From Aromatoleum toluvorans (GTDB taxonomy: Bacteria; Pseudomonadota; Gammaproteobacteria; Burkholderiales; Rhodocyclaceae), in NCBI RefSeq assembly GCF_012910905.1, contig NZ_WTVN01000001.1, forward strand, positions 186,001 to 250,000: a DNA stretch of 64,000 bases. Direction: 5' to 3'. A program made the position numbers and the translations under genes. Positions 1 through 64,000 of this stretch are shown piece by piece. A model generated the notes under the pieces. That model did no database searches. It was not told where the DNA came from and saw nothing but the letters and a program-made list of their open reading frames with translations. Numbering within the stretch: position 1 is the first letter of the stretch; every line of letters starts with the position of its first letter.

Positions 1-2175
1 TCTGATGAGCCACAGGCCTTGGTTTATCGGTGCGCCGAGCTTGGCCGAATGCAGGAACGTGAGGCCGGCAAAGATGTTCGAGCGCAATTTGTCGGAAAGC
101 CGGCGGAGGAGGAAAATATGCTCCGGATGCACGGCCAGCTCAGGGAACAAGATGACATCAACTACTGGGTTCTCGCCGTCATCATCCCTAAGTTTTGGCG
201 GCTGTGCGGAAGCCCACGTGCGTAGCTTCTGATACGCCAGTCTGCAGACCTCAGCCAAATGCCGCCTGTGTTCGGCAAGGACGCCAGGCGTCCAGTGGGT
301 GGGGTCTTTGACGTCGAACTCATCTTTTCTTGGACGCATCGGCTGGACGATAGCGACGCGCAGAGGCCTGTCTTGCAGTGCGGCATGGTCGTCAGTCGGC
401 ACCACATACATCGGTGTTTTGCTGCGCACACCGAACAGCGCTCGCTGTTCAACAATTCTCCGCTCGATGAACAGCAGTAGCTCCTCCGGCGTACGTGCTG
501 CTCCCGCTGCCACCGCATCATTGGCCCGGAACTCGACACCCGGCCATTGGAGTAATGTCGAAAGCAAGCTGGAGAGCCATGGAGAGACCGGGCCAGGCTC
601 GTCCGTCAATCCTCGCCCGGAATTCAGCAGCCCAAACCGGCGCTTGAACCACGTACTGCGGAGACCCGAGTAGCGCCCCACCTCCTCGGTCACCAGATAC
701 CGTCGGCTGGTGAAGTCAAACTCGCCGGTCAATGCCGCCCGAAGAATCCGGCCCAGCCCGTAGAGCCATGCCTTGTCTTCGCCTACCCACGGTGGATTGG
801 CATACAGGGGGTTCGGCGCCTCATTGCCCTTGAACGGCAACACAGAGAGGAACTCCGTCTCCTCGGGTAACGCCAGGACTCGTGACCAGTCGGTGCATTC
901 CAAGGTGACGTCACTTGCGCTCAGGCCCGCGCTCAAATGCTTCTGGATACCGTCAGCCCTCAGCAGCGCTTTCGCTAGCATCAGGACACCGTTTTCCTGG
1001 CCGAACACGTTGTCCGCATCCAACATGATTTGGAGTAGCGGACGCTGCGCCCGGCGAGGCGTGCCGAAACGTTTTGCAGGCGGCTTCCGATTGGCCTCGA
1101 TAAGTGCATGGGGCACAAACTTCTTCCATCGGGGGGCTCTATTACCCTTTGAGTTCAACGCTGCCATCACGAGGTCGGGTCGGTTGAGGGCAACAGTCAT
1201 GACGATCACGGCCTGATCGTCTTCGTCTTTCGTTAATCGCAGCCCTTCAGCCAGCCAGACGCCGAACCGCCTGGAAGTCGGACTGAACTGCTGCGCGACC
1301 AGTGCAAGGGGTAGGGCCTCGATCAGGTCTCGCGAATACGTTGGTTCAAACATCATCGTGCGCTGAAGAGCCTTGTATGCCGATGCCTCAGCAGGCATCT
1401 TCCTTCGAGATGCTGCGAGCGATACGTCGCCAATGGATGCCAGATACAAGTAGGCCTGCTGCAGCAGGTACCAAGGCGAGGCGTCGCGCTCAACGATGAT
1501 GCGCCGAGCCAGCACTCCGAGATCCTCACGGTAGCCAAGGATGTCAACCGACTCCGGGTACTCCTCCTCATCTCGAAAACCCGTTTCTACGGCCCCCGCC
1601 CGAAGCAGGTCTGCGACGACATACTCGGCCACTCGCACTTGTCTCAGCCCCTCGCTATCGAGGCCATCGAGTGCAGCGAACAGCTTGACGCCAAGCGCTT
1701 CCACTACCGGCGCCAGCAGCTTGGGGTGAGGGTAAAGGTCCATCCCACACCGCAGCAGCAGAGCGAGCGACGGGTTCTCCGCCCAGCACTTGATGAGCTT
1801 GCGGGCCGTCGATTCGAACTCGTGCGCGAGTGCCATTCCGTTGGTTACCCGCTCGCTCAATGCCTCACCCGCGTCAGCAGGCGCGGTGATGTCAGTCATT
1901 GCCAACCGATGGCGCATTAGCTGCGCCAAGCGCGTGGCCACGAAGCGCTTGACGGTATCGTCGCGGACGTCCGTGTTGGGCACAGCGATGCTGGCAAGAC
2001 TCAGGCGCGAAGGCGTCGGCTCCTCCGAGTCCTCAATCTGGTCAGACATCCACAGCAGGCCATCAAGTCCGCCAGCCGCTTGGGCCAACGACTCGAGGTC
2101 GAACGTCCCGCTCAGCTCGGCATTCAGTACGTCCATCAAGGCGGAGAGGTTGCTTTGTGACGAGATGGACCGATA
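1..2175 (-). pseudogene. 3' part of a DRT1-type reverse transcriptase-nitrilase gene, cut off by an IS and by the window edge
   Basis: The minus frame is open without a stop from 2175 to position 1, about 725 codons. It continues exactly the frame of the reverse-transcriptase fragment on the other side of the IS once one copy of the 3-bp target duplication is removed. The middle is a long helical region with no motif I recognise. The last hundred or so residues look like the start of a nitrilase domain: LRVAIVQPMRP, then DVILFPELAV, where the Glu is the first catalytic residue of nitrilases, then NIFAGLTFLHS. The catalytic Lys and Cys would lie beyond the window. Defence-associated RTs of type 1 (UG1) are known to carry a C-terminal nitrilase domain. 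With the IS in place this part has no start of its own and is probably not translated. Confidence 0.8.
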
Positions 2176-2208
2176 TGAGCTTGCCCCCATAAAACGGACG
2201 CCATGAAG
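2176..2208. repeat. Left terminal inverted repeat of the IS3-family element
   Basis: Begins TGAGCTTGCC and ends GGACGCCATGAAG. The right end, read on the other strand, begins TGACCCTGTC and ends with the same 13 bases. Confidence 0.9.
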
Positions 2209-2240
2209 TGAAGTTCTAAGGGTTCATGGAGGAACGTGAA

Positions 2241-2546
2241 ATGAAAGCGAGGATACCGAAGCGGGTCTATACGACTCAGTTCCGCGAGGCGGCGGTGCGG
2301 CAGGTGATCGAGGCCGGACGCAGCGCGAACGAAGTGGCGCGCAGCCTGGACATTTCTTCGAAGACGCTGGGCAACTGGGTGCGCCAGGCGCGACGCGGCA
2401 AACCGCTGGTCAAGCGCGTGGCGGCCGTGCAGGTCGATGAGACCCAGGCCGAACTGAGCCGACTGCGCAGCGAGGTGGCACGGTTACGGGTGGATAACGA
2501 AATTTTAAAGCGGGCGGCGGCGTACTTTGCGCGGGAGTCGCGGTGA
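2241..2546 (+). CDS. IS3-family transposase OrfA (HTH)
   Basis: A protein of 101 aa beginning MKARIPKRVY. It has the transposase_8-type helix-turn-helix at about residues 10-45 (FREAAVRQVIEAG, ARSLDISSKTLGNWV) that binds the IS ends, and a leucine-zipper-like segment (LSRLRSEVARLRVDNEIL) for multimerisation. GGAGG at 2228-2232 supports the ATG at 2241 rather than the one at 2226. It overlaps the next frame by 4 nt (GTGA). On its own OrfA usually acts as a repressor and end-binding protein; the active transposase is the OrfAB fusion made by frameshifting. Confidence 0.92.
   Translation: MKARIPKRVYTTQFREAAVRQVIEAGRSANEVARSLDISSKTLGNWVRQARRGKPLVKRVAAVQVDETQAELSRLRSEVARLRVDNEILKRAAAYFARESR
2504..2510 (+). 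other. Candidate programmed -1 frameshift site
   Basis: T TTA AAG in the OrfA zero frame fits the X XXY YYZ slippery pattern. After a -1 slip the frame stays open into OrfB with no stop between 2510 and 2543. IS3-family elements commonly make the OrfAB transposase this way. Confidence 0.6.
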
Positions 2547-3493
2547 AGTACGCGTGGATCGCCGGTGAGTGCGCCCGCTTTCCGATCGCACGGCTGTGCA
2601 CGCTGCTGGAGGTCTCGCGCAGCGGCTTCTATGCGTGGCGGCACCGTCCCGCGTCGGCGCGGGCACGCAGCGATGAACGGCTGGTCGTGGTATTGCGCGC
2701 GACCTATGCTCATCATCGCGGCAAGTACGGGCGGCCGCGGCTCACCCGCGATCTGCGTGAAGCGGGCTACCCGGTCAATCACAAGCGGATACGCCGGCTG
2801 ATGCTGCGCGAGGGGCTCGCCGCACGGCGGCGGCGCCGTTTCGCGCGCACGACCGATTCCCGGCATGCCCTGCCGGTAGCGCCGAACCTGCTCGAACGCG
2901 ACTTCAATGCGAGCGCGCCGAATCAGAAATGGGTGGCGGACATCACCTACGTCGACACTGCCGAAGGCTGGCTGTACGTCGCGCTGGTAATGGACTTGTT
3001 CAGCCGCCGACTGGTCGGCTGGGCGATGAGCGATCGCATCGACACCTACCTCACGACGGACGCGCTCGCGCTGGCGCTGGGCCTGCGCGGTCCGCCCGCC
3101 GGACTGCTGCACCATTCGGACCGTGGCTGTCAGTACTGTGCGCACGACTATCGCAAGGTCTTGGAGGACCGGGGCATTACGGTGTCGATGAGCCGGCGTG
3201 CGAACTGCTACGACAATGCCCCGATGGAGTCGGCCAACGGCACCCTCAAAGTCGAACGAGTCTATGACGAGCACTACGCCACACGCCAGCAGGCGATTGA
3301 CGATCTGACCGAATACATCGGCTACTACAACAGCGAGCGGCGTCACAGCGCACTCGACTACGACAGTCCGGTCCAATTCGAACAGAGGTGGAAAATGCAA
3401 CACCAGCACACGACACCGATTGGCACCGCAAGTTATCCACCGCCGCGCGCTCTGCCTGCGTATGAGGCGCCGCAGGCGCGCGCCCGTGGATAA
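2543..3493 (+). CDS. IS3-family transposase OrfB (DDE integrase core)
   Basis: A frame of 316 codons in the -1 phase relative to OrfA, with an HTH_21 region (HHRGKYGRPRL) and an rve integrase core. The catalytic triad is visible: Asp in WVADITYVD, Asp in LLHHSDRGCQY, and Glu in YDNAPMESANGTLK. The C-terminus has the usual YYNSERRHSALDY block. Length is normal for the family. It is probably translated mainly as the C-terminal part of the OrfAB fusion. The GTG at 2543 is only a nominal start. Confidence 0.92.
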   Translation: MKYAWIAGECARFPIARLCTLLEVSRSGFYAWRHRPASARARSDERLVVVLRATYAHHRGKYGRPRLTRDLREAGYPVNHKRIRRLMLREGLAARRRRRFARTTDSRHALPVAPNLLERDFNASAPNQKWVADITYVDTAEGWLYVALVMDLFSRRLVGWAMSDRIDTYLTTDALALALGLRGPPAGLLHHSDRGCQYCAHDYRKVLEDRGITVSMSRRANCYDNAPMESANGTLKVERVYDEHYATRQQAIDDLTEYIGYYNSERRHSALDYDSPVQFEQRWKMQHQHTTPIGTASYPPPRALPAYEAPQARARG

Positions 3494-3498
3494 CTTGC
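3428..3498. repeat. Long imperfect palindrome inside the IS right end
   Basis: Arms GCAAGTTATCCAC (3428-3440) and GTGGATAACTTGC (3486-3498) are perfect 13-bp inverted repeats, with further GC-rich complementarity between them. Each arm contains a DnaA-box-like TTATCCAC. It overlaps the end of OrfB and may be a transcription terminator or a host-factor site. Confidence 0.5.
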
Positions 3499-3509
3499 TG
3501 CCCAGTACC

Positions 3510-3542
3510 CTTCATGGCGTCCATCAAACGGGGACAGGGTCA
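3510..3542. repeat. Right terminal inverted repeat of the IS3-family element
   Basis: Ends ACAGGGTCA; on the minus strand it begins TGACCC. Its outermost TGA is read as a stop codon by the interrupted reverse-transcriptase gene. Confidence 0.9.
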
Positions 3543-4880
3543 ATACGGTGTCACGGCGCACTTGTCGTCGGAAAGCTCGAGTGTTTGCGAAGCGCCAAGT
3601 CGGACTCTGTGAGCTTCGAGCTCACGCTTCACGAACTCCTCCACTGCCTTCTGAACGTCGGCCTGCGCTATACCTCCGGAACCGTTGCGCGCCTCGACAA
3701 CAATTCTAATGTCATCAACGTAGCGGCAGTAGTCGTGGATCTTGACACCCCCGTCGAGCTCAAGCGCGTTGCCGGCCGCGCGTTGAAGCTCCCGGTCCAG
3801 ACCTACCAGATAGGCATTCGCAAAGAAGCCGGATGCGACCAGCCCCTGGGGAAGTCCCAGGTCGAGTCTTGCGGCCCCGTGCCCAAGAATCAGTTCCGCT
3901 TGGCCATGCTCTCCATCGCGCCAGGTCCAGTCGAGGATTCGGGCAGTACATTCCCAGAACGGTTCGTCCGATGCCATTCGGTCCGGCAGGCCAATGCTTT
4001 GCCGGTACTCGGTCTCCAGCCGCCGCAGCTCTTGCAGCAATGCGGCACGGTCCACCCGGTCGAAGAAGGACTTGATGTCGAGCGAGACAACGAACAGCTC
4101 TCTCCCCGGCTGCACCTGCGGCATGAGTTCGGTACAGACACGGCGTGGCCTTGCCAGAAACGCACGATAATCTTGAAAGTACTGCCGGTAGGTTCGGCTG
4201 TTACCCCACGAGAAGTGAGCACGGGCGCGCGCGTTTGGAGTCTCCACCCAACGGCAGTGCAGACGATTCCCATAGCTCACTACCCCGCGCTCACGGGTGC
4301 TCAGGACGTCCTTTTCGGTTGGGTCGCCCTGCGCCGTCTCGATGGCTTCCGCGAGGCACATCATTACCGCCGTTGCCAGAGTCTGGTCGCGAATGGACAA
4401 GTGTGCGAGAGGACGAAGCTTCTGCAGCATCGAGGTGTCGACGGCGTGAGAAGTGGTATCCACTTGCTTCGGCTTCGGACACCAGTCATCGAACGTCGGC
4501 TCCGAGCCGAGTTCGTCGATGTCCGAGTTCAGAAGATCTTCGAGCATCGGTGCCTCGGGCCGAGGGCGGAATTCCCACTTGGCATTCTTGGGGGCCGGAA
4601 CCAGTAGCAAGTCGTCCGGCTTGAAGTCGGAGCGGCTGATATCCTCCGCCCAGCGAACGAGCCGCTTCTCCAGATTGATGGTCGAGCTGTCGAGTTCCAG
4701 GACATCGGCGTACCAATTGTGTCGCCGAATGAACACATGCGACTTTTTCCAAGCCTGCGAGAGAACCACGACGTCCGAAAGGTAGCGACCTTGTGGAGCA
4801 AGCTCGAGATATTCCTCCCTAATAATCGACATCAATTGCTCTCTTGTTTGGTGAACATTGGTGACCTTTCCTAATCTCAA
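3540..4880 (-). pseudogene. 5' part of a DRT1-type (UG1-like) reverse transcriptase gene, truncated by the IS
   Basis: 446 codons ending in a TGA made by the IS end. A reverse-transcriptase palm is clear: motif A VVSLDIKSFFDRVD (264-277, Asp 268), LPQG (343-346) and the catalytic YVDD (387-390). The N-terminal 200 residues are not recognised. With the continuing frame at 1-2175 it would have been an RT-nitrilase of over 1,170 residues, the layout of defence-associated RT type 1, known to protect against phage. The nominal TTG start overlaps the stop of the upstream ATPase gene (TTGA); the ATG at 4832, preceded by AAGAGAG, is an alternative. The RT motifs survive, but the missing C-terminal half makes function doubtful. 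Confidence 0.85.
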
Positions 4881-6856
4881 ACGCCGGGCAGTTCAGGGAG
4901 CAACCTTCTCTTGAAGAGAAGGCCATCCTCCGCACCCGGCCGCAGCTCAAGCACCAGGAATGGAGCGGCCCGCAGTTGCTCGGGCGGCGGGGAGGTAGTC
5001 GTGACGATGTACTGGAAGGGGACACCTCCGTCGCGGCCGAGCTGTTCCTCGGCCTCCGCCACCATGAGCAAGAACTCACGGTAGAGCCGCTCGCTCATGT
5101 CCGCCTCTCTCGGGCAGTCATGCACGACGAATCCTGGGTGCTGGCTCGACGTCGACATGGCGGCATCCAGCAAGCTTGTGATGTCGCCCAACAGAACCTC
5201 AAGCACCTGATAGGCCTCGCCGCCAATATTGAGCTCGAAGGGGCGTATATCTGAATCGGGGCGGAACAGGCCGTACCCGCTCTCGCCGAGAAGGCGGCTG
5301 GCGACGATATGCGTCAAAGCTTTCACGGCTTCGCCGCGTTCGGACCGCTGCAAACGGCGTGCAATCACTTCTGCCTGCTTGTGGTCTGCCTCGGCGACAA
5401 GCTCGGCCCGGCGCGCCTTCGCACGCACCAGCTCTGCAGTACCATTGCCTTCGTCTCGTTGCCGGAGATGGAGTAAGAGTTCATTCCACTGATCCCGAAG
5501 GGAGTCGCGCTGGTTTTCGTTGGTCCAGCGCCTCATCTGCAGACGTCGCACTGCGGCGCGCTTCTGACTGACTACGGCTTCTTGCGCGGTGGCAGCAGCT
5601 TGGGCCACCGATGCGCGCTCGCTCGATTGCGCAAGTTCCAACCTGAACCGGGACATATCCGCTTCGGCACCTTGCCGCCTCAGACGCCAAGTAAGGCTGG
5701 CCGTGCTCCGACGCGAGACGATATGGTCGCATCTCGAGAAATCGACGTCGCCGTAACGGCAATGGCCGGCCAACCGGTCAAGTTCTGACAATTCGGCCGA
5801 AAGCCTGTTGAACTCTTTCTCGTTGTTGTCGACGAGCGTCTGCGCGACTTGACGTTCCATCTCGCGGATCTTTGCCACATGGGTCAAGTCGGCAAGCCGC
5901 ACCAGCTCGGGGGTGAGCAATTCCTCCGCTGCCGCGACTTCCCGCTCTATCTGTTCGTCGCCCTTCTCCCCATCGCGGAAACGCTGCTCCATTATTTCCT
6001 GCAGAGACGGCCCAACAGTGCCTCGAAATATCGGAACCTCGTCGTCCACGCCAAGCCGGGCACGGAGGTGTTGCTCCGCAATGGTCAAGGCATACGCGGG
6101 CAGCCGCTCGAGCTCCGGTAACTCCGCGTCAATCGCGTTCAACGCCGCTTGCGTTGCCTCGACGTCCCGCATTAGCACGTCGAGCTCACGATCATGCACA
6201 CCGAGTATGGACCGCACGAACATCGGGGGATCTTGGCGCGGTCGACGGAATCCGAGGCCATCGCCGTCGCGCCAATGAAAGAAAGCGTCGAACCGAGTCT
6301 TCTGGTCGCGGATGCACCACGCGAGCAAATGCCGCCACTCGAGAACCTGGTTGCTGCCAGGAAGCGTCGTTGCGGACAACTTGCCGATGAAGGCTTGATT
6401 CAGGCTATCGAGGAAGTCCTGAAAGCTTCCATCGAGTTCCCCTGCGAGCAAGGACTCGAGGCTATCTCCCCTGCCGGCCAGGGACTGCGCGTGCAAGCCG
6501 TAGGAACGATAGACGACCCAGGCAGTGCCATCGAGATGAACCTTGGCCGCTACGCCACCCTTTGGGAAGCCGGCCACTGCCTTCTCCCGCAATGCATTGA
6601 TTGAGGGCGCCTCGTCGCCAAGGCAGTAGCGCAGCAGCAGGCAGAAGGAGGTCTTGCCCACACTGTGCCCCGCACTCGCGAGACCCGAAGCGGCATCGGT
6701 CTCCGGCTCGCGGGCCCAAACCACGTTCACACCCGGCCGCAGGTTAACCGTGCGAACAACGACCAGTGGCTCCCTCGATTCCAGCAACCAAAGCCGCTCG
6801 ACCCACAGTCGCGGCTGAGTACGGTTTGCTTGGTGGTCGCGTAGCCAGTCGGTCAT
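4877..6856 (-). CDS. SMC/RecN-like ATPase with a DUF2326-like C-terminus, defence operon
   Basis: A 659-aa protein with a Walker A GHSVGKTS at residues 63-70, close to the N-terminus, a long coiled-coil middle (about 210-500) and, near the C-terminus, a Walker-B-like FVVHDCPREADMSERLY followed by QYIVTTT. This head-coil-head order is that of SMC/RecN/YydD-like ATPases. The ending resembles the DUF2326 family. The ATG at 6856 is preceded by GAAGGACG. It lies 11 bp after the methylase gene and its stop overlaps the RT gene start, so it is part of the same transcription unit. A DNA-sensing or loading ATPase role is inferred from the context, not shown. Confidence 0.7.
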   Translation of the reverse strand: MTDWLRDHQANRTQPRLWVERLWLLESREPLVVVRTVNLRPGVNVVWAREPETDAASGLASAGHSVGKTSFCLLLRYCLGDEAPSINALREKAVAGFPKGGVAAKVHLDGTAWVVYRSYGLHAQSLAGRGDSLESLLAGELDGSFQDFLDSLNQAFIGKLSATTLPGSNQVLEWRHLLAWCIRDQKTRFDAFFHWRDGDGLGFRRPRQDPPMFVRSILGVHDRELDVLMRDVEATQAALNAIDAELPELERLPAYALTIAEQHLRARLGVDDEVPIFRGTVGPSLQEIMEQRFRDGEKGDEQIEREVAAAEELLTPELVRLADLTHVAKIREMERQVAQTLVDNNEKEFNRLSAELSELDRLAGHCRYGDVDFSRCDHIVSRRSTASLTWRLRRQGAEADMSRFRLELAQSSERASVAQAAATAQEAVVSQKRAAVRRLQMRRWTNENQRDSLRDQWNELLLHLRQRDEGNGTAELVRAKARRAELVAEADHKQAEVIARRLQRSERGEAVKALTHIVASRLLGESGYGLFRPDSDIRPFELNIGGEAYQVLEVLLGDITSLLDAAMSTSSQHPGFVVHDCPREADMSERLYREFLLMVAEAEEQLGRDGGVPFQYIVTTTSPPPEQLRAAPFLVLELRPGAEDGLLFKRRLLPELPGV

Positions 6857-6867
6857 CCACGCGTCCT

Positions 6868-9800
6868 TCAGGCAGCGCCTCGCCCGCGCTGCGCCTCACT
6901 GCCCGGCGCGCTTTCTTCGCGCAGGGCCAGTCGACGTCGGGCGTCCAACTCCAACATCAGTTTCGCCAACTCTGCGTGCTCGGGACGGGTCCGTACATCC
7001 GGAGGTAGCGGGCTCGCGCCGGTCCCATAGACAAACGTGTCGCCCTTGCGTACTCGACGAACGGCGCCGCAAGTCTCCAGGCGGTGGACGAACGAGGGGA
7101 TCAACTGAAGGGCAGAGGGCAACATCAACGCGCCCGCGTCCTTTGCGAGAGCATCCAGGCGCAAGGCGTCCTTGGCGTCCAAGTGGATCTCGGCGTAACC
7201 GGCAGTTGTGGCGTGTGCCACGATGACCTGAATGTCCGCGATGGACATGCCATCCCGATGCTCCACCAGGAGGGCCGACACCAGCCCCGCCAGTTCCGCT
7301 TCGGCCTCGTCGCGAATCACTCCGTGGTCGCCATAGACAAGCCCTCTGTCATGAGAGGGGGCTTCTCGGTCCGCCAGTTCACCAGACTCCAATCGGTCCC
7401 AGGCATCGAGCACCAGCCGCCGCGTGCGGTACTCGCCGAAGGCGCGGACTTCGCCTTCCTTGAGTACGCGGAAGGTCTCGGAGGGGTAGTCGGCCCCCAT
7501 CACGTCAGCGGGATCGAGGATGTAGCGCAGTTCGACGCGGTTCAGACCATAGAGGCGGGCATAGTAGGCGTCCAACTCGGCGCGCAGTTTGGCGCGGCGT
7601 TCCGGGTTCCAGGGGAACGGAGCGCCGCGGTGGCCAAGGGCTTCGGCCCAGGCGCGCAGGTCGTCGGCGGTATAGGTGAGCTCGAGGACGCGGGGGACAA
7701 TGAAGTCGAGGGCTTGTGGCATGTAGCGTTCAGGCGGGAGCACCGGAAGCTGCTTCAACACATAGTCTGAGAGGTGCGTTCCCCCTAATGCCTGGCGTGC
7801 GGCAAAATCGAAAATCAGGGAGTTGAACTCCGCCAAGAGACAGGCTGCATACTTGGGTTCTGCGTCGAGCTTTGTGGCTACGCGTACGGTGTACGCGATG
7901 CCGACTCTCGGCATGATCGATGCGATGACTGTCCGCACCTTCTCCACTCCGGTAATGTCCCGCCAGCCCATTAGCCACCGCGGACTTCGGGCGTCCATCC
8001 AGGCATCCAACAGCGTCAGCAGCGCTGGTGCCAGGTTGGCCGTCTTCAAGGCGGTGGCGAGTTCCAGCAGTTCCGCGTCGGATAAGTGCACGTCCTGGTT
8101 CTGCGCGGCCCATTTCGGGAACTCGACGAGTGCCTTCTTTGTCGTCAGACCAGTGTCCAGTAGCGCCTGCGACAGCTGGGAAAAGCGCGCCTTCAGTTGC
8201 GCCTCGATCGGCGCGACGTGCGGTAAGACACGCTGTTGCGGCCACCCGCCCTCCTCAGGCAGGCCGGCGGCGCGGCCGAAGAGCTCGCCGGCCACCCAGG
8301 TCGCCAGAGCCCGCAGCAGGTCGGCCAACGCATCGTCGGCCACGGATGTCGAGAACGAGGGGGCGGCGCCATGCAATGCCAGCCAAGACTTGGCTACGCG
8401 CGAAGGCACGTGGGCGATGCGGGCCAGCACCTCGCGCTCATCGACCCAGTAGCGCGGGCGCACCGAGAACGCAGGATCGGCCTTCTGGGCCACCGTGACG
8501 TCCACTGTTTCAACCTCGACTGGCTTCCCGTCGGCATCGACGTAAGTTGCCCAGCGGTGGTCATATTGATGGATTTGTTTCCCCTCATAAACGGCCTGCG
8601 GCCTTCCACGAAGACCTACCGGTAGGCCATCAATCACTACGCCGTCGTTGATGTCATTGGTGAGGTGAAAGAGACCTTGTCGGATCTTTAGTCCCCACGG
8701 ATTCACCTCGGGCTTGAGCAAATTGCCATCGGCATCCGTGACCTCTTCCTCGATGAGCACGGGCGCAGCCCGGTAAAGCTTCTTGGTCAGTTCGGCATCG
8801 CGCTCACTACGGAAGATGGGACAGGTGCGCGTATTTGGGTTAATGAGCGAAAACTCCGCCGGAGTGAGCGTAAAGCGACGGGCGTTGTCGTGGATCTGGG
8901 TGGGCTGACGCGCGAAGAACACGAGTGTCGCGGGCTCGGTCGAGGGACTGCCGCCCAAGGTCAAGAGCGCAAATCGGAACGCATGATGCACCGAAGGAAA
9001 GACGAACTCCTCGTTTTCCAGACAGAGCATGGAGCACAGGTGTCCACCAACGGCCAGGTGCTCGAAGTAGGCCTTGGTGGAATCGTCGGTGGCAATGCCA
9101 GTCGGAACGATAAAGCCAGCACGCCCGTGGCACGCCGTGGCTTGCAGGAAGGTTTCTGCGAACAAGGCGTAGGTGTTGACATCTCCCACACCGGTGAGCG
9201 GGAAGCGCCGGCTGTCATGTGCAAAAAGGCTTGCTGCTTCCGCACCACGGCGCGCAGAGATGAATTCCTCATACAGCCGCATCTCCGCTCGGTTCGGCGG
9301 AGACAGCCCCTCGGACGCTTCGACGTCCGGGTACAGCGTGTGCAGCAGCATGCCCTGGCGCAGCAACTCGATCCGTTTCCCGCGCTCGGCCTTGTTCTTG
9401 GCCATGGCCACCAGCGGGCTGCGGCTGGCGAAGAACTCCTCCTCCTGCAGCTTGATCCGTTCCCACGGCGGGTTTCCCAGCATCACCGAGAAGCCGCCTT
9501 TGGCCGCCACCTGCGGAAAGGCAAGCCACCAGTGGAAGACCCCATGACTCATGCAAATCGCGCGGGCCGCGCCATCGACCTCCGGCTTCGCCGCCTGTCC
9601 GGTGAACAGCCCCCAGAGGTAGCCAGACAGGGGGATGCGAGGTGCATCGGCGGGCAGCTTGGGGGCGAGAAAGGCTGACACGTAAGTGTCGGCCAGTCTG
9701 GCAAGCACGCTTTGCTGTGCCAGTGACGAGGCTTGCGCCCAGGCTTCGCGCTTGGCGGCGATGCCCGCGATGCTGTCGTCGGCAAGGTGCTCAACTCTAT

Positions 9801-11880
9801 CCGCCTTGATCGCGAAACCGGCATTGGTAAACAGGTCCCCTGCGGCGATGGACTTCCAGCTCTTGAGGTCGGCCTTGTTCTGCTTCTTCAGTGCCGAAGC
9901 CGTGGCTTTGTCATCGCCCGACAGGACAGCGAAGGCTTCGTCCGGGATACCGCTCTCGAGCACTTTGGGGTCGAGCACGCCGAGCAGCGCATCGCCGCAC
10001 TGCAGGTGGTGGTCCAGGAAGGAAAGCGGCAAATCGGGCGTGTAGGCCTCGAGCCAAAGGGCGGTCTTGGCCAGCGCAATGGCCATGGGGTTCTTGTCGA
10101 TACCGAAGATGCAGCGACTGACGACATCGCGTAGCGCATGTCGGTAATCTGCCTGAGTAGGCGCTCCACCTGGTGCGCGCAGTTTGGCCACCTCGTCGGC
10201 CAGGCGGCGGGCGCCTGCCAGCAGGAAGTGCCCCGAGCCGCAAGCCGGGTCGCAAATGCTGAGGTCAAGGAGCGCTTCGACCGGCCGCTCGGGATTGGCG
10301 CGCAGCGTCTGCTCGATGACCGGGTCCAATGCGGACTTGATGAGTTCCTGCACCAGGCTGTCCGGGGTGTAGTACGAGCCGGTCAGCTTGCGGGTATTGC
10401 CCTTGGTGGAAGCTTTGTCTGCCGCGCCCTGGACCGAAACCACCTCGGCGCCATCGCCAGGGTCGCCCACAAAAGCCAGGCGCGCCGCGTGGGGCTGCGA
10501 CAGATTCTGGATGTCCGGCACCAACTCCAGCAGACTCTCGTAAACGCTACCCAACTCCTCCGGCCCCATGTCACGGTAATTCACCCGTGTCAGCCCAGTG
10601 GGCTCGCGGAAGTAGCCCAGTTGGAAGACGGCTGAGAGCAGCCAGCGGTTCTCGATGTCGGCATTTGTCAGATGCAGGCACTGGTCGGCGTCGAACAGGC
10701 CGCCGAGGGCGGGCAGACCAAGGGCGGGCTCGCCGCGTGACAGTCCGTCGAAGGTAATCGACAGCGCCTGCCACAAGTCGTGATGGGTATCGTGCGCGCC
10801 GCGGCGGGCGGCGCGCGAGCGCTGCATCGTGAGCGAGTATCCGTTGAGGTAGCGCTCGCGAACCGTCTTGTCGGTGTCCGGTGCGAAGACCAGAGGCAGT
10901 CCCGTCGAGCTGTCGCCCCGGTCCTCGACCGTGGCGAGGAAGATAAGCCGGTAGACCAGGCGCAGCAGTTCCTCGAAGAAGGCCTGTTTCGAGAGCGGCT
11001 CGACACCATCGCGCCCCTGCAGCGCATTACGCAGCGCTTCGTTATCCCTGTGACTGATGAAGCCCGTGCCCAGGGCACGCAAGGCTTCGGCGACGCCATC
11101 GCGCAGGCGGTCCCGAGCGCGCACGCCGGCTTCCTGCCCGGCGCCGCGCCACCGCTCCCAGGAGCAATCACCCGGCTCTGCGCCGGCTTGGCCGAAGCGG
11201 CTGGCATGAGCCAGCAGCCAGAAAGCTGTGAAGTCGGCGTAGAGCTCCTCGGTGAAGAGCGCTTCCAGGTCGACCTCGACGTACGCCGGGCGCGTCAAGC
11301 TCGGGTTGTCGCGCAGAATGCGCAGTGTCAGGCCGTTGCTGACGATGGCCCACAGCGAGTGGTCGGAGGCATTGAGCGCTTCCTGCGCCAGCATGAATGG
11401 CGAGCGGCGGCGAATGCGCCCGGTCTCGGGGCTGTGCTCGCCGAATCGCTCGGATGCCTCGTCCAGCCGCTGATCATGGGCGGCCAGGATGAGCGGCAGT
11501 CGCCCGTCGCGAGCTGAGCACCCGATGTTGTAGGTGTGCCCCGACGCGGCAACGCTGGCGCCATGCGCGAGGTCGGTGAAGCCCAAGACGTCGCGCAGCA
11601 GTGGCACGAGAAACTCGCGCACCGTGACGTCGTGGGCATTCACATCCTGCCGCTGGCGCAGAGGCTGGAGATCGGCCCACAGGTTCTGGGCAATCTTCCA
11701 GTAGCGCGCGATCTCGTCGCGCAGCTTCAGGCCTTTGGGCGTGCCGTAATGGATCTCGGTTTGTTCGGTCTGTTCGGGTGCCTGCAGCGTGGTCAGGCGC
11801 GACAGTTCGTCGGCGGGGATGAGGCCGCCCTCGATGCGGATGGCCTGGTAGGCAAGCTGTGTTGCATTGCGACGGGCCAT
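6868..11880 (-). CDS. Large adenine-specific DNA methylase, DrmMI/PglX/Eco57I-like
   Basis: A 1,670-aa protein. Gamma-class N6-adenine methylase motifs are plain: GSYYTPDSLV (motif X, about 501), DPACGSGHF (SAM-binding motif I, 544-552) and LGNPPWERI (catalytic NPPW, 803-806). The long regions either side probably give target recognition, as in type IIG enzymes, BREX PglX and DISARM DrmMI. It starts 3 bp after the SNF2 helicase stop, which suggests coupled translation. In DISARM and BREX the methylase marks host DNA as self; that role is inferred here. I saw no nuclease motif in the N-terminal 300 residues, so a stand-alone restriction-modification enzyme is less likely. Confidence 0.85.
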   Translation of the reverse strand: MARRNATQLAYQAIRIEGGLIPADELSRLTTLQAPEQTEQTEIHYGTPKGLKLRDEIARYWKIAQNLWADLQPLRQRQDVNAHDVTVREFLVPLLRDVLGFTDLAHGASVAASGHTYNIGCSARDGRLPLILAAHDQRLDEASERFGEHSPETGRIRRRSPFMLAQEALNASDHSLWAIVSNGLTLRILRDNPSLTRPAYVEVDLEALFTEELYADFTAFWLLAHASRFGQAGAEPGDCSWERWRGAGQEAGVRARDRLRDGVAEALRALGTGFISHRDNEALRNALQGRDGVEPLSKQAFFEELLRLVYRLIFLATVEDRGDSSTGLPLVFAPDTDKTVRERYLNGYSLTMQRSRAARRGAHDTHHDLWQALSITFDGLSRGEPALGLPALGGLFDADQCLHLTNADIENRWLLSAVFQLGYFREPTGLTRVNYRDMGPEELGSVYESLLELVPDIQNLSQPHAARLAFVGDPGDGAEVVSVQGAADKASTKGNTRKLTGSYYTPDSLVQELIKSALDPVIEQTLRANPERPVEALLDLSICDPACGSGHFLLAGARRLADEVAKLRAPGGAPTQADYRHALRDVVSRCIFGIDKNPMAIALAKTALWLEAYTPDLPLSFLDHHLQCGDALLGVLDPKVLESGIPDEAFAVLSGDDKATASALKKQNKADLKSWKSIAAGDLFTNAGFAIKADRVEHLADDSIAGIAAKREAWAQASSLAQQSVLARLADTYVSAFLAPKLPADAPRIPLSGYLWGLFTGQAAKPEVDGAARAICMSHGVFHWWLAFPQVAAKGGFSVMLGNPPWERIKLQEEEFFASRSPLVAMAKNKAERGKRIELLRQGMLLHTLYPDVEASEGLSPPNRAEMRLYEEFISARRGAEAASLFAHDSRRFPLTGVGDVNTYALFAETFLQATACHGRAGFIVPTGIATDDSTKAYFEHLAVGGHLCSMLCLENEEFVFPSVHHAFRFALLTLGGSPSTEPATLVFFARQPTQIHDNARRFTLTPAEFSLINPNTRTCPIFRSERDAELTKKLYRAAPVLIEEEVTDADGNLLKPEVNPWGLKIRQGLFHLTNDINDGVVIDGLPVGLRGRPQAVYEGKQIHQYDHRWATYVDADGKPVEVETVDVTVAQKADPAFSVRPRYWVDEREVLARIAHVPSRVAKSWLALHGAAPSFSTSVADDALADLLRALATWVAGELFGRAAGLPEEGGWPQQRVLPHVAPIEAQLKARFSQLSQALLDTGLTTKKALVEFPKWAAQNQDVHLSDAELLELATALKTANLAPALLTLLDAWMDARSPRWLMGWRDITGVEKVRTVIASIMPRVGIAYTVRVATKLDAEPKYAACLLAEFNSLIFDFAARQALGGTHLSDYVLKQLPVLPPERYMPQALDFIVPRVLELTYTADDLRAWAEALGHRGAPFPWNPERRAKLRAELDAYYARLYGLNRVELRYILDPADVMGADYPSETFRVLKEGEVRAFGEYRTRRLVLDAWDRLESGELADREAPSHDRGLVYGDHGVIRDEAEAELAGLVSALLVEHRDGMSIADIQVIVAHATTAGYAEIHLDAKDALRLDALAKDAGALMLPSALQLIPSFVHRLETCGAVRRVRKGDTFVYGTGASPLPPDVRTRPEHAELAKLMLELDARRRLALREESAPGSEAQRGRGAA

Positions 11881-11883
11881 GGC

Positions 11884-14715
11884 TCAGACCCCCACCGCAG
11901 GAATGAGCACGTAGACGCCCACGACGTCCACCGGCAGGCTGGCGGTCACCTGGTACGAACCCTTGGCCTCGGCTGCCTCACGTACGCGCCGATGGTCCTG
12001 GAGCAAGGCCTGGGCGCGTTCCTTCGCCATGGCCTCCAATTGCGCTGTCCAAGCGGGGAGTTGATCGAGCGCTTGCTGCAGGTGCCGGTCCCGGATGGGC
12101 GGCGGCATGTTTCGCACCGCCTCGGTCCCCAGCAGCAATCGGGCAGCATCGGGCGCCAACACTTCCGGACTCCCCGAGCCGGCGACGGTCACGGCAACGG
12201 TCTCTTCGCACAGCATCAGGCGCGTCGCAGTACCACGGGTCACGGAGAGCTGATGGCGCAGGCGCAAGAGCAGGACGGTCGTCCTGAGGCTGACGTTGCC
12301 AACGAAGGCGGCACCCGCACGCGCCACGGCATCGGCGTCGCTGGCGTCGGCGGCCTCCTCCAGTGCGCGCTCAAGCAGCGTGTCAGCCAGCGCAGCAACG
12401 ATGGGATGGGTGCGATGGATGAAGAGCGAGCCCGGCGCAGGCGGTTGGTAGAAGCTGACGCGCAATGTGCCGATGAAGCTGTCGGCGGCAAGGCGTTCAC
12501 GCACGGCCAGCGGGAGCTGATCAAGGTTTAGCTTGTGGTGGCCTCGGTAGTCTTCCAGGGACACGCCAAGCTTTGCCACCGCCCGTGTGACGAATCGGGC
12601 GACGTCGTCTTCGCCGCCCAACACGGCGGCCGACTTGCGCCACTCCGGCAGTACGTCTTCAGGCTTCAGGCGGCGCTGGGCAAAGATGGAGCGGTTCCTG
12701 GCCGCTTTCTCGCGGGCGCTTTGCCAGGCCGTTTCGATTTCCTTCGCCGGAGCGCCAAACAACTCCAGTTGCGATTGCGCGTTGAGCGCGTTGCCCTTGC
12801 GCAGCAGCACCGCGTTGAGCAGTGCCTGGGTGAGTTTGCCCTCGTCGTCGGGCATGGGCACCAGCACGCCCAGTTCCTTGCGGATACTCTCTGCCTTGCG
12901 CAGGATGACTTGCAGCACCGCGCCGTCGACCGGGTTATCCTCGCCGTAGAGCATGGTGCTGCGCACCTCGCGGGCCTTCTGCCCGAAGCGGTCGACTCGA
13001 CCGTCTCGTTGTTCGTGACGTGTCGGATTCCAGCTCAGGTCGTAATGCACAACGGCGGTGAACAGGCTCTGGAGGTTGATGCCCTCGGACAAGCAATCGG
13101 TGGCCACCAGGATGCGCTTGTCGCTGTCCCCCAGCTCCTCGACGGCCGCCTCGCGTTCGCCGGGCGTGAATTCGCCGGTGACGGCCTTGATGGTGACGTC
13201 CTTGAACTTGGTGCGCAGAAAGTCGGCGAGGTAATGGGCGGTGGCGATGTAGCGGCAGAAGACAACTGGCAGGAAACCCTCCTTGAGCAAGCTTTGGAGG
13301 TGCGCTTGCAGCTTCTCGAGCTTGGGGTCGTTGCCCGGGCCGGCCAGGCGCTCGGCGGCGGCGATGAGTTCTCGCAGGCGGGCGGTGTCTTCGGTCTGAG
13401 CGGCCGGCTCGATGTCGTCGGTGGAAAGCGCATCGTCGAGGCCGTCGAGCACCCGCTCCTCGCCTTGCTGGTCGATGTCCTCCAGCGTGAGCTCGCGGCC
13501 GTCCTCCGCTCCGACTGCACCGTTCAAGCGTGTGCGCAGCGCGTTAACGGCTGCGGCCGGCGATGACGAGATGCAACGTAGCAGCGCCAGGGCCGCCCAC
13601 CAGTTCATGCGCTGTTCGCGCAACGCCTTGCCTTCGGCCCGCTCCACCAGCTCCCGGGCATAGACCAGCACATCGTTGAAGAGCTGGCCCCAGGCCCCCG
13701 TGAGCCGGTAGGTGACTTCGGTGGTCTTGCGATCCGGGAACATCGAGGTGTCCTGCCACTCGGCAATATCCGGCCGGCGACGCTGCACGAAGTGACGGGA
13801 CAACTCGTCGCGCAGGTCCGTCCGCGCGCCGGGCGGCAGGTCCTTGAGGGCGGGGAATTCCGACCGAAGCAGACCCAACAGGTTGTAGAAGGCGCTTTCG
13901 TCGCCGCTGTGGGGCGTGGCCGTCAGCAGTACCAGGTGGCGTTCCTCGTTCTCGGCCAACCCCTTGAGCAACTGGTAACGCTGCTGCCGCCCCTGTCCGC
14001 CTTGGGTGCAGGTATGCGCCTCGTCGACGATGACGAATTCCGGACAGAAGCGCTGAAAGGCTTCGCGACGCCGCTCGGACTTGATGTAATCGAGGCTGAC
14101 CACGGTGAACGGATGGGCGTCGAAGACCGAGGTGCCGGGGGGCAGGTCTTTTTCCAGTCGGGCGGCGGTCGCGGTGCGGACCACCATCGCGTGGATGTGG
14201 AAGCGCTCGGCGAGTTCGCGCTGCCACTGCTCGCACAGGTGCGGCGGGCACAGCACCGTCATGCGCTGGACTTCGCCCCGGTCCAACATCTCGCGCGCGA
14301 TCAGGGCTGCCTCGATTGTCTTGCCGACGCCCACATCGTCGGCAATCAGCAGGCGGACCGTCGCCTGCTTGAGTGCCATCAGCATCGGTACGAGCTGGTA
14401 AGCGCGCGGCTCGACCGCGATGTTGCCGAAGCTGCGAAATGGTCCAGCCCCATTACGCAGCTTGAGTTGCAACGCATCGAGCAGCAGTTGGCTGGCGGCG
14501 TGGTTGCGCGCCTGGCCGACACGTGGCCACGGGAACGTGGCTGGCCGAACAGGCTGTCGCTCTAGTGGCAGGTAGATGAGCGATTCGTCCTTTTCGCCAC
14601 CACCCAGTGGACGCAAGCGCAGGGTGTCCTGGTCGGACTCGGGAAGGACAATCCATTCACGGCCACGGGCCGAGACCAGGCTGCCCGGATAGAACTCGGG
14701 GATCGGTGTATTCAT
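11884..14715 (-). CDS. SNF2-family helicase, DrmD-like
   Basis: A 943-aa superfamily 2 ATPase. Visible motifs: Walker A ADDVGVGKT (125-133), DEAH (231-234), LLTATPHSGDE (motif III), LVATDCLSEGINLQ (motif V) and HEQRDGRVDRFGQ (motif VI). The pattern is that of SNF2/HepA-type translocases, and length and partner match the DISARM protein DrmD, which sits beside the DrmMI methylase in class 1 DISARM. It begins 3 bp after the large DUF1998 helicase gene and ends 3 bp before the methylase gene. It probably translocates on double-stranded DNA. I saw no nuclease motif. Confidence 0.87.
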   Translation of the reverse strand: MNTPIPEFYPGSLVSARGREWIVLPESDQDTLRLRPLGGGEKDESLIYLPLERQPVRPATFPWPRVGQARNHAASQLLLDALQLKLRNGAGPFRSFGNIAVEPRAYQLVPMLMALKQATVRLLIADDVGVGKTIEAALIAREMLDRGEVQRMTVLCPPHLCEQWQRELAERFHIHAMVVRTATAARLEKDLPPGTSVFDAHPFTVVSLDYIKSERRREAFQRFCPEFVIVDEAHTCTQGGQGRQQRYQLLKGLAENEERHLVLLTATPHSGDESAFYNLLGLLRSEFPALKDLPPGARTDLRDELSRHFVQRRRPDIAEWQDTSMFPDRKTTEVTYRLTGAWGQLFNDVLVYARELVERAEGKALREQRMNWWAALALLRCISSSPAAAVNALRTRLNGAVGAEDGRELTLEDIDQQGEERVLDGLDDALSTDDIEPAAQTEDTARLRELIAAAERLAGPGNDPKLEKLQAHLQSLLKEGFLPVVFCRYIATAHYLADFLRTKFKDVTIKAVTGEFTPGEREAAVEELGDSDKRILVATDCLSEGINLQSLFTAVVHYDLSWNPTRHEQRDGRVDRFGQKAREVRSTMLYGEDNPVDGAVLQVILRKAESIRKELGVLVPMPDDEGKLTQALLNAVLLRKGNALNAQSQLELFGAPAKEIETAWQSAREKAARNRSIFAQRRLKPEDVLPEWRKSAAVLGGEDDVARFVTRAVAKLGVSLEDYRGHHKLNLDQLPLAVRERLAADSFIGTLRVSFYQPPAPGSLFIHRTHPIVAALADTLLERALEEAADASDADAVARAGAAFVGNVSLRTTVLLLRLRHQLSVTRGTATRLMLCEETVAVTVAGSGSPEVLAPDAARLLLGTEAVRNMPPPIRDRHLQQALDQLPAWTAQLEAMAKERAQALLQDHRRVREAAEAKGSYQVTASLPVDVVGVYVLIPAVGV

Positions 14716-14718
14716 GGG

Positions 14719-17700
14719 TTATTCGTTCTTGCTGGCACCAAACAGGTCGGCGTGGGCGGCGAAGACAGCGGGCCATTCGCTGGTGATCCGCGAGAAGCGA
14801 ACCACCAGGTAGCCTTGCTCCTCAAGGCGCCGGGTGATGGCCTCGTCCTTGGCGTTCTGACCCGCGGCTTCATGGTGAGGACCGTCGATGAAGACTGCCA
14901 GCTGGTATTCGTCGTAGAAGAAGTCGGCGCTGGTCTGCGCCGAAGCGATGGTGTGCTGCCCGCGGTCGGGCTTGCGGTGGCCATGCTGCTCGACATAAGC
15001 CAGCCAGGCTTGCTCCAGCGAGCTGCCTGCCGTACGCGCCAGCTCGGCGCTGTGCTGCTCGGGCGCCCGCCCGTGAGTGCCGAGCTCGGCTTCGGACTGC
15101 GTGAGGCGGCATAGCATCTCGAGCACCAGGCCACCGGCCTCCTCGTCCTGGCGGTCGATGAGCGGGTGATCGGGTTGGTTGTAGTAGGAGAGCAGGCATT
15201 TGTAGCAGCCCGCTTCGCAGATGGGCTGATTGTCGTCGTCCAACTCCTCGTCGAGCGCAGCCTTGACCCACGGCTGTCCTTCGGCCGGCAACTTGAAGTG
15301 CATGATTTCAAGCGCCTCGGCGGCCACGGCCGCCAGCGCGCTGGGCTCGGTCGCGAGGCGGGTCAGGACGCCGGCACCGCCCTCTGCGGCCTCATAAAAC
15401 AGGATGGATTGCCGGTTGTCTCGCGTCGGCAAAGGTTCGGCCATCAGCTCGCTTTCTTCGAGCTGGTACACGGACTCAATGCCGCGCTTGAGCGCGTACT
15501 GCAGCGTGGTCAGCGTGGGTGCTGACAGCTCGCCCAGGCCGTGGTGGGGCCGGATGATGAGGATGTTGCGGCGGTCTTCGACGTAGGGAACGATGCGCTG
15601 CGGCGGCGTCTTGTCCGGCGGCGTGTCGTCTCCGTTGTCCTCGCCCGCATCATCGACCCCGCCGACCCAGTGGCCGGTAACCGGGTTCATCATGAACCCC
15701 AGCACCTTTTTGTCCTTGCGGCGGCGCCAGCCGAAGTTCATGCGCCAGACGGTGGCCGCCGGGCCGTACTGAAGCTCCAGCAGCGGACCTTGGGCATCCA
15801 GCACCTCGGTGGTGACCTTCTGCAGCCGCCCGTCCGACTCTGCGAATTGCAGGGTGGTCTGCATTTCGTAGCCTTGGCGCACCCGCTCTTCCTCGTTGGC
15901 GGTGATGCGTTCCGCGCGCTTGGTGGAGACGTTCTCGATGCGATAAAGGTGCTTGACCTCCTCGGCAGCCGCCAATGAGGCACCACAAGAGAAGCAGCGG
16001 TCGGCATCGCGCTGCGAACGGAAGTGACCATAGCCGCATGATGGACACAGGCGCGCTACCTCGGTGGCCAGGCGGGCGCCCTCGGTGACTTGGTCCTGAC
16101 TGGTGATGGTGAGTAGCGCTTTGGTGACCCGGTACTGGCTGCCCTCGTGATAAATGAGGCTGTACGGACCGAACTCACCCAGCGCCAGGAAGCGTGGACG
16201 GGAGAGAAAGCTCTCGCGTCCGATGTTGCCCCGGCGCGCGGGGATGTAGGCCAGCAGGGGAAGGCGCGGGAAGTTGTAGCCGGGCAGGAAGCCCTGGCTC
16301 GCCAGGTAGCGGTAGGTGTAGAAGTCCGAGTTGAAGGCGCTCTCGCCGGCGAGCAGCAGGTCGCGCTGCTTGCGTGCTTCGTTGTGACGCTGCTGCGCTT
16401 CCCGGCGTTCGCGCTCGCTGGCAGCCGGGTTGTTCTCGATCTTGAAGTTCAGCTCAATCTGCCGCGCCGTGGCGCGATACAGATCCCGCCATCGTTTCAG
16501 GGCTTCATCAAGCTCCTTGTACGCGCGCTGGAAAACGGTCTCCGGCCACGCCTCGCTGAACCAGGGTGCGCGCTGCGGGGTGAGCTCGTCTTTGAGCATA
16601 GCCAGTACCGCCAGCCCACGCTGGTGGGCGCGCTTCTTCGCCTCGGGCTTGTCCAGGTCGGCAGCCAGTTCCTCCAGGATGGGCAGGGCCTCCGGGTGGT
16701 TCATGTCGAGCAGGCCGCGGATGCTGCTGTCGAGCTTCTTGCCGGTTTCGGCCAGCCAGATCGCGTGCATGTGGCTCTGCACGAGTTCGCGATTGGCGAG
16801 GTCCAGTGTCGGCGGATTGACCTGCCCATGGACCATCCGCACCGGGTCACGGAAATAGTATTGGTCGTGCGGGCTCTGGCTCGCGCAGTACGTGATCGCC
16901 AACGCCGGTTGACCTGCTCGCCCCGCTCGGCCGCTGCGCTGGGCATAGTTGGCGGGTGTAGGCGGCACGTTGCGCATGTAAACGGTGTTGAGCGACGAAA
17001 TGTCGACGCCCAGCTCCATGGTCGGCGAGCAAAACAGGACGGGCAGCCATTCGAGCTCGCTACCTTTCTTGTCGCGCCACTCCTTGCGGTCCTTGTCGGT
17101 GAAGCGGAAACGCGCCTCGCGCTCGAGGCGGTCTTCTTGCTCGACTTGTGCCGTGTGCTCCCTCGCCTCGAAATCGAAGAGCTGGTGCTCGGGCTTGGCA
17201 AGCATTCCCGCGATGTTTCGGTACAGGTTGCGGAAAAATCGATTGTCATTCGATTGCTTCGGACTGACGCCGTCACCCGGGGTCCAAAGCAGAGCAGCGC
17301 CGTTCAGCTGCCAGCCTGTAACACCCACATCCGTTTCTTCTTGGCGAACGAGACCGTAGCTTTCGGCAGCCTTCAGTAGTGCATCGATGACGTTCGGGTA
17401 GGTGTCGTCCTTGATCTGGCCCACATACGGGTTGCCGCCGCCCCAGGTGCTGGGCTTCTTCAGTTCGCGCCCGATGCGGGAGCGGCTCGAACCAATGACC
17501 AGGAAATCGTCGAGGTTGAGCTTCCGACCACGAGGACCCACCTCCTCTTTCGGTCGGCGTGTGACGAACCAGCGCGCAGGAACGGGTCGCTCATCCTCCG
17601 TGAATCCCCAGGGCTCACGAAGGTTGGCATAGCTCTGCGTGCGTAATTGGTCGAGCTCAGTCCGATCGAGGTAGCGCGTGGCAATGCACAAGCCCTGGCG

Positions 17701-20040
17701 CATGGTCTCGAAAAGAACGCGCAACACTGCAGCGCGCTCTTGCGCAGTTGCGGCCTGAAGCACCTGAGGAGCATTGGCCCATTCGTCGGCATCTGCCGCG
17801 AGGTCGCCAATATCCTGATAGGTGATGCGGACGAGCCCGAGTTGTTCGAGGTTGGGGTTGTTGAAGCGCCAGCCGCGGCGTAGGTCGAAGAAACTCCGAT
17901 AGCCCAGGATTGCCCGCATGGCATCCTTGACTTGGCGCCGGGTATTACCCTTGACATCCGGCTGCTGCATATATTCAGCGCGAACCGCCGGGTCATCACG
18001 ATCAAAGCCCAGTGCCTCGAACACGGCATTGGCCACCTCCTTCTCCGACAGGGCCTCACCGTCGCCCTTGGTGAAGGCCGCCAGCAGCGCCGCACGCGTT
18101 AGCAGGACCTGCACAAAGTCGTTGAAATGGCCTGCCTGAAGCGCCGCGTCTTGGCGGTTGTCTGAGAAGCCCAAGACCTTCTTGGCCTCGGGACCGAGGT
18201 GTTCGTCCTGCTCGTACAGGTAGCGCAGCGATGCCAAAGTCAGCATCGTAGTTGCCGAGCTCCGCCCCTCCCCGGACAGCGATGTCAGTCGCAAGGAGTC
18301 CTTCCCCGAGGTTGCGTGTGTCGTACCGCAGCCGAGGCAGAACCGGAAGCTTCCCGGAATAAACCAAGCGCGCAGCCCGCCTTCGGTTGTCGTGACTCCA
18401 TCCGGCCGCAGCCTTGCCGCTTGTGGCACGTACTTACGGTAGCTCGACTTGATGCGCCACTCGCTGTCAGCGCGCTCCTCGACCCAAGTTTCCGGGTACC
18501 GGTCAAGTTCGGCCTCGTTCCAGGTGCCTGCGGTGTCCGGCATTAGAAAGCCGAACTTCACGCCATCATCCTCGTGTTGGCGTTCGTCAATGCTCCGTCG
18601 CTCAAAGGCGCGCCCCTCCGGCCCGTCGACGTCCCAAACGGGCACATACTCCTGGCCGCAGTCACGGCAGAAATGGAGGTTGTAGAGGTGGCGACTCCGG
18701 TCGCCGGCCACGAACTGCTGACCGTCGAGGGTGATCTCGCGTTTCCCAGGGGCCTCGAGGGTTGCATAGACCTTGCCGCCACCGGAGATAAACTGGTGCA
18801 GCTTGAATGCGAACAGAGGCTTGCCGGCGTCATCCGCGACACTGTAGGCACTCAGCAGGAACCGCTCCAGGTATCCCCGGCATACTTCTTCAGGCCGCCC
18901 CGAGGTCTCAGCCAAGAGGGTCGCCGCTTGCTTCAGCGTCTTGGGTCGCGCCCGTCTCGGCTTGCCACTTTCGTAGTCCAGGCCCAGCGTGAGTTCGACC
19001 CAAACTGACACGGGGTGCGTAGCCAACTCGTCGAAGCGGAGGTCCGGTACACCTGCATCAATCGCAGCGGCCAACTTTGGGGCGACGGTCTTCAGCGTTT
19101 CCGCTGCGGGCGTCACGCGCTGCAGGGTTTCGGTGACGATGTTATGGCTGGGAATGGCGGTGCCGAAGAGCCGCGTGGCCACTTTGGCGACGGCGGCGTT
19201 GCGTTCCATCTCCGTGCCATCGGTCGCCATCGTCGCAGAGGTGCCGATGCACACCAGTTTGTCCCCGAGGGCCTCGCGAACACGGCGAACCAGCAAGGCT
19301 ACATCGGCCCCCTGGCGCCCGCGATACGTATGTAGTTCGTCCAGAACGAGGAAGCGCAGCCCTTTGGCATTGCGCATCACCGCCTTGTCGATGTCGTTCT
19401 GCCGCGTCATGAGCAGTTCGAGCATCATGAAGTTGGTCAGCAGAATATCGGGCGGATTTGCAGCCATCGCTTCGCGTTCTGCGTCATCCTCCTGGCCAGT
19501 GTAACGGCCGAAGGTGACCGGCCGCCTGCCGGGCTCGCTGCCGAGGAATTTCTTCAATTCCTCCAACTGGCTGTTCGCCAGTGCGTTCATCGGATAGATG
19601 ACGATGGCACGGGTCCGCGGCTCCGAGGCGGCCAGCTTCGCCTTCAAACAAGCATCGACGATGGGGATGAAGTATGAAAGCGACTTGCCTGAGCCGGTGC
19701 CGGTGGTCATCACATAGCTTTCACACGCTGCGGCGAGGCTGATAGCTTCTTGCTGGTGAGTGTGAAGAGGCAACGGAACGCCGACGGATGACTCACTCTT
19801 GCCCAGGCGAAAAATCTCCGCGCACTGGGGATGTAGTTGCCCGGCTTCCACGAGCTGTTGAACGGTCCCGCCCGGCTTGAAATTCGGGTTGACCTGAATG
19901 AGTGGCTCGGGCCAGTACTTTTGCGAGTCGTACGCCTTGGTGACGTACGACTGTATGTCTTCGGCCTTGATGCGCGTGAAACTGCGGGTGAACTCCGAGT
20001 ACTCGTTGACGATGTGCTGGCGGAAATCGAAGACGTTCAA
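14719..20040 (-). CDS. Giant DEAD/DEAH helicase with DUF1998 and a C-terminal Vsr/DUF559-like nuclease domain, DruE-like
   Basis: About 1,773 aa. Motifs: Walker A MTTGTGSGKS (111-120), LVLDELHTY (231-239), GTSATMA, then PTMELGVDISSLN and QRSGRAGRAGQP (motifs V-VI). The C-terminal third has a zinc-ribbon-like CPSCGYGHF...CFSCG and the DUF1998/MZB signature (ILFYEAAEGGAG, CEAGCYKCLLSYY). The last 70 residues, with LAVFIDGPHHE, a following Asp and GYLVVRFS, resemble the DUF559/Vsr endonuclease fold. Size and order match DruE of Druantia; DISARM splits comparable domains over DrmA and DrmB. The frame is open to 20271, which would overlap the AbiEii gene; I prefer the TTG at 20040, preceded by AGGGGGG. 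Confidence 0.8.
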   Translation of the reverse strand: MNVFDFRQHIVNEYSEFTRSFTRIKAEDIQSYVTKAYDSQKYWPEPLIQVNPNFKPGGTVQQLVEAGQLHPQCAEIFRLGKSESSVGVPLPLHTHQQEAISLAAACESYVMTTGTGSGKSLSYFIPIVDACLKAKLAASEPRTRAIVIYPMNALANSQLEELKKFLGSEPGRRPVTFGRYTGQEDDAEREAMAANPPDILLTNFMMLELLMTRQNDIDKAVMRNAKGLRFLVLDELHTYRGRQGADVALLVRRVREALGDKLVCIGTSATMATDGTEMERNAAVAKVATRLFGTAIPSHNIVTETLQRVTPAAETLKTVAPKLAAAIDAGVPDLRFDELATHPVSVWVELTLGLDYESGKPRRARPKTLKQAATLLAETSGRPEEVCRGYLERFLLSAYSVADDAGKPLFAFKLHQFISGGGKVYATLEAPGKREITLDGQQFVAGDRSRHLYNLHFCRDCGQEYVPVWDVDGPEGRAFERRSIDERQHEDDGVKFGFLMPDTAGTWNEAELDRYPETWVEERADSEWRIKSSYRKYVPQAARLRPDGVTTTEGGLRAWFIPGSFRFCLGCGTTHATSGKDSLRLTSLSGEGRSSATTMLTLASLRYLYEQDEHLGPEAKKVLGFSDNRQDAALQAGHFNDFVQVLLTRAALLAAFTKGDGEALSEKEVANAVFEALGFDRDDPAVRAEYMQQPDVKGNTRRQVKDAMRAILGYRSFFDLRRGWRFNNPNLEQLGLVRITYQDIGDLAADADEWANAPQVLQAATAQERAAVLRVLFETMRQGLCIATRYLDRTELDQLRTQSYANLREPWGFTEDERPVPARWFVTRRPKEEVGPRGRKLNLDDFLVIGSSRSRIGRELKKPSTWGGGNPYVGQIKDDTYPNVIDALLKAAESYGLVRQEETDVGVTGWQLNGAALLWTPGDGVSPKQSNDNRFFRNLYRNIAGMLAKPEHQLFDFEAREHTAQVEQEDRLEREARFRFTDKDRKEWRDKKGSELEWLPVLFCSPTMELGVDISSLNTVYMRNVPPTPANYAQRSGRAGRAGQPALAITYCASQSPHDQYYFRDPVRMVHGQVNPPTLDLANRELVQSHMHAIWLAETGKKLDSSIRGLLDMNHPEALPILEELAADLDKPEAKKRAHQRGLAVLAMLKDELTPQRAPWFSEAWPETVFQRAYKELDEALKRWRDLYRATARQIELNFKIENNPAASERERREAQQRHNEARKQRDLLLAGESAFNSDFYTYRYLASQGFLPGYNFPRLPLLAYIPARRGNIGRESFLSRPRFLALGEFGPYSLIYHEGSQYRVTKALLTITSQDQVTEGARLATEVARLCPSCGYGHFRSQRDADRCFSCGASLAAAEEVKHLYRIENVSTKRAERITANEEERVRQGYEMQTTLQFAESDGRLQKVTTEVLDAQGPLLELQYGPAATVWRMNFGWRRRKDKKVLGFMMNPVTGHWVGGVDDAGEDNGDDTPPDKTPPQRIVPYVEDRRNILIIRPHHGLGELSAPTLTTLQYALKRGIESVYQLEESELMAEPLPTRDNRQSILFYEAAEGGAGVLTRLATEPSALAAVAAEALEIMHFKLPAEGQPWVKAALDEELDDDNQPICEAGCYKCLLSYYNQPDHPLIDRQDEEAGGLVLEMLCRLTQSEAELGTHGRAPEQHSAELARTAGSSLEQAWLAYVEQHGHRKPDRGQHTIASAQTSADFFYDEYQLAVFIDGPHHEAAGQNAKDEAITRRLEEQGYLVVRFSRITSEWPAVFAAHADLFGASKNE

Positions 20041-20101
20041 GCGTAGCCCCCCTGCGTCTTTTTGGGTCGTAGGCGCATCGGAGCATGACCTCGTACGATC
20101 A

Positions 20102-21529
20102 TCATTGGTACCTGGTCCCCACCAGCCAACCCGTTCTTCCTGAACATGGCCATCCCTGCTCGGTCTTGTGCGGCCGAAGCGTCGAGTCGGACGTCTTGCG
20201 CTCGAACTTGCGACCGCACACCCCACACTGATAAATGAACGTCGGTCCATGCGCCTGGAAGGCGGACGCACGGGCAGAGGATCGAATCGGCTGCGTGCGA
20301 CGGATTACGCTGCTGCCTGCACTCCGTGCGGCTGGCTGAATCGGTCCCGTCTCGGTCGGAGTAAGTTCGACGGCGTAACGCGGCGTGAAGGCCTGCGATG
20401 TCGCCTGCGCGCTCTCGATGCGGTCGAGCCGGTAGCTGCGCGGCTCGCCGGTATCGGTCTTGATCGCGTACAGCAGGATGTCGCCGACTTGCGTGCGCCG
20501 CAAGGAATACGGCTCGATGCGGCGAATGCTGCGTTGGTAGCCGAGATCGACGCAAAGATGATTGGAAGCAGCGAAGCGGATGATCTCGAGATACGACGAT
20601 CCGGCTAGACCCTGGCGCCGTAGCGTTCCGACGGCCGGCCTGAACACGATCTCTTCGGCCGCGATCGGCGCGGTCGAGGGTTCGGCCGTTGGTGCACCAC
20701 CCTGCAGCCAATCGAAGAACTCCGGCAGCGCGGCCCAGTAGCTTTCGAATGGCGGCAGCATCGGCAGTTGATGCCCAAGCATTGCCTGCCAGTCGCCACG
20801 CAGTTCGTCAGTGGCGCCGGCCAGACTCGCGAAGGTCGGTACCTCGATGCGCTTGAACGCGCACTTGCTTCTCAGGACATTGAGGACGGCATGCGCCGCC
20901 GGCCGGAACTCGCCATTTCGGAACAGGTTGATCACGTCGTATAGGTCGCGCGGCCGGCTGCGCTCCGCGAGGGCGCGCACTTTCTCGGCGAAGACTTCCT
21001 CATACGCGTAGCAGCGCGCCGTGATGCCGCCTTTGGGCATATCGCTGTAGGGGTGCCCTACTTGACGCTCGACCGGCGGCAGCACGAGCACCTCGTCGAC
21101 CGTCAGGTCCAGCTTGACTCGAGCAGGGTCGCTCGAACGGCGGAGTGGCCCGCGATAGTAGATGCGGCCTTCGCAGCTCAGTCCGTTGCGCTTGTTGCGG
21201 TAGACGTCAAAACGCAGCCGGTCCACGGAAATCTCAAGGCCGATCTCGTCGTACAGAGCTTCGGCGACTTGGGTGAAAGCGCCCCTGAGGAAGCCGTCGT
21301 TCATCTGCGCTTCCGCAGCGATCGTGAAATCCAGGTCTTCCGAGAACCGGTAAGTCTCGAAATAGCACTTCTTCAGGCACGTCCCACCCTTGAAGGTCCA
21401 GGCGCCGGCCAGTTCCTCGTTACGGTAGATGCCGGCCAGGAGCCAAGCGAGGACGTAGTCCTTCTCGACGACCTCGGGCGCGAGCGAGAGATCGGTGGCG
21501 ACTTCGAGGATCTCCGACCGATCAATCAT
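20102..21529 (-). CDS. AbiEii/AbiGii-family nucleotidyltransferase toxin with WYL-like and zinc-finger-like C-terminal extensions
   Basis: A 475-aa protein. The N-terminal half is a nucleotidyltransferase of the AbiEii type: FKGGTCLKK (47-55) and SEDLDF (63-68) supply the GG and Asp-x-Asp-like active site, and RPRDLYD (192-198) is the usual later block. AbiEii toxins are thought to modify RNA or nucleotides and block growth during infection. Residues 310-390 (IIRFAASNHLCVDLGY, RRIEPYSLRR, SYRLDRIES, FTPRYAVEL) look like a WYL ligand-sensing domain, and 435-462 (CGVC, then H454, C462) like a small zinc site. The start overlaps the antitoxin stop by 8 nt. The helicase gene follows 61 bp later on the same strand. 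Confidence 0.85.
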   Translation of the reverse strand: MIDRSEILEVATDLSLAPEVVEKDYVLAWLLAGIYRNEELAGAWTFKGGTCLKKCYFETYRFSEDLDFTIAAEAQMNDGFLRGAFTQVAEALYDEIGLEISVDRLRFDVYRNKRNGLSCEGRIYYRGPLRRSSDPARVKLDLTVDEVLVLPPVERQVGHPYSDMPKGGITARCYAYEEVFAEKVRALAERSRPRDLYDVINLFRNGEFRPAAHAVLNVLRSKCAFKRIEVPTFASLAGATDELRGDWQAMLGHQLPMLPPFESYWAALPEFFDWLQGGAPTAEPSTAPIAAEEIVFRPAVGTLRRQGLAGSSYLEIIRFAASNHLCVDLGYQRSIRRIEPYSLRRTQVGDILLYAIKTDTGEPRSYRLDRIESAQATSQAFTPRYAVELTPTETGPIQPAARSAGSSVIRRTQPIRSSARASAFQAHGPTFIYQCGVCGRKFERKTSDSTLRPHKTEQGWPCSGRTGWLVGTRYQ

Positions 21530-22319
21530 CGGCGGCCTCCTGTTTCCAGCTTTCCGGAACCCATAGCCGCCACCGGCGGATCAGGCGCGGGCAAGGCAGC
21601 GCGGGATCGAGTTTCGCGTTCCCCATGGTGAGCCGCTCGGCGCAAGCTGCGATCAGCGCATTCGGCGCGCTGGCACGCTCCGCGAGGAAACCCAGGCGCT
21701 TGAACACCGCGCCGTTGCCGATTCTTTCGGCATAGCCAACAAGCGTTTCCGGCGACGCATCGGGTCGCTTCAGATAGCTTTGAAGGCAGTCGACGACGTG
21801 GCGGACACCTCCGCCCGATGCCGGGTCGTCGAGCATGTCGATGACGGTCCTGTGCGGATCGGACACCTGAAGCTTCGTGCGCCCGCGCCAGAGGACGCGT
21901 GTGCCGAATAACTTGTCCTTGGCCACATGCCGGAGGACGAATGTCGTGCCATGGACAATGTGCGTCTTCCGGCGGACGGGCTGGGCCGTGCAGACAAAGA
22001 CGCTGCGAAACAGTTGCTCGGTCAGGTCCCAGTGATGTGCGGCGCTGGCGCCGCCGACATAGGCGGTACCGAACAACTCCGGAATCAGTGTCCACGGGTC
22101 TTCGATAACCTGATCACCGGGCGTGGAAGCGAGCGGTACGGGGGCATACAAGCCGCGCTGAACGCGCGCAATCCAGCCCTGCCGCTGCCAGCGCGCGAGG
22201 ACCTTTGCCGCGGCGCTGCGGCCGACCCCGAGAGCCTGCGCGGCATCGTCGACGGTAATCAATGTCCGCCCCCCTCGTAGCACGGCAGACAGACGGCGGC
22301 GTCCTTCAGTCTTCAGCAT
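21522..22319 (-). CDS. AbiEi-family antitoxin (type IV TA)
   Basis: A 265-aa protein with an N-terminal winged helix (ITVDDAAQALGVGRSAAAKVLARWQ, quoted here only as the region at about 22-46) followed by RGLYAPVPL, the start of the AbiEi core, and TAYVGGASAAHHW. AbiEi proteins repress their own operon through this winged helix and neutralise AbiEii without binding it stably. The 8-nt overlap with the toxin gene (21522-21529) points to translational coupling. Length agrees with the family. The Shine-Dalgarno before the ATG at 22319 is weak, so an alternative start is possible. Confidence 0.87.
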   Translation of the reverse strand: MLKTEGRRRLSAVLRGGRTLITVDDAAQALGVGRSAAAKVLARWQRQGWIARVQRGLYAPVPLASTPGDQVIEDPWTLIPELFGTAYVGGASAAHHWDLTEQLFRSVFVCTAQPVRRKTHIVHGTTFVLRHVAKDKLFGTRVLWRGRTKLQVSDPHRTVIDMLDDPASGGGVRHVVDCLQSYLKRPDASPETLVGYAERIGNGAVFKRLGFLAERASAPNALIAACAERLTMGNAKLDPALPCPRLIRRWRLWVPESWKQEAADD

Positions 22320-22387
22320 ACTGGAGCCTGAGTTGGTCTAACGTGGCCGCTCTAAGTCCCGCTTCACGGTGCTTCATGGAGCAGCAA

Positions 22388-22407
22388 TGTACCAGACAGC
22401 CGGTACA
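22388..22407. promoter_or_regulatory. Inverted repeat upstream of abiEi, candidate operator
   Basis: TGTACC (22388-22393) and GGTACA (22402-22407) form a perfect 6-bp inverted repeat, 69 bp upstream of the antitoxin start. AbiEi antitoxins are known to bind inverted repeats in their own promoter. The assignment is by position only. Confidence 0.4.
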
Positions 22408-23118
22408 ATGAAAAGCCTGTTGTTCGCTTCATGTGGGCATTGACGAAGTCAGGCTATACCATGACTGCCAACTGGCCGAGCACCCAATACCCCATCCATT
22501 TACGCCCATTTAGCTCTTATACCCACCGTTCAAAGTCTCGTTCTGCAAACGTCTGTATTGGTGGAGTGCCATCCTCGGGGCCAAAGAAGGCAGTCGCTCA
22601 GGCTGATTTCCTCGCCAGTGTCGGCTGAGGGTTACTCTCCAACCGATCGTGGCTCATGACGCCATTGGCCGCTTGCCGATCAGCACTCGTCGACCACTAC
22701 ATCGCCGAATGTCAGCTGCAAGAATGTAACATGACGTCCAACATAGCCTGTTGCAGCTGCCAGCACCAGCATGTCATGGTCGGCTGCAGCCGAACACCAC
22801 TCCGCCGTGCGCGGCGGCATACCGTTAGACCTGCGGTGCTAGACGGCCGCGCGCTGTTAAAGGCAAGTGTCGTAAGAGGCCGTTTGTCGGGCTGAGTCAC
22901 CATCAGGGCCTCCCGCCTGATCGTACGGACCGTGGGCATCTTCCTTCCAGCCCACTTCCCGACGACCCCGCCCGTCGAGATAGTGATCTTTCCCGCAAAG
23001 AGTGCCGACGGCGCACCCAGCCGTGCAGCGACGATTCCATGCCATATGATGCGATCGGCGATTCAGCGCCGACGACTAGAACAGTTACCGGTGCCATTCC
23101 CACGACGAAAATCGCTCG
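22408..23118. other. Gap of about 700 bp with no recognisable gene
   Basis: Short open frames on both strands have no recognisable protein features or good ribosome sites. The gap separates the left defence block from the KorA-like gene and is a reasonable place for a junction between cargo and element backbone, but I see no att-like repeat. Confidence 0.5.
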
Positions 23119-23352
23119 ATGACACCAGAACAATTCGAAGCAATTGCCAAGCTCATCCGCGCGCGAGAGGGGTCTGCCCAATCCGCGGCGCGGCTCGTGC
23201 TCATAGAAGGCAAGAGGGTAAAGGCCGCCGCTGAAGCCTGCGCGGTGACGAGCCAGTCCGTCAGCAAGGCCGTGCGCCGCTTCCGGGACACGCACGCCCT
23301 ACTCTGCACGGCTTACCCACCACAAGCAGAGAAATCCGAACGTGAAGCGTGA
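23119..23352 (+). CDS. KorA/TrfB-like transcriptional repressor
   Basis: A 77-aa protein starting MTPEQFEAIAKLI, with a helix-turn-helix at about residues 33-55 (KAAAEACAVTSQSVSKAVRR). Composition and layout match the TrfB-related DNA-binding proteins, of which KorA of IncP plasmids is the best known; KorA represses replication, partition and maintenance operons. Here it lies upstream of, and converges on, the accessory operon of the element. It could regulate the divergent region at 22408-23118 or the par and rep promoters. The ribosome site before the ATG is poor. Confidence 0.7.
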   Translation: MTPEQFEAIAKLIRAREGSAQSAARLVLIEGKRVKAAAEACAVTSQSVSKAVRRFRDTHALLCTAYPPQAEKSEREA

Positions 23353-23356
23353 ATAC

Positions 23357-23386
23357 CTGCGGGGGCAGCGTGAGCTGCCCCCGCAG
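23357..23386. terminator. Strong hairpin between convergent genes
   Basis: CTGCGGGGGCAGC and GCTGCCCCCGCAG are perfect 13-bp arms around a GTGA loop, between the KorA-like stop and the helicase stop. There is no T-run on either side, so this is a stem-stabilised or bidirectional terminator by position rather than a textbook one. Confidence 0.55.
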
Positions 23387-23405
23387 AGATGCCCCGGATG
23401 GGACG

Positions 23406-25694
23406 TCAGGCGATCAACTTCTTTGCCAGCGCGACCTCGATGCTGTCGCCCGACTGATTGAGGACGTCCAGTCCGGTGTCGGGCATGTCGCCCGACGTCG
23501 ATTGCGCGACGGCGATCTTTTGGGCCATGAGCGCGAGGCAGACCATCTGGGCGGTGTCCGCGTACCCGAAGAAATGCACATCCACCGGATGCCTCTGCCC
23601 GATTCGCCAAGAGCGTCGGGAGGCCTGCTGAAGGGTGTAGACGTTGTAGCCCGACTGCATGTAAGCGATCGTCGGAAAATCCAGAAGATCCAGGCCGGTC
23701 TTAACCAATTCCGGGTTGGTGATGAGCACATCGATACCGCGCTCCACCTGATCCGCGACCCAGTCTTCCCGCTTCGCCGCATCCACGCTCGCGCGCAACA
23801 CGGCCACCGTGAACCCCTGCTGCTCGAGTTGGGCGCGGAGCCGCGTCGTCGTATCCCGCGTCCCGGTGTAAATGGAGTACACGAGCACTTTGCGGCCCCT
23901 GCCCTTCTCCCGCTGGCAGAGGTCAATCAGCGCCCGCTCCTTCGGGCTCACCTCGCCATCGCCGAAAATGGCTCGCTGGAACGCAAGTTGTGCCCGGCTT
24001 CGAGGATGCCTCACGAGCTCGTCCCGGAAACAACAATCAGGCCACGCCAGCAGTACCTGCAGGACCACGCCCAATAAGGTTGCATCGCCACAGCGCAGCG
24101 CCTGAACCAACTCGGCCCGGAGCACGCTCGCGAGCTTCGTATACGCCTCGCATTGCGCATCAGTCATGTCGACGGACTCGAAAACCTCCCGATATTCCGG
24201 TAGCACATTTCCACCAATGTCCTTCAGCTTCAGGAACACCGTGCAGGGCAAGACGTAGCGAATGATGCCCTTCGGCCCGAACCCCGGTGCCTTCGCAGTA
24301 CGATGACTGATCGTCTTGCCCTTGGCGGTGCGGTGGGCATGCGCCCCCACTTCGCGGTAGATGTCCTTGACGACACCATGATCCCGCATGAACGCCATCG
24401 CGGCGGGCCCTAGGCTGCCCCGGACGTTCGTGCGATAACCGTCATCGATCATCGCCCGAGGATTCAGGCGCCATAGCAGGTAGAAGAGATCGTCCGCGTA
24501 GCCGCCCATGAGCGTCCCGGTCAGCAGCAAGATCTTCGTGCACTTGCTGGCCAGAACCGCCATGGCCTGGCCCTGCGCGCTGCCGGCGTTCTTGTACTCG
24601 TGCCCTTCGTCCACCACCAGGAAGCCGAAGTAGCATTGCGGCAGGTAGCGTTTGATGAACTCGGTCGCCTGATAGTCGCCCTGCCCGAAGCTGAACTCCA
24701 TCGCGGCCATCGCGCGCTCCATTCGCGAAGCCTGCCGGTCGGAGAACACCAGATCACCCTCCTCGTCCATCAAGTTGATGAACTCGTAGAGGTTGTCCGT
24801 CAGCATGGCGCCGAGCATCTCTTCGCCGAATCGGCTCACGAGACGCTCGGCGGTCTTCGCTCCGATGGTGGGGAGTTGCTGGAGCGCATCGACCACCAGC
24901 TCGCGCTGCGTCCGCTGTGGCTTACCCTTTCGGGTCAGGGTCCACAACCGGGCGCCGCAGCGGCTGCAGGCGCAGCGATTTTCATCGAGCACCTGTCGCG
25001 CGCGGGGCACCGACAAGGGGATGTCGGTCCCGTCCTCGGCCTTGTTGGTCAGCCATTCCCCGCAGTCGGGGCAGCTCGCGTAGGCGTCGATATGGCGTGC
25101 GCCGAATTCGTCGTGATAGACCGTCTTGCGGACGACGAACGCGGGTCGCCAGTGAAAGCCCATGCGCATACGCGCGCGCCCCAGCACGAAGAATTCCGGC
25201 ACAGTGGGCGCCGCGCGCATGGCACGCAGGGCGAGCAGCTTCTGCAGGGTATCGGGCCCGTTGAGGATCCACACGCGGGCGTCCGGCGTTGTCGTCTTGA
25301 TCTCCCGGCGCCACTTATAGACTAGGTGAGGCGGCGAGAGCACGAGGGTGCGGTGGTAGCCGGCGTCGTGCATCACCGCACCGGCGGCGATCGCCATGAT
25401 CGTCTTGCCGGTACCCATCTCGGCGTTGAGGACGACGGCGGGTTCGCCGGCGTCGAGCAGGAGGCAGGTCAAGGCCTGAACGGCTTCACGTTGGGCCGGA
25501 AACGGCCGGCGAGCGAGGCGATCCATCAGGACATCCCGATGAGGATCGGGCTTGCCGTCGTAGATCGGCGGGTTTTGCCGACGGACGGCCGCGAGGAGGC
25601 TGTCGCCGAATTCGTCGACGAAATCGGACAGCGCGAGGTTTGCGGGCTCCGGGGGGGTGGCGGCCGGAGCGAGTTGAGCCTGGGCAAGATGCAT
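23406..25694 (-). CDS. SNF2-type DEAD/DEAH helicase of the conjugative element
   Basis: A 762-aa protein with Walker A AEMGTGKT (91-98), LVVDEGHEYKN (about 355), LLTGTLMGGY and the C-terminal QASRRSWRIGQRHPVD (motif VI). A pair of CxxC sites (CPDCGEW, then CACSRCG; about 205-255) forms a likely zinc-ribbon insert between the motifs. Helicases of this kind accompany the DUF6094-like and DUF3275 genes in many ICEs; their task is not established. It is the last gene of a long minus-strand set. Its AGGAG is inside a perfect 7-bp hairpin just before the ATG. It is distinct from the DrmD-like helicase of the defence block. Confidence 0.82.
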   Translation of the reverse strand: MHLAQAQLAPAATPPEPANLALSDFVDEFGDSLLAAVRRQNPPIYDGKPDPHRDVLMDRLARRPFPAQREAVQALTCLLLDAGEPAVVLNAEMGTGKTIMAIAAGAVMHDAGYHRTLVLSPPHLVYKWRREIKTTTPDARVWILNGPDTLQKLLALRAMRAAPTVPEFFVLGRARMRMGFHWRPAFVVRKTVYHDEFGARHIDAYASCPDCGEWLTNKAEDGTDIPLSVPRARQVLDENRCACSRCGARLWTLTRKGKPQRTQRELVVDALQQLPTIGAKTAERLVSRFGEEMLGAMLTDNLYEFINLMDEEGDLVFSDRQASRMERAMAAMEFSFGQGDYQATEFIKRYLPQCYFGFLVVDEGHEYKNAGSAQGQAMAVLASKCTKILLLTGTLMGGYADDLFYLLWRLNPRAMIDDGYRTNVRGSLGPAAMAFMRDHGVVKDIYREVGAHAHRTAKGKTISHRTAKAPGFGPKGIIRYVLPCTVFLKLKDIGGNVLPEYREVFESVDMTDAQCEAYTKLASVLRAELVQALRCGDATLLGVVLQVLLAWPDCCFRDELVRHPRSRAQLAFQRAIFGDGEVSPKERALIDLCQREKGRGRKVLVYSIYTGTRDTTTRLRAQLEQQGFTVAVLRASVDAAKREDWVADQVERGIDVLITNPELVKTGLDLLDFPTIAYMQSGYNVYTLQQASRRSWRIGQRHPVDVHFFGYADTAQMVCLALMAQKIAVAQSTSGDMPDTGLDVLNQSGDSIEVALAKKLIA

Positions 25695-25697
25695 GAA

Positions 25698-25722
25698 GGT
25701 CTCCTGGAAAACGGCGGAGACC
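25698..25722 (-). promoter_or_regulatory. Hairpin sequestering the helicase ribosome-binding site
   Basis: On the minus strand GGTCTCC pairs perfectly with GGAGACC over an 11-nt loop. The second arm is the Shine-Dalgarno, 3 nt from the ATG at 25694. Translation should need this stem opened. Confidence 0.6.
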
Positions 25723-25805
25723 CAACCCCGCGGGTTTGTGTCCCCGCCTGGGTTGATGACAGCACGTTGGAATGGCTGAAGCTGTGCCAGCCACGAAGCA
25801 CTCGG

Positions 25806-26774
25806 TCAGTACTCCTCGGGTAGGAGCAGCGTCGTCACACTCCGGTCCGCTTCGGTGATGACCCACACCGTGTTTTCGCCATAACCGCGGCTGGGTCGTG
25901 CCGGATCGATCGGATAGGCCGCCAAAATGCGGCCCTCGCCCGATTTCACCGCCTCGTCATTGAGCTCTCGGTCGGCACTCACGCCCCAGTCACCACGGGT
26001 GTAAGCAGCCAGGCACCGGTTGATCAGTTGCGGAAACATGTCGAGGAGGTCCTCGACACCCGGCGTCATGACCACCCTGCCGAGTTCGAACAAAGGGCTC
26101 CCTCCTGCAGCCCGCTCTGGCGGCAAGTCGTTGGCGATCGCCGCTACACGCAGCGCGGCATCGGCCGGCAACGCGTCGGGCTCGAGCGAGAGCACACCCG
26201 CGCTGACGCCCATCGACACGATGTCCTCGAACCGGTCGCCGAGGTTCACACGGACGCCGCCCAGTTTTCCGATGGGCGGGAACCTGAACGTGCTCAGGGG
26301 GGTGCAAAGGCGCACGCCCAGGCCGTCCAGCAGTGGCCCCTGCCAGTGGTCCAGGAGCGGCAAAGGGCTGAGCGCTTTGACGAGCGTCCATAGGCGCGAA
26401 TGCGATATCTCGGCGCCATCGCCCAGCAGCCAGGCCGTGCGCCCAGCCCGGTCAGGCTGGACCAGGATCGGGTCGTACAGCCAGGTATGGGTGAGCGTGC
26501 CGAAGAGGTTGCGATCCGGAAACCGGCCGGTCAGCTTCTGGATACGGTCCGGATCGGGGACGTACGCCGTGTGACGTTGGTCGGATTCCACAATCGTGAA
26601 ACTGGCCTGTCCGCCAGTCAGCAGGCCGCCCTGGTCGCGCGGCACCGAGAATGCCGACATGAACTGGAGCACCGATGTGTCGCGCCCATACAGGGAGAGC
26701 AGCAGGAGTTCGGACTGCTCGCTGCGGATGCAGGCATCCACGAACAGATCCGAGAAAGACTCGATCGAGAACAT
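25806..26774 (-). CDS. Conserved hypothetical protein of the conjugative element
   Basis: A 322-aa protein beginning MFSIESFSDLFVDACI. I do not recognise a domain. It looks soluble, without signal peptide or membrane segment, and ends in GYGENTVWVITEADRSV, a block I associate with element-borne hypotheticals next to DUF6094-like genes. The frame is open further upstream, but ATG 26774 is chosen because GGAGG precedes it. That site is embedded in the short palindrome ATGGAG-GT-CTCCAT. A structured RNA leader (26853-26901) lies about 80 nt upstream. Confidence 0.7.
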   Translation of the reverse strand: MFSIESFSDLFVDACIRSEQSELLLLSLYGRDTSVLQFMSAFSVPRDQGGLLTGGQASFTIVESDQRHTAYVPDPDRIQKLTGRFPDRNLFGTLTHTWLYDPILVQPDRAGRTAWLLGDGAEISHSRLWTLVKALSPLPLLDHWQGPLLDGLGVRLCTPLSTFRFPPIGKLGGVRVNLGDRFEDIVSMGVSAGVLSLEPDALPADAALRVAAIANDLPPERAAGGSPLFELGRVVMTPGVEDLLDMFPQLINRCLAAYTRGDWGVSADRELNDEAVKSGEGRILAAYPIDPARPSRGYGENTVWVITEADRSVTTLLLPEEY

Positions 26775-26775
26775 G

Positions 26776-26789
26776 ATGGAGACCTCCAT
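26776..26789 (-). promoter_or_regulatory. Palindrome over the ribosome-binding site of the 322-aa gene
   Basis: ATGGAG and CTCCAT are perfect arms around a 2-nt centre, directly before the start codon. It would mask the Shine-Dalgarno, as at several neighbouring genes. Confidence 0.45.
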
Positions 26790-26852
26790 GACGGTGAGCC
26801 GATTGCCAGGCGGCGGTCGGCTGGGGTTGAAGAGAACGGGTGGATGGAACAC

Positions 26853-26901
26853 GAGAACCCCGGGCCGAAGGCCGTACCTGTTTCAGGGGCTGACAGGTCG
26901 C
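26853..26901 (-). ncRNA. Structured leader RNA motif, copy A (radC-motif-like)
   Basis: Read as minus-strand RNA: stem ACCUGU/ACAGGU with loop CAGCCCCUGAA, then a small GGCC-UUC-GGCC hairpin, then GGGGU, which can pair with GCCCC in the first loop to make a pseudoknot. It is preceded by another hairpin (GAUGG/CCAUC arms). Copies B, C and D share this order, and their paired positions change together. Location before genes of a mobile element recalls the radC RNA motif; a covariance search is needed to confirm. Confidence 0.65.
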
Positions 26902-27038
26902 AGTCGCGATGGGCCGACTCCGTGGAGCCGGCGACCATCAACGCGTAATGCCATTCGCACGAATCGCTTTTTCCAGTGTTTCTGTGACAGGCACTCGAAA
27001 AAGCCCCCGCGCCGGTGGCGCAGGGCTCGCAGGATTCT

Positions 27039-27374
27039 TCAATTTGAAGGCATCGCTTCGTGTAGGGCGGACAGCCACACGCGGCCGTTGTAGCTGATAT
27101 AGGCGACCTGCTGGTCGCAACCGTCGAGCACCTCGCCCCCTGCCCAGTTGCCGGCACCAAGTGCGTGCTGGTCGATGAACGAACGCACGCGCTGGCGTGC
27201 GTCCTGGAGCGAAGTGACCCGTGCGAAACGGTTGGGGATCCCCAGCAGCGGTTGGCTGGGATCCTGTTGGAGATCCGGGTTGCCGCGGGTGAAAAGTGCC
27301 ACCCGCAAGGCTTGAACGCGCTGCAGCGTCCACGCGTCGGATTCCCGGTCGAATTTCATCTGTCGGATGATCAT
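27039..27374 (-). CDS. Hypothetical protein of the conjugative element, 111 aa
   Basis: Begins MIIRQMKFDRESDAWTL. No recognised domain, signal peptide or membrane segment. The ATG at 27374 follows GGGAG within a CCUC/GGGAG-rich leader. The upstream leader contains GGGGCGUC...CCCGACGGG, also found before the DUF3275 gene. It probably belongs to the minus-strand accessory operon, being close to its neighbours on the same strand. Function unknown. Confidence 0.6.
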   Translation of the reverse strand: MIIRQMKFDRESDAWTLQRVQALRVALFTRGNPDLQQDPSQPLLGIPNRFARVTSLQDARQRVRSFIDQHALGAGNWAGGEVLDGCDQQVAYISYNGRVWLSALHEAMPSN

Positions 27375-27475
27375 GATGAGACTCCCGTGAGGCCCGTCGG
27401 GACGCCCCAACGGGGGCAGAACCCGATGGGCACGATTGAAGATGAGATGTGCGGATGCGGGCGCCGCGAGGGCCC

Positions 27476-28120
27476 TCACGTGCCGATGCGTCGCACCGGC
27501 ACCAGGACGAACTGCTCGCCGGCGGCAAGCGCCGCCTTCAGGGCCGAGTCGTTCGGGATGTGGACCGAACGGGCGCTGGCATCGAAGAACGGCGACTGTT
27601 CGGTCAGCCGGTCGGAAAGCAGTGTCGCCAGGTCAGTCAGCGCGTCATGCACGGCGTCTTCCGGAAAGGGAGAATGCTGCTCGGCATCCATGTGATCGGC
27701 GCCTTCCACCAGCCGATCGGCGAGGTAGGTCAGGAGCGCGGCCGCCATCGGAAAGAGGGCTTCCTGCCAATCGACGTCGCCGTCGGCCCCAACCGGAATC
27801 TCCATCTGATCGGCGCCCGCTTCGGGAAGGAGCTCGCACAACCGGTTCAAGGCGCTCGCGAGCGCGTGATTGAAGGCGGTTCGCACCCGTTGGAGGATCG
27901 CCCAGAAAGCGGCGGGTTCGTCCTGCGCGCGGCAGGCCAGCGGCCAGATCATCTCCGTGGTGGCGAGGCCGGCAGCGTGACACATCAGTCTGGTGCGCAG
28001 AAAGTCGGTGCAATGGGCTCTCCACTCAGCGTCGTTCTGCACAGGGCGCGGCGCTTGAGTTCGGGCCGAGGCCAGCACATCGACCTCTCGCACGAGCACC
28101 CACATGAGATCGTGTTTCAT
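27476..28120 (-). CDS. Hypothetical protein of the conjugative element, 214 aa
   Basis: Begins MKHDLMWVLVREVDVL and ends FVLVPVRRIGT. Mostly helical and acidic in appearance, with no known motif. The ribosome site AGGAG lies in the loop of the hairpin CAAGU-UAGGAG-ACUUG (28123-28138), close before the ATG. It lies between the DUF6094-like methyltransferase and the 111-aa gene in the same direction. Function unknown. Confidence 0.65.
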   Translation of the reverse strand: MKHDLMWVLVREVDVLASARTQAPRPVQNDAEWRAHCTDFLRTRLMCHAAGLATTEMIWPLACRAQDEPAAFWAILQRVRTAFNHALASALNRLCELLPEAGADQMEIPVGADGDVDWQEALFPMAAALLTYLADRLVEGADHMDAEQHSPFPEDAVHDALTDLATLLSDRLTEQSPFFDASARSVHIPNDSALKAALAAGEQFVLVPVRRIGT

Positions 28121-28122
28121 GG

Positions 28123-28138
28123 CAAGTCTCCTAACTTG
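28123..28138 (-). promoter_or_regulatory. Hairpin presenting the ribosome site of the 214-aa gene in its loop
   Basis: Minus-strand arms CAAGT and ACTTG flank the loop TAGGAG, which contains the Shine-Dalgarno. Here the site is exposed in the loop rather than paired. Confidence 0.4.
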
Positions 28139-28291
28139 ATGGATGGCTACGCGGGCAGCAGAAGGAGATCGCCCGAAGGGCCGTCTCCTTCGGGTCGCGT
28201 TGCTGAGGATGGTTGGGCGCCGATGAGCGCCCGGTCAGCGATGGCGGAAGCGCTCCGCGGCAAGCGTGAAGCCGGGCCGTGCGCCCCGCAG

Positions 28292-29395
28292 CTACTGGAT
28301 GGTGACGACGGACCCCAGGCGGGATCCCGGCGTGAAGTCGATACCCCGGATGACGGGCACGAAGCGGTCGGTCAGGATGACGGTCTCGTTCGCGGTGCCG
28401 TCCGGGTTCTCGCTCAGTTCAACGGTGCGCACCTTGTCCTTGTAGGTATCGCCCTTGATGAGGAGGGTGCGTCCGCTCGCGGAAGTGACCACGCCTTGCG
28501 CCTGGCCTGCCGCCAGAGCGAGGGCGAGATGCCAGCGCCCCATCGCCTGCAACGGTGGCCGGTGTTCAGCCTTGCCGTCACCGAAATGGATGCCGAACTG
28601 GGGCCACAGACTGTGTGCGTACAGGCGTTGCACCTCGGCGGCGAGTTGGGCCGCATCGATCCGCACGGCATGGAAGCGAACGGCCTCCCCCGTTGTCACT
28701 TCGGGAACGAGATAGGGCTCCTCGGGCCACGCTTCCGGTAGCACGCGATCCAGGAAATCGCCCTTGCCCGCCGCTCGCAACATGGCGGCGATCGCCGGCT
28801 CGGGTCGAGCCGACCGTCGCCGCACACCGAATACGACACACTGCTTGAAATGCTGTTCGGGTGCCATGAAGAAGCGGACGCGGTCGAAGCTCCGCGCGAT
28901 CAAGCTCGCGAACTCCTCATCGAATACGTGGTACGGCACGATCAGGACCAGGATGCCGCCGTAGGCAAGACTTGCGATCGACCTGCGGAAGAAGATCTTT
29001 TCCAGACGTTCGGCCTTCGCCCTGTCGCCCGTGTGGGCCCGGTCGGCAACGGCGTCACCGTAAGGGGGATTGAGGAACAGCAACCCCATCGTACGCGGGC
29101 CGACGACGACGTCCTGGACGTCGCTGTGGATCGCGACATCCAGCAAGGCCTTGGCATGCCAGGCGCGATCGGCGTCGAACTCCACGCCGAGTGCCTGGAC
29201 GGCGGCGCCGCACTCGACCAGCGCACCCTTGAGCGCGTGCAACGCACATCCCTCGCCACAGCAGGGATCGAAGATGCGCAGATCGTCCCCGGCGATGTCC
29301 AGGGCGGCGATGATGCGCCCCAAGGTCGCTTCGTCGGTGGGGAAGTAACCGTTCTTGATGAAGTTACGCGCCAGGCGCGGGAAGATTAGGGCCAT
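28292..29395 (-). CDS. DUF6094-like N6-adenine methyltransferase
   Basis: A 367-aa protein beginning MALIFPRLARNFIKNGYFPTD. SAM motif I is RIFDPCCGEGCAL (about 40-52), the catalytic motif is LFLNPPYGDAV (about 105-115), followed by GGILVLIVPYHV. This is the DNA adenine methylase fold of the DUF6094 family, present in many ICEs of this type, and perhaps protects the element against host restriction on entry. The ATG at 29395 is preceded by CCUC-ACG-GAGG, a short stem over the Shine-Dalgarno, and by leader motif B. The frame is open upstream but without protein-like sequence. Confidence 0.78.
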   Translation of the reverse strand: MALIFPRLARNFIKNGYFPTDEATLGRIIAALDIAGDDLRIFDPCCGEGCALHALKGALVECGAAVQALGVEFDADRAWHAKALLDVAIHSDVQDVVVGPRTMGLLFLNPPYGDAVADRAHTGDRAKAERLEKIFFRRSIASLAYGGILVLIVPYHVFDEEFASLIARSFDRVRFFMAPEQHFKQCVVFGVRRRSARPEPAIAAMLRAAGKGDFLDRVLPEAWPEEPYLVPEVTTGEAVRFHAVRIDAAQLAAEVQRLYAHSLWPQFGIHFGDGKAEHRPPLQAMGRWHLALALAAGQAQGVVTSASGRTLLIKGDTYKDKVRTVELSENPDGTANETVILTDRFVPVIRGIDFTPGSRLGSVVTIQ

Positions 29396-29466
29396 GATGC
29401 CTCCGTGAGGAAACCGCGGCTGCATCGGGCGGTACGGGCCGACGACGACCCGCGGGGGTGAGAAAA

Positions 29467-29516
29467 GGTGTCCCGGAGCGAAGGCTCCTGCCTGTTTCAG
29501 GGACTGACAGGCTGCC
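29467..29516 (-). ncRNA. Structured leader RNA motif, copy B
   Basis: RNA stem GCCUGU/ACAGGC with loop CAGUCCCUGAA, then hairpin GGAGC-CUUC-GCUCC, then GGGAC, complementary to GUCCC in the loop. Relative to copy A, the first stem pair is G-C instead of A-U and the pseudoknot has U-A in place of C-G, so both helices show compensatory change. It lies 72 nt upstream of the methyltransferase ATG and is preceded by a GCCGG/CCGGC hairpin. Confidence 0.7.
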
Positions 29517-29804
29517 GGGCGGATGGCGCCGGCAACAGACAACGCATGAACGAACTCCCAGAGAAGGCCTGCACCCAAGCAGTCTGTGGGAACCCGCTGG
29601 TTCCGCTTCGGACGGAGTTTGGACGATGCCTTCGTCACACCGGCCGGCTCCGTCGCCAGCGGCCTGGGAGCACAAGGTGCACCGGTGCGAGACACCCCAA
29701 TGGAAGGCCAGGGTGCCGATGAGAAAGCCGCGCGGGCGGAGTCGCCCACGCAAATGCCGCAACACATCGGGCGTGTTGCTGCCCAGCTATCGATGACGCC
29801 CTGA

Positions 29805-29855
29805 CGGGCTTTCCGAATCAGCGCCGGGCGCCGCAGTATTGATTCGGAAAGCCCG
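29805..29855. terminator. Perfect 16-bp inverted repeat downstream of the DUF3275 gene
   Basis: CGGGCTTTCCGAATCA (29805-29820) and TGATTCGGAAAGCCCG (29840-29855) are exact arms around 19 nt. It lies 42 bp after the DUF3275 stop. No U-run follows on the minus strand, so it could be a pausing hairpin, a processing site or a protein-binding site as well as a terminator. Confidence 0.45.
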
Positions 29856-29897
29856 CGAACGGGCGATTGTTTCGTCGGCCATCATGGCCAACGCACG

Positions 29898-30557
29898 TCA
29901 CGTGTCGGACTTCGTGGCCAGGTATGCCTGGTACCGCTCCGACTCCTCCGGATACCACGTTTGCTCCTCAGGAATGAAGCCGTAACGGAGGCCGGCTTTC
30001 AGGCGGTTCCGTTGTTCCCTGAAGCGCCTGCGGTCGTCGATCGCGGGGTCAAGCTTCACCGGCTGGCGCGACGCCACCAATGCGTGGAGCTCCTCGCCGA
30101 ACAAGGCACCGTCCGAGGAATCGCCGGGAACTGAGCTTGGGATCGCTTCGGACTCGTCAGGTGCCGAATCGGCAGGCGTTCTGCTCGGACTCGCGCCCTG
30201 CTTTTCGGCGGCCGGTGAGCCCTCGAGCGGCGTCGCACCGGATTCGTGGGTGGACTCGTCGGCCGGATCAGGCTCAGTCGTCGAGTCGGGAAGCGAGCTT
30301 TCGGTGCCGGCATGGATCTGCAGGTCGGCCAGGCGCGCCCGGATCTCCACCACCAGTCGGCCATTCGCGTTGTAGGACCACGAGAAAATGCGCTGGATGG
30401 TGTAGTGCCCGGTATAGACGCCCTCCTCAAACTGATCGAGGACGGGGTCCTTGACACGGAACTCGCCAATATCGGTGAGCAGGTCGCCCACACAGAATGG
30501 TCCGTTGGCGCCGTTGATGCGCTTGATGCAAAGGGAGCCCTCGACAGTCACGCTCAT
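29898..30557 (-). CDS. DUF3275 family protein
   Basis: A 219-aa protein. Residues 1-80 (MSVTVEGSLCIKRINGANGPFCVGDL, the region up to LVVEIRARLADLQIH) form the conserved beta-rich DUF3275 core; residues 90-150 are a low-complexity linker rich in Ser, Pro, Asp and Glu; the end (RLKAGLRYGFI, YPEESERYQAYLA) is again conserved. DUF3275 proteins are found almost only on ICEs and plasmids of this class, next to DUF3577; their role is unknown. ATG 30557 has GGAGG at a good distance, held in a 6-bp hairpin (30566-30587). Confidence 0.8.
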   Translation of the reverse strand: MSVTVEGSLCIKRINGANGPFCVGDLLTDIGEFRVKDPVLDQFEEGVYTGHYTIQRIFSWSYNANGRLVVEIRARLADLQIHAGTESSLPDSTTEPDPADESTHESGATPLEGSPAAEKQGASPSRTPADSAPDESEAIPSSVPGDSSDGALFGEELHALVASRQPVKLDPAIDDRRRFREQRNRLKAGLRYGFIPEEQTWYPEESERYQAYLATKSDT

Positions 30558-30565
30558 GGTTTCAA

Positions 30566-30587
30566 CCTCCGTAGGATGGATCGGAGG
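30566..30587 (-). promoter_or_regulatory. Hairpin sequestering the DUF3275 ribosome-binding site
   Basis: Minus-strand CCTCCG pairs with CGGAGG over a 10-nt loop; the second arm is the Shine-Dalgarno, 8 nt before the ATG. Confidence 0.6.
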
Positions 30588-30747
30588 CCTGCCCCGTCGG
30601 GGAGACGCCCCGATGGGTGACAACTTCATGGATGACGGATGGGGTCAGCCTGCCGGAAAAGGACCGCCAACTTTCGTCGGCGGGTCCGGTTTCAAGGAAG
30701 CACCGGTTTTCCGGACCAGCGCGGGGCGCTGACAGGCAAACCCATGT

Positions 30748-30797
30748 GAGAAAACCCCGGGCCGAAGGCCGTACCTGTTTCAGGGGCTGACAGGTCG
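30748..30797 (-). ncRNA. Structured leader RNA motif, copy C
   Basis: Identical to copy A across the core (ACCUGU/ACAGGU stem, CAGCCCCUGAA loop, GGCC-UUC-GGCC hairpin, GGGG). It lies between the DUF3577 stop and the DUF3275 start, about 190 nt before the latter. An upstream hairpin GCACGTTT/AAACGTGC lies at 30804-30825. Confidence 0.65.
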
Positions 30798-30885
30798 CGC
30801 AGCGCACGTTTTTGCCGAAACGTGCAAAACAGGGGAAAGTCGGAATGGCTCCCGACGTATGAACGGACGCATCCAAGGTGACGCG

Positions 30886-31365
30886 TCACCCGTGGGTACC
30901 GTTGCGTGGCTCAATTTGCTGCGGCGGACGCTCGTATGTCGTCTCGCCATCCACTTTGACGTGACTCAGCAAGAAGAGACGGCCCTTGATGATGGCTCGC
31001 GGCTCCTGGGTCACCTGACCGGTGGTCTTGTCCTTGACCTCGGTCGTGTAGCAATGCGGGTAAATGTCCCCGATCTTGAACGCGACAAAGACCTTGCGGC
31101 CCGCATCGACGTCCCCTTGCAACGACTGCACCAGCTCGACGCAGGCGTCGTCGGTGACACGCACGTCGAAATAGCTATAGCTGGGATCCGTCGTGTCCCC
31201 GTGCAACGCGTTGATCGCGCAGGCGAGAAACGGCTTGCCTTGACGACCGCCGCCTTTGCGCGGATTCACCCAGCGAATGCGGGACAAATATCCGCATCCC
31301 TGCGTGTGCAGATCAAAATACTCCTTGTCGGGAGCAGCGGTATTGGAGTGCGCTTGGTCGGACAT
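30886..31365 (-). CDS. DUF3577 family protein (STY4534-type ICE protein)
   Basis: A 159-aa protein beginning MSDQAHSNTAAPDKEYFDLHT, with the family block GCGYLSRIRWVNPRKGGGRQ (about 23-42), then PFLACAINALHGD and FKIGDIYPHCYT. DUF3577 (STY4534 family) proteins are conserved in SPI-7-like ICEs and have been annotated as ICE replication proteins. It is the first gene of the minus-strand accessory set, 165 bp downstream of a good sigma-70 promoter. The leader holds RNA motif D, a long hairpin, a terminator-like stem and a stem over the GGAG. Confidence 0.83.
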   Translation of the reverse strand: MSDQAHSNTAAPDKEYFDLHTQGCGYLSRIRWVNPRKGGGRQGKPFLACAINALHGDTTDPSYSYFDVRVTDDACVELVQSLQGDVDAGRKVFVAFKIGDIYPHCYTTEVKDKTTGQVTQEPRAIIKGRLFLLSHVKVDGETTYERPPQQIEPRNGTHG

Positions 31366-31367
31366 GA

Positions 31368-31406
31368 TGATCTCCAAACAAAAAAATCGGGAGATCACAC
31401 GCCCGA
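31368..31406 (-). promoter_or_regulatory. Attenuator-like region of the DUF3577 leader
   Basis: On the minus strand UCGGG pairs with CCCGA, followed by a run of seven U, the form of an intrinsic terminator. Its 3' half overlaps UGAUCUCC, which can instead pair perfectly over 8 bp with GGAGAUCA containing the Shine-Dalgarno. Just upstream, AUCGGGAAG and CUUCCCGAU can form a 9-bp hairpin. The alternative pairings suggest regulated read-through and translation. Confidence 0.6.
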
Positions 31407-31450
31407 CATCGGGAAGAGAGATCTTCCCGATCGGGTGGGTGACACTGACG

Positions 31451-31497
31451 AAGCCCCGAGCCCGAAGGCCGTTCCGGTTACAGGGGCTGACCGGACG
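31451..31497 (-). ncRNA. Structured leader RNA motif, copy D
   Basis: RNA stem UCCGGU/ACCGGA with loop CAGCCCCUGUA, hairpin GGCC-UUCG-GGCU, then GGGGC, fully complementary to GCCCC of the loop. Two stem pairs differ from copy A with pairing kept. It is preceded by CAGCC-GCAU-GGCUG and begins about 25-30 nt after the predicted transcription start. Confidence 0.7.
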
Positions 31498-31529
31498 CCG
31501 CGCAGCCATGCGGCTGAACGTCATACATA

Positions 31530-31558
31530 TTCATACGCCGCGAAAACGCGATCGTCAA
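31530..31558 (-). promoter_or_regulatory. Sigma-70 promoter for the DUF3577 accessory operon
   Basis: On the minus strand TTGACG (31558-31553), a 17-nt spacer and TATGAA (31535-31530). It points into leader motif D and the DUF3577 gene. Confidence 0.65.
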
Positions 31559-32041
31559 GGGTCGATTCATGGCCATGGGCTCAGCCCCCTCTCCAATTCA
31601 GGCACCCCGGGCATCAGCCTCGTTTCCGAAGCGCCCTTCGACTGTGCCACACAGGCCGAGGCGCAATCGAACGCGCCTTGCATCTCGCTGCGCGGTGACC
31701 GATAGTGGGCAGATCGCGTTCAATTTTCCTGCGCGGACGAGACACGTGGCCGAGACCGCAGTCCTTCCTCGCCGTGGGCTTGGATAGGCGCCGCTCGCCC
31801 TCTCGCGCCAGGTGATACCCGCCGTGGCACCGGTGCAGCACCTTGCGCGCACTGTCTCAGGCGACCGCCCACGATTTCGCTGTACGGCACTCGGGCCGAT
31901 GACATCAGCAGCGGAGAAGAACTGTCCCATGCGGACTCGCCACGGCCGCCTCGCTTCCGACGCTTCGCCGACTTGCTACGGCGGTCCACCACACTCGCCC
32001 GCGCCGGCAATCGCGCCATGCCAAAGCCTGTGGAGACACCT
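31559..32041. other. Non-coding gap upstream of the RepA region
   Basis: No convincing gene or repeat was found in either direction. The stretch separates the divergently read accessory operon (minus) and the RepA operon (plus) and must hold a plus-strand promoter, which I could not place. Confidence 0.4.
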
Positions 32042-32374
32042 ATGACGAACATCGTCTCGATTGATACCCACCCTGCCCGCCTGCGACCCGGCGAGATGGC
32101 GCTCCACGCCGAGTACGGCTGGGTCGAGATTCTCGAGCGCGCCGGCTCGCGCCGAAGGATCCGCTGGATCGAGCGACCACCGGTTTCATCGGAGCTTCCG
32201 CGCACTGAGGTCGACCATGCCGGCGACGTCTCGATGGAATCGCCCGCCGTCTGGGAAGACTGGGTCGATGGCAATGCCTTGAAAGGGACATCCCGTCCCC
32301 TACCCGCATCGGGCCGGCGCGCGGCCGTTCCCCCTGCGATCCTGCCGCGGCGGACGACGGCACCGGAGGGATGA
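32042..32374 (+). CDS. Hypothetical protein upstream of repA, 110 aa
   Basis: Begins MTNIVSIDTHPARLRPGEMA and is preceded by GGAGACACCT. The first half (LHAEYGWVEILERAGSRRRI) looks like a small beta-barrel, such as a KOW/SH3-like fold; the second half is Pro/Arg-rich and probably disordered. It ends 4 bp before the RepA start, so it is probably co-transcribed. I do not recognise the family. It may act in replication control, which is inference from position. Confidence 0.55.
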   Translation: MTNIVSIDTHPARLRPGEMALHAEYGWVEILERAGSRRRIRWIERPPVSSELPRTEVDHAGDVSMESPAVWEDWVDGNALKGTSRPLPASGRRAAVPPAILPRRTTAPEG

Positions 32375-32378
32375 TGCG

Positions 32379-33449
32379 ATGGCTCGTATGGTCCCGGAAC
32401 GGGAAAGCCCGCCGAAGGAGCGTCCAGTCGCCGCCGGAGCCGCCCGCCGCGCGCAAGAGGAGCATCGACCGCCCATGGCCGCAATCGAACCGAACCAGCT
32501 GACGCTGGATTATCGATCCGGGGACGCCGTTCCAACGTGGGTGCGCGAAGTCATCGACACCCACTTCGCCATCGAGGCGGAAGACGCGCGACACGCCGGC
32601 TCGCTCGGTTTCATGGCCCGCGCCCTCGTCATCGCCACGATGCCGTACAAGGATCCCAGGACGGACGTCTTCAAGCGCCAGAACGGGGATTTCCGCCTGC
32701 GGATCATCGCCGGCTACGAGGGTGGCATCCCATATGGCATCTATCCCCGCCTGCTGATGTCCTGGGTGTCGACCGAGGCAGTCCGCAGGCAGTCACCGGA
32801 GATCCAGCTGGGCGACACGTTGCGCGCCTTCCTGCGCGACGTCATGGACCTGCGCAGCAGCGGCGGCGGCGCCCGGGGCAGCGGCAGCCGCGTCGCCGAG
32901 CAGGTCAAGCGACTGTTCGGCTCTCTCATCACGGCCCATTACACCGGCAGCCAGCAGCAAAGGGGCTTCGTCCTCCGGAATGTGCTGATCGCAGAGAACC
33001 TGCAGTTGAACGATGCCGAGCTGATCGGCCTGTGGACGCCCCAGCACGCCCACGAAGCCGGCCGATGGCAATCTCAGGTCCGCCTGAGTAACGGCTTTTT
33101 CCGCGAATGCATCGACAACCCCGTGCCCATCGACCTTCGAGCATACAAGGCGCTGCGGGGCTCACCACTGGCGATGGACGTCTATACCTGGCTTACCTAC
33201 CGGATGAGCTACACCCAGCGCCGCAGCCGCCCCATCCGCTGGGAACCCCTCATGATGCAGTTCGGCTGCGACTACGGTTCCGAGACCAACCAGGCCGTGC
33301 GCGACTTCAAGAAGGCATTCCTGAAGGCGTTGAAGCTGGTCCTCGCAGTCTATCCGCAGGCCCGCGTCGAGGTCGGAGACGCAGGCGTCGTGTTGCTGCC
33401 GTCCCGGCCCCACATCCTCCCTCCGCCCGTCCAGCACACCCTCTTCTGA
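32379..33449 (+). CDS. repA: Plasmid-type replication initiator RepA
   Basis: A 356-aa protein matching plasmid-encoded RepA proteins (RepA_C-like): GIYPRLLMSWVSTEAVR, GGARGSGSRVAEQVKRLF, NPVPIDLRAYKALRGSPLAMD (given as the region at about 245-265), then YTWLTYRMSY and IRWEPLMMQFG, ending in a winged-helix-like part. Such proteins bind iterons and open the origin. Here four 16-bp iterons and three DnaA-like boxes lie directly downstream. The first 35 residues are Arg/Glu-rich and may be an extension; the Met in PPMAAIEPNQL is an alternative start. Confidence 0.85.
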   Translation: MARMVPERESPPKERPVAAGAARRAQEEHRPPMAAIEPNQLTLDYRSGDAVPTWVREVIDTHFAIEAEDARHAGSLGFMARALVIATMPYKDPRTDVFKRQNGDFRLRIIAGYEGGIPYGIYPRLLMSWVSTEAVRRQSPEIQLGDTLRAFLRDVMDLRSSGGGARGSGSRVAEQVKRLFGSLITAHYTGSQQQRGFVLRNVLIAENLQLNDAELIGLWTPQHAHEAGRWQSQVRLSNGFFRECIDNPVPIDLRAYKALRGSPLAMDVYTWLTYRMSYTQRRSRPIRWEPLMMQFGCDYGSETNQAVRDFKKAFLKALKLVLAVYPQARVEVGDAGVVLLPSRPHILPPPVQHTLF

Positions 33450-33540
33450 CGCCGGACGCCTGCGGCCACTGAAACCGCTCCCCGCGAGCCGACCAAGGCT
33501 TGCCCGACCATGTGCTCGGAGAGCGGAACGACAGCCCCTT

Positions 33541-33779
33541 CGCTGAAGAACTCCCGACCGTCAACGGGGAATGCCTGCACCGTCCCGACCACGACCCCAG
33601 CGCACTGAAGCGCCGCCGTTCCCGTCATCGCTTGCCGGTGGAAAACCCTGTAGATAACCCAAGTTATCCACGCTGAAGAACTCCCGCGCGGATTTCCCCT
33701 TAACAACAACCAGTTAAACCCGTTTCGCGCAGTTATCCACGCTGAACAACTCCCGACAGCATGCGCTGAACAACTCCCG
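33541..33779. other. Candidate origin of vegetative replication (iterons and DnaA boxes)
   Basis: Four direct repeats CGCTGAASAACTCCCG lie at 33541-33556, 33671-33686, 33740-33755 and 33764-33779; the first two have G and the last two C at the variable base. DnaA-box-like TTATCCACG occurs at 33664-33672 and 33733-33741, each running into an iteron, and TTATCTACA on the minus strand at 33649-33657. An AT-rich stretch follows at 33848-33890 and could be the melting region. The order RepA, iterons, AT-rich stretch is classical for iteron plasmids. Confidence 0.75.
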
Positions 33780-34079
33780 CCGCTGACTCACCCATCGCCC
33801 GGAAACCCGCGCCAGTACTGCCTTTGCGACGATCGCCCAAGAGCTCCCCTGTATTTATATTTGTATACCTATATTTATTCCTGTATTAGCTCGGCCTTCC
33901 GGTGGAAAAGATCGCCGGCGTCAGCACAGCGCCCGCCGCCATCCACTCCGGCGTGATCGCCGAGCTCGGCCCGGGCGGTGGCCACAGGGACGTCCTTCCC
34001 GGAAACAAGCGCCGCGTAGTCTGCAGAGAAAAGTCCCCAACCTCGGCAACCGGGTGCCGTCGAAACGCGGCATCGGAGC

Positions 34080-34116
34080 TTGAAGCGTATCGTAACGTTA
34101 TCTATAAGTACGTTAC
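34080..34116 (+). promoter_or_regulatory. kfrA promoter with overlapping operator
   Basis: TTGAAG (34080-34085), a 17-nt spacer and TATAAG (34103-34108) form a sigma-70 promoter. The -10 lies inside the inverted repeat GTAACGT (34092-34098) / ACGTTAC (34110-34116). KfrA proteins are known to repress their own promoter, so this is the likely KfrA operator. Confidence 0.7.
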
Positions 34117-34140
34117 GTATCGCCGCAAGAGGAACAGGAC

Positions 34141-35019
34141 ATGCCGCGGGAACCCAGCATCACGTATGAGGAGGTCGCGGCCATCGCCGACACCATCAAG
34201 GCGACCGGCGGGAAACCTAGTCCACGGCAGATCCGCGAACGCCACGGCAGCGGCAGCCTCGGCACCATCCACCGGCTCTTTCAGCAGTGGGAGACCGGCC
34301 AGGGCGGCCACGCGGAGCGCAGCGCAGCCCTGCCCGCCCCGCTGCAGCGAGCCGTCCTCGACTTCATCGCGCACGAGGTGGCCGCCGCCCGCGCCGACCT
34401 CGAGGCCAAACTCGCCGACGCGCTCGCCGCCGCCAACGATCTCGCCACGGAGAACGAGCGTCAGGCCCGGCGCGTCGACACGCTGGAAGACACCTCGGAG
34501 GTCCTCCGGGGCGAAAAGGCAACGCTCACCGGCAAGGTCGCGCAAATGGCGGCCGACCTCGATGCCGCCCGCGACGAAGCCGCTCGGGAGCGTCAGGCCG
34601 CCGAGATCACCCGGACCGAGCTGGCGAAGGCCAATCTGCGCCTCGAAGCGATTCCGGGGCTGGAGAAGGACATCGAGCGTCTTCGGAAATCCATCGATGC
34701 CGAGCGCGCCGCACGCACGGATGCCGAGCGCCTGGCGGCGACAAGCGAAGCGAAGGCTGCGGGGCTCGCCGACCGACTGGCAGATGCCCACGAACGCCAC
34801 AGGCAAGCCGTGGCAAGCCTCGAAGGCCAGCTTCAGGAGCAAAAGCAGCGATCGATGAATTTCGAAACCGAGCTGTCGGCGACACGGAAGGAGGCACGCG
34901 AGTTGGCGACCAAGCTTGCCGAGGTCATGGGCGAATTGGAGGGGTCACGGGCTCGGAACGTGCCTCGGCGGGACGCTGACATGAATCCCGCTCCGAGAGC
35001 CGAAACCCGTGACTCCTGA
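34141..35019 (+). CDS. kfrA: KfrA-like DNA-binding coiled-coil protein
   Basis: A 292-aa protein. Residues 1-60 (ITYEEVAAIADTIKATGGKPSPRQIRE as the first part, then GSLGTIHRLFQQW) are the KfrA N-terminal helix-turn-helix; residues 75-265 are almost wholly alpha-helical coiled coil. KfrA is known from IncP, IncU and IncW plasmids as an autorepressor and accessory stability factor that may form a scaffold with the partition apparatus. AAGAGGAAC gives a good ribosome site before ATG 34141, and a palindrome overlaps the promoter -10. It is separated from parA/parB by the cargo. Confidence 0.88.
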   Translation: MPREPSITYEEVAAIADTIKATGGKPSPRQIRERHGSGSLGTIHRLFQQWETGQGGHAERSAALPAPLQRAVLDFIAHEVAAARADLEAKLADALAAANDLATENERQARRVDTLEDTSEVLRGEKATLTGKVAQMAADLDAARDEAARERQAAEITRTELAKANLRLEAIPGLEKDIERLRKSIDAERAARTDAERLAATSEAKAAGLADRLADAHERHRQAVASLEGQLQEQKQRSMNFETELSATRKEARELATKLAEVMGELEGSRARNVPRRDADMNPAPRAETRDS

Positions 35020-35131
35020 CCCCGTCCGGCGGTCCACCGGCGCCTGTCGGTCAGTTCCATCGCCACGCAGCGACGCTAACCGTCTTGGCCTGTGCACGCT
35101 ACCCTGAAAAAGATGCAACCAGGAGAGCGGC

Positions 35132-36032
35132 ATGACCGGCACCATCCTCATCGGAACGGCCTCATGGACCGACAAGGCCCTCATCGAGTCCGGACTCTTC
35201 TACCCCGACGACGTGAAGACCCCAGCGGGCCGTCTCCATTACTACGCCACCCAATTTCCGATCGTGGAGGTGGACAGCTCCTATTACGCCATGCCTTCGG
35301 TGAGAAACGCCTTGCTATGGGCAGAGAGAACACCTCCCGACTTCACCTTTGACGTAAAAGCGTTTCGCCTTTTCACAGCACCAGACCGATCCGCAGGCAT
35401 TACCGAAAGACATCCGGGATGCCTTGGGACCAGTGCAGAAAAAGAACGTGTATTACAAGGACGTACCGCCCGAGCTCAAGGAAGAGTTATGGACTCGGTT
35501 TGCAATGGCCGTGGAGCCATTACGTGCTGCCCAAAAGCTCGGGGTGGTGCTATTCCAGTTCCCGCCCTGGTTCGTGCCCTCCAGGGCGGCTTTCGATCAC
35601 ATCCTGGAATGCGCTGAACGGCTCCGGGGATTTCAACTGGCGGTGGAGTTCCGGAACCGGACATGGTTTGAGGGCGATCGGGCGGCCCAGGTGATGGCGT
35701 TTGAACGGGAACACCGGTTGGCACACGTCGTCGTCGATGAGCCCCAAGGCTTTGCCAGCAGTGTCCCCGCACTGTGGGAGGTGACGTGCCCGGACGTGGC
35801 GATTGTCCGGTTTCATGGGAGGAACACCGACACCTGGGACAAGAAGGGACTGAGCTCGTCCGGGGAACGGTTCAACTACCTCTATGCGACTGCGGAGTTG
35901 TCGGACTTGGCTGAGAAGGTCCGAGGGCTGGGGAGGAAGGCCAAGTCCGTACACGCCGTTTTCAACAACAACTTCGGTGACTATGCGCAACGGAACGCGG
36001 CCCAGTTCAGGCAGATGATGCTGGGGCTATGA
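35132..36032 (+). pseudogene. DUF72 family protein, frameshifted
   Basis: The 5' part (MTGTILIGTASWTDKALI, YYATQFPIVEVDSSYY, FDVKAFRLFT) is the beginning of a DUF72 TIM-barrel protein. After about position 35380 the reading shifts by one: the proper continuation (HQTDPQALPKDIRDALG, then VVLFQFPPWF, VEFRNRTW, VAIVRFHGRN, VHAVFNNNFGDYA) lies in another frame to a stop at 36032. A small indel at about 35378-35386 explains both halves; repaired, the length (about 300 aa) is normal for DUF72. The role of DUF72 proteins is unknown. A sequencing error cannot be excluded. Confidence 0.85.
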
Positions 36033-36239
36033 CGGAGCCCTGATAGCAGGACGCCTTCGGCAACCGCAATCGCCGAGCTACCGATCTGTGACGCTCACCT
36101 GCCGTCAACTCCCAAATCCTCTCGCCCCCAAAGGTCCGTTCAAAAGCAAATCGTTGTAACGGATTTTTCACGTCAAAGCTCTTTATACTTCACGCCGTAT
36201 ACATCCTTTCCTGCAGCTTTCTACGGTGCCCTACTCCCT

Positions 36240-36719
36240 ATGACGGTGAATCTCAGCAACTACACTCTTACCCAACTCAAACAGCTTCGTGCGCGAATCG
36301 AAAATGAAATCGCAAGACAGCAATCGGCCGGAAAGGACGCCTTGTTAAAGAAACTCAAGAGGATGGCTCGCGAGCAGGGTTTGTCATTGGCAGACGTGCT
36401 GGGCAGCTCTCCCAAGTCGGAAAAGCCGAAGGCCAACGGCGCAACACGCCCGGTGGTCCCCAAGCCCCCTGTTGCGGTGAATTATCGTCATCCCTCGAAA
36501 ATGGATCTCGCTTGGTCAGGGCGTGGCAGGAAACCTCGCTGGGTAGAAGCATGGCTGGCTCATGGCGGCGCTCTCGACGCCCTCGCCACTGCAGCAGCCA
36601 AATTCGACAAGAAGCAGCAGCGTGTAGCAAAGGCAGCCACCGATTCAGTCACTCCGACTCCGACAACTACGGTTGCCCCTGCAGATGCCGCGGAAGCTGA
36701 GGTAGCGCCGGCGAACTAA
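36240..36719 (+). CDS. H-NS/MvaT-superfamily nucleoid protein (betaproteobacterial H-NS type)
   Basis: A 159-aa protein: N-terminal oligomerisation helix (YTLTQLKQLRARIENEIARQ at about 8-27), linker, then the DNA-binding block around residues 85-110 with WSGRGRKPRWVEAWLAHGG. GRGRKPRW corresponds to the AT-hook-like loop of this H-NS branch. The C-terminal tail of about 30 residues is Ala/Thr/Pro-rich. Element-borne H-NS proteins typically silence AT-rich foreign DNA and reduce the cost of the element; the AT-richer cargo follows directly. It converges on the 479-aa gene. Confidence 0.85.
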   Translation: MTVNLSNYTLTQLKQLRARIENEIARQQSAGKDALLKKLKRMAREQGLSLADVLGSSPKSEKPKANGATRPVVPKPPVAVNYRHPSKMDLAWSGRGRKPRWVEAWLAHGGALDALATAAAKFDKKQQRVAKAATDSVTPTPTTTVAPADAAEAEVAPAN

Positions 36720-36939
36720 CGCCTTGCCCCGCGGCCGTCGTTCCCCCTGCCCGACCACGCGTGACGGGAGTTGTGAATCGCCCCGCCCTCACCGACGTAT
36801 TTTCGGCCGTTGCAATCATTCAGCCGGCGCGTATCGAGCGGCCGGACTGCAGTGACAGGACAGCCGTTCGAAAAATACTACGGAGCCCGATGGTCAGCAC
36901 AACGGGCCCACACAATTTACAGATCAACTCTGAACTTGA

Positions 36940-38379
36940 TCACTCATTGCGCCCGAAACGGGATAGCAATCCACAGTTGTTAGGACGTTCAAACCCAGAA
37001 CTGCCCTCTAGGTATGTCGTAACCAACCGTCCAACAGACGAGACGACATCTTTGTCGGCGCTAATGAACCCAATTGGGAAACTTACAGGGTAAGAATCAG
37101 GCAATGAGACGTGATAAACAACAATCACAAACTCGCCTTCGAAGTGCAGCACCTCAACATTGCCGCCAAGGAAGCCCTCAATCAGCCCGTGAACCTTATC
37201 GGTATTAGGTTCAAACGCCCTTTTCCATTCGCGTGCTGTCTTCTGATCCTCTGGACCGGAGACGGGCAAAAAAATAGTCGGCAAGTAGAGCTTCCTATCC
37301 TTCGTACTAGCCTTGTCGAGAAGCTCACTGACTCTTACTTGAAGATTGCTGCTCTTCCCCCAATACGGGTCGCTAGGTGCAACCCAAAGGAATGGAGTGG
37401 GGGCCACGTCCGCCTTGCTTTCTCGCCTCGCCTTGATGATGGGAGCCAGGTGTTTCTGGAGCAATTCCCAATTTGCCGACGAATAGATTGGTCCGATAAA
37501 GGTGGCTCTCTTCTTCTGACTGTTCGATTCCAGCTTCGTCAATTCTTCGAAGAATTGCGGGCTGACGGAACTGCCCTTCGAGTCGAAGAGCTTCAACGTC
37601 TCGCCATCACCAATATCGAGCATAGCTTTCGCAAGCTCGCCGAAATTGCTGGGTCTTGCCAAGCGGTCAAGTTCCAAGGAGATTTGCTCATGCACGTAGT
37701 CTGAGCTTTTCAGCCTCTCGAAATCCTCCCGCTCGACGCTTCTGCCATCCTCGTCAACCTTGAACTGAACCGGCAGTCTGACGGGCATCTGCTTAATCTT
37801 ATTGACCGAATTCACGGTGTAGACATTCGGCGAGTCCTTTTCATCCTGGGTCAGCGACCTTGAAAGAAAACCTTTCTGCAAAATTTCATGGAACTGACGC
37901 TGGAAATGCTTTTCCACATGAGTCTCACTACAGGATGCGTTCTCGTCGTCAACCTTGATTGAGAGACCAGCTTTCCATTTTTCAGAAGAGTTGTCTTTCC
38001 CAAGGCATGAGAAGGATGCGAGGTCGAAAGACAAGCAAGCCGTACTGTCTCGAAGCAGCGACAAACGCGGAACCTCGCCGAGCTCCGTGAAGTAACCGCT
38101 GGATTTCTCCGTAAGGGTGAGACGACCATTTTCGGACAATGTCAGTTCGCCGCGTTCGACGAGGTCATCAATCGCCTCTTGAACTTCCTTGCGTGAAAAG
38201 CCGAAGAAGGTCGCAACCTGCGACATAGACATTGGCGCAAGGTGGATCAGACGAAGAACGAATTCGCGAACGAAAGGCAGCCCTTTTTGGGTGATGTACG
38301 AGAAATTGATGTTGAAGCGTTGCGCTGGCAACAGGAAGTCAATCTCGTGATATATCGTAGTGTTTTCCAATGTCGTCAC
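36940..38379 (-). CDS. Partner protein of the NERD-kinase-helicase, possibly MkoB-like
   Basis: A 479-aa protein beginning with GTG one nucleotide after the stop of the kinase-helicase gene, so the two form an operon. Residues 45-95 (MSMSQVATFFGFSRKEVQEAI, region of about 50-70) look like a winged helix; the rest is mixed alpha/beta. In Mokosh type I the partner of the kinase-helicase is a phospholipase-D-like nuclease. I do not find an HxK motif here, so if it is MkoB-like it is degenerate, or it is a different effector. No signal peptide or membrane helix. Confidence 0.6.
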   Translation of the reverse strand: MTTLENTTIYHEIDFLLPAQRFNINFSYITQKGLPFVREFVLRLIHLAPMSMSQVATFFGFSRKEVQEAIDDLVERGELTLSENGRLTLTEKSSGYFTELGEVPRLSLLRDSTACLSFDLASFSCLGKDNSSEKWKAGLSIKVDDENASCSETHVEKHFQRQFHEILQKGFLSRSLTQDEKDSPNVYTVNSVNKIKQMPVRLPVQFKVDEDGRSVEREDFERLKSSDYVHEQISLELDRLARPSNFGELAKAMLDIGDGETLKLFDSKGSSVSPQFFEELTKLESNSQKKRATFIGPIYSSANWELLQKHLAPIIKARRESKADVAPTPFLWVAPSDPYWGKSSNLQVRVSELLDKASTKDRKLYLPTIFLPVSGPEDQKTAREWKRAFEPNTDKVHGLIEGFLGGNVEVLHFEGEFVIVVYHVSLPDSYPVSFPIGFISADKDVVSSVGRLVTTYLEGSSGFERPNNCGLLSRFGRNE

Positions 38380-38380
38380 C

Positions 38381-41300
38381 TTAGCGGTTCTTCTTCGCGA
38401 ACATGAACTTGTAGCCGGCGTCCTCGCCCATATCGCTCATGTAGGAAACAACCTGTCCGAGAGGCTTGTCCTTGTTGTGGGTCTTCCACATCTCCGCGTT
38501 GCCAATGATTAGCAGCCGATCCATCGCTCGGGACATCGCGACGTTTATTCGATTGGGTGTGCGCAGGAAACCTGGACTCTTCTGTTTGTCGGAACGCGTC
38601 AGACTCAAGATGATGATTCGGTTTTCCTTGCCCTGGTAGCTATCGACGGTGTCGATTTTCACCAATGCCTTGAACCCATCGCTCCAAATCCCTTGGTTGA
38701 ACCTCTGCTTAATTAGCCGCTTTTGTTCGGCATACATGCAGATGACACCGATCAGCGCATCATCTTTGTCCTTGAGGCTGGAAAGGTCAGTCAGGAATTG
38801 ACCGCTCTCTGAAATCTGCTTGAGTAGGTCGATGACCTGTTCTGCCTCGCAACGGTTGTAAATGCTGACGCCACGGTCGCTTTGGTGATTGGCATGTTCG
38901 CCAAGCGATGATGTGTCGAGCCAAGTCACGGGGGAACGAAGCTGATTCGGAGCACCCCGATAGATGTCGGGAATTGCCCGATTTCCATTGTTCAACTGGC
39001 CGTCATAGAAGGTCTGGGAAACCAGATTGCCGATGGGAGGAGCCATCCGATACTGAGTAAGCAACGTGGCGCTCGTTTGCTTCCCATATTCCGAATTGAA
39101 AGCCCGCGCAAAGTCGCTTCGCAACACTTCATCAAGCTCGGTGTGCTTGTCATTGATGCCAAGTCGGCGTGCCAGAGCGGCTTTGTGTGCGTCGGAATAC
39201 AGGGGTGGCAATTGCAAATGGTCGCCGACCAGAAGGACGCGTTTCGCAGACTGCATTGCAATCGCCAGTTCACTGGATATTGAACGAGCCGCCTCATCAA
39301 TGATTACGAAATCATAAATGTTGTCGTGAATACCGATATGTCCTTGCCCGATACCGACACAGGTGCCGGTAACCAGTTGCCTCGAGCGGGCGTAGAACTC
39401 GTCGCAATTGACCCTCTCCGCCGACAGGGCATCCTGGATGTCACGGGATATCCGAGCCAATGCCCGAACCCTTTTCGCTTCATTTGGACGGACGCCATAC
39501 TCGGAGCAGATATTTGAAAGCAGGATGGACTTCGCTTCTGAAACCTTGCTTTCCTGTGAAAGAGCAATACCGTAGTCCAAGTGAAGTTTGGTACGGATAG
39601 TCTCATCCAGTTCGACCGCGATCGGTTTGAGGGCTTTGATATCCTCCTCGTCGCCTACGTTCTCGAAGCTGTTGAGCAGGGATTCGAGATGGTCAATCTG
39701 CTTGAACAGTTTCAACTCCGCCTCGACAACCTTGGAGATGAATTCAGCGTCGAGCCCCAGCGCATCCGATAGAGCAGCGACACGGTAGCGATATTCGGCG
39801 TTGAACAACTCGCGCTTTTCTGCGGTGATGGCATGGGAGTAGACGTCCTTCAGCCCATGCGAAACCGCCCCTTCACGGTTGCTGAACCTGACGACTTCGA
39901 GCGAAGTCCCCAACCTCCCGCAGTGCTTCCTTATCCGCTCTGCAGCCGTATTGACCGCTTCGTGAGATTGGCTGACCAGCAGGATTCTTCGCACATCCAG
40001 CTTCTCGACGAGAAAGTGGACGAAAGCAGCGATGAATTCCGTCTTCCCTGTTCCAGGCGGTCCTTGCAAAAGCGACAAAGGGCCGTAGTTCAGCAGTTTG
40101 GTAAATGCCTCACGCTGTTGCTGGTTGAGGCTAATCTTGTTTCCATGCTGGTCTTCGCGGTCGTATCTGGCGAAGTCCTCGTCAGTGACAGAAATGTTGT
40201 GTGGCGTTGCATCCTTGTTGCAGGCAGGGTCAAACAAATCGAGCAGGTCAGGCAAGACCCCTTCCCTATCAAGCAGTCTTTCAAGTGCAGCCTTCCGTTT
40301 GCGGTATGAAGCCCTGTCTTGTTTCGTCCTGAAGAAGACGGAGTCGCCATCTTTAAGACCGTAGGCTGAACTACGGACTTTCGTCAGTCGAACTTCGTTC
40401 AACGCTGATTTTTTGAGAAAGACTTCCCCGATGACTTTTTCTGCTCCATCCTGATCGATGAGAAGAGCCTCGACCTCATCCGCGCTTGCGAAAGCGCCAA
40501 GCGGATCGATGTCCGCCTCGTAAGGAAGTATCAGTTCAGAATCGGTATCCGATGGCTTAATCGAGGCACCATTCAACTCGATATTTGGACTTGATTCGGT
40601 CTCCGTGGCGAGGATTGCCCGCCAAAGTGCCTGAGTCGAAATATCGACCGAAATATCAGAGCGGCTTTCTCCCACGGAAGCTGCCGCCCTTTCGAACACA
40701 TCCTTGAGTTGTTGGCTCAACTCCGATTCATCAATTTCGGGCGGAACCATCTGAAGCATCTCGATAGCACGATGAAAGGCGTCATCATCGCGAAGATGTT
40801 CAGACAAGCCTGAAAGTTGCCCCGGTCGACCTGGCTTAATACGAATTGCCGTGCTGATTTCGAATTGGCTTTCTTCTGCCACCCTGAAATGGACATCAGA
40901 TCTGATTCGAGGGGGTAACCCTCCGACAAAGCACCGCTGTTCCTTGTCGTAGAAGGCGACGAATGCCCCTCCAATGCCGGAAAACGTCACTGAGTAATCG
41001 CTCTTTCCTTGCTTCGGTGCCTCTACCTTGACGTACAGATGCCCGTTGTCGGGCAATATCGTAATCTGTTCATTAGCATTGCTGAGTGTTATTTCGACAA
41101 ATTGCTGTTCCTGCACTTCGACTGCGGTCGTCAGAGCCTTTTTGAACCGCCCCAAATCCCTGAAGCCGAACTCTAGATCGTTCAGTTCCGACTGAATCGC
41201 ATCCGAGACTCTCGGATAGTCTTTGGACTCATCGCCCCACTCCATGCCGAGCAATTCGCATGACATCCGCAGCACAGCAAAAATATCCCGATGTTCGGAG

Positions 41301-43336
41301 GAGCTGCCGTCGATGTTCTCTGGGCTATACCTATGGTTCTTGGCTTCGGCAGTGTTGTGGGAAAAGTCAGGAATATCTATCAGATACACATTCCCGTCTT
41401 CCCTATCCAGCATCACGTTGGCGGGGTGAAGGTCGCCATGCGAAATCCCGAGTCCATGAAGATGTTCAACGGCATCAGTCAGCTTCTCGATAACGCCTAA
41501 TTTGTCCGAGTCATCAAGTGCAGCATCAGCCCACGTCGTACCATCAACCACGTCGGTCACGAGATACATGCTGCCGGACCTTGCCGCGAGCCCGTATTCA
41601 TGAATACGTGGCAGGTATGTTGGATTCACTGCTGCAAGCTTGTCCAAGCGCTTCAAAAAAGTAAGGACGCGGAAATTGCTTACCGGATCATCTCCTTTGC
41701 CACCGACATTCAACCAAGCCTTAACCAGCCTTCCCTCCGAGACATAGACCTCTTTATCATCGGTCGAAACCAGAAACTCGCCCTGGTCTGGGAATTGCCG
41801 CGTGTGGTTTATCGGGTGACGATAGGCTTCCAGTTCGGAGTCGTCGAAAGTCGGTATCGAGTCGCCCTGCGGTTCTGCACGCTTCAAGGCGTCGAAGAAT
41901 GCCGATGCATCCTTGAACGTCCCTGTCACTGCTTCAAGAAGAACTCCTGCGTACCATTCGCTGCTTGAAAGCATCTCGTTCTGAATGTTCTCCAAGCTCT
42001 TCGGAGACATTCTTTGTGCAGTCAGCAGATGCCACGACACAAGCCCAAGCGCATGAACGTCCTGCTGGAATGGGGTCGTTGACGAGCCATCCAGCATCTC
42101 CTTGACTTCTACTGCCCCTACCGAAAGGTTGCTCCGATAATCGCCAACAGTTCCAATTGGTTGGTGGTAAGCGGAGATGAAATTGGAGAGAGCAATTTCC
42201 TTCGAAGGCGACAACCACAGACTATGGTCAGCAATGTCTCGGTGGGCAATCTTGATCCCATGCAGGTCAGCGAACTTCGCAATGAGCAGCTTCGTGAGGT
42301 TAAGTCGGTCGATCTGGTTAAACGACTGACCGTATTTGCCCACGAACTCGTTGAACCTCACATGCCCAGGAGGAAGCTCATAAACCTCGCTGTACTGCGA
42401 TGTAACCTCATCCCTTTCGAAACTTGTCAGCGAGCGTAGGCAGTGGTTGTACAGGTCGCGATTCTGGTGGTTGATGAACAGCAACACCTCCCGCTCGCGG
42501 GATACGATTTCAGCCCTACCCCGTGGAGTAATAGCCTTGTTGCCTTGGACATTCTTGAAGTTCCAGACTCGAAGCAGAGCCTCCGTGCCTTTCGAGATTT
42601 CCGAACTTGCCAAGTATTCCTTGTAAACAAATTTCGGATGTTCGAAGACCTCCTCGACCGCCGTGTATCCACCAATTTTCAGTGCTTTCGGCGCCGTGTT
42701 GCCACTCTGGAACAATTCATCAAATATCGGAAAGTCCTGATTTAGCACCTTTGCGGCGGGATGGGGGCGGAAGTGCTTTTCAAACACCCCCTTGTCTGCA
42801 AACTTGAGAAAGTCCTTAAGGGACATCGTATGGCGAAGTTCAACCTCGGGAAGCTGACTGAAATCAGCATTCCCAGTCATCACCACGAAGTATTCAATAA
42901 ACGGGGTATATCCCTTGTTTGCAAATCTCTGACTAAGCCTTTTTAGCTTGTTAGAGAGGGTGTATTGCTTGCTTCTCGTGACGCTAACAGGCGACCGACC
43001 CATGTTCTTGTCGCCCTTGAACCAAATGTCTCCATTTGCCGTGATGGGAGCATGGTTCCAGTCCTTCAACTCCACGATGATGACATTGCAGTGGGTCACG
43101 ATCACCAGATCAAACTCTCCCTCCTTGCCCTTCGAATCGACGAACCTGAATCCTGCATACCCTTTCCAAGGGAACATGCCGTTGCGCCCGAGCTTGTTTT
43201 GAAGCTGATCCCGAATAGACCCGCCTCTTGCTTGGGACTTGCCATCAGATTGAGCATCAGAGAACGCCGCCCCGATTTTTTTGATTGCTTCAATCTCTTG
43301 TTCTTGAAGGCCGCCGTCCCAAATTTCGATGTCCAA
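38381..43336 (-). CDS. NERD nuclease / kinase-like / SF1 helicase fusion, Mokosh type I MkoA-like
   Basis: A 1,651-aa multidomain protein. Residues 1-190 form a NERD-like nuclease with GEFDLVIV (D76) and VELKDW (E89, K91). Residues 230-480 are a first kinase-like domain with AHRDIADHSLW but LSNF in place of DFG, so probably inactive. Residues 540-770 are a second kinase with ISHGDLHPANVM and YLIDIPDFS. From about 1,060 to the end is a UPF1/COG1112-type helicase: QGPPGTGKT (about 1,090), FVIIDEAARS (about 1,340), VDSYQGKENRIII, NVAMSRAMDRLL. Mokosh type I is known to combine a kinase domain with a COG1112 helicase. The TTG start is supported by AGGAAG four bases upstream. Confidence 0.75.
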   Translation of the reverse strand: MDIEIWDGGLQEQEIEAIKKIGAAFSDAQSDGKSQARGGSIRDQLQNKLGRNGMFPWKGYAGFRFVDSKGKEGEFDLVIVTHCNVIIVELKDWNHAPITANGDIWFKGDKNMGRSPVSVTRSKQYTLSNKLKRLSQRFANKGYTPFIEYFVVMTGNADFSQLPEVELRHTMSLKDFLKFADKGVFEKHFRPHPAAKVLNQDFPIFDELFQSGNTAPKALKIGGYTAVEEVFEHPKFVYKEYLASSEISKGTEALLRVWNFKNVQGNKAITPRGRAEIVSREREVLLFINHQNRDLYNHCLRSLTSFERDEVTSQYSEVYELPPGHVRFNEFVGKYGQSFNQIDRLNLTKLLIAKFADLHGIKIAHRDIADHSLWLSPSKEIALSNFISAYHQPIGTVGDYRSNLSVGAVEVKEMLDGSSTTPFQQDVHALGLVSWHLLTAQRMSPKSLENIQNEMLSSSEWYAGVLLEAVTGTFKDASAFFDALKRAEPQGDSIPTFDDSELEAYRHPINHTRQFPDQGEFLVSTDDKEVYVSEGRLVKAWLNVGGKGDDPVSNFRVLTFLKRLDKLAAVNPTYLPRIHEYGLAARSGSMYLVTDVVDGTTWADAALDDSDKLGVIEKLTDAVEHLHGLGISHGDLHPANVMLDREDGNVYLIDIPDFSHNTAEAKNHRYSPENIDGSSSEHRDIFAVLRMSCELLGMEWGDESKDYPRVSDAIQSELNDLEFGFRDLGRFKKALTTAVEVQEQQFVEITLSNANEQITILPDNGHLYVKVEAPKQGKSDYSVTFSGIGGAFVAFYDKEQRCFVGGLPPRIRSDVHFRVAEESQFEISTAIRIKPGRPGQLSGLSEHLRDDDAFHRAIEMLQMVPPEIDESELSQQLKDVFERAAASVGESRSDISVDISTQALWRAILATETESSPNIELNGASIKPSDTDSELILPYEADIDPLGAFASADEVEALLIDQDGAEKVIGEVFLKKSALNEVRLTKVRSSAYGLKDGDSVFFRTKQDRASYRKRKAALERLLDREGVLPDLLDLFDPACNKDATPHNISVTDEDFARYDREDQHGNKISLNQQQREAFTKLLNYGPLSLLQGPPGTGKTEFIAAFVHFLVEKLDVRRILLVSQSHEAVNTAAERIRKHCGRLGTSLEVVRFSNREGAVSHGLKDVYSHAITAEKRELFNAEYRYRVAALSDALGLDAEFISKVVEAELKLFKQIDHLESLLNSFENVGDEEDIKALKPIAVELDETIRTKLHLDYGIALSQESKVSEAKSILLSNICSEYGVRPNEAKRVRALARISRDIQDALSAERVNCDEFYARSRQLVTGTCVGIGQGHIGIHDNIYDFVIIDEAARSISSELAIAMQSAKRVLLVGDHLQLPPLYSDAHKAALARRLGINDKHTELDEVLRSDFARAFNSEYGKQTSATLLTQYRMAPPIGNLVSQTFYDGQLNNGNRAIPDIYRGAPNQLRSPVTWLDTSSLGEHANHQSDRGVSIYNRCEAEQVIDLLKQISESGQFLTDLSSLKDKDDALIGVICMYAEQKRLIKQRFNQGIWSDGFKALVKIDTVDSYQGKENRIIILSLTRSDKQKSPGFLRTPNRINVAMSRAMDRLLIIGNAEMWKTHNKDKPLGQVVSYMSDMGEDAGYKFMFAKKNR

Positions 43337-43534
43337 GATGCTTCCTTTTGTCCCGTTACCGAATTGATCGATCTACCTGATGGATCTTACATGCCAAATG
43401 GTTGCATCATCTGCACCCATTCACCTAGGCCGTACTCAACCTCGCGACCCGCACTGGTCAGCCAGGTCTACAGTTCAGATCCCAACCCGAGCGCATTTCT
43501 CTTGGGGAGTTAAGCGGATGGCCAACCGCACGCC

Positions 43535-44290
43535 TTAAAGGAAATGCAGCAAGAGCCTGCCTATAGAATTAGTCATATCTCGCGCGAAAGTGGCAAGCCA
43601 TCGGTGAGAGTCTTCGCCAAAGTGGGACTCACTAAAGCCGTTGCGTGAGTTCGCAACGGCATTTGTCAGTGTAGGAATGGCATTGATGATCTGCTCTGGG
43701 TAAGGGCCTCGCGCCTTGAGTTTCTCGCTGATGTCGTCCTTCACCACCTTGCAAAGCTGGATGAGGTCTGTGAGGTTGGCCTTGTCGGGGACATGCCGGC
43801 GCACGTATGCCTTGTAAAGACCCTCCAAGCAAGTGTAGGCCAAGGTCGTCGCGCGGTTGAACTGCTGGGCATCAACCGCGTGGTCGATGTCGCTGAGGCT
43901 GTTGTTGAGTTTCTCGGAGTTCCAGAGATCCTGTGGAACGACGGTCGTCGGAACGGCCTTGCCTCCACCAAAAACGATGGCTCTGATGGCCTCAACCTCT
44001 TCCTTGGCATGCGGCTCAAGCTCTTCAATAAAGAGGCGGAAGAGCTGAAGCCGTTGTTGCTCCTCCAAGCCCTGGATGACATCCCAGTAGAAGGACTTTC
44101 TAGATGTACTCTTGCCTTGGCTCTGCCTGAGTGGAATCAACTGCTCGTAATTGGGAGAACCGGGGTCAATCTGCTGAACCATCCGGAGGAAGCTCGGCCC
44201 GCTGTAGTAGGTCGGGGTGCCGCGCCTGTCCAAGAGGATGAAGAGGCGGTTGAATGCCGCGATCCAATTGATGGAAGAGCCTGGCTGCAT
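43535..44290 (-). CDS. Abortive-infection Abi_C-type protein, last gene of a four-gene operon
   Basis: A 251-aa protein. The C-terminal half (ATTLAYTCLEGLYKAYVRRH at about 145-164, then LTDLIQLCKVV, NAVANSRNGFSESHF, WLATFARDMTNSIG) has the pattern of the abortive-infection C-terminal domain, a helical HEPN-like module. The N-terminal half is unassigned. HEPN-like domains are often RNases; the canonical RxxxxH is not certain here, although SRNGFSESH (R-N-x4-5-H) may stand in for it. It starts 3 bp after the preceding gene. It would be the candidate effector of the operon. Confidence 0.65.
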   Translation of the reverse strand: MQPGSSINWIAAFNRLFILLDRRGTPTYYSGPSFLRMVQQIDPGSPNYEQLIPLRQSQGKSTSRKSFYWDVIQGLEEQQRLQLFRLFIEELEPHAKEEVEAIRAIVFGGGKAVPTTVVPQDLWNSEKLNNSLSDIDHAVDAQQFNRATTLAYTCLEGLYKAYVRRHVPDKANLTDLIQLCKVVKDDISEKLKARGPYPEQIINAIPTLTNAVANSRNGFSESHFGEDSHRWLATFARDMTNSIGRLLLHFL

Positions 44291-44293
44291 GCT

Positions 44294-44974
44294 CTAGCTC
44301 TTGCCGTTGGGGAAGGACTGGCGAAGCAGGGGAAGAAGGTCGGATGTATGGTCAGTCGGGATCTTGGCCGTGCCGTTGTTGGCTAGGTGAATAGACATGA
44401 TCTTGCCTGAAGCAGTGAGCTTGACCTGAACCTTCTCTAGGATGTACCGCTTGCCTCCTACGATATAGTCAATGGCCTCGCGCACATCCCTATTGCCCTT
44501 CAGAAAAATCTTTCCCGTGATGCCTTCCTCAACTTCAACACCAGAGAGTTGGAGGGAGTCCACCAAGATCTTCTGCCCGAGGATATCCTGAAAAGAAGCG
44601 ACCCAGTCGTAAAGGTTGACGGTAAGGGGGGAGACAACCAAGTTGAAATTGCAGGCTTGAAGCAGGCGATTCACGAACTCCTTGACGCTTCGTTGGCCGT
44701 TCGTCACTTCGATGTGGGGGAACTGGGCAAACAAGGTGAAGTCTGTTGAACGGTAGCCAGTTCGTTCAATCACCTCTTCCTTTCCGAAAGGATCCGCATT
44801 GACTTCCTCGTAGATGAACTTCTCGATAAACCGCGCTTCGATGAAGTCATCTCGTACACGCTCGACAACGAAGCCATCCATGCTCTCTTCGGAGAAGGGC
44901 ATGTCCTTGAGCGTATTCCCAATGGTTCGTATCGAGGAAGGCCACTGTGCATTGAGCCATCTGACCCTGTTCAT
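44294..44974 (-). CDS. Unrecognised protein, third gene of the four-gene operon
   Basis: A 226-aa protein beginning MNRVRWLNAQWPSSIRTIG and ending LLPLLRQSFPNGKS. No motif recognised; predicted soluble alpha/beta with no membrane segment. Its ATG overlaps the previous stop (ATGA, 44971-44974), implying coupled translation and perhaps a fixed ratio with its neighbour. Codon use is AT-richer than the backbone. Function unknown; membership of a defence operon is inferred from the neighbouring Abi_C gene. Confidence 0.6.
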   Translation of the reverse strand: MNRVRWLNAQWPSSIRTIGNTLKDMPFSEESMDGFVVERVRDDFIEARFIEKFIYEEVNADPFGKEEVIERTGYRSTDFTLFAQFPHIEVTNGQRSVKEFVNRLLQACNFNLVVSPLTVNLYDWVASFQDILGQKILVDSLQLSGVEVEEGITGKIFLKGNRDVREAIDYIVGGKRYILEKVQVKLTASGKIMSIHLANNGTAKIPTDHTSDLLPLLRQSFPNGKS

Positions 44975-46113
44975 GCTGGCGCCCCCTGGGCTTGACCCTC
45001 CTTCGCCTCGGCTTCGACTTGTGCTTTCTTGCGAAGCTCCTTAATGGTGTTCGCCGCGGTTTCTTCGATAATGCTCAAATAGTTCTCTTTTCTTTCTGCC
45101 TCCACTGGTCGAATGGTCTTCGTATATTGCTTATCAACCATGTTGTAGGCCCCCCGAACGAAGTACTTGAAGCCCTTCCCCTGCAACGGTTCTTCGAAGG
45201 CTGCTTCAAACTCGACCATCGGGTGGGGGGGCGTCGCCAGCATCGAACGCCAGATGATGGATGTGATGAAGAAGCCTTTCTTCTTCAGGCTCTGGTACTC
45301 CTCTGAGGCAAGCAATGTCTCCCCTCTGAGTGCAACGTTCTTCACCAGTGCCAGCGCCTCGTGCTTGGCTTCCTCGGTATCTTGGTCTTCATCAAGGTCA
45401 AGTTCACCTTCTTCTGGCTCCTGCTTCAATCGTTCCACCTTGACACTGGTGACATTCTTCAGCGAGAAGCCCTTGAGCTTGCTGATGAGGGTCGTGAAGA
45501 ACTCAGTACGTAAGGCAGGAGATTCGAACTCACCAATTTCGATGCGGATGGTTGGGATCTCCTTCTTCCGCTTAATGTCGAGCTTATCCTTCAGTTTGCC
45601 AAAGACCTCTTTGGTTCGGGCGTTGGCTGGCATGCGGATGGTCGTTTTGTCCTTCTCGATGTGGAACTCAATCGCGGCTTCTTTGGGAGTGCGCTGGACA
45701 AGGCGCGTCTTGCCATAGTCGATCTCCGAATACTTCACGTTAGCTACGACCTGGTCGCTGCCCTTGGAGTGGTGGGTCACTCGTTCATCCGCAGGCGACT
45801 CAGCGGTGTAGTCCTTCAGTACCTCCTTGATCTCTTCCATTGTTAGGGCTTCAGGAAGAATGACCGATGTCAGCTTCTCCTGCCGTCCAGAGTGCTCCCG
45901 CTGTTCAAGTAGCGTGTTAAGGTCGTGGAAGTCGTGAGGGAGAAGCGAGATGGCGCTGATAAGGTCTTCTCGGCTGTCCTTGGCTGAGTAGAAGATGCCT
46001 CTATCCTTCGCTATTTCCAGAAGAACCTTCTCGCTGATTTTCTGTTTGGCCGACATCAAGGCATCGAAGATTTCCTTGTCGGTCGCGCAGTATTGGAGTG
46101 TGTTCTTGATCAT
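44971..46113 (-). CDS. Unrecognised protein, second gene of the four-gene operon
   Basis: A 380-aa protein, highly charged. Residues 1-75 resemble a small helical domain (DKEIFDALMSAKQKISEKVL region); the middle contains an acidic patch (EPEEGELDLDEDQDTEEA at about 232-249); the C-terminus (TIKELRKKAQVEAEAKEGQ) is a charged helix. No catalytic motif was recognised. Both ends overlap neighbours by ATGA (46110-46113 and 44971-44974). Possibly a sensor or scaffold subunit, by analogy only. Confidence 0.6.
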   Translation of the reverse strand: MIKNTLQYCATDKEIFDALMSAKQKISEKVLLEIAKDRGIFYSAKDSREDLISAISLLPHDFHDLNTLLEQREHSGRQEKLTSVILPEALTMEEIKEVLKDYTAESPADERVTHHSKGSDQVVANVKYSEIDYGKTRLVQRTPKEAAIEFHIEKDKTTIRMPANARTKEVFGKLKDKLDIKRKKEIPTIRIEIGEFESPALRTEFFTTLISKLKGFSLKNVTSVKVERLKQEPEEGELDLDEDQDTEEAKHEALALVKNVALRGETLLASEEYQSLKKKGFFITSIIWRSMLATPPHPMVEFEAAFEEPLQGKGFKYFVRGAYNMVDKQYTKTIRPVEAERKENYLSIIEETAANTIKELRKKAQVEAEAKEGQAQGAPA

Positions 46114-47087
46114 TGCCGTGACAACTCCAACTCACAGAAGCTGGTGCGAACATGCTCCAGCTTACCCAAGTCAATACCGTCAAGGATCTGCTTGATTTCC
46201 TCACCGCCTTGGTAATCGGAAATGTACTGATCCTTCGCCTTCGCGAAGTTGGCGGAAGAATTCGGGTGAGGGTCAAGCAGTCGGATGGTCACTTCGGCTT
46301 CTCCTGTGATTATCTGATAATGCATCAGATATTCGATCAGGTAGAGAAATTCATTCACGGTGTGGCCTCGCTTTCTCATGAAGATCACAAAGCCCTTCTT
46401 GTTGCTCTTCTTTGGGTGCACATATGAAAGAATGATCCAGGGGGCAGTGAGCATCTCCAAGGTTGCCGCCTTCGCGTGCTCAAGCTGCACGTTCTTCTTT
46501 CGCACCAAGTGAGGATAGAAGAACTTGCAATGATCTCGCTCGGGAAGCACTCCGGCCCCTCCGCGAAGATGAATGATTTCGTGGTGAACGTTATTCAACC
46601 AGAAGATCTCTTCAGGTCCAAAAACAACAATTTTGGAACCTTTTGGAAGCTCCAAGTCGTTGCTATTCACCTTATCGAGAATCTTGGAGAAGTCCTTGTC
46701 GTACTCTCCATCATGGTTGTAAACAAATAGCATTCCATGAACGTTGGGCGAAACATTCGGATGGACGAACTTGTCGCTGAACTCTTGACTAATTTCTGCG
46801 CAACTCAGGGTCTTGGCAAGGCTCTCGATTGCCTCTCGGATGGCGCCGGCAGTGATTGAGCCTTGAGCGTAGCTTTTGAGATCGCAGTTCAAGTATGTTC
46901 GTGACTGTGAATAGGGCTCGTCATACCAAAAGACAACATCAGAAGGATGAGTCTTTACCTCATGCTTCCCTCGGTTCTCGCACGGCCAATTTAGATTTGT
47001 GTGCTCCATGCGTCCCCAAAGAAACTCTTGGAAGATTCCCTTGGAGAGCTTTTCAGCCATTTTTGCAATGTTAATTGTTTCAGCCAT
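46110..47087 (-). CDS. Possible PD-(D/E)xK-type nuclease-like protein, first gene of the four-gene operon
   Basis: A 325-aa protein beginning MAETINIAKMAEKLSKGIFQ. Near the N-terminus HPSDVVFWYDEPY (Asp 50) is followed by TYLNCDLKSYA (Asp 69, Lys 71); the spacing D-x18-D-x-K is compatible with a PD-(D/E)xK active site, and the preceding helix and following strands fit such a fold. This is a reading by eye, not a family match. GGGG precedes the ATG at 47087. Its stop overlaps the next start by ATGA. Likely first gene of an operon transcribed from within 47088-47250. Confidence 0.55.
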   Translation of the reverse strand: MAETINIAKMAEKLSKGIFQEFLWGRMEHTNLNWPCENRGKHEVKTHPSDVVFWYDEPYSQSRTYLNCDLKSYAQGSITAGAIREAIESLAKTLSCAEISQEFSDKFVHPNVSPNVHGMLFVYNHDGEYDKDFSKILDKVNSNDLELPKGSKIVVFGPEEIFWLNNVHHEIIHLRGGAGVLPERDHCKFFYPHLVRKKNVQLEHAKAATLEMLTAPWIILSYVHPKKSNKKGFVIFMRKRGHTVNEFLYLIEYLMHYQIITGEAEVTIRLLDPHPNSSANFAKAKDQYISDYQGGEEIKQILDGIDLGKLEHVRTSFCELELSRQ

Positions 47088-47718
47088 AGATCCCCTGATT
47101 TCGAAGCTTCGGCTCGAGGCTGACCACGACCTTCATGAAGGCCTGGTGAAAGCGGCCTAGTTTAGTAACTCCCCCGACATGACAGTCTGGCACGTTCTGA
47201 TACGGGCTAATTTTATGCGATTGGAGAGATGCCGGCGAGGTTCTCTTGGTGTGTGATTGAAGGAGGAAGCAAGATCAGAGGCATCTCGCTGAGAGCCGGA
47301 GAACACCGTGGCAGCTGGGCGCGAGTCCGGTCAATGACGGCTCCCGCCAAACTCCTACCCGGGGGAAGTCGCTATGAATGCCCGATCTGGACTGTTTTCC
47401 GCCGTTGAACTCGGACAGGCACGGACGGGTGCAATCGCCGGCTAGACTAGAGTCGTGCGGCCGGTTACTCATGCCGGCTGTCGGGCGCAGGTCCGATCAA
47501 TGGCCGGTTAGGCCAAGAATTTGCCGTTCACCGGCCCGCGCACCACCCCCGTGAACAGCTTTCGCCTGCTCTCTGCTCCGGCACCCGTGTAGCCCCTTGC
47601 CCCTGATCCGCGCAACTGATGCCCGCTTGCACCGGGCGCACGGCCAGCACCCTCCCGGCAATAATGATATCCGTGACACTTACACCTATAATGGAGATCA
47701 TTTCAGAGGAAACGGGCA
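47088..47718. other. Non-coding divergent region between the cargo and the RES toxin-antitoxin genes
   Basis: No protein-like frame was found. It must hold the promoter of the four-gene operon (minus) and of the toxin-antitoxin operon (plus). Two diverged copies of a GGCGC-AGGTCCGRTCAATGRCSG-like sequence lie near 47320 and 47490, a sign of an old repeat or insertion remnant at this cargo junction. Confidence 0.45.
47664..47692 (+). promoter_or_regulatory. Candidate promoter of the RES toxin-antitoxin operon
   Basis: A perfect -10 TATAAT at 47687-47692, 27 bp before the antitoxin start, with a weak -35 ATGATA at 47664-47669 and a 17-nt spacer. Confidence 0.5.
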
Positions 47719-48477
47719 ATGGAGAAACTTCTTTCTGCTGCCAAGCTGCGCAGGCGACAGGCGGCGGCCACGGCATTGCGAGGCATGGGGGCTCGCGCAG
47801 CCGGAGGCTACAAACCCCTGCGCCCACGGACGAAGATCACCCGCCCCGCTCCACTTGCTAACGAGGTCGATGAATTTCTCGGTCAGCTCGAAAGCAGGGT
47901 CGAGGAGGTCGTGGCGCACGCCGCTGCCGAGCTCGAGTCACGCATGACCGAAATTTTGACGGCATGGACCGATCGTCTGCCCGGGGGCGATCTCCGCGGC
48001 GGAGCCCGTGATCCGGACGTGGGGCAGGCGATCGATGCCCGCATGCGCGACCTGGTCGATGCCAGTCCGACCCTTGAACATCATCGCGATGCGAACGCCC
48101 GGCTCCGCGCCGAGTTCATGGTCCGCTCCCCTGGCTGGACGGCCGCGGAGGTGGCCGAGTTCGCCCAGTCGCGGGCGCGCAACCGCAATGCTTTGGCATC
48201 CCGCTGGGCTGGCGAGAAACGGATTTTCGGCATGCTGAGCGATCGGATCACGCTGTTTCCGTCCTTCCAGTTCAACTCCGATACACGCCAGCCCTACCCC
48301 GAGGTACGGGACGTCATCAGCGCCCTCGAATCGGACTACGAGGGCTGGTCACTGGCGATCTGGTTCATCACGCCCAACGACTGGCTCGAGGGCCGGGCAC
48401 CGCTGGACTGCTGGTCCGCCGACCGCGCCTCGGTCGTGGTGGCGGCGCAGAGCGAGCAGGCGACGTTCCGTGACTGA
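47719..48477 (+). CDS. Antitoxin-like partner of the RES toxin (Xre/MbcA/ParS-type C-terminus)
   Basis: A 252-aa protein, preceded by AGAGGAAACGG. The C-terminal 60 residues (PYPEVRDVISALESDYEGWS as the region, then LAIWFITPNDWLEGRAPLDCW) have the helix-and-W pattern of MbcA/ParS/Xre antitoxins, which cover the RES active site. The middle (WTAAEVAEFAQSRARNRNAL) looks like a helix-turn-helix. About 100 N-terminal residues are extra: most antitoxins of this family have some 130-150 residues. The stop overlaps the toxin start by 8 nt (GTGACTGA). Confidence 0.7.
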   Translation: MEKLLSAAKLRRRQAAATALRGMGARAAGGYKPLRPRTKITRPAPLANEVDEFLGQLESRVEEVVAHAAAELESRMTEILTAWTDRLPGGDLRGGARDPDVGQAIDARMRDLVDASPTLEHHRDANARLRAEFMVRSPGWTAAEVAEFAQSRARNRNALASRWAGEKRIFGMLSDRITLFPSFQFNSDTRQPYPEVRDVISALESDYEGWSLAIWFITPNDWLEGRAPLDCWSADRASVVVAAQSEQATFRD

Positions 48478-49141
48478 ACGGCAGACGGCGTGGGTGCCGG
48501 AGCCACCAACCGTGGGCGAGGTCGAGCGGCTCGCGCTGCAACGGGAAACCTGGACAACCGACGCGCTCATTCACCGCATCCATCGCACGGACGTGTCGCC
48601 CGAGCGCTTCAATCCGGGGGACGGGCGCGGGCGCTTCCACCCCCTCGTCACGCAGTCGGCCCCGGCGCGCGCGATCCCGACGTTCTATGGCGGCAGCTCG
48701 CTCATCGGGGCACTGTGCGAAACGCTGTTTCGGCTCGAACCGGCCAATCATCGCGGGCCGTTTCCGGTACCCAAGAAGCGCGCCCTCCAGTTCGCCCACG
48801 CAACGCTTCGGCCGACCCGCAGCTTGAATCTGCTCGCGCTCAAAGGCGACAACCTGCGTGCCTTGGGACTGATGCGCTCGCAGCTTCTCGAGCCGGGACC
48901 GGCGCACTATGACCGCACCGCCTCCTGGGCCTCGATCCTCCATGCAGCCTGCCCCAATGCCGACGGTCTGATCTGGCGATCGCGCCAGCATGACGAAAGC
49001 GAATGCCTGGTTCTCTTCGGCGACCGCGTCGGTGAGGCGGAGCTGGTCGTCACCGAGCGGATGAGCTTCGAACCGCCGCACGGGTGGCAGACACTTCTCG
49101 CCGCGGCCACACAGGCGGGCTTCGCTATCACCGAGAGCTGA
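48470..49141 (+). CDS. RES-domain toxin
   Basis: A 223-aa protein beginning with GTG. RES-family blocks: HRIHRTDVSPERFNPGDGRGR (given as the region at about 36-56), PTFYGGSSLIGALCETLFR (conserved Tyr and Glu) and a C-terminal DGLIWRSRQHDESECLVLFG. RES toxins are known to destroy NAD+ and so stop growth. It is coupled to the antitoxin upstream by an 8-nt overlap. On a conjugative element it would act in post-segregational stability or as abortive defence. Length is typical. Confidence 0.85.
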   Translation: MTERQTAWVPEPPTVGEVERLALQRETWTTDALIHRIHRTDVSPERFNPGDGRGRFHPLVTQSAPARAIPTFYGGSSLIGALCETLFRLEPANHRGPFPVPKKRALQFAHATLRPTRSLNLLALKGDNLRALGLMRSQLLEPGPAHYDRTASWASILHAACPNADGLIWRSRQHDESECLVLFGDRVGEAELVVTERMSFEPPHGWQTLLAAATQAGFAITES

Positions 49142-49211
49142 AATGCGTTATCGCGATGTCGGTCGTGACTGGCCGGCCTCAGCGAGAACGGGATGAGACG
49201 GTGGCGATGGC

Positions 49212-49625
49212 TTATGTGGCGTCGGCAGCCTCGCTCATGGACCCCGCGAGCTCGCGCTTGGGTTTGTACTCGACGCGCGCGACCCGACCCAAGCACATGG
49301 TGACTTCGTCGGCGGTCACCTGGAAGCCGGGCACCTTGTCGGGGGCGCCCTCCGGCGAGTACATAAACTGCTTGAGGACGCCTTCGACCTGGACGCGCGC
49401 ACCTCGCCGCAGCACGCGCGCGGCGTCCTCGCCGCGCTGGCCCCACAGCGACACGCTCATCCAGAATCCGCCGACCTGCTGATACTCGCCGTTGGCCTGG
49501 TCGTAGGCGTAGTCGTCGAAGAACACGCGCATCTCGGCGACGACCTCATCGACCCCGTTGATGGGGACGTGCTTGAGGATCGGCGTATCGCCGAGATTGC
49601 CTTTCCCGCGAAATACGTTCGGCAT
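49212..49625 (-). CDS. ssb: Single-stranded DNA-binding protein of the conjugative element
   Basis: A 137-aa protein beginning MPNVFRGKGNLGDTPILKHV, an OB fold with VAEMRVFFDDYAYD, FWMSVSLWGQRGEDAARVL and GARVQVEGVLKQF, all SSB-like. It lacks the acidic C-terminal tip of housekeeping SSB, as is common for element-borne versions. The frame is open further upstream, but ATG 49625, preceded by AGGAG, gives the family start. It probably coats the single strand produced during conjugal transfer. Confidence 0.85.
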   Translation of the reverse strand: MPNVFRGKGNLGDTPILKHVPINGVDEVVAEMRVFFDDYAYDQANGEYQQVGGFWMSVSLWGQRGEDAARVLRRGARVQVEGVLKQFMYSPEGAPDKVPGFQVTADEVTMCLGRVARVEYKPKRELAGSMSEAADAT

Positions 49626-49693
49626 GTTGCACTCCTGGGCGTCGAGGTAGGACACGACGGCGGCCGACGCCGATGCTGCCGCCGTGCGAAATA

Positions 49694-50140
49694 CTACGGA
49701 TCGCACTGCCGCGCATGCTTCAGGGCGAGGCGCGCCTCAATTTCACGCCGGTTGAGCTCGAGGGCACGCCGGTGTGTGCGCTCGTACCACTCGCGAAGCG
49801 TGCCCGGAAGCTGCACGAAATACGCGTCGATCTTGTCCCATGGAATATGGCCGGCATGGGGTCCGGCACCTGCCGCACGCCAGCGCAGGTGAACCTGACC
49901 GGTGGCCTTGCGCCGATGCAGAGACAAATAGAAGGTGCGTCCCCGCACGCGCCGAGTCAGCCTCGACAGGTCATCTTGCGCGCGGTGAATCCTGTCAACC
50001 CTCGCGGCGGCCTGCCGCAGCTCGGTCGGTGTCCCGCCCCTACCCGTAAAGGCCTTTGCGTCACGCTCCTGTTGACGTGCCGACGCGTTGTTGCACGTGC
50101 TGGTGCTTGCCGCACGATCCGGAGTATTGAATTGCGCCAT
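49694..50140 (-). CDS. Hypothetical protein between ssb and the TIGR03761-type gene
   Basis: A 148-aa basic protein, preceded by GTGAGGAC. Residues 60-110 (RRVRGRTFYLSLHRRKATGQ, region, then VHLRWRAAGAGPHAGHIPWDKI) suggest a small beta-rich nucleic-acid-binding domain; the C-terminal part is a charged helix (YERTHRRALELNRREIEARL). Not recognised as a named family. It is transcribed with the surrounding SSB and TIGR03761-type genes, 17 bp after the latter. A role in DNA transfer or maintenance is inferred from place only. Confidence 0.6.
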   Translation of the reverse strand: MAQFNTPDRAASTSTCNNASARQQERDAKAFTGRGGTPTELRQAAARVDRIHRAQDDLSRLTRRVRGRTFYLSLHRRKATGQVHLRWRAAGAGPHAGHIPWDKIDAYFVQLPGTLREWYERTHRRALELNRREIEARLALKHARQCDP

Positions 50141-50157
50141 GTCCTCACTACTCGCGA

Positions 50158-51303
50158 TCAGTCGACCAGGCCCTCATCAGTTGGCTCATCGACAGCTGTA
50201 CCACTTTCCTGATCAATTGCCGCAAGCTCCTTCGCCACGCGCTCGAGCATCACCTTCTCGGTATCCGAGATTGAGACACGGCGCTGGGAATGACGTGAAA
50301 CTTGCCGGCCGGCATAGATGCCGGGCGGCACAGTGCCAAGAATGCCGGTGACGGCTGCGACACGTCGCTGGGCATTGGTGTCGGCCCCCGGCAAGAAGTC
50401 GGTGCGGCTGAGCGGCAGCAATTCGGGTTTGGTGAGCCACGTCTCGAACCGGATGAACTCCTCGAAAGCTGCGCGCATCGGGCGGGTGAACTGCCGGATC
50501 GCATCGTGCTCCTGTTTGTCGGAGAAGATGGCTTTGCGTCCGAGCGTCTTGACGACCCGGACGTAGTAATCGAACTCGACGATCAACTCGGCAATCGCAT
50601 AGCCGTAGGGGCTGCGGAACCCGAGTTCCAGCACCTTCGGTTCGCGCGATTTGAGAATCGCAAAGCCGAGACCTTTGTCCGCCTTCTTCTTGATTTCAGC
50701 GTCGAAGGTCCGGGTTTGGTGATCCAGTCCCCGTCGCAGTTCAGGGATGCGGTTATCGGCCCGCAAGAGTGCCCAGTCGGCATAAGGGTTATTGTTGCGG
50801 GTCAGCGTCCAGAGTGCCTTGAGGCTGGATGCGACCCGCTTGCCCCCGGGGATGGCGTTGTACTTTCCCGCGGGGTCCCGCCGGCGCCCCATGAACATTC
50901 GAAACCCCTCCTTCGTGTGCAGCGTCATCGTGTCGATACCGTCGTCGACCAGCCCCCCGAGGTCGCGGAGCTGGTTGGCAACGCTTGCCTCGACGACATG
51001 GTCTGCCCCATTGGTGACCCGGTAATCCGCCTCCATCTGCTTCAGCTTGTCGCAGCGCTGAAGGTAGAGCTCATAACGCGGCCACCGCGGATCCGTCGGA
51101 TCGGGATCCTCCGACTCGATCAGGTCGAGCAGTCTCGCGCGCTCCTTCGCGATGCTGTACCGATCGTCAAACGGCGAAGAGTCATCGGTCTCGAAGGGAA
51201 TCGATGTGCCACCGGGAAAGATCGGGTCCATGAGGCCAGGTTGGTTTGATGGGAGCGCTGAGGAGCGGACCAGCGGGGGAATAATCGAATTGGGCGCAGC
51301 CAT
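50158..51303 (-). CDS. PFL_4669/TIGR03761-family ICE protein
   Basis: A 381-aa protein beginning MAAPNSIIPPLVRSS, with DGIDTMTLHTKEGFRMFMGR (about 113-132), NPYADWALLRADNRI and LGFRSPYGYAIAELIVEFDY. These match the TIGR03761 family of ICEs; its role is unknown but it is conserved beside ParB, DUF2857 and SSB. The frame continues upstream with non-protein-like sequence; ATG 51303, preceded by GAGGGAA, fits the family N-terminus. Confidence 0.8.
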   Translation of the reverse strand: MAAPNSIIPPLVRSSALPSNQPGLMDPIFPGGTSIPFETDDSSPFDDRYSIAKERARLLDLIESEDPDPTDPRWPRYELYLQRCDKLKQMEADYRVTNGADHVVEASVANQLRDLGGLVDDGIDTMTLHTKEGFRMFMGRRRDPAGKYNAIPGGKRVASSLKALWTLTRNNNPYADWALLRADNRIPELRRGLDHQTRTFDAEIKKKADKGLGFAILKSREPKVLELGFRSPYGYAIAELIVEFDYYVRVVKTLGRKAIFSDKQEHDAIRQFTRPMRAAFEEFIRFETWLTKPELLPLSRTDFLPGADTNAQRRVAAVTGILGTVPPGIYAGRQVSRHSQRRVSISDTEKVMLERVAKELAAIDQESGTAVDEPTDEGLVD

Positions 51304-51314
51304 GAGACGTTCCC

Positions 51315-51911
51315 TCACGTAATGCGGGTTGAATTGGCCGCTCCTGCGTCCGGGACGTCGTGGAGGCGGGAGAGCGCAGGAATCGGCGTGAAGCCGGGGA
51401 TGAACTCGGCGTCCGGAAGCGGGCGGCGCAACAACTGGCGCAGTGCCGGCACATTCACCTGGTATGCGGCCGTTGCACGTGGAATCTTCTTGCTGCTGAC
51501 CAGGCAACTCTGTTCGAGACGCTGCAGGGCGCGCTGAACCACTTGATGACCGAGCTGGGTGCATGCGGACAACGTACGGCTTGAGATGCGCACCGATGTC
51601 CGATCGGCCGAGCGCCAGAGCAGCGCCAGCAGAACCGCTGTGGCGGGATAGTCGCCGTACAAACGCACGAGGAGGTCGAGGGTGATCTGTTGCTCGGCTG
51701 TCGCACGCGCAGGCCTTTGATCTGGACCTGATGAATCCAGCGGCAAAGGCCTTTTCGCTGGCTCGATTGAATCCACCGGAAATGCATTTACTACTGAGTC
51801 GATTGAATCCAGGTGATCCGTTTGCGTGGAGAACCGATCAGCATCCGCAAGGGGCGTCTCCGAGGCAGGCGATTCAAGCGGTCTCGCAGTCGTCGAATTC
51901 GTGCACGACAT
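51315..51911 (-). CDS. Hypothetical protein with a possible winged helix, partition/maintenance operon
   Basis: A 198-aa protein from the ATG at 51911 (MSCTNSTTARPL). The first 90 residues are a Ser/Pro/Asp-rich linker; residues 90-165 (LDLLVRLYGDYPATAVLLALLW region, then LSACTQLGHQVVQRALQRLEQ) look like a winged helix-turn-helix. Its start lies inside the end of the DUF2857 gene (38-nt overlap) and it ends 11 bp before the TIGR03761-type gene, so it is part of the same operon. Not assigned to a named family; possibly a regulator. Confidence 0.55.
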   Translation of the reverse strand: MSCTNSTTARPLESPASETPLADADRFSTQTDHLDSIDSVVNAFPVDSIEPAKRPLPLDSSGPDQRPARATAEQQITLDLLVRLYGDYPATAVLLALLWRSADRTSVRISSRTLSACTQLGHQVVQRALQRLEQSCLVSSKKIPRATAAYQVNVPALRQLLRRPLPDAEFIPGFTPIPALSRLHDVPDAGAANSTRIT

Positions 51912-52428
51912 ACCAGAGCGTCGCAATCGAAAGATCGGGAAAGACATAATGCAGCTCCACGTACTGCCGCTGCGGCGGGTAGCTGCTGCAGATCCGCGGC
52001 CAGGCCTGCTGCACGGCCTCTCGGACCTCCGGTTTCGGAAGAGGAGGACGACCTCGCGCCTGGGGCTCCGGACACAGCAAGGCGCGCTGCTCGCGGATCT
52101 GCTCCATCGTCATCTTGAACAGATGCACCAGCAGTTGAGGATGAGCGCCATGTTGAACGTGGTACTCCATCAGTTGCCGAGATTCCGTCATCGCTTCGTG
52201 CCGTCGATAGGCGGCCTCGAGGGTTGCCGGCGCGAAGTGAACGGACACGTCGAGCTGGGACATGCCGGCGATCGCGTTGAGATCCCTCACCGAGGCCGTG
52301 CGTAGCGTATCCAGGAGGTCCGGACTCAGGCCCGCATCCAGCAGTGTCTCGACCTCACCCATGTCAAGTAGATGGATGAGGTGGGACAGCAGTGCAACCC
52401 GCAGTTGTTCACTCTTTATCGGGATCAT
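51874..52428 (-). CDS. DUF2857 family protein (STY4526-type)
   Basis: About 184 aa from ATG 52428 (MIPIKSEQLRVALLSHLIHL); a TTG at 52488 would add 20 residues. The family pattern is seen in GLSPDLLDTLRTASVRDLNAI, QLMEYHVQHGAHPQLLVHLFKM (region of about 95-116) and a C-terminal CPEPQARGRPPLPKPEVREA with an HTH-like end. DUF2857 genes lie directly after parB in many ICEs; they are thought to be regulatory or partition accessories, without a proven role. Confidence 0.78.
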   Translation of the reverse strand: MIPIKSEQLRVALLSHLIHLLDMGEVETLLDAGLSPDLLDTLRTASVRDLNAIAGMSQLDVSVHFAPATLEAAYRRHEAMTESRQLMEYHVQHGAHPQLLVHLFKMTMEQIREQRALLCPEPQARGRPPLPKPEVREAVQQAWPRICSSYPPQRQYVELHYVFPDLSIATLWYVVHEFDDCETA

Positions 52429-52573
52429 CCCGCTACCCCAATTTCTGTTGAGCCACCGGATATTGCTTTGAGCCGTGCTCACGACCAACTCGCCTCAGCG
52501 ACCATTTGCCTTGCTTGCCAACGTGCTTCCGGTACGGTGGGGCTCGTGCCGAAAGCGGACGTCTGGGAGCCGC

Positions 52574-54103
52574 TCACAGTCGCTCGGGCGAGTCGTATTC
52601 CCGGAACTCATGGTGGTAGGTATCCATCAACGTTCGCATCAGAGGCCAATATGCCGGCTGCAGTAGCAACGAAACAATGTGCCGTGCATCGGCGTCGGCC
52701 GCATCACTGCCACCCGACAGGCTAACCAGCAGCCGGTGCGCTGCTTGCCGTGTCCGCCTTTCCGGCTCGCTAATCGACTGCTCGCTATCTGCAAGCGGCT
52801 CCATGCAGAAGCCGTGCGCCTGAGCGCTATCCCAACGTACGCATGAGGAAATCTGGAACGGGGCGGCGAAACCGTTCAGCGCCGCGGCAAAGGTAGGCGT
52901 CTCGGCCGGTCCGCTGTCGGTGCGATCCCTTCCCGTTCGTTTCCGCTTCGGCGCCGATTGGTGCTGCGGCGGAAGCGCGATGTGGTCGCCGATCCGTGGT
53001 GCACTCCCCGAATCGAAGTGATCGGGCATCATGCGATCAACCGAGAACGGCCCCTCGGCCGGCGGGTCGCCGGCAAGCCGGGCACGAATTTCGGCCGACG
53101 AGAGTTGCTTCTCCGATCCCATCGCGGCGAGCAGTGTCTGCTCGACCACCGAAATATGACAGTTCGCCTGTCGGGCGAACTGGGCATTCATTTGCGACAG
53201 GATCCTCTCCACTTCCGCGGCAGTAAGCCGCGGCGGATCATCTTGCTCTCGGACGGCGTTGATTGCGGTCGCCGCATCGGCCGCCAGTTGCTGGAACTCG
53301 GTCATGCGAACGTAGGGATCCAGATTGAGGGCCTCGGCAAGCTTCTCCAGGTGGCCAAAGCGGCTGCGAATCGCGCCTGCGCTCTCATGCGTAAGGTGCG
53401 GGCCGAAGGGCGCCAACTGGTCGACGGCAAACAGGTAGTTGGTGGCGGTAACTGCGTGCAGTTTCAAACCGCACTTGTTGGCGTGCTCTGAAAGGGCACG
53501 GAGACTCAGGGGTCCTCCGAGATCCGACTCCAGCTCGGACTTGAGGAGCGCCACGCCGCGGGCCTTTTCCCAGAACGTGGTGTCGCCCCGAAGCTCGTTT
53601 TCGATCAGATGGGCGGCGATGACGTCACTCTCACTGACCCACGGACGGACGACAACGCGAATCCATTCGTACCTGGGGTCCTTCGTCTCGTGCCAGAGCT
53701 CCTGAACGATCTGCAGACGGGTGTTGCCGCCCATGTAGCACATGTGCCGATCGGACCCTGGTCTGCGAGTGACGGATAGCGCTTCGCCGAGTCCGCCGCG
53801 CGCTTCGATCGAGGCCCGGATCTCGGCGAAGCGCGGGTTGGTCTTCACTCGAGGATTGCGGTCATAGCAATCGATCTCGCTACACCGCAGCATCATCCAG
53901 CCGTCAACGTCCTGACTGGCCTTGATACTGGCGGCTGAATCGTCGGGACTTCTCACTGCGAGGCTGTGAGCTGCGAGAAGCGCCCGCCTCTCGACAGTAT
54001 TTGATCCGCCTGACGGAGCCGGCCGAAGTTTTCCTTGCTTTTCCATTTGCTGCGCCAGATCTTTGATGGAGATCGTTTCAGGCAGTCGTGTCTTGGAATG
54101 CAT
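52574..54103 (-). CDS. parB: ICE ParB-family partition protein (PFGI-1 type)
   Basis: A 509-aa protein from ATG 54103, which has CGGAGG upstream and overlaps the parA end by 26 nt. The ParB nuclease-like N-terminal domain is at about 65-175, with CYDRNPRVKTNP, GGLGEALSVTRR and YMGGNTRLQIVQEL in place of the usual GERR box, followed by a helix-turn-helix (about 190-270, LSLRALSEHANKCGLKLHAV region). About 150 C-terminal residues hold a linker and a short dimerisation domain. It should bind a parS-like centromere and work with ParA; I did not find parS repeats. Confidence 0.82.
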   Translation of the reverse strand: MHSKTRLPETISIKDLAQQMEKQGKLRPAPSGGSNTVERRALLAAHSLAVRSPDDSAASIKASQDVDGWMMLRCSEIDCYDRNPRVKTNPRFAEIRASIEARGGLGEALSVTRRPGSDRHMCYMGGNTRLQIVQELWHETKDPRYEWIRVVVRPWVSESDVIAAHLIENELRGDTTFWEKARGVALLKSELESDLGGPLSLRALSEHANKCGLKLHAVTATNYLFAVDQLAPFGPHLTHESAGAIRSRFGHLEKLAEALNLDPYVRMTEFQQLAADAATAINAVREQDDPPRLTAAEVERILSQMNAQFARQANCHISVVEQTLLAAMGSEKQLSSAEIRARLAGDPPAEGPFSVDRMMPDHFDSGSAPRIGDHIALPPQHQSAPKRKRTGRDRTDSGPAETPTFAAALNGFAAPFQISSCVRWDSAQAHGFCMEPLADSEQSISEPERRTRQAAHRLLVSLSGGSDAADADARHIVSLLLQPAYWPLMRTLMDTYHHEFREYDSPERL

Positions 54104-54977
54104 CGGCCACCTCCGCGCTTGAACCGGTCGATGTCCCGCCGGCATAGTTCCCCTCCAGGCTGGGAATCAGTTCCCACAGGAGCGTGTGCATCGTGTCGCA
54201 CGCCTTGCCAGGATCAATCCAGTGAACCGGGAGTTGAGCGGTCGCCGCGTTCTTGTAGGCCACCGCATGCGGGACGACGGTGTTCAGGACACTGACTCGG
54301 CATTGCAGCTTTCGATACTCTTCGCGAATGGCTCTGGCGATCTCGCGCGAGTCGCGGGTGTTTTCCTGCCGGTAGATCATCGCCTGCATCGGCGGAATGG
54401 AAAATCCGAAGGAACGCGCGGTTTCGACGCGATTCAGCAACTTCTGCGTGCCGTCGAGAAATTCCCGCGCGGAAAGGATGTCGGGCGATACGGGTGACAA
54501 AAGGATATCGGCAGCCAGTACGGCGGCATCCTGGAGATGGCCGACCGCGCCCTGCGTGTCGATGAGCACGACGTCGTAGTTCTCCGACAGCAGCGGACTG
54601 CGTAGCGCGAGCTTGATGCGAAGCGCGCTATCCATGCGAGGCGCCAACCAGTCCTGTAGCGACCCTTCGGGCGCGTCGGAGACGACGAGGTCAAGGCAAC
54701 CGCCAGGATTGAGTCGCTGCCCGCGTGGAAGCATGGGGGCAAGAGCAAGATCGATGGTCGAGATGCAATCGTCCGTGAGTGCCCCCTGCTTGATCATTTG
54801 CGTCAGCCCATGGGGCGCCAAGCGCCCGATCGGGAAATACCGGCTGAGACTGGGCTGGACGTCGGCGTCGATCAGCAGCACGCGCATGCCCAGGTCCGCC
54901 AGGAGCGCGCCGAGATTGGCATTCACGGTTGTCTTGCCGACACCGCCCTTCGTCGATACGACGCTGTAGACGATCAT
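54078..54977 (-). CDS. parA: ParA-family partition ATPase
   Basis: A 299-aa protein with the deviant Walker A STKGGVGKTT (8-17), RVLLIDADVQPSLSRYF (Walker A' region, about 32-48) and YDVVLIDTQGAVGHL (Walker B, about 133-147). This is a ParA/Soj-type ATPase of the ICE kind, which keeps the extrachromosomal form of such elements. GGAGGG precedes ATG 54977. parB follows with overlap. There is no N-terminal HTH, so autoregulation may fall to ParB or the KorA-like protein. The 205 bp upstream to TraI are probably the promoter region. Confidence 0.9.
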   Translation of the reverse strand: MIVYSVVSTKGGVGKTTVNANLGALLADLGMRVLLIDADVQPSLSRYFPIGRLAPHGLTQMIKQGALTDDCISTIDLALAPMLPRGQRLNPGGCLDLVVSDAPEGSLQDWLAPRMDSALRIKLALRSPLLSENYDVVLIDTQGAVGHLQDAAVLAADILLSPVSPDILSAREFLDGTQKLLNRVETARSFGFSIPPMQAMIYRQENTRDSREIARAIREEYRKLQCRVSVLNTVVPHAVAYKNAATAQLPVHWIDPGKACDTMHTLLWELIPSLEGNYAGGTSTGSSAEVADAFQDTTA

Positions 54978-55182
54978 CGAACCCTCCGTTCTAAACAGCA
55001 GAAACGGTGGCGATTCTCAAAGGGACGGAGAGCGATGGGAAAAGCAGAAGTGCCGTCGGGCGAAGCCCCAGCACCAGCTCACGGTGTGATGAGCTGTGTC
55101 CCACATGGAATTTGCCTGTCAGAGAATAGAATTGGCCAACATCTAATATTTGTCAACCATCCGACATGTAACGGACCAGCGC

Positions 55183-57336
55183 CTAGCCCTCTTGTGCCGG
55201 ACGGGCCACCTTCCCGGCAAACGTAACAATGTTTGGATTCGGAAGCGGGACAGGGTTGACCCAACGCTCGGGATGCTTGATCACCACCGCGGCGAGCTTG
55301 CCGACGGGTTTCCCACCCCGCCCGAGCACCATGTAGTGATGAACATTGGAGTTGCCGGCCCCCACGACGTGCCATCGTGCCTTGATCACTTGCCGCTGAA
55401 TACCGGCGCCCAGTTTGTCGTTAGCACATGACGCATGAACCGCCCCGTTGCCGTCATCGCCATAAAGTGTCGCGAAGTCGCGGAATGTCCTCGGGGAGAC
55501 CAATGCCATTCCCTCTGGTACGAAATGAACAGGGGCTCCGGCTTCGTTGTAAGGTATGGATCCGTCCGCGATGCCCTGTTGCAGCCATGCCATGAACTGG
55601 AGGGCTGCATCGCTGGGTTCCGGCGCGTCGTTGGCCTCCCCCCTTGCCCCTCGCGGAGGCGACGCGGGCACGTGCGCATAGGGCGTGACCGGGCGGTTAC
55701 TCGGCAGCAGTGCAGGACGCGTAGCTCTTGCAGGTGTCGCAGCGTCGGCAACCGCAGCAGCAGAGTCGTCTTCGGACAGGTAATCCTCCTCGTCGCCGGC
55801 GCCTGCTGGTGCGACAGTCGGTGGTGATTGTCGTGGGGTCGGCCGCGGCTTGTCGAACTCGGGAGGCGCGGATGCCGCATGTGCCGGCTTGGGCGGGGGC
55901 ACGTCGAGTTCCTTGCGTGGCCTCGACGATCGCTGTCCGGACTCCTTGTCACGAGTGCGGCTCGGATCCGTTGAATCGGCGACTTTCGGCGCGTCACTGT
56001 TGGACTGCTCGCGCACCTCGCGCGATGCCTTCACGACGATCACACCATCGAATACGGGCGGATAGTCTTCTGGTCGGTCGAACAGGTTCGCGAGCGGGAA
56101 CTTGAGCATCGCAAACTCATGCGTATAGCCGTTGCCGCGGATCTCCACGTACCAGACGGCCTGTCCTGTATCCGGATTACGCTCCAACAGCCCATAGTCC
56201 TGCCAGGTATCGAACAGTCGGTCGTTCTTGCTCGGGCCCGGAACACTGTCGGCGTTGTCGGGATCGGTGCGCGCGATATCCTCGCGCACGGCATCCGCGA
56301 GGCGTTTCGCCACGAACCAGGCGGCGCCCTCGGCAACCCAGCCTGCGGCACCGTCTCGATTCAGTGGCAATCCCCCTTGGCGCAGCATACGGCGCATCGC
56401 TTCCATCAGCCGCTCGACCAGCGGGACGGCTGTTGCAGAGCCGAATTGGTTGCGCGGCCCCTGCTGCAGGTTGCTCGCGGCTGAACGCTGATCCGCTCCG
56501 CGCACGATCTCGGTCAGCACACTGGTTGCATCATCCCCGGACCACGCGGCGTCCAGCTGACCCATGACGGTGGGTTCGCGTGCCAGAAACGCGAGCGCTG
56601 CTGCAGGAACGATCCGCGGCGCCAGCACCTGCGGCAAACGCCGGTGCGCGCCGTAGTTGCGCTCCGCTGCCGGGGCAAATCGGACTTCGTACTCCACTGC
56701 GCCAGCCATAAGCATGTCCCCCGACAGCGGAAGCCAGGGGCGCGCGGGGCCGTCCGGACGGTCCGCGAGGCTCACTCGAAGGTCGGTTATCGGTTTGCCG
56801 ATGTCGTGAAGGAGCGCCGCAAAAATGACGGCGTACGTCCAGTGATCGCGCTGCGCATCGATCTGTTCCGCGGGTCCCCCACGCGGTAGCAGATAGCCGT
56901 TGCGGAGGCAGACCGCCGCATACACGACCTCGATGGTATGTGCGGCGAGACCGCCGAGGTGCGCGTGATGATGGGCTTCGCTTGCCGGGAGCAGTTGGAC
57001 GAACCGCAGATACTGCTGGATCGCCGGTGCGATGTCCCGCTCCCATGCCGCAGTGCTCAGTTTGGATTCGCGCTGGATCTGTTGCAGGGCGCCGGCCAGG
57101 TTGCACACGTCGATCAGCGCGGTGACATCAAGAACCTTGAGCCATCCGTGGCGGTTCGCAGCAAGCCATCGCGCGTCACCATCCTTGATCGTGGATCGTG
57201 ATGCGGGAGTCGAACGCCGCGAGCCGGCCACTGTGCGATATGCCGCTATCTTGCCTATGATCGGCCACAGCAACCAGGCGCCCAGCCCTGCCGCCGCGAG
57301 AAAACAGCCAACGGCCAATGCCGCCAACACGATCAA
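55183..57336 (-). CDS. traI: MobH-family relaxase TraI
   Basis: A 717-aa protein. N-terminal hydrophobic stretch (1-29), then the TraI_2 relaxase domain with the MobH histidine cluster AHHHAHLGG (121-129) and LLHDIGKP (175-182, HD motif); the C-terminal DUF1528-like part begins after about 530 (DAALQFMAWLQQGIADGSI, then FRDFATLYGD). MobH relaxases nick at oriT in SXT/R391, clc and PAPI-1-type elements. The 250-residue linker is Pro/Ser/Asp-rich. The TTG start overlaps the preceding stop (TTGA), so translation is probably coupled. Usual family length is 600-720 residues. Confidence 0.88.
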   Translation of the reverse strand: MIVLAALAVGCFLAAAGLGAWLLWPIIGKIAAYRTVAGSRRSTPASRSTIKDGDARWLAANRHGWLKVLDVTALIDVCNLAGALQQIQRESKLSTAAWERDIAPAIQQYLRFVQLLPASEAHHHAHLGGLAAHTIEVVYAAVCLRNGYLLPRGGPAEQIDAQRDHWTYAVIFAALLHDIGKPITDLRVSLADRPDGPARPWLPLSGDMLMAGAVEYEVRFAPAAERNYGAHRRLPQVLAPRIVPAAALAFLAREPTVMGQLDAAWSGDDATSVLTEIVRGADQRSAASNLQQGPRNQFGSATAVPLVERLMEAMRRMLRQGGLPLNRDGAAGWVAEGAAWFVAKRLADAVREDIARTDPDNADSVPGPSKNDRLFDTWQDYGLLERNPDTGQAVWYVEIRGNGYTHEFAMLKFPLANLFDRPEDYPPVFDGVIVVKASREVREQSNSDAPKVADSTDPSRTRDKESGQRSSRPRKELDVPPPKPAHAASAPPEFDKPRPTPRQSPPTVAPAGAGDEEDYLSEDDSAAAVADAATPARATRPALLPSNRPVTPYAHVPASPPRGARGEANDAPEPSDAALQFMAWLQQGIADGSIPYNEAGAPVHFVPEGMALVSPRTFRDFATLYGDDGNGAVHASCANDKLGAGIQRQVIKARWHVVGAGNSNVHHYMVLGRGGKPVGKLAAVVIKHPERWVNPVPLPNPNIVTFAGKVARPAQEG

Positions 57337-57800
57337 CCCCGACGACTTTCGACCTGGGCTGTACAGAACTGCGCCAATAGCCAGTTCTCCAGCACTTCTC
57401 GTCGCGGATAGGGGCCTTCAGATTCCCACACTTCAACCGTGACCCCCTCGCAGAACGCGGTGAAGGTCTCGGCGAGCGGCTCCCACTTCTTGCCATCGCG
57501 GCGTTTGGCCCGGTAGCGACAAAACGGCAGACCCGACAGATCGGCCGCCAATTGCCCCGGCTCAGCGGGCTTCAGGATTTCAACGTAGTGGGCGAGAAGG
57601 TTTCGCACGGAAATGATCGGATCGTCCTCGACGTAGAGGTACGTCTCCAGCCCGTCGTACCGGGCAAGCCAACTGAACAGGACGCTGCGCCAACCGGGTT
57701 CTCCCAGTCCCTCCAGAAAATGCCCGATGGTGACCACCGCCTGAATCCGGGCCTCTTCCTGGTGCGACGGGATGGACGGCGGCATCGTGTTCATCAGCAT
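57333..57800 (-). CDS. Hypothetical protein upstream of traI
   Basis: A 155-aa protein with AGGAGGTGAA before ATG 57800, the strongest ribosome site in this block. An alpha/beta protein with no recognised motif (VVTIGHFLEGLGEPGWRSVL, region; FCRYRAKRRDGKKWEPLAE). It overlaps traI and is the first gene read leftward from the hairpin-rich region, so it may be a relaxosome accessory. Position is the only basis for that; it is not recognisably MobI. Confidence 0.6.
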   Translation of the reverse strand: MLMNTMPPSIPSHQEEARIQAVVTIGHFLEGLGEPGWRSVLFSWLARYDGLETYLYVEDDPIISVRNLLAHYVEILKPAEPGQLAADLSGLPFCRYRAKRRDGKKWEPLAETFTAFCEGVTVEVWESEGPYPRREVLENWLLAQFCTAQVESRRG

Positions 57801-58395
57801 TTCACCTCCTGCAAAATGCTCCGTTCTCTTTTTCTTGGCGCATCAATCGGCTGGGGTGAGCCGCCAGCGCTTCACCCATACTTTAGTCGTGCGTAGGTTT
57901 CGGCACCACTTCGCCCCGGCTTCCTGGACCGCACGCTCCCCAAGGGTGCAGCACACCTGCCCTTTCCGTCCTTCGCAAATCCGCTCCAACTTCCAGGAGT
58001 TTTCACTGGGCATAGGGTTGACCGTGTGCTATGGCCCTTTCGGGAGCCTGCCAAGGCAGGCTCCCGACCCCCTATCCGGTAAGCCTTTGCCGCAAGGCTT
58101 CCCCTCCCCGTGAATCCTTCGCCCAGCCCGAGCTGTAGGGGCTGGGCGCCCTTTCGGGTTGGGCCCGTACCCCCTACACGAAGGCCCGCCACCGGGCCGC
58201 CCCCTTTGCCCGCCATTTCCGCCTATCACTGCATTACGCATTTTGCAAGCATAAAGCCGCGCAAACTTTCCCGATTTCACACCTGCGCCACGCAAACGCC
58301 CTGGCCACACTCTGCTCCGTGACTGGCCGCTGGCAGCAGGCCGCAGCCCCACCGCCTATCCGGTGGGGCTGCCTTTCCACCCGACGGAGCACTCA
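57801..58395. other. Hairpin-rich non-coding region between divergent transfer operons, candidate oriT
   Basis: About 595 bp with no gene, between the leftward traI operon and the rightward transfer operon. It holds three successive inverted repeats at 58041-58147 and probably divergent promoters. An oriT beside the relaxase gene would fit, but the oriT sites of MobH elements are too varied to identify by eye and I found no match to a known nic site. Confidence 0.4.
58041..58147. repeat. Three consecutive inverted repeats
   Basis: CGGGAGCCTGCC/GGCAGGCTCCCG (58041-58052 and 58055-58066, 12-bp arms, 2-nt centre); AAGCCTT/AAGGCTT (58081-58087 and 58094-58100, 6-nt loop); GCCCAGCCC/GGGCTGGGC (58121-58129 and 58139-58147, 9-nt loop). 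All arms are perfect. Confidence 0.8.
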
Positions 58396-58911
58396 ATGCA
58401 TCGCATTGTCGCAATCGCTCTCCTTCTGACGGTTGGTTCGTCGTGGGCGGCGTCTCCTTCCGACGAAGTCCGCCTCGCCCGATACACGACGACTTCGATC
58501 ACGCCCGAGCCAGCCGCGTTGAATCCGCTGACGGCCATCGCCACCGTGCGCTTTCCCCGCGGCCACGTGCGCACCGTGGGGGATGCCGTCAACTACGTGC
58601 TCCTTCGCACGGGCTATCGTCTCAAATCCGTCGATACCGCTGCACGTGACCTTTTTCCGCTGCCCTTGCCCGAAGCCCATCGCGAACTGGGCCCTTATCG
58701 CGCACTGACCATTGTCGAGCTTCTCGTCGGCGAGGCCTACAAGGTCGATGCCTCCCCCGTGCATCGCACCCTGATTATTGGTCTTCGCCCCGTCGACCGG
58801 CCCTCCCCCTCTTCCGGTCCTCGCCACGAACCCGCCTCGGCCCAATCCGGCGCAGCGCGCTTCGACGAAGGGGTGAACGTTCCCGTGGCCATATCGGAGC
58901 CGGCGCAATGA
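58396..58911 (+). CDS. PilL-N-terminal-like ICE protein (PFGI-1 class), secreted
   Basis: A 171-aa protein from ATG 58396 (MHRIVAIALLLTVGSSWAAS), with a clear signal peptide cut near residue 20 (WAA-SP). The mature part (VRTVGDAVNYVLLRTGYRL region, GPYRALTIVELLVGEAYKV) resembles the PilL N-terminal domain found as the first transfer gene in PFGI-1-type elements, with a TonB-box/secretin-like fold. The tail is Pro/Ser-rich. The stop overlaps the next start (ATGA). It probably lies in the periplasm as part of the GI-type secretion apparatus. Confidence 0.72.
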   Translation: MHRIVAIALLLTVGSSWAASPSDEVRLARYTTTSITPEPAALNPLTAIATVRFPRGHVRTVGDAVNYVLLRTGYRLKSVDTAARDLFPLPLPEAHRELGPYRALTIVELLVGEAYKVDASPVHRTLIIGLRPVDRPSPSSGPRHEPASAQSGAARFDEGVNVPVAISEPAQ

Positions 58912-59588
58912 GCCTATCCCAAGCCACGCTGGCGCAAGACGGTGCAACCGAAGCCGTCCCGCTCCCGCCTCGTCATCAATCGGGTCATCGCCGAGTCGCA
59001 TTCGTCCTGATTATTTTCTTTGTCATTGCCGGTATCGCCTTTTCGGCGCTCCACCTTCTCCGTGCGCCGGCCACGCCCGAGGCGATCCCGCAAGCCCAGT
59101 CGGGGGAAGAGAGTGCCCGTGCGCGTACGCCCCTTTCATTGCCCGATCCGCTTCCGGCGCAGGGGACCGATGCCTCCGCTCGCCTGGATAGCGTTGAAGA
59201 ACGCACCATCGAATTGGCTCAGCGAGTTGATGGACTGATCGCGACCATGGCGGAACTCACCACATCCGTCACGGCGCTTTCCGACGCCAACGCTCAACTG
59301 CGTTCGCGGCTCGACGCCTTGAATCAACCGCAGCGCCCTGCCCTTCGCCGTCCCCCACCCATCAAGCCAACTGCGCCATCCAAGCCGAACCTGCCGGCAA
59401 TCGTGTCGGTTGATAGCTGGGCCAATCAATCGTCCGTTGCCATTCGCGACGGCGACGGGCGCCTCGCGTTCTACCGCGAGGGCGACACGGTCGGTGTCGC
59501 CCGTATCCAGCGCATTGACACGCGCGCCGGACAAGTCCAATTCCGCCTCCCTGACGGAAGCACCGCCACGGCTACGGTGCACGACTGA
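58908..59588 (+). CDS. Single-pass membrane protein with coiled coil and OB-like C-terminus, transfer operon
   Basis: A 226-aa protein. One transmembrane helix at about 30-50 (VAFVLIIFFVIAGIAFSALH), a predicted coiled coil at about 90-140 (LDSVEERTIELAQRVDGLIA region) and a C-terminal beta domain (IVSVDSWANQSSVAIRDGDG region, VQFRLPDGSTATATV). Similar architecture occurs in PilP/PilN-like transfer proteins and in ICE proteins at this location. Overlaps the PilL-like gene by ATGA. The exact family is not assigned. Confidence 0.65.
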   Translation: MSLSQATLAQDGATEAVPLPPRHQSGHRRVAFVLIIFFVIAGIAFSALHLLRAPATPEAIPQAQSGEESARARTPLSLPDPLPAQGTDASARLDSVEERTIELAQRVDGLIATMAELTTSVTALSDANAQLRSRLDALNQPQRPALRRPPPIKPTAPSKPNLPAIVSVDSWANQSSVAIRDGDGRLAFYREGDTVGVARIQRIDTRAGQVQFRLPDGSTATATVHD

Positions 59589-59600
59589 AGCGGGTCTCCT

Positions 59601-60101
59601 ATGAGAAATCGACTTCTTCCGCTCATGCTTCTGCTCGTTTTCGCAGACGTCGGCGCCGTGGATACCACGACGACCGATGTGGCCGCCACCCGCCGCAACA
59701 CCACCGACAAGGCGTCTGCGGCCATACCCGAAACGAGCGTATCCAGCACCGATGTCCTGGAAGCGCGTTACTGGGGCATCACCGTGGAAGAGCTGCAGCG
59801 CGCCCGAATCCTCATGCGCGGTCCTCGTGGTGCCTTCAGCGATCCCCGCATCAGTCCGGTCGAAGTGCTCGGTGTCCACGCCCGCTCTGAGGCAGAGCGC
59901 ACGCGGTACGGCGAACTCTTCGCAAAACTACTACACGACGACGCCGAACGCGTCCTCGCATGGCAACGGGCTGGCACCGAAGCGATGCGGCGCCTCTATC
60001 CCAACGACAAGGTGGTGGACTTCTCCGGTCTCCGACCGGCCAGCGCGAAGGGCAAGACGCTACCGAACTGGTTTTTCACGCCGGGAGCCAACCGCGAATG
60101 A
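59601..60101 (+). CDS. TIGR03759-family ICE protein
   Basis: A 166-aa protein with a signal peptide (MRNRLLPLMLLLVFADVGAV), then the family blocks ARYWGITVEELQRARILM (about 55-72), SPVEVLGVHARSEAERTRYG and HDDAERVLAWQRA. TIGR03759 proteins are periplasmic parts of GI-type conjugation, always near the transglycosylase and TraD. The Shine-Dalgarno is weak. The last 4 nt overlap the transglycosylase start. Confidence 0.82.
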   Translation: MRNRLLPLMLLLVFADVGAVDTTTTDVAATRRNTTDKASAAIPETSVSSTDVLEARYWGITVEELQRARILMRGPRGAFSDPRISPVEVLGVHARSEAERTRYGELFAKLLHDDAERVLAWQRAGTEAMRRLYPNDKVVDFSGLRPASAKGKTLPNWFFTPGANRE

Positions 60102-60685
60102 CGACGCACATGCCTATTCCGCGGCGGGCATTCCTTGCCAAGACACCATGCGCCCTTGTCCTGCTCGCAGCCCCCGCTTTGTCATACGCGCGAAGTGATG
60201 CCAGGGGCCAACGGCGCACCTATCCCCCCATCCCGCCTGCGTACCGACAGGTCGCTCAATCCCTTGGTCTGCCCGCCACGATCCTCTACGGCGTGGCGAT
60301 ACAGGAATCAGTCACGGTGTGGAAAACGGTGGCCCTTCCCTGGCCGTGGACGCTCAATGTACGCGCGGTCCCTCGCCGCTACACGAGCTACGCGGAAGCC
60401 GTAGCCGACCTTCGGCACGTGCTCGCGCAGGGGGTGCGCAACGTCGATTGCGGTGCGATGCAGGTCAACTGGCGCTACCACTCTGACAAGTTGCGCACCC
60501 CTACCCTGGCCCTCGATCCTTGGCACAACCTGACCGTTGCGGCTTCGATTCTTCTGGAGCAGCGGGCTGCCACATCGACCTGGTTTGACGCCGTGGGGCG
60601 CTATCACAACCCAGCCGATCAAGGCCGCGCCGATGACTACGCGCGCTCCGTCTTTGCGCACATCGCGAGAATCGAACATGTATGA
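60098..60685 (+). CDS. Lytic transglycosylase of the transfer apparatus
   Basis: A 195-aa protein from ATG 60098 (MTTHMPIPRRAFLAKTPCAL), with a twin-arginine-like or Sec signal to about residue 30. The SLT fold shows LYGVAIQESVTVW (catalytic Glu in QES), DCGAMQVNWRYH and a final AVGRYHNPADQGRADDYARS. Such enzymes open peptidoglycan for the conjugation pore. The frame is open further upstream but overlaps the TIGR03759 gene; ATGA coupling at 60098-60101 supports the start chosen. Confidence 0.85.
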   Translation: MTTHMPIPRRAFLAKTPCALVLLAAPALSYARSDARGQRRTYPPIPPAYRQVAQSLGLPATILYGVAIQESVTVWKTVALPWPWTLNVRAVPRRYTSYAEAVADLRHVLAQGVRNVDCGAMQVNWRYHSDKLRTPTLALDPWHNLTVAASILLEQRAATSTWFDAVGRYHNPADQGRADDYARSVFAHIARIEHV

Positions 60686-60881
60686 GTCCGCCCTTCTCGC
60701 GTTCAGCAGATTCATCGCTCCCGCTCCGGTCACCGTTCCCCCGGTGACCCTCCGCCGCACCTCCCGCGGCTCCTCACCCGCTGCAATGGCGGGTTCTGCA
60801 CAACCATCGTCCAACGCCCACCGGGCCTCCTCCCTGCCCACGACGGTGGTTGTGCGTCCTTTTTCAAGGACGGGAACATGA
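60678..60881 (+). CDS. Possible small protein between transglycosylase and TraD
   Basis: 67 codons from ATG 60678 (MYESALLAFSRFIAP), overlapping the transglycosylase end by 8 nt and the TraD start by ATGA. Composition is Ser/Arg/Pro/Thr-rich with no recognised fold. The double overlap favours a real, coupled gene; the composition could also be that of a chance frame in high-GC DNA. Confidence 0.35.
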   Translation: MYESALLAFSRFIAPAPVTVPPVTLRRTSRGSSPAAMAGSAQPSSNAHRASSLPTTVVVRPFSRTGT

Positions 60882-63019
60882 GCCGCGGCGTCATCGAGGC
60901 CTGGTTGCGGCCGCCGATCGAGATCTGGAGCGCGGCAACGTCCGCTTCCTGCGGACTCGTTGCCCTGTCCGCACCGTGGGTGCTGATGATGCCGCCCAAC
61001 CTGGGGCTCGTTGCCGCCCTGCTTGCCTTCGGTTTCGCTGGCCTACGCGGAAAGCAGGCCTGGCGCGTATGGCGCTACCAGTATGGGCTCACGCGCTACA
61101 AGACCACCGCGGTCGCGCCGCACAAGCTACCCCGCATTCCGGGCAAACTGTACCTGGGCGAGGGATTCGCGTGGGGACAGCAGCATACCCAACGCCGAAT
61201 GGATGCGGCCCGACCGGAAGCACAGCCGTATCTCGTCCAGGGCCTCACGGTGACTGCAACGCGCATGACCCTGCGGGGCCTGCGGCGCACGCCTCTCAAG
61301 CCTCTCGCCGCGGCACTCACCACGCCGCGCTGGTGGAATCCGCTGGCCGAACCGCCCGATCTCGGCGGCACCCCCATTCTTCACGGCGTCGAGCCCAAGG
61401 AAGTCCACGTGACGTTGGGTCAGAAGCATCGCCCCGGACACCTCCTTTGGCTGGGCACGACGCGCGTCGGCAAGACGCGCGGCATGGAACTCCTGGTAAC
61501 GCAGGACATTCGCGACCGGAAAGTTGTAATCGTCATTGATCCGAAGGGCGATGCGGAACTCATGTTGCGCGTCTATGCAGAAGCTGCCCGTGCGGGCCGG
61601 ATGGATCATCTCTACCTCTTCCACCTTGGCTACCCGGACATTTCCGCGCGCTACAACGGCATTGGCAACTTTGCCCGTATCACGGAAGTCGCCAACCGCA
61701 CCACCAATCCTCTGCCCTCGAGCGGGAACTCCGCAGCCTTCAAGGAGTTCGCGTGGCGATTCACCAACCTCGTCGCGCAAGCTCAGGTCGCACTCGGGCA
61801 GGTGCCGACCTACGAACTGCTACTGCGCGACATCACGGACATCGAACCGCTCTTCCTCCGATACGCCACCCACATCCTCAAGATGCAGGGTCCGGACGAC
61901 TGGGAACTGCGACTCGAAAAGGTCCAGACCCAAATCACAAAGCGTCAGATCACGGTGCCACGCGCGCTGCAGGATCGCAGCGAACATCTGGTGGCGCTCG
62001 TCCATGTGCTGAAGGACCTGCAGTTGCCCGATGCCGTGCTGCAGGGCCTGGCGACTGCTGTGCGCTACGAACGTAGTTTCTTCGAGAAGATCGTGGCCTC
62101 GCTCGGACCGTTCCTCGAGAAGCTCACCACCGGCCCCGTCGGCAAGCTGATTTCGCCGGACTATTTCGATCCGGCCGACACCCGCCCGATCTTCGACTGG
62201 ATGCAGATCATCCGCCAGGGCGGCATCGTGTATGTGGGCCTCGACGCCCTCTCCGATGCCACGGTCGCCGCCGCGGTGGGCAATTCCATGCTGGCCGATC
62301 TCGTCAGCGTGGGTGGAAAGCTCTACAAGACGGGCCTTGATCCCCATCACCCCGAGGGCAAGATTGTCCTGCCCGAAGTGGCCTGCCACTTCGACGAGGT
62401 CAACGAAATCGCGGGGCCGGAGTTCGTCCCGATGGTCAACAAGCTGGGCGGATCCGGTTTCAGCATCACCGCCTACACCCAGACCATTCCGGACATCGAG
62501 GCCAAACTCGGCGACGCGGCGAAAGCCCGACAGGTGTTGGGCAACTTCAACAACATCATCATGCTACGCGTCAAGGACCCGGGCACGGCGGAGTTCTTCT
62601 GCAGCCAGCTGCCCGAGGTCGACGTCCAGCATCTGATGGTCGTGACAGGTGTCAGCGACACCGACGGGTCCACGGCGACGGACTTCACTTCACGTAACGA
62701 GGATCGCCTGTCCACTCAGCGAGTGCCGATGGTGTCGCCCTCCGACATCATGGCACTCCCGCAAGGGCAGGCCTTCGCCCTGCTCGAGGGCAACCGCCTC
62801 TTCAAGCTTCGCTTCCCCCTGCCCGACCCCACAAACGATCGCTTTGTCCCCCCGTCCCTGCAGGACGTCGCGAACCAGATGCGGGCGAAGTACCGTACCT
62901 CCGAACACTGGTCCGCCCAGACCGACTGGCTCAAGGACATGCCCATCGGGCTCGTCGCCCCGCTCGGTTTCACGGTCGGCGACTCAGCACAAAATGACGA
63001 TGCGGAGACTGCAGCATGA
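60878..63019 (+). CDS. traD: Conjugative coupling protein TraD (SXT/PFGI type)
   Basis: A 713-aa protein. Two N-terminal membrane helices (about 20-38 and 41-57), then the VirD4/TraG-type ATPase: Walker A LGTTRVGKTRG (192-202), VIVIDPKGDAE (about 217-227), CHFDEVNEIAGPEFV (Walker B region, about 507) and FSITAYTQTIPDIE. It links the TraI-DNA complex to the secretion channel. The length is typical of TIGR03743 TraD. It overlaps neighbours at both ends by ATGA. Confidence 0.92.
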   Translation: MSRGVIEAWLRPPIEIWSAATSASCGLVALSAPWVLMMPPNLGLVAALLAFGFAGLRGKQAWRVWRYQYGLTRYKTTAVAPHKLPRIPGKLYLGEGFAWGQQHTQRRMDAARPEAQPYLVQGLTVTATRMTLRGLRRTPLKPLAAALTTPRWWNPLAEPPDLGGTPILHGVEPKEVHVTLGQKHRPGHLLWLGTTRVGKTRGMELLVTQDIRDRKVVIVIDPKGDAELMLRVYAEAARAGRMDHLYLFHLGYPDISARYNGIGNFARITEVANRTTNPLPSSGNSAAFKEFAWRFTNLVAQAQVALGQVPTYELLLRDITDIEPLFLRYATHILKMQGPDDWELRLEKVQTQITKRQITVPRALQDRSEHLVALVHVLKDLQLPDAVLQGLATAVRYERSFFEKIVASLGPFLEKLTTGPVGKLISPDYFDPADTRPIFDWMQIIRQGGIVYVGLDALSDATVAAAVGNSMLADLVSVGGKLYKTGLDPHHPEGKIVLPEVACHFDEVNEIAGPEFVPMVNKLGGSGFSITAYTQTIPDIEAKLGDAAKARQVLGNFNNIIMLRVKDPGTAEFFCSQLPEVDVQHLMVVTGVSDTDGSTATDFTSRNEDRLSTQRVPMVSPSDIMALPQGQAFALLEGNRLFKLRFPLPDPTNDRFVPPSLQDVANQMRAKYRTSEHWSAQTDWLKDMPIGLVAPLGFTVGDSAQNDDAETAA

Positions 63020-63792
63020 GTAGCGCTGCGTCATCGGCGTCCTCGTCACCTCGCTCGTCCACGGCGCCGGCCTCCTCCGCGCCGCGTGACGTGCGTTCGA
63101 GAGGACCACTCAGCAGTTTCGCGGACGTGGTTGTGGGTCTGCTCTTCGCAACCTTTACCTCCTGGGTGTTCGGCACCGCACTGACGATCGCCGGTGACTA
63201 TTCGTTCTGGAAAGGCGAAGGCATCAGCCAAGCGCGGAGAGCCGTCGCGGAAGACTTCGGCTACATCCACGGATTTCCGCGCTCTCTCATTGTCGCCGAC
63301 ACCGTGGTTTTCGCCCGCGATCTTGCCGAGCTCGTTACGCGGCCCTACGTGTGGCTTCACGCCCCGCTGTTCATTGCGCGTGCGAATGCGATCGATCCCA
63401 ACGCAGCAGCCAAGCCTCAAGCACGTACTGCCCGGCGCATCGTCAGGGAAGCCGGCCGCTGGGTCGAGATTTCACTCTATGTCGCGCAGGACACCGTGAT
63501 CCGCTTGGCGGTCGCCTTTTACGCGCTGCCGGCATTCGCGATGGCCATCCTTCTCGGCCTCATCGATGGCCTGGTGCGTCGCGATCTGCGCAAGTGGTCC
63601 GGCGGGCGCGAATCCTCCTTCGTCTATCACCACAGCAAGCGCTTCGCCTGGTGGTTCCTGACCGCCGGATTCACCGCCTACCTGGCGTGGCCATTCGGAG
63701 GGTTCAACCCGGCCTATCTCGTCCTGGCTTTCGCAATTCTTGTCGCCGCCTCCGTCTCCACCACCGCATCCACCTTCAAGAAGTACCTGTGA
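63016..63792 (+). CDS. TIGR03747-family ICE membrane protein
   Basis: A 258-aa inner-membrane protein with a Ser-rich N-terminal tail, membrane segments at about 37-58, 165-190, 210-228 and 232-250, and family blocks ISQARRAVAEDFGYIHGFPR (about 69-88) and DGLVRRDLRKWSGGRESSFV, followed by YHHSKRF. TIGR03747 genes follow traD in this class and may form the base of the coupling complex. Start overlaps the TraD stop by ATGA. Confidence 0.87.
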   Translation: MSSAASSASSSPRSSTAPASSAPRDVRSRGPLSSFADVVVGLLFATFTSWVFGTALTIAGDYSFWKGEGISQARRAVAEDFGYIHGFPRSLIVADTVVFARDLAELVTRPYVWLHAPLFIARANAIDPNAAAKPQARTARRIVREAGRWVEISLYVAQDTVIRLAVAFYALPAFAMAILLGLIDGLVRRDLRKWSGGRESSFVYHHSKRFAWWFLTAGFTAYLAWPFGGFNPAYLVLAFAILVAASVSTTASTFKKYL

Positions 63793-63804
63793 AGGAGTCT
63801 CGTC

Positions 63805-64000
63805 ATGCGCCGATTGTTTCGCCAGTTGTTCCTCTCGTCGCTGTCCGCAGCCGCTGCGTTCGTCATGATGCCCGCGCAGGCCGACGAGGATTCCGAGCGC
63901 GAAAACCTCGCGCGCCTGGAGCATGAAATCGCGCTCCTTGGAGAGGAGGTGCGCGCCGCGAAGGCGCACGCCCCGACGCTCGCCCGGGTGCGATTCCAGT
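63805..64000 (+). CDS. RAQPRD-family ICE protein, 5' part (runs off the window)
   Basis: 65 codons are visible. ATG 63805 has GAAGGAG upstream. A signal peptide (MRRLFRQLFLSSLSAAAAFV, cut near AQA-DE) is followed by SERENLARLEHEIALLGEEV and a run ending ARVRF, as at the start of RAQPRD-family (TIGR01690) proteins, small secreted parts of the conjugation apparatus named for a C-terminal motif beyond the window. Confidence 0.8.
   Translation, partial: MRRLFRQLFLSSLSAAAAFVMMPAQADEDSERENLARLEHEIALLGEEVRAAKAHAPTLARVRFQ

What the first reader, a model, noticed from the sequence alone, without database searches (positions are those of the whole stretch)
4832..22319. Composite defence locus joining DruE-like, DrmD-like, DrmMI-like, ATPase and RT genes
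Five genes follow each other with gaps of 3-11 bp or overlaps: a DruE-sized DUF1998 helicase, a DrmD-like SNF2 helicase, a DrmMI-like methylase, an SMC-like ATPase and a DRT1 RT. DISARM has DrmD and DrmMI but with separate DrmA/DrmB/DrmC; Druantia has DruE but other partners. The RT as a coupled fifth gene and an AbiE pair just upstream suggest a hybrid system with several layers, or a fused island. I cannot say whether this set has been named already.
Basis: partly seen in the sequence, partly recalled or inferred. Interest (0 to 1): 0.82.

Follow-up and report, generated by a model that had tools for sequence, protein, structure and literature searches.

The report
Antiphage operon with swappable effector bay
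A known type of bacterial antivirus gene set (ARMADA type I) carries here an exchangeable add-on, an SMC-like motor protein followed by a slot that takes different antiviral genes, in this genome a reverse transcriptase now interrupted by a jumping gene.

Summary
The five genes are real, co-directional and syntenic elsewhere, but need renaming. Genes 1-3 (YprA/DUF1998 helicase with nuclease tip, SNF2 helicase, N6-methylase) fit ARMADA type I, described in a 2025 preprint; they are not a DISARM/Druantia hybrid. Genes 4-5 are the news. The ATPase is Lamassu LmuB-like in fold. Of 74 related loci fetched, 63 have an ARMADA methylase directly upstream and 57 an HNH nuclease downstream. The ATPase-HNH interval is a cargo bay: empty in 29, loaded in 28 (DRT1, GmrSD, Mokosh, HEPN-RES and others). 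DRT1 reverse transcriptases stand first in the bay in 10 loci and in the window, and entered at least twice (AU p=0.0016). A 145-182-residue methylase tail is present in every ATPase-bearing ARMADA-I methylase measured, absent from every evaluable ATPase-less one, and is exchanged together with the ATPase. I infer a docking tail that recruits a sensor ATPase controlling plug-in effectors; no step of that is shown by experiment. In the window the reverse transcriptase is split by an IS3-family element, so this layer is probably dead here. New variant of a known kind.

The parts
21522..22319 (-). AbiEi-like antitoxin gene upstream (neighbour, membership open)
   Evidence: PADLOC AbiEi 381.5 bits
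20102..21529 (-). AbiEii-like gene with weak WYL match at the C-terminus (neighbour, membership open)
   Evidence: PADLOC AbiEii 588 bits; Pfam WYL 4e-5
14719..20040 (-). YprA-family helicase of ARMADA type I (DEAD, Helicase_C, MZB/DUF1998); ORF reaches to 20271
14791..14931 (-). C-terminal DUF559 (Vsr-like) nuclease match of the YprA helicase, residues 1781-1827 of the ORF
   Evidence: Pfam E 1.1e-4, 22.5 bits against cut-off 20.6
11884..14715 (-). SNF2/RapA-type helicase (BrxHII-like)
   Evidence: PADLOC DpdE model 699.6 bits, DrmD 282.8, BrxH 206.1; Pfam SNF2-rel_dom, Helicase_C
6868..11880 (-). PglX/DrmMI-type N6-adenine methylase
   Evidence: PADLOC DrmMI 187.9 bits; Pfam Eco57I, N6_Mtase
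6868..7371 (-). methylase tail, residues 1504-1670, present only with the ATPase
4877..6856 (-). LmuB-like coiled-coil ABC ATPase
   Evidence: AF2 model and Foldseek; PADLOC LmuB 6.7e-6, family best 5.2e-20
3540..4832 (-). DRT1 reverse transcriptase, first part (RT domain), cut by the IS element
   Evidence: PADLOC Drt1a 475.5 bits, model positions 2-351
2169..3549 (+). IS3-family-type element inside the RT gene (approximate ends)
   Evidence: HTH_Tnp_1 and rve transposase ORFs; inverted repeats
1..2190 (-). DRT1 second part (with nitrilase), continues outside the window to C29:185485
   Evidence: PADLOC Drt1a 892.3 bits, model positions 351-1176

Best explanation
The locus is an ARMADA type I antiphage operon with a plug-in extension. 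Core (function taken from published ARMADA type II experiments): the PglX-like methylase marks self DNA; the SNF2 and YprA helicases with the Vsr-like nuclease restrict unmarked DNA. Extension (inferred here): the methylase carries a small folded tail that docks an LmuB-like SMC ATPase; the ATPase acts as a second sensor or gate and controls the HNH nuclease and/or the effector genes lying in the bay between ATPase and HNH, as LmuB is thought to control LmuA in Lamassu. The bay is an exchange site for backup effectors; this lineage took in a DRT1 reverse transcriptase-nitrilase (an abortive-infection enzyme) and a GmrSD-like nuclease. An IS3-family element has since split the DRT1 gene, so in this strain that layer is probably off, while the other frames are open. 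Shown by comparison: gene identities, conserved order, the bay, tail-ATPase co-variation, exchange of tail plus ATPase, two origins of bay RTs. Not shown: docking, sensing, activation, any phage phenotype.
For: Core order and domains fit ARMADA type I. ATPase-centred scan (74 loci): 63 of 74 with ARMADA methylase directly upstream (61 one frame, 2 split), 4 without room, 7 unlinked; HNH downstream in 57 of 74, 29 within 350 bp, 28 with cargo; 53 of 57 bay ORFs of 150 aa or more co-directional. Tail 145-182 aa in 61 of 61 ATPase-bearing, 0-7 in 10 of 10 ATPase-less methylases; in a methylase-first sample 154-179 in 6 of 6 and -4 to 23 in 17 of 17 evaluable. Tail identity follows the ATPase (rho 0.80, partial 0.73 given the core); L125 shows the break at residue about 1490. 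Module presence changes 13 times on the helicase tree of 48 loci. ATPase fold nearest YydD and Lamassu LmuB. Bay RTs: two clades.
Against: No experiment. Tail and ATPase are neighbours, so plain linkage makes part of their co-inheritance. The tail has no significant structural or sequence match, so a link to LmuC is not supported by homology. HNH also follows ATPase-less ARMADA-I methylases (11 of 18), so it is not bound to the ATPase. 7 ATPase relatives have no ARMADA methylase beside them. No evidence that cargo depends on the ATPase.
Confidence: 0.6

Rival explanations
1. Neutral landing strip: ATPase and HNH belong to ARMADA, but the bay genes (DRT1, GmrSD, Mokosh and so on) are independent systems that share the operon's transcription and mobility, without functional coupling.
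For: DRT1 occurs without ARMADA genes around it in 10 of 10 places looked at and is reported to protect on its own (PMC13275509). Bay types are many. RT identity is only weakly related to core identity (rho 0.25-0.27).
Against: Same slot, same orientation in 53 of 57 ORFs, RT always first behind the ATPase at -4 to 230 bp in 10 of 10; two separate entries of DRT1 into that slot.
Confidence: 0.35
2. The tail is a DNA-binding or regulatory domain of the methylase (winged-helix-like) and travels with the ATPase only because the two are adjacent.
For: Foldseek's best, non-significant matches are winged-helix regulators; tail and ATPase are neighbours.
Against: No tail without ATPase among 10 and 17 (overlapping sample) ATPase-less methylases; 10 independent contrasts on the helicase tree (tail states entered).
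Confidence: 0.2
3. The five genes are one fixed system in which the RT is an essential subunit.
For: Conserved five-gene order in 10 of 74 loci.
Against: 29 bays are empty and 18 loaded bays hold no RT; two RT origins; RT interrupted in the window and by integrase-type genes in L065, remnant in L123.
Confidence: 0.05

Closest known systems
ARMADA type I (Bell et al. 2025 preprint, PMC12458937)
   Same: [quoted passage not shown] nuclease domain at the C-terminus of the helicase
   Different: The text as searched has no reverse transcriptase, SMC, AbiE or accessory, and 'ATPase' only in its reference list. LmuB-like ATPase, methylase tail, HNH and bay are additions found here. Supplements could not be read.
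Lamassu / ABC-3C (LmuACB)
   Same: ATPase fold; HNH is among effector domains listed for LmuA (PMC10586767, passages)
   Different: No separate LmuC gene; the methylase tail stands in that place without shown homology; embedded in a methylase-helicase operon
DRT1 (RT-nitrilase, PMC13275509, abstract and passages)
   Same: Both halves match Drt1a
   Different: Sits in an ARMADA bay and is split by an IS element
BREX and DUF499 systems with auxiliary nucleases (PMC12839542, abstract, sections 29 and 35 part 1, passages)
   Same: Idea of backup nucleases and OLD-ABC/HNH dyads inside a methylase-helicase operon
   Different: Other core; YprA, DISARM and reverse transcriptase have 0 occurrences in its main text
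DISARM class 1 and Druantia
   Same: Homologous methylase and SNF2 helicase (DrmMI, DrmD); YprA-family helicase (DruE)
   Different: No separate DrmA/DrmB/DrmC; no Druantia partners

Membership tests
ARMADA type I | gene order YprA-like, BrxHII-like, PglX-like methylase | tested here: met
   against the description
ARMADA type I | Vsr-type nuclease domain at the C-terminus of the YprA helicase | tested here: met
   Pfam DUF559, 22.5 bits against cut-off 20.6; that DUF559 is Vsr-like is recalled
ARMADA type I | place in the type I clade of the YprA tree | not tested
   reference sequences of the preprint were not at hand
ARMADA type I | not type II: no GajB-like helicase fused to RelE behind the core, YprA not third | tested here: met
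   gene order and hits
ARMADA type I | protection against phages | not testable with these tools
   -
DISARM class 1 | separate DrmA helicase, DrmB (DUF1998) and DrmC (PLD) | tested here: not met
   helicase and MZB in one protein; no PLD match in the operon proteins scanned
Druantia | DruE with DruABCD, DruMFG or DruH partners (recalled list) | tested here: not met
   no such match among the best hits of the operon proteins scanned
Lamassu | LmuB-type ATPase | tested here: met
   48 of 50 family members match LmuB models; Foldseek ranks 2-8 are chains of Lamassu complexes
Lamassu | separate small LmuC gene | tested here: not met
   methylase and ATPase genes abut; tail is part of the methylase
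Lamassu | LmuA effector with a C-terminal docking domain | not tested
   HNH found downstream, docking not examined
DRT1 | RT domain plus nitrilase | tested here: met
   475.5 and 892.3 bits to Drt1a in two pieces
DRT1 | one intact reading frame | tested here: not met
   IS3-family element in between

The most novel reading that the evidence does not exclude
ARMADA type I is an open platform: the methylase tail is an adaptor subunit that recruits an SMC-type ATPase, so that the machinery that marks self DNA also licenses or restrains interchangeable second-line effectors (HNH, DRT1, GmrSD, Mokosh and others) docked in one bay. In effect a modification-gated, Lamassu-like alarm built into a restriction-type system, whose tail-plus-ATPase unit and bay are exchanged independently of the core.
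Probability: 0.35. Interest if true: 0.8.

Novelty: new variant of a known kind. Interest (0 to 1): 0.62.

Why it matters
It extends a recently described defence class with a module absent from its description as far as I could read it, and gives a testable rule (tail if and only if ATPase) that points to a physical interface between DNA modification and an SMC-type sensor. The bay collects effectors: an RNA ligase with an AAA protein, HEPN-RES, a UvrD-like 887-aa protein and others recur there and are candidates for new antiphage genes. Two separate recruitments of DRT1 to the same slot ask whether defence-associated reverse transcriptases can be run by an outside sensor.

Tried and rejected
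Rejected: DISARM or Druantia membership (defining partners not found). DUF499-type BREX-related system: Type-1 BR as read is built on a DUF499 ATPase, whereas this ATPase is LmuB-like. RT as obligate subunit. Absence of Drt1b as a special mark: about 18% of drt1 genes have it by PMC13275509; here it was next to 3 of 10 RTs outside ARMADA and had no good match in the 11 bay loci, which says little.

Led nowhere: Rfam scan of the window (0 matches); promoter scan (0 found, 2.5 expected; 13 terminator-like, 14.3 expected); PDB sequence search with the ATPase, mostly coiled-coil matches; PDB and Pfam searches with the tail; class-level search with the SNF2 helicase, 7 of 369 genomes at E<=1e-100, with short flanks.

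Weak points of my tests: the helicase tree is a quick search with several long branches and 48 chosen rows. In one search the tail states were entered as equal to the ATPase states, because searches had shown them equal; only the number of independent contrasts (10) is new there, and L044 and L037 were left out. L044 (frame ends early) is counted among the 10 but was not evaluable; 4 further loci had no C-terminal methylase match. The samples overlap. The scan kept the best 80 hits. Methylases under 1300 aa (L086, L093, L105) were left out. Cargo clusters were named from representatives. My script's line '27 of 28 bays with a known defence family' was too generous: 22 of 28 hold a cluster with a clear PADLOC match; of the other six, three have only a UvrD-like protein with weak matches (L100, L103, L119), two only HEPN-RES, which has no PADLOC match (L085 also a Schlafen-type gene; L133), and L087 nothing recognised. 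The ORF picker takes the longest non-overlapping frames. L061, L063 and L110 lie on contigs of the same length as G286, G223 and G237 and are probably the same records.
Full report
What is there. On the minus strand lie AbiEi, AbiEii, a YprA helicase of about 1,770 residues, an SNF2 helicase, an N6-methylase, a coiled-coil ATPase and a DRT1 reverse transcriptase. The helicase start is best placed at the TTG at 20040, 61 bp behind AbiEii. The RT gene is split by an IS3-family element on the other strand; its nitrilase half runs off the window and is followed, outside the window and on the same strand, by a GmrSD_N-HNH gene and an HNH_2 nuclease. Scored apart, the two RT pieces match positions 2-351 and 351-1176 of the same PADLOC Drt1a model.

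Core identity. Helicase, SNF2 helicase and methylase in this order, with a nuclease match at the tip of the YprA protein, fit ARMADA type I as set out by Bell et al. 2025 (PMC12458937; I read parts 1-3 of 8 of the text, sections 11, 12 and 26, and term hits). In what I read, phage protection is shown for type II. A term search of the main text gave no reverse transcriptase, RT-nitrilase, AbiE, SMC or accessory, and 'ATPase' only in the reference list. The supplements could not be read. In the window's order 57 of 300 genomes have a methylase match at E<=0.001, many of them short; 12 of 300, own included, reach 554 bits or more. Of 18 other genomes whose places I fetched, 12 have YprA, SNF2 and methylase together.

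The ATPase and the bay. The scan of genome contigs with an ATPase alignment gave 74 loci (best 80 hits kept). In 61 an ARMADA methylase frame ends within 700 bp (L093 cut by the contig end); in two more (L086, L105) the methylase is split; 4 contigs end too soon; 7 are unlinked. HNH lies downstream in 57 of 74 (29 within 350 bp, 28 with genes between); of the 17 without, 6 have under 2 kb of sequence left. Of 57 bay ORFs of at least 150 aa, 53 point the same way; 3 of the other 4 lie inside the L065 RT, where two are integrase-type genes. Bay contents by cluster in 28 loaded bays: DRT1 10, GmrSD 7, AAA (HEC-03B model) 5, RNA ligase 5, UvrD-like 887-aa protein 4, HEPN-RES 3, PDC-S39 3, a 561-588-aa family with Schlafen AlbA_2 match 3, Mokosh MkoA 1, PDC-M65B 1. 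In 22 of 28 at least one cluster has a clear PADLOC match; HEPN-RES has none, the UvrD-like protein only weak ones. Two Mesorhizobium plasmids found through the methylase show methylase, 'SMC' and HNH in a row. HNH also follows the methylase in 11 of 18 loci without the ATPase (one further locus, L049, is cut), so HNH looks like part of many proteobacterial ARMADA-I operons rather than of the ATPase unit.

The methylase tail. In 61 of 61 ATPase-bearing methylases (window included) the chain runs on for 145-182 residues past window residue 1503; in 10 of 10 ATPase-less ones it stops within 7. In a sample gathered by methylase similarity (28 loci), 6 of 6 with ATPase have 154-179 residues and 17 of 17 evaluable without have -4 to 23; 1 frame was broken and 4 had no C-terminal match. 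Over 1596 pairs of 57 loci tail identity follows ATPase identity (Spearman 0.80; partial 0.73 given the core), and the core less (partial 0.32 given the ATPase). L125 shows the exchange: methylase about 70-80% identical to L061 up to residue about 1460, near 20% in the tail, ATPase 34%, while tail and ATPase are nearer to L101 and L122. On a helicase tree of 48 loci module presence needs 13 changes, 12 forced by supported branches, about as many as shuffled labels (mean 13.6): the module turns over fast. The tail is confidently modelled (mean pLDDT 88.3): helices, a two-strand wing and a long last helix; no library match is significant.

The ATPase. AF2 model with mean pLDDT 86.9. Foldseek ranks YydD first (E 1e-15), then seven chains of Lamassu complexes (2e-14 to 1e-8), before Rad50 and SMC; that these chains are LmuB is read from their length and order, not from a label. 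48 of 50 family members match PADLOC LmuB models, best 5.2e-20; the window's own match is weak (6.7e-6).

The reverse transcriptase. Bay RTs form two clades (L062, L063, L065, L076, L080; and L070, L081, L101, L122, L125, window), each 100/100; the second is sister to an RT without ARMADA genes (L170). Holding all bay RTs together is rejected (AU p=0.0016; two long rows left out, some long branches remain). The window's RT half is 75% identical to L070 and 36% to L062, although its SNF2 and ATPase are nearer to L062 (84 and 60%) than to L070 (77 and 50%). RT and core identities are weakly related (rho 0.25-0.27, 55 pairs; SNF2 with ATPase 0.67). L123 keeps only the start of an RT between ATPase and HNH, which looks like loss. 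At 10 of 10 DRT1 places outside the bays that I looked at, no ARMADA gene lies within the 16-22 kb fetched. DRT1 is reported as a template-free, protein-primed polymerase with an abortive nitrilase, able to act without a second gene (PMC13275509, abstract and passages).

Mechanism. From ARMADA type II (literature) I take self-marking by methylation and restriction by helicases; from Lamassu the idea of an SMC-like sensor that releases an effector (PMC10586767, passages). I infer that the tail recruits the ATPase and that this controls HNH and perhaps cargo. None of it is shown. In the window the DRT1 layer is probably silent.

Novelty. The core is published. I found no text reporting the ATPase, tail, bay or RTs in ARMADA; searches were in an open-access library without most subscription papers. 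Nearest in idea is PMC12839542 on BREX. PMC13192584 was seen as passages only. The preprint on defences embedded in other defences (origin of the PDC names) is recalled, not seen. Motif statements beyond the calls are not used.

Noticed in passing
window 36940-43336 (-): Mokosh pair: MkoA-like (1651 aa, 2090 bits) and MkoB-like (479 aa, 461.5 bits).
   Followed up: no
window 44971-47087 (-): Two genes matching PADLOC Hp2 and Hp1 (137 and 217.5 bits).
   Followed up: no
window 32379-33449, 50158-51564, 55183-57336, 60878-63019: RepA_C, AcaB, TraI_2 and TraG/TraD-type genes: the window looks like part of an integrative or conjugative element carrying several defence systems.
   Followed up: no
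window 23406-25694 (-): Second SNF2-type helicase with weak DpdE/ZorD matches, upstream of AbiE.
   Followed up: no
window 11884-14715: PADLOC's best model for the ARMADA helicase is called DpdE (699.6 bits over the whole length); the name may mislead annotation of ARMADA loci.
   Followed up: no
L032 13349-13983; L036 13291-14004; L077, L083, L105, L109, L110, L118: Genes or gaps of over 1 kb also lie between SNF2 helicase and methylase (Phd/VapC in L032, NYN in L036): a possible second cargo slot.
   Followed up: partly
L154 2302-3769: AbiEi and AbiEii annotated directly upstream of the ARMADA helicase in Mesorhizobium AR02, as in the window.
   Followed up: partly
L065 12953-16408: The RT of this Polaromonas locus is also interrupted, by minus-strand genes of which two are integrase-type; the near-identical L080 RT has no such insert.
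   Followed up: partly
L089 and L123, methylase residues about 900-1450: SNF2 97% and tail 89% identical, but this stretch of the methylase only 10-30%: looks like exchange of the target-recognition part.
   Followed up: partly
L037 20736-24673; L160 16008-19917; L159 16411-21967: In Deinococcus, Nocardioides and a Chloroflexota plasmid McrBC-type genes (or EVE and DUF2357 genes) stand downstream of the ARMADA-I methylase, with no HNH match.
   Followed up: no
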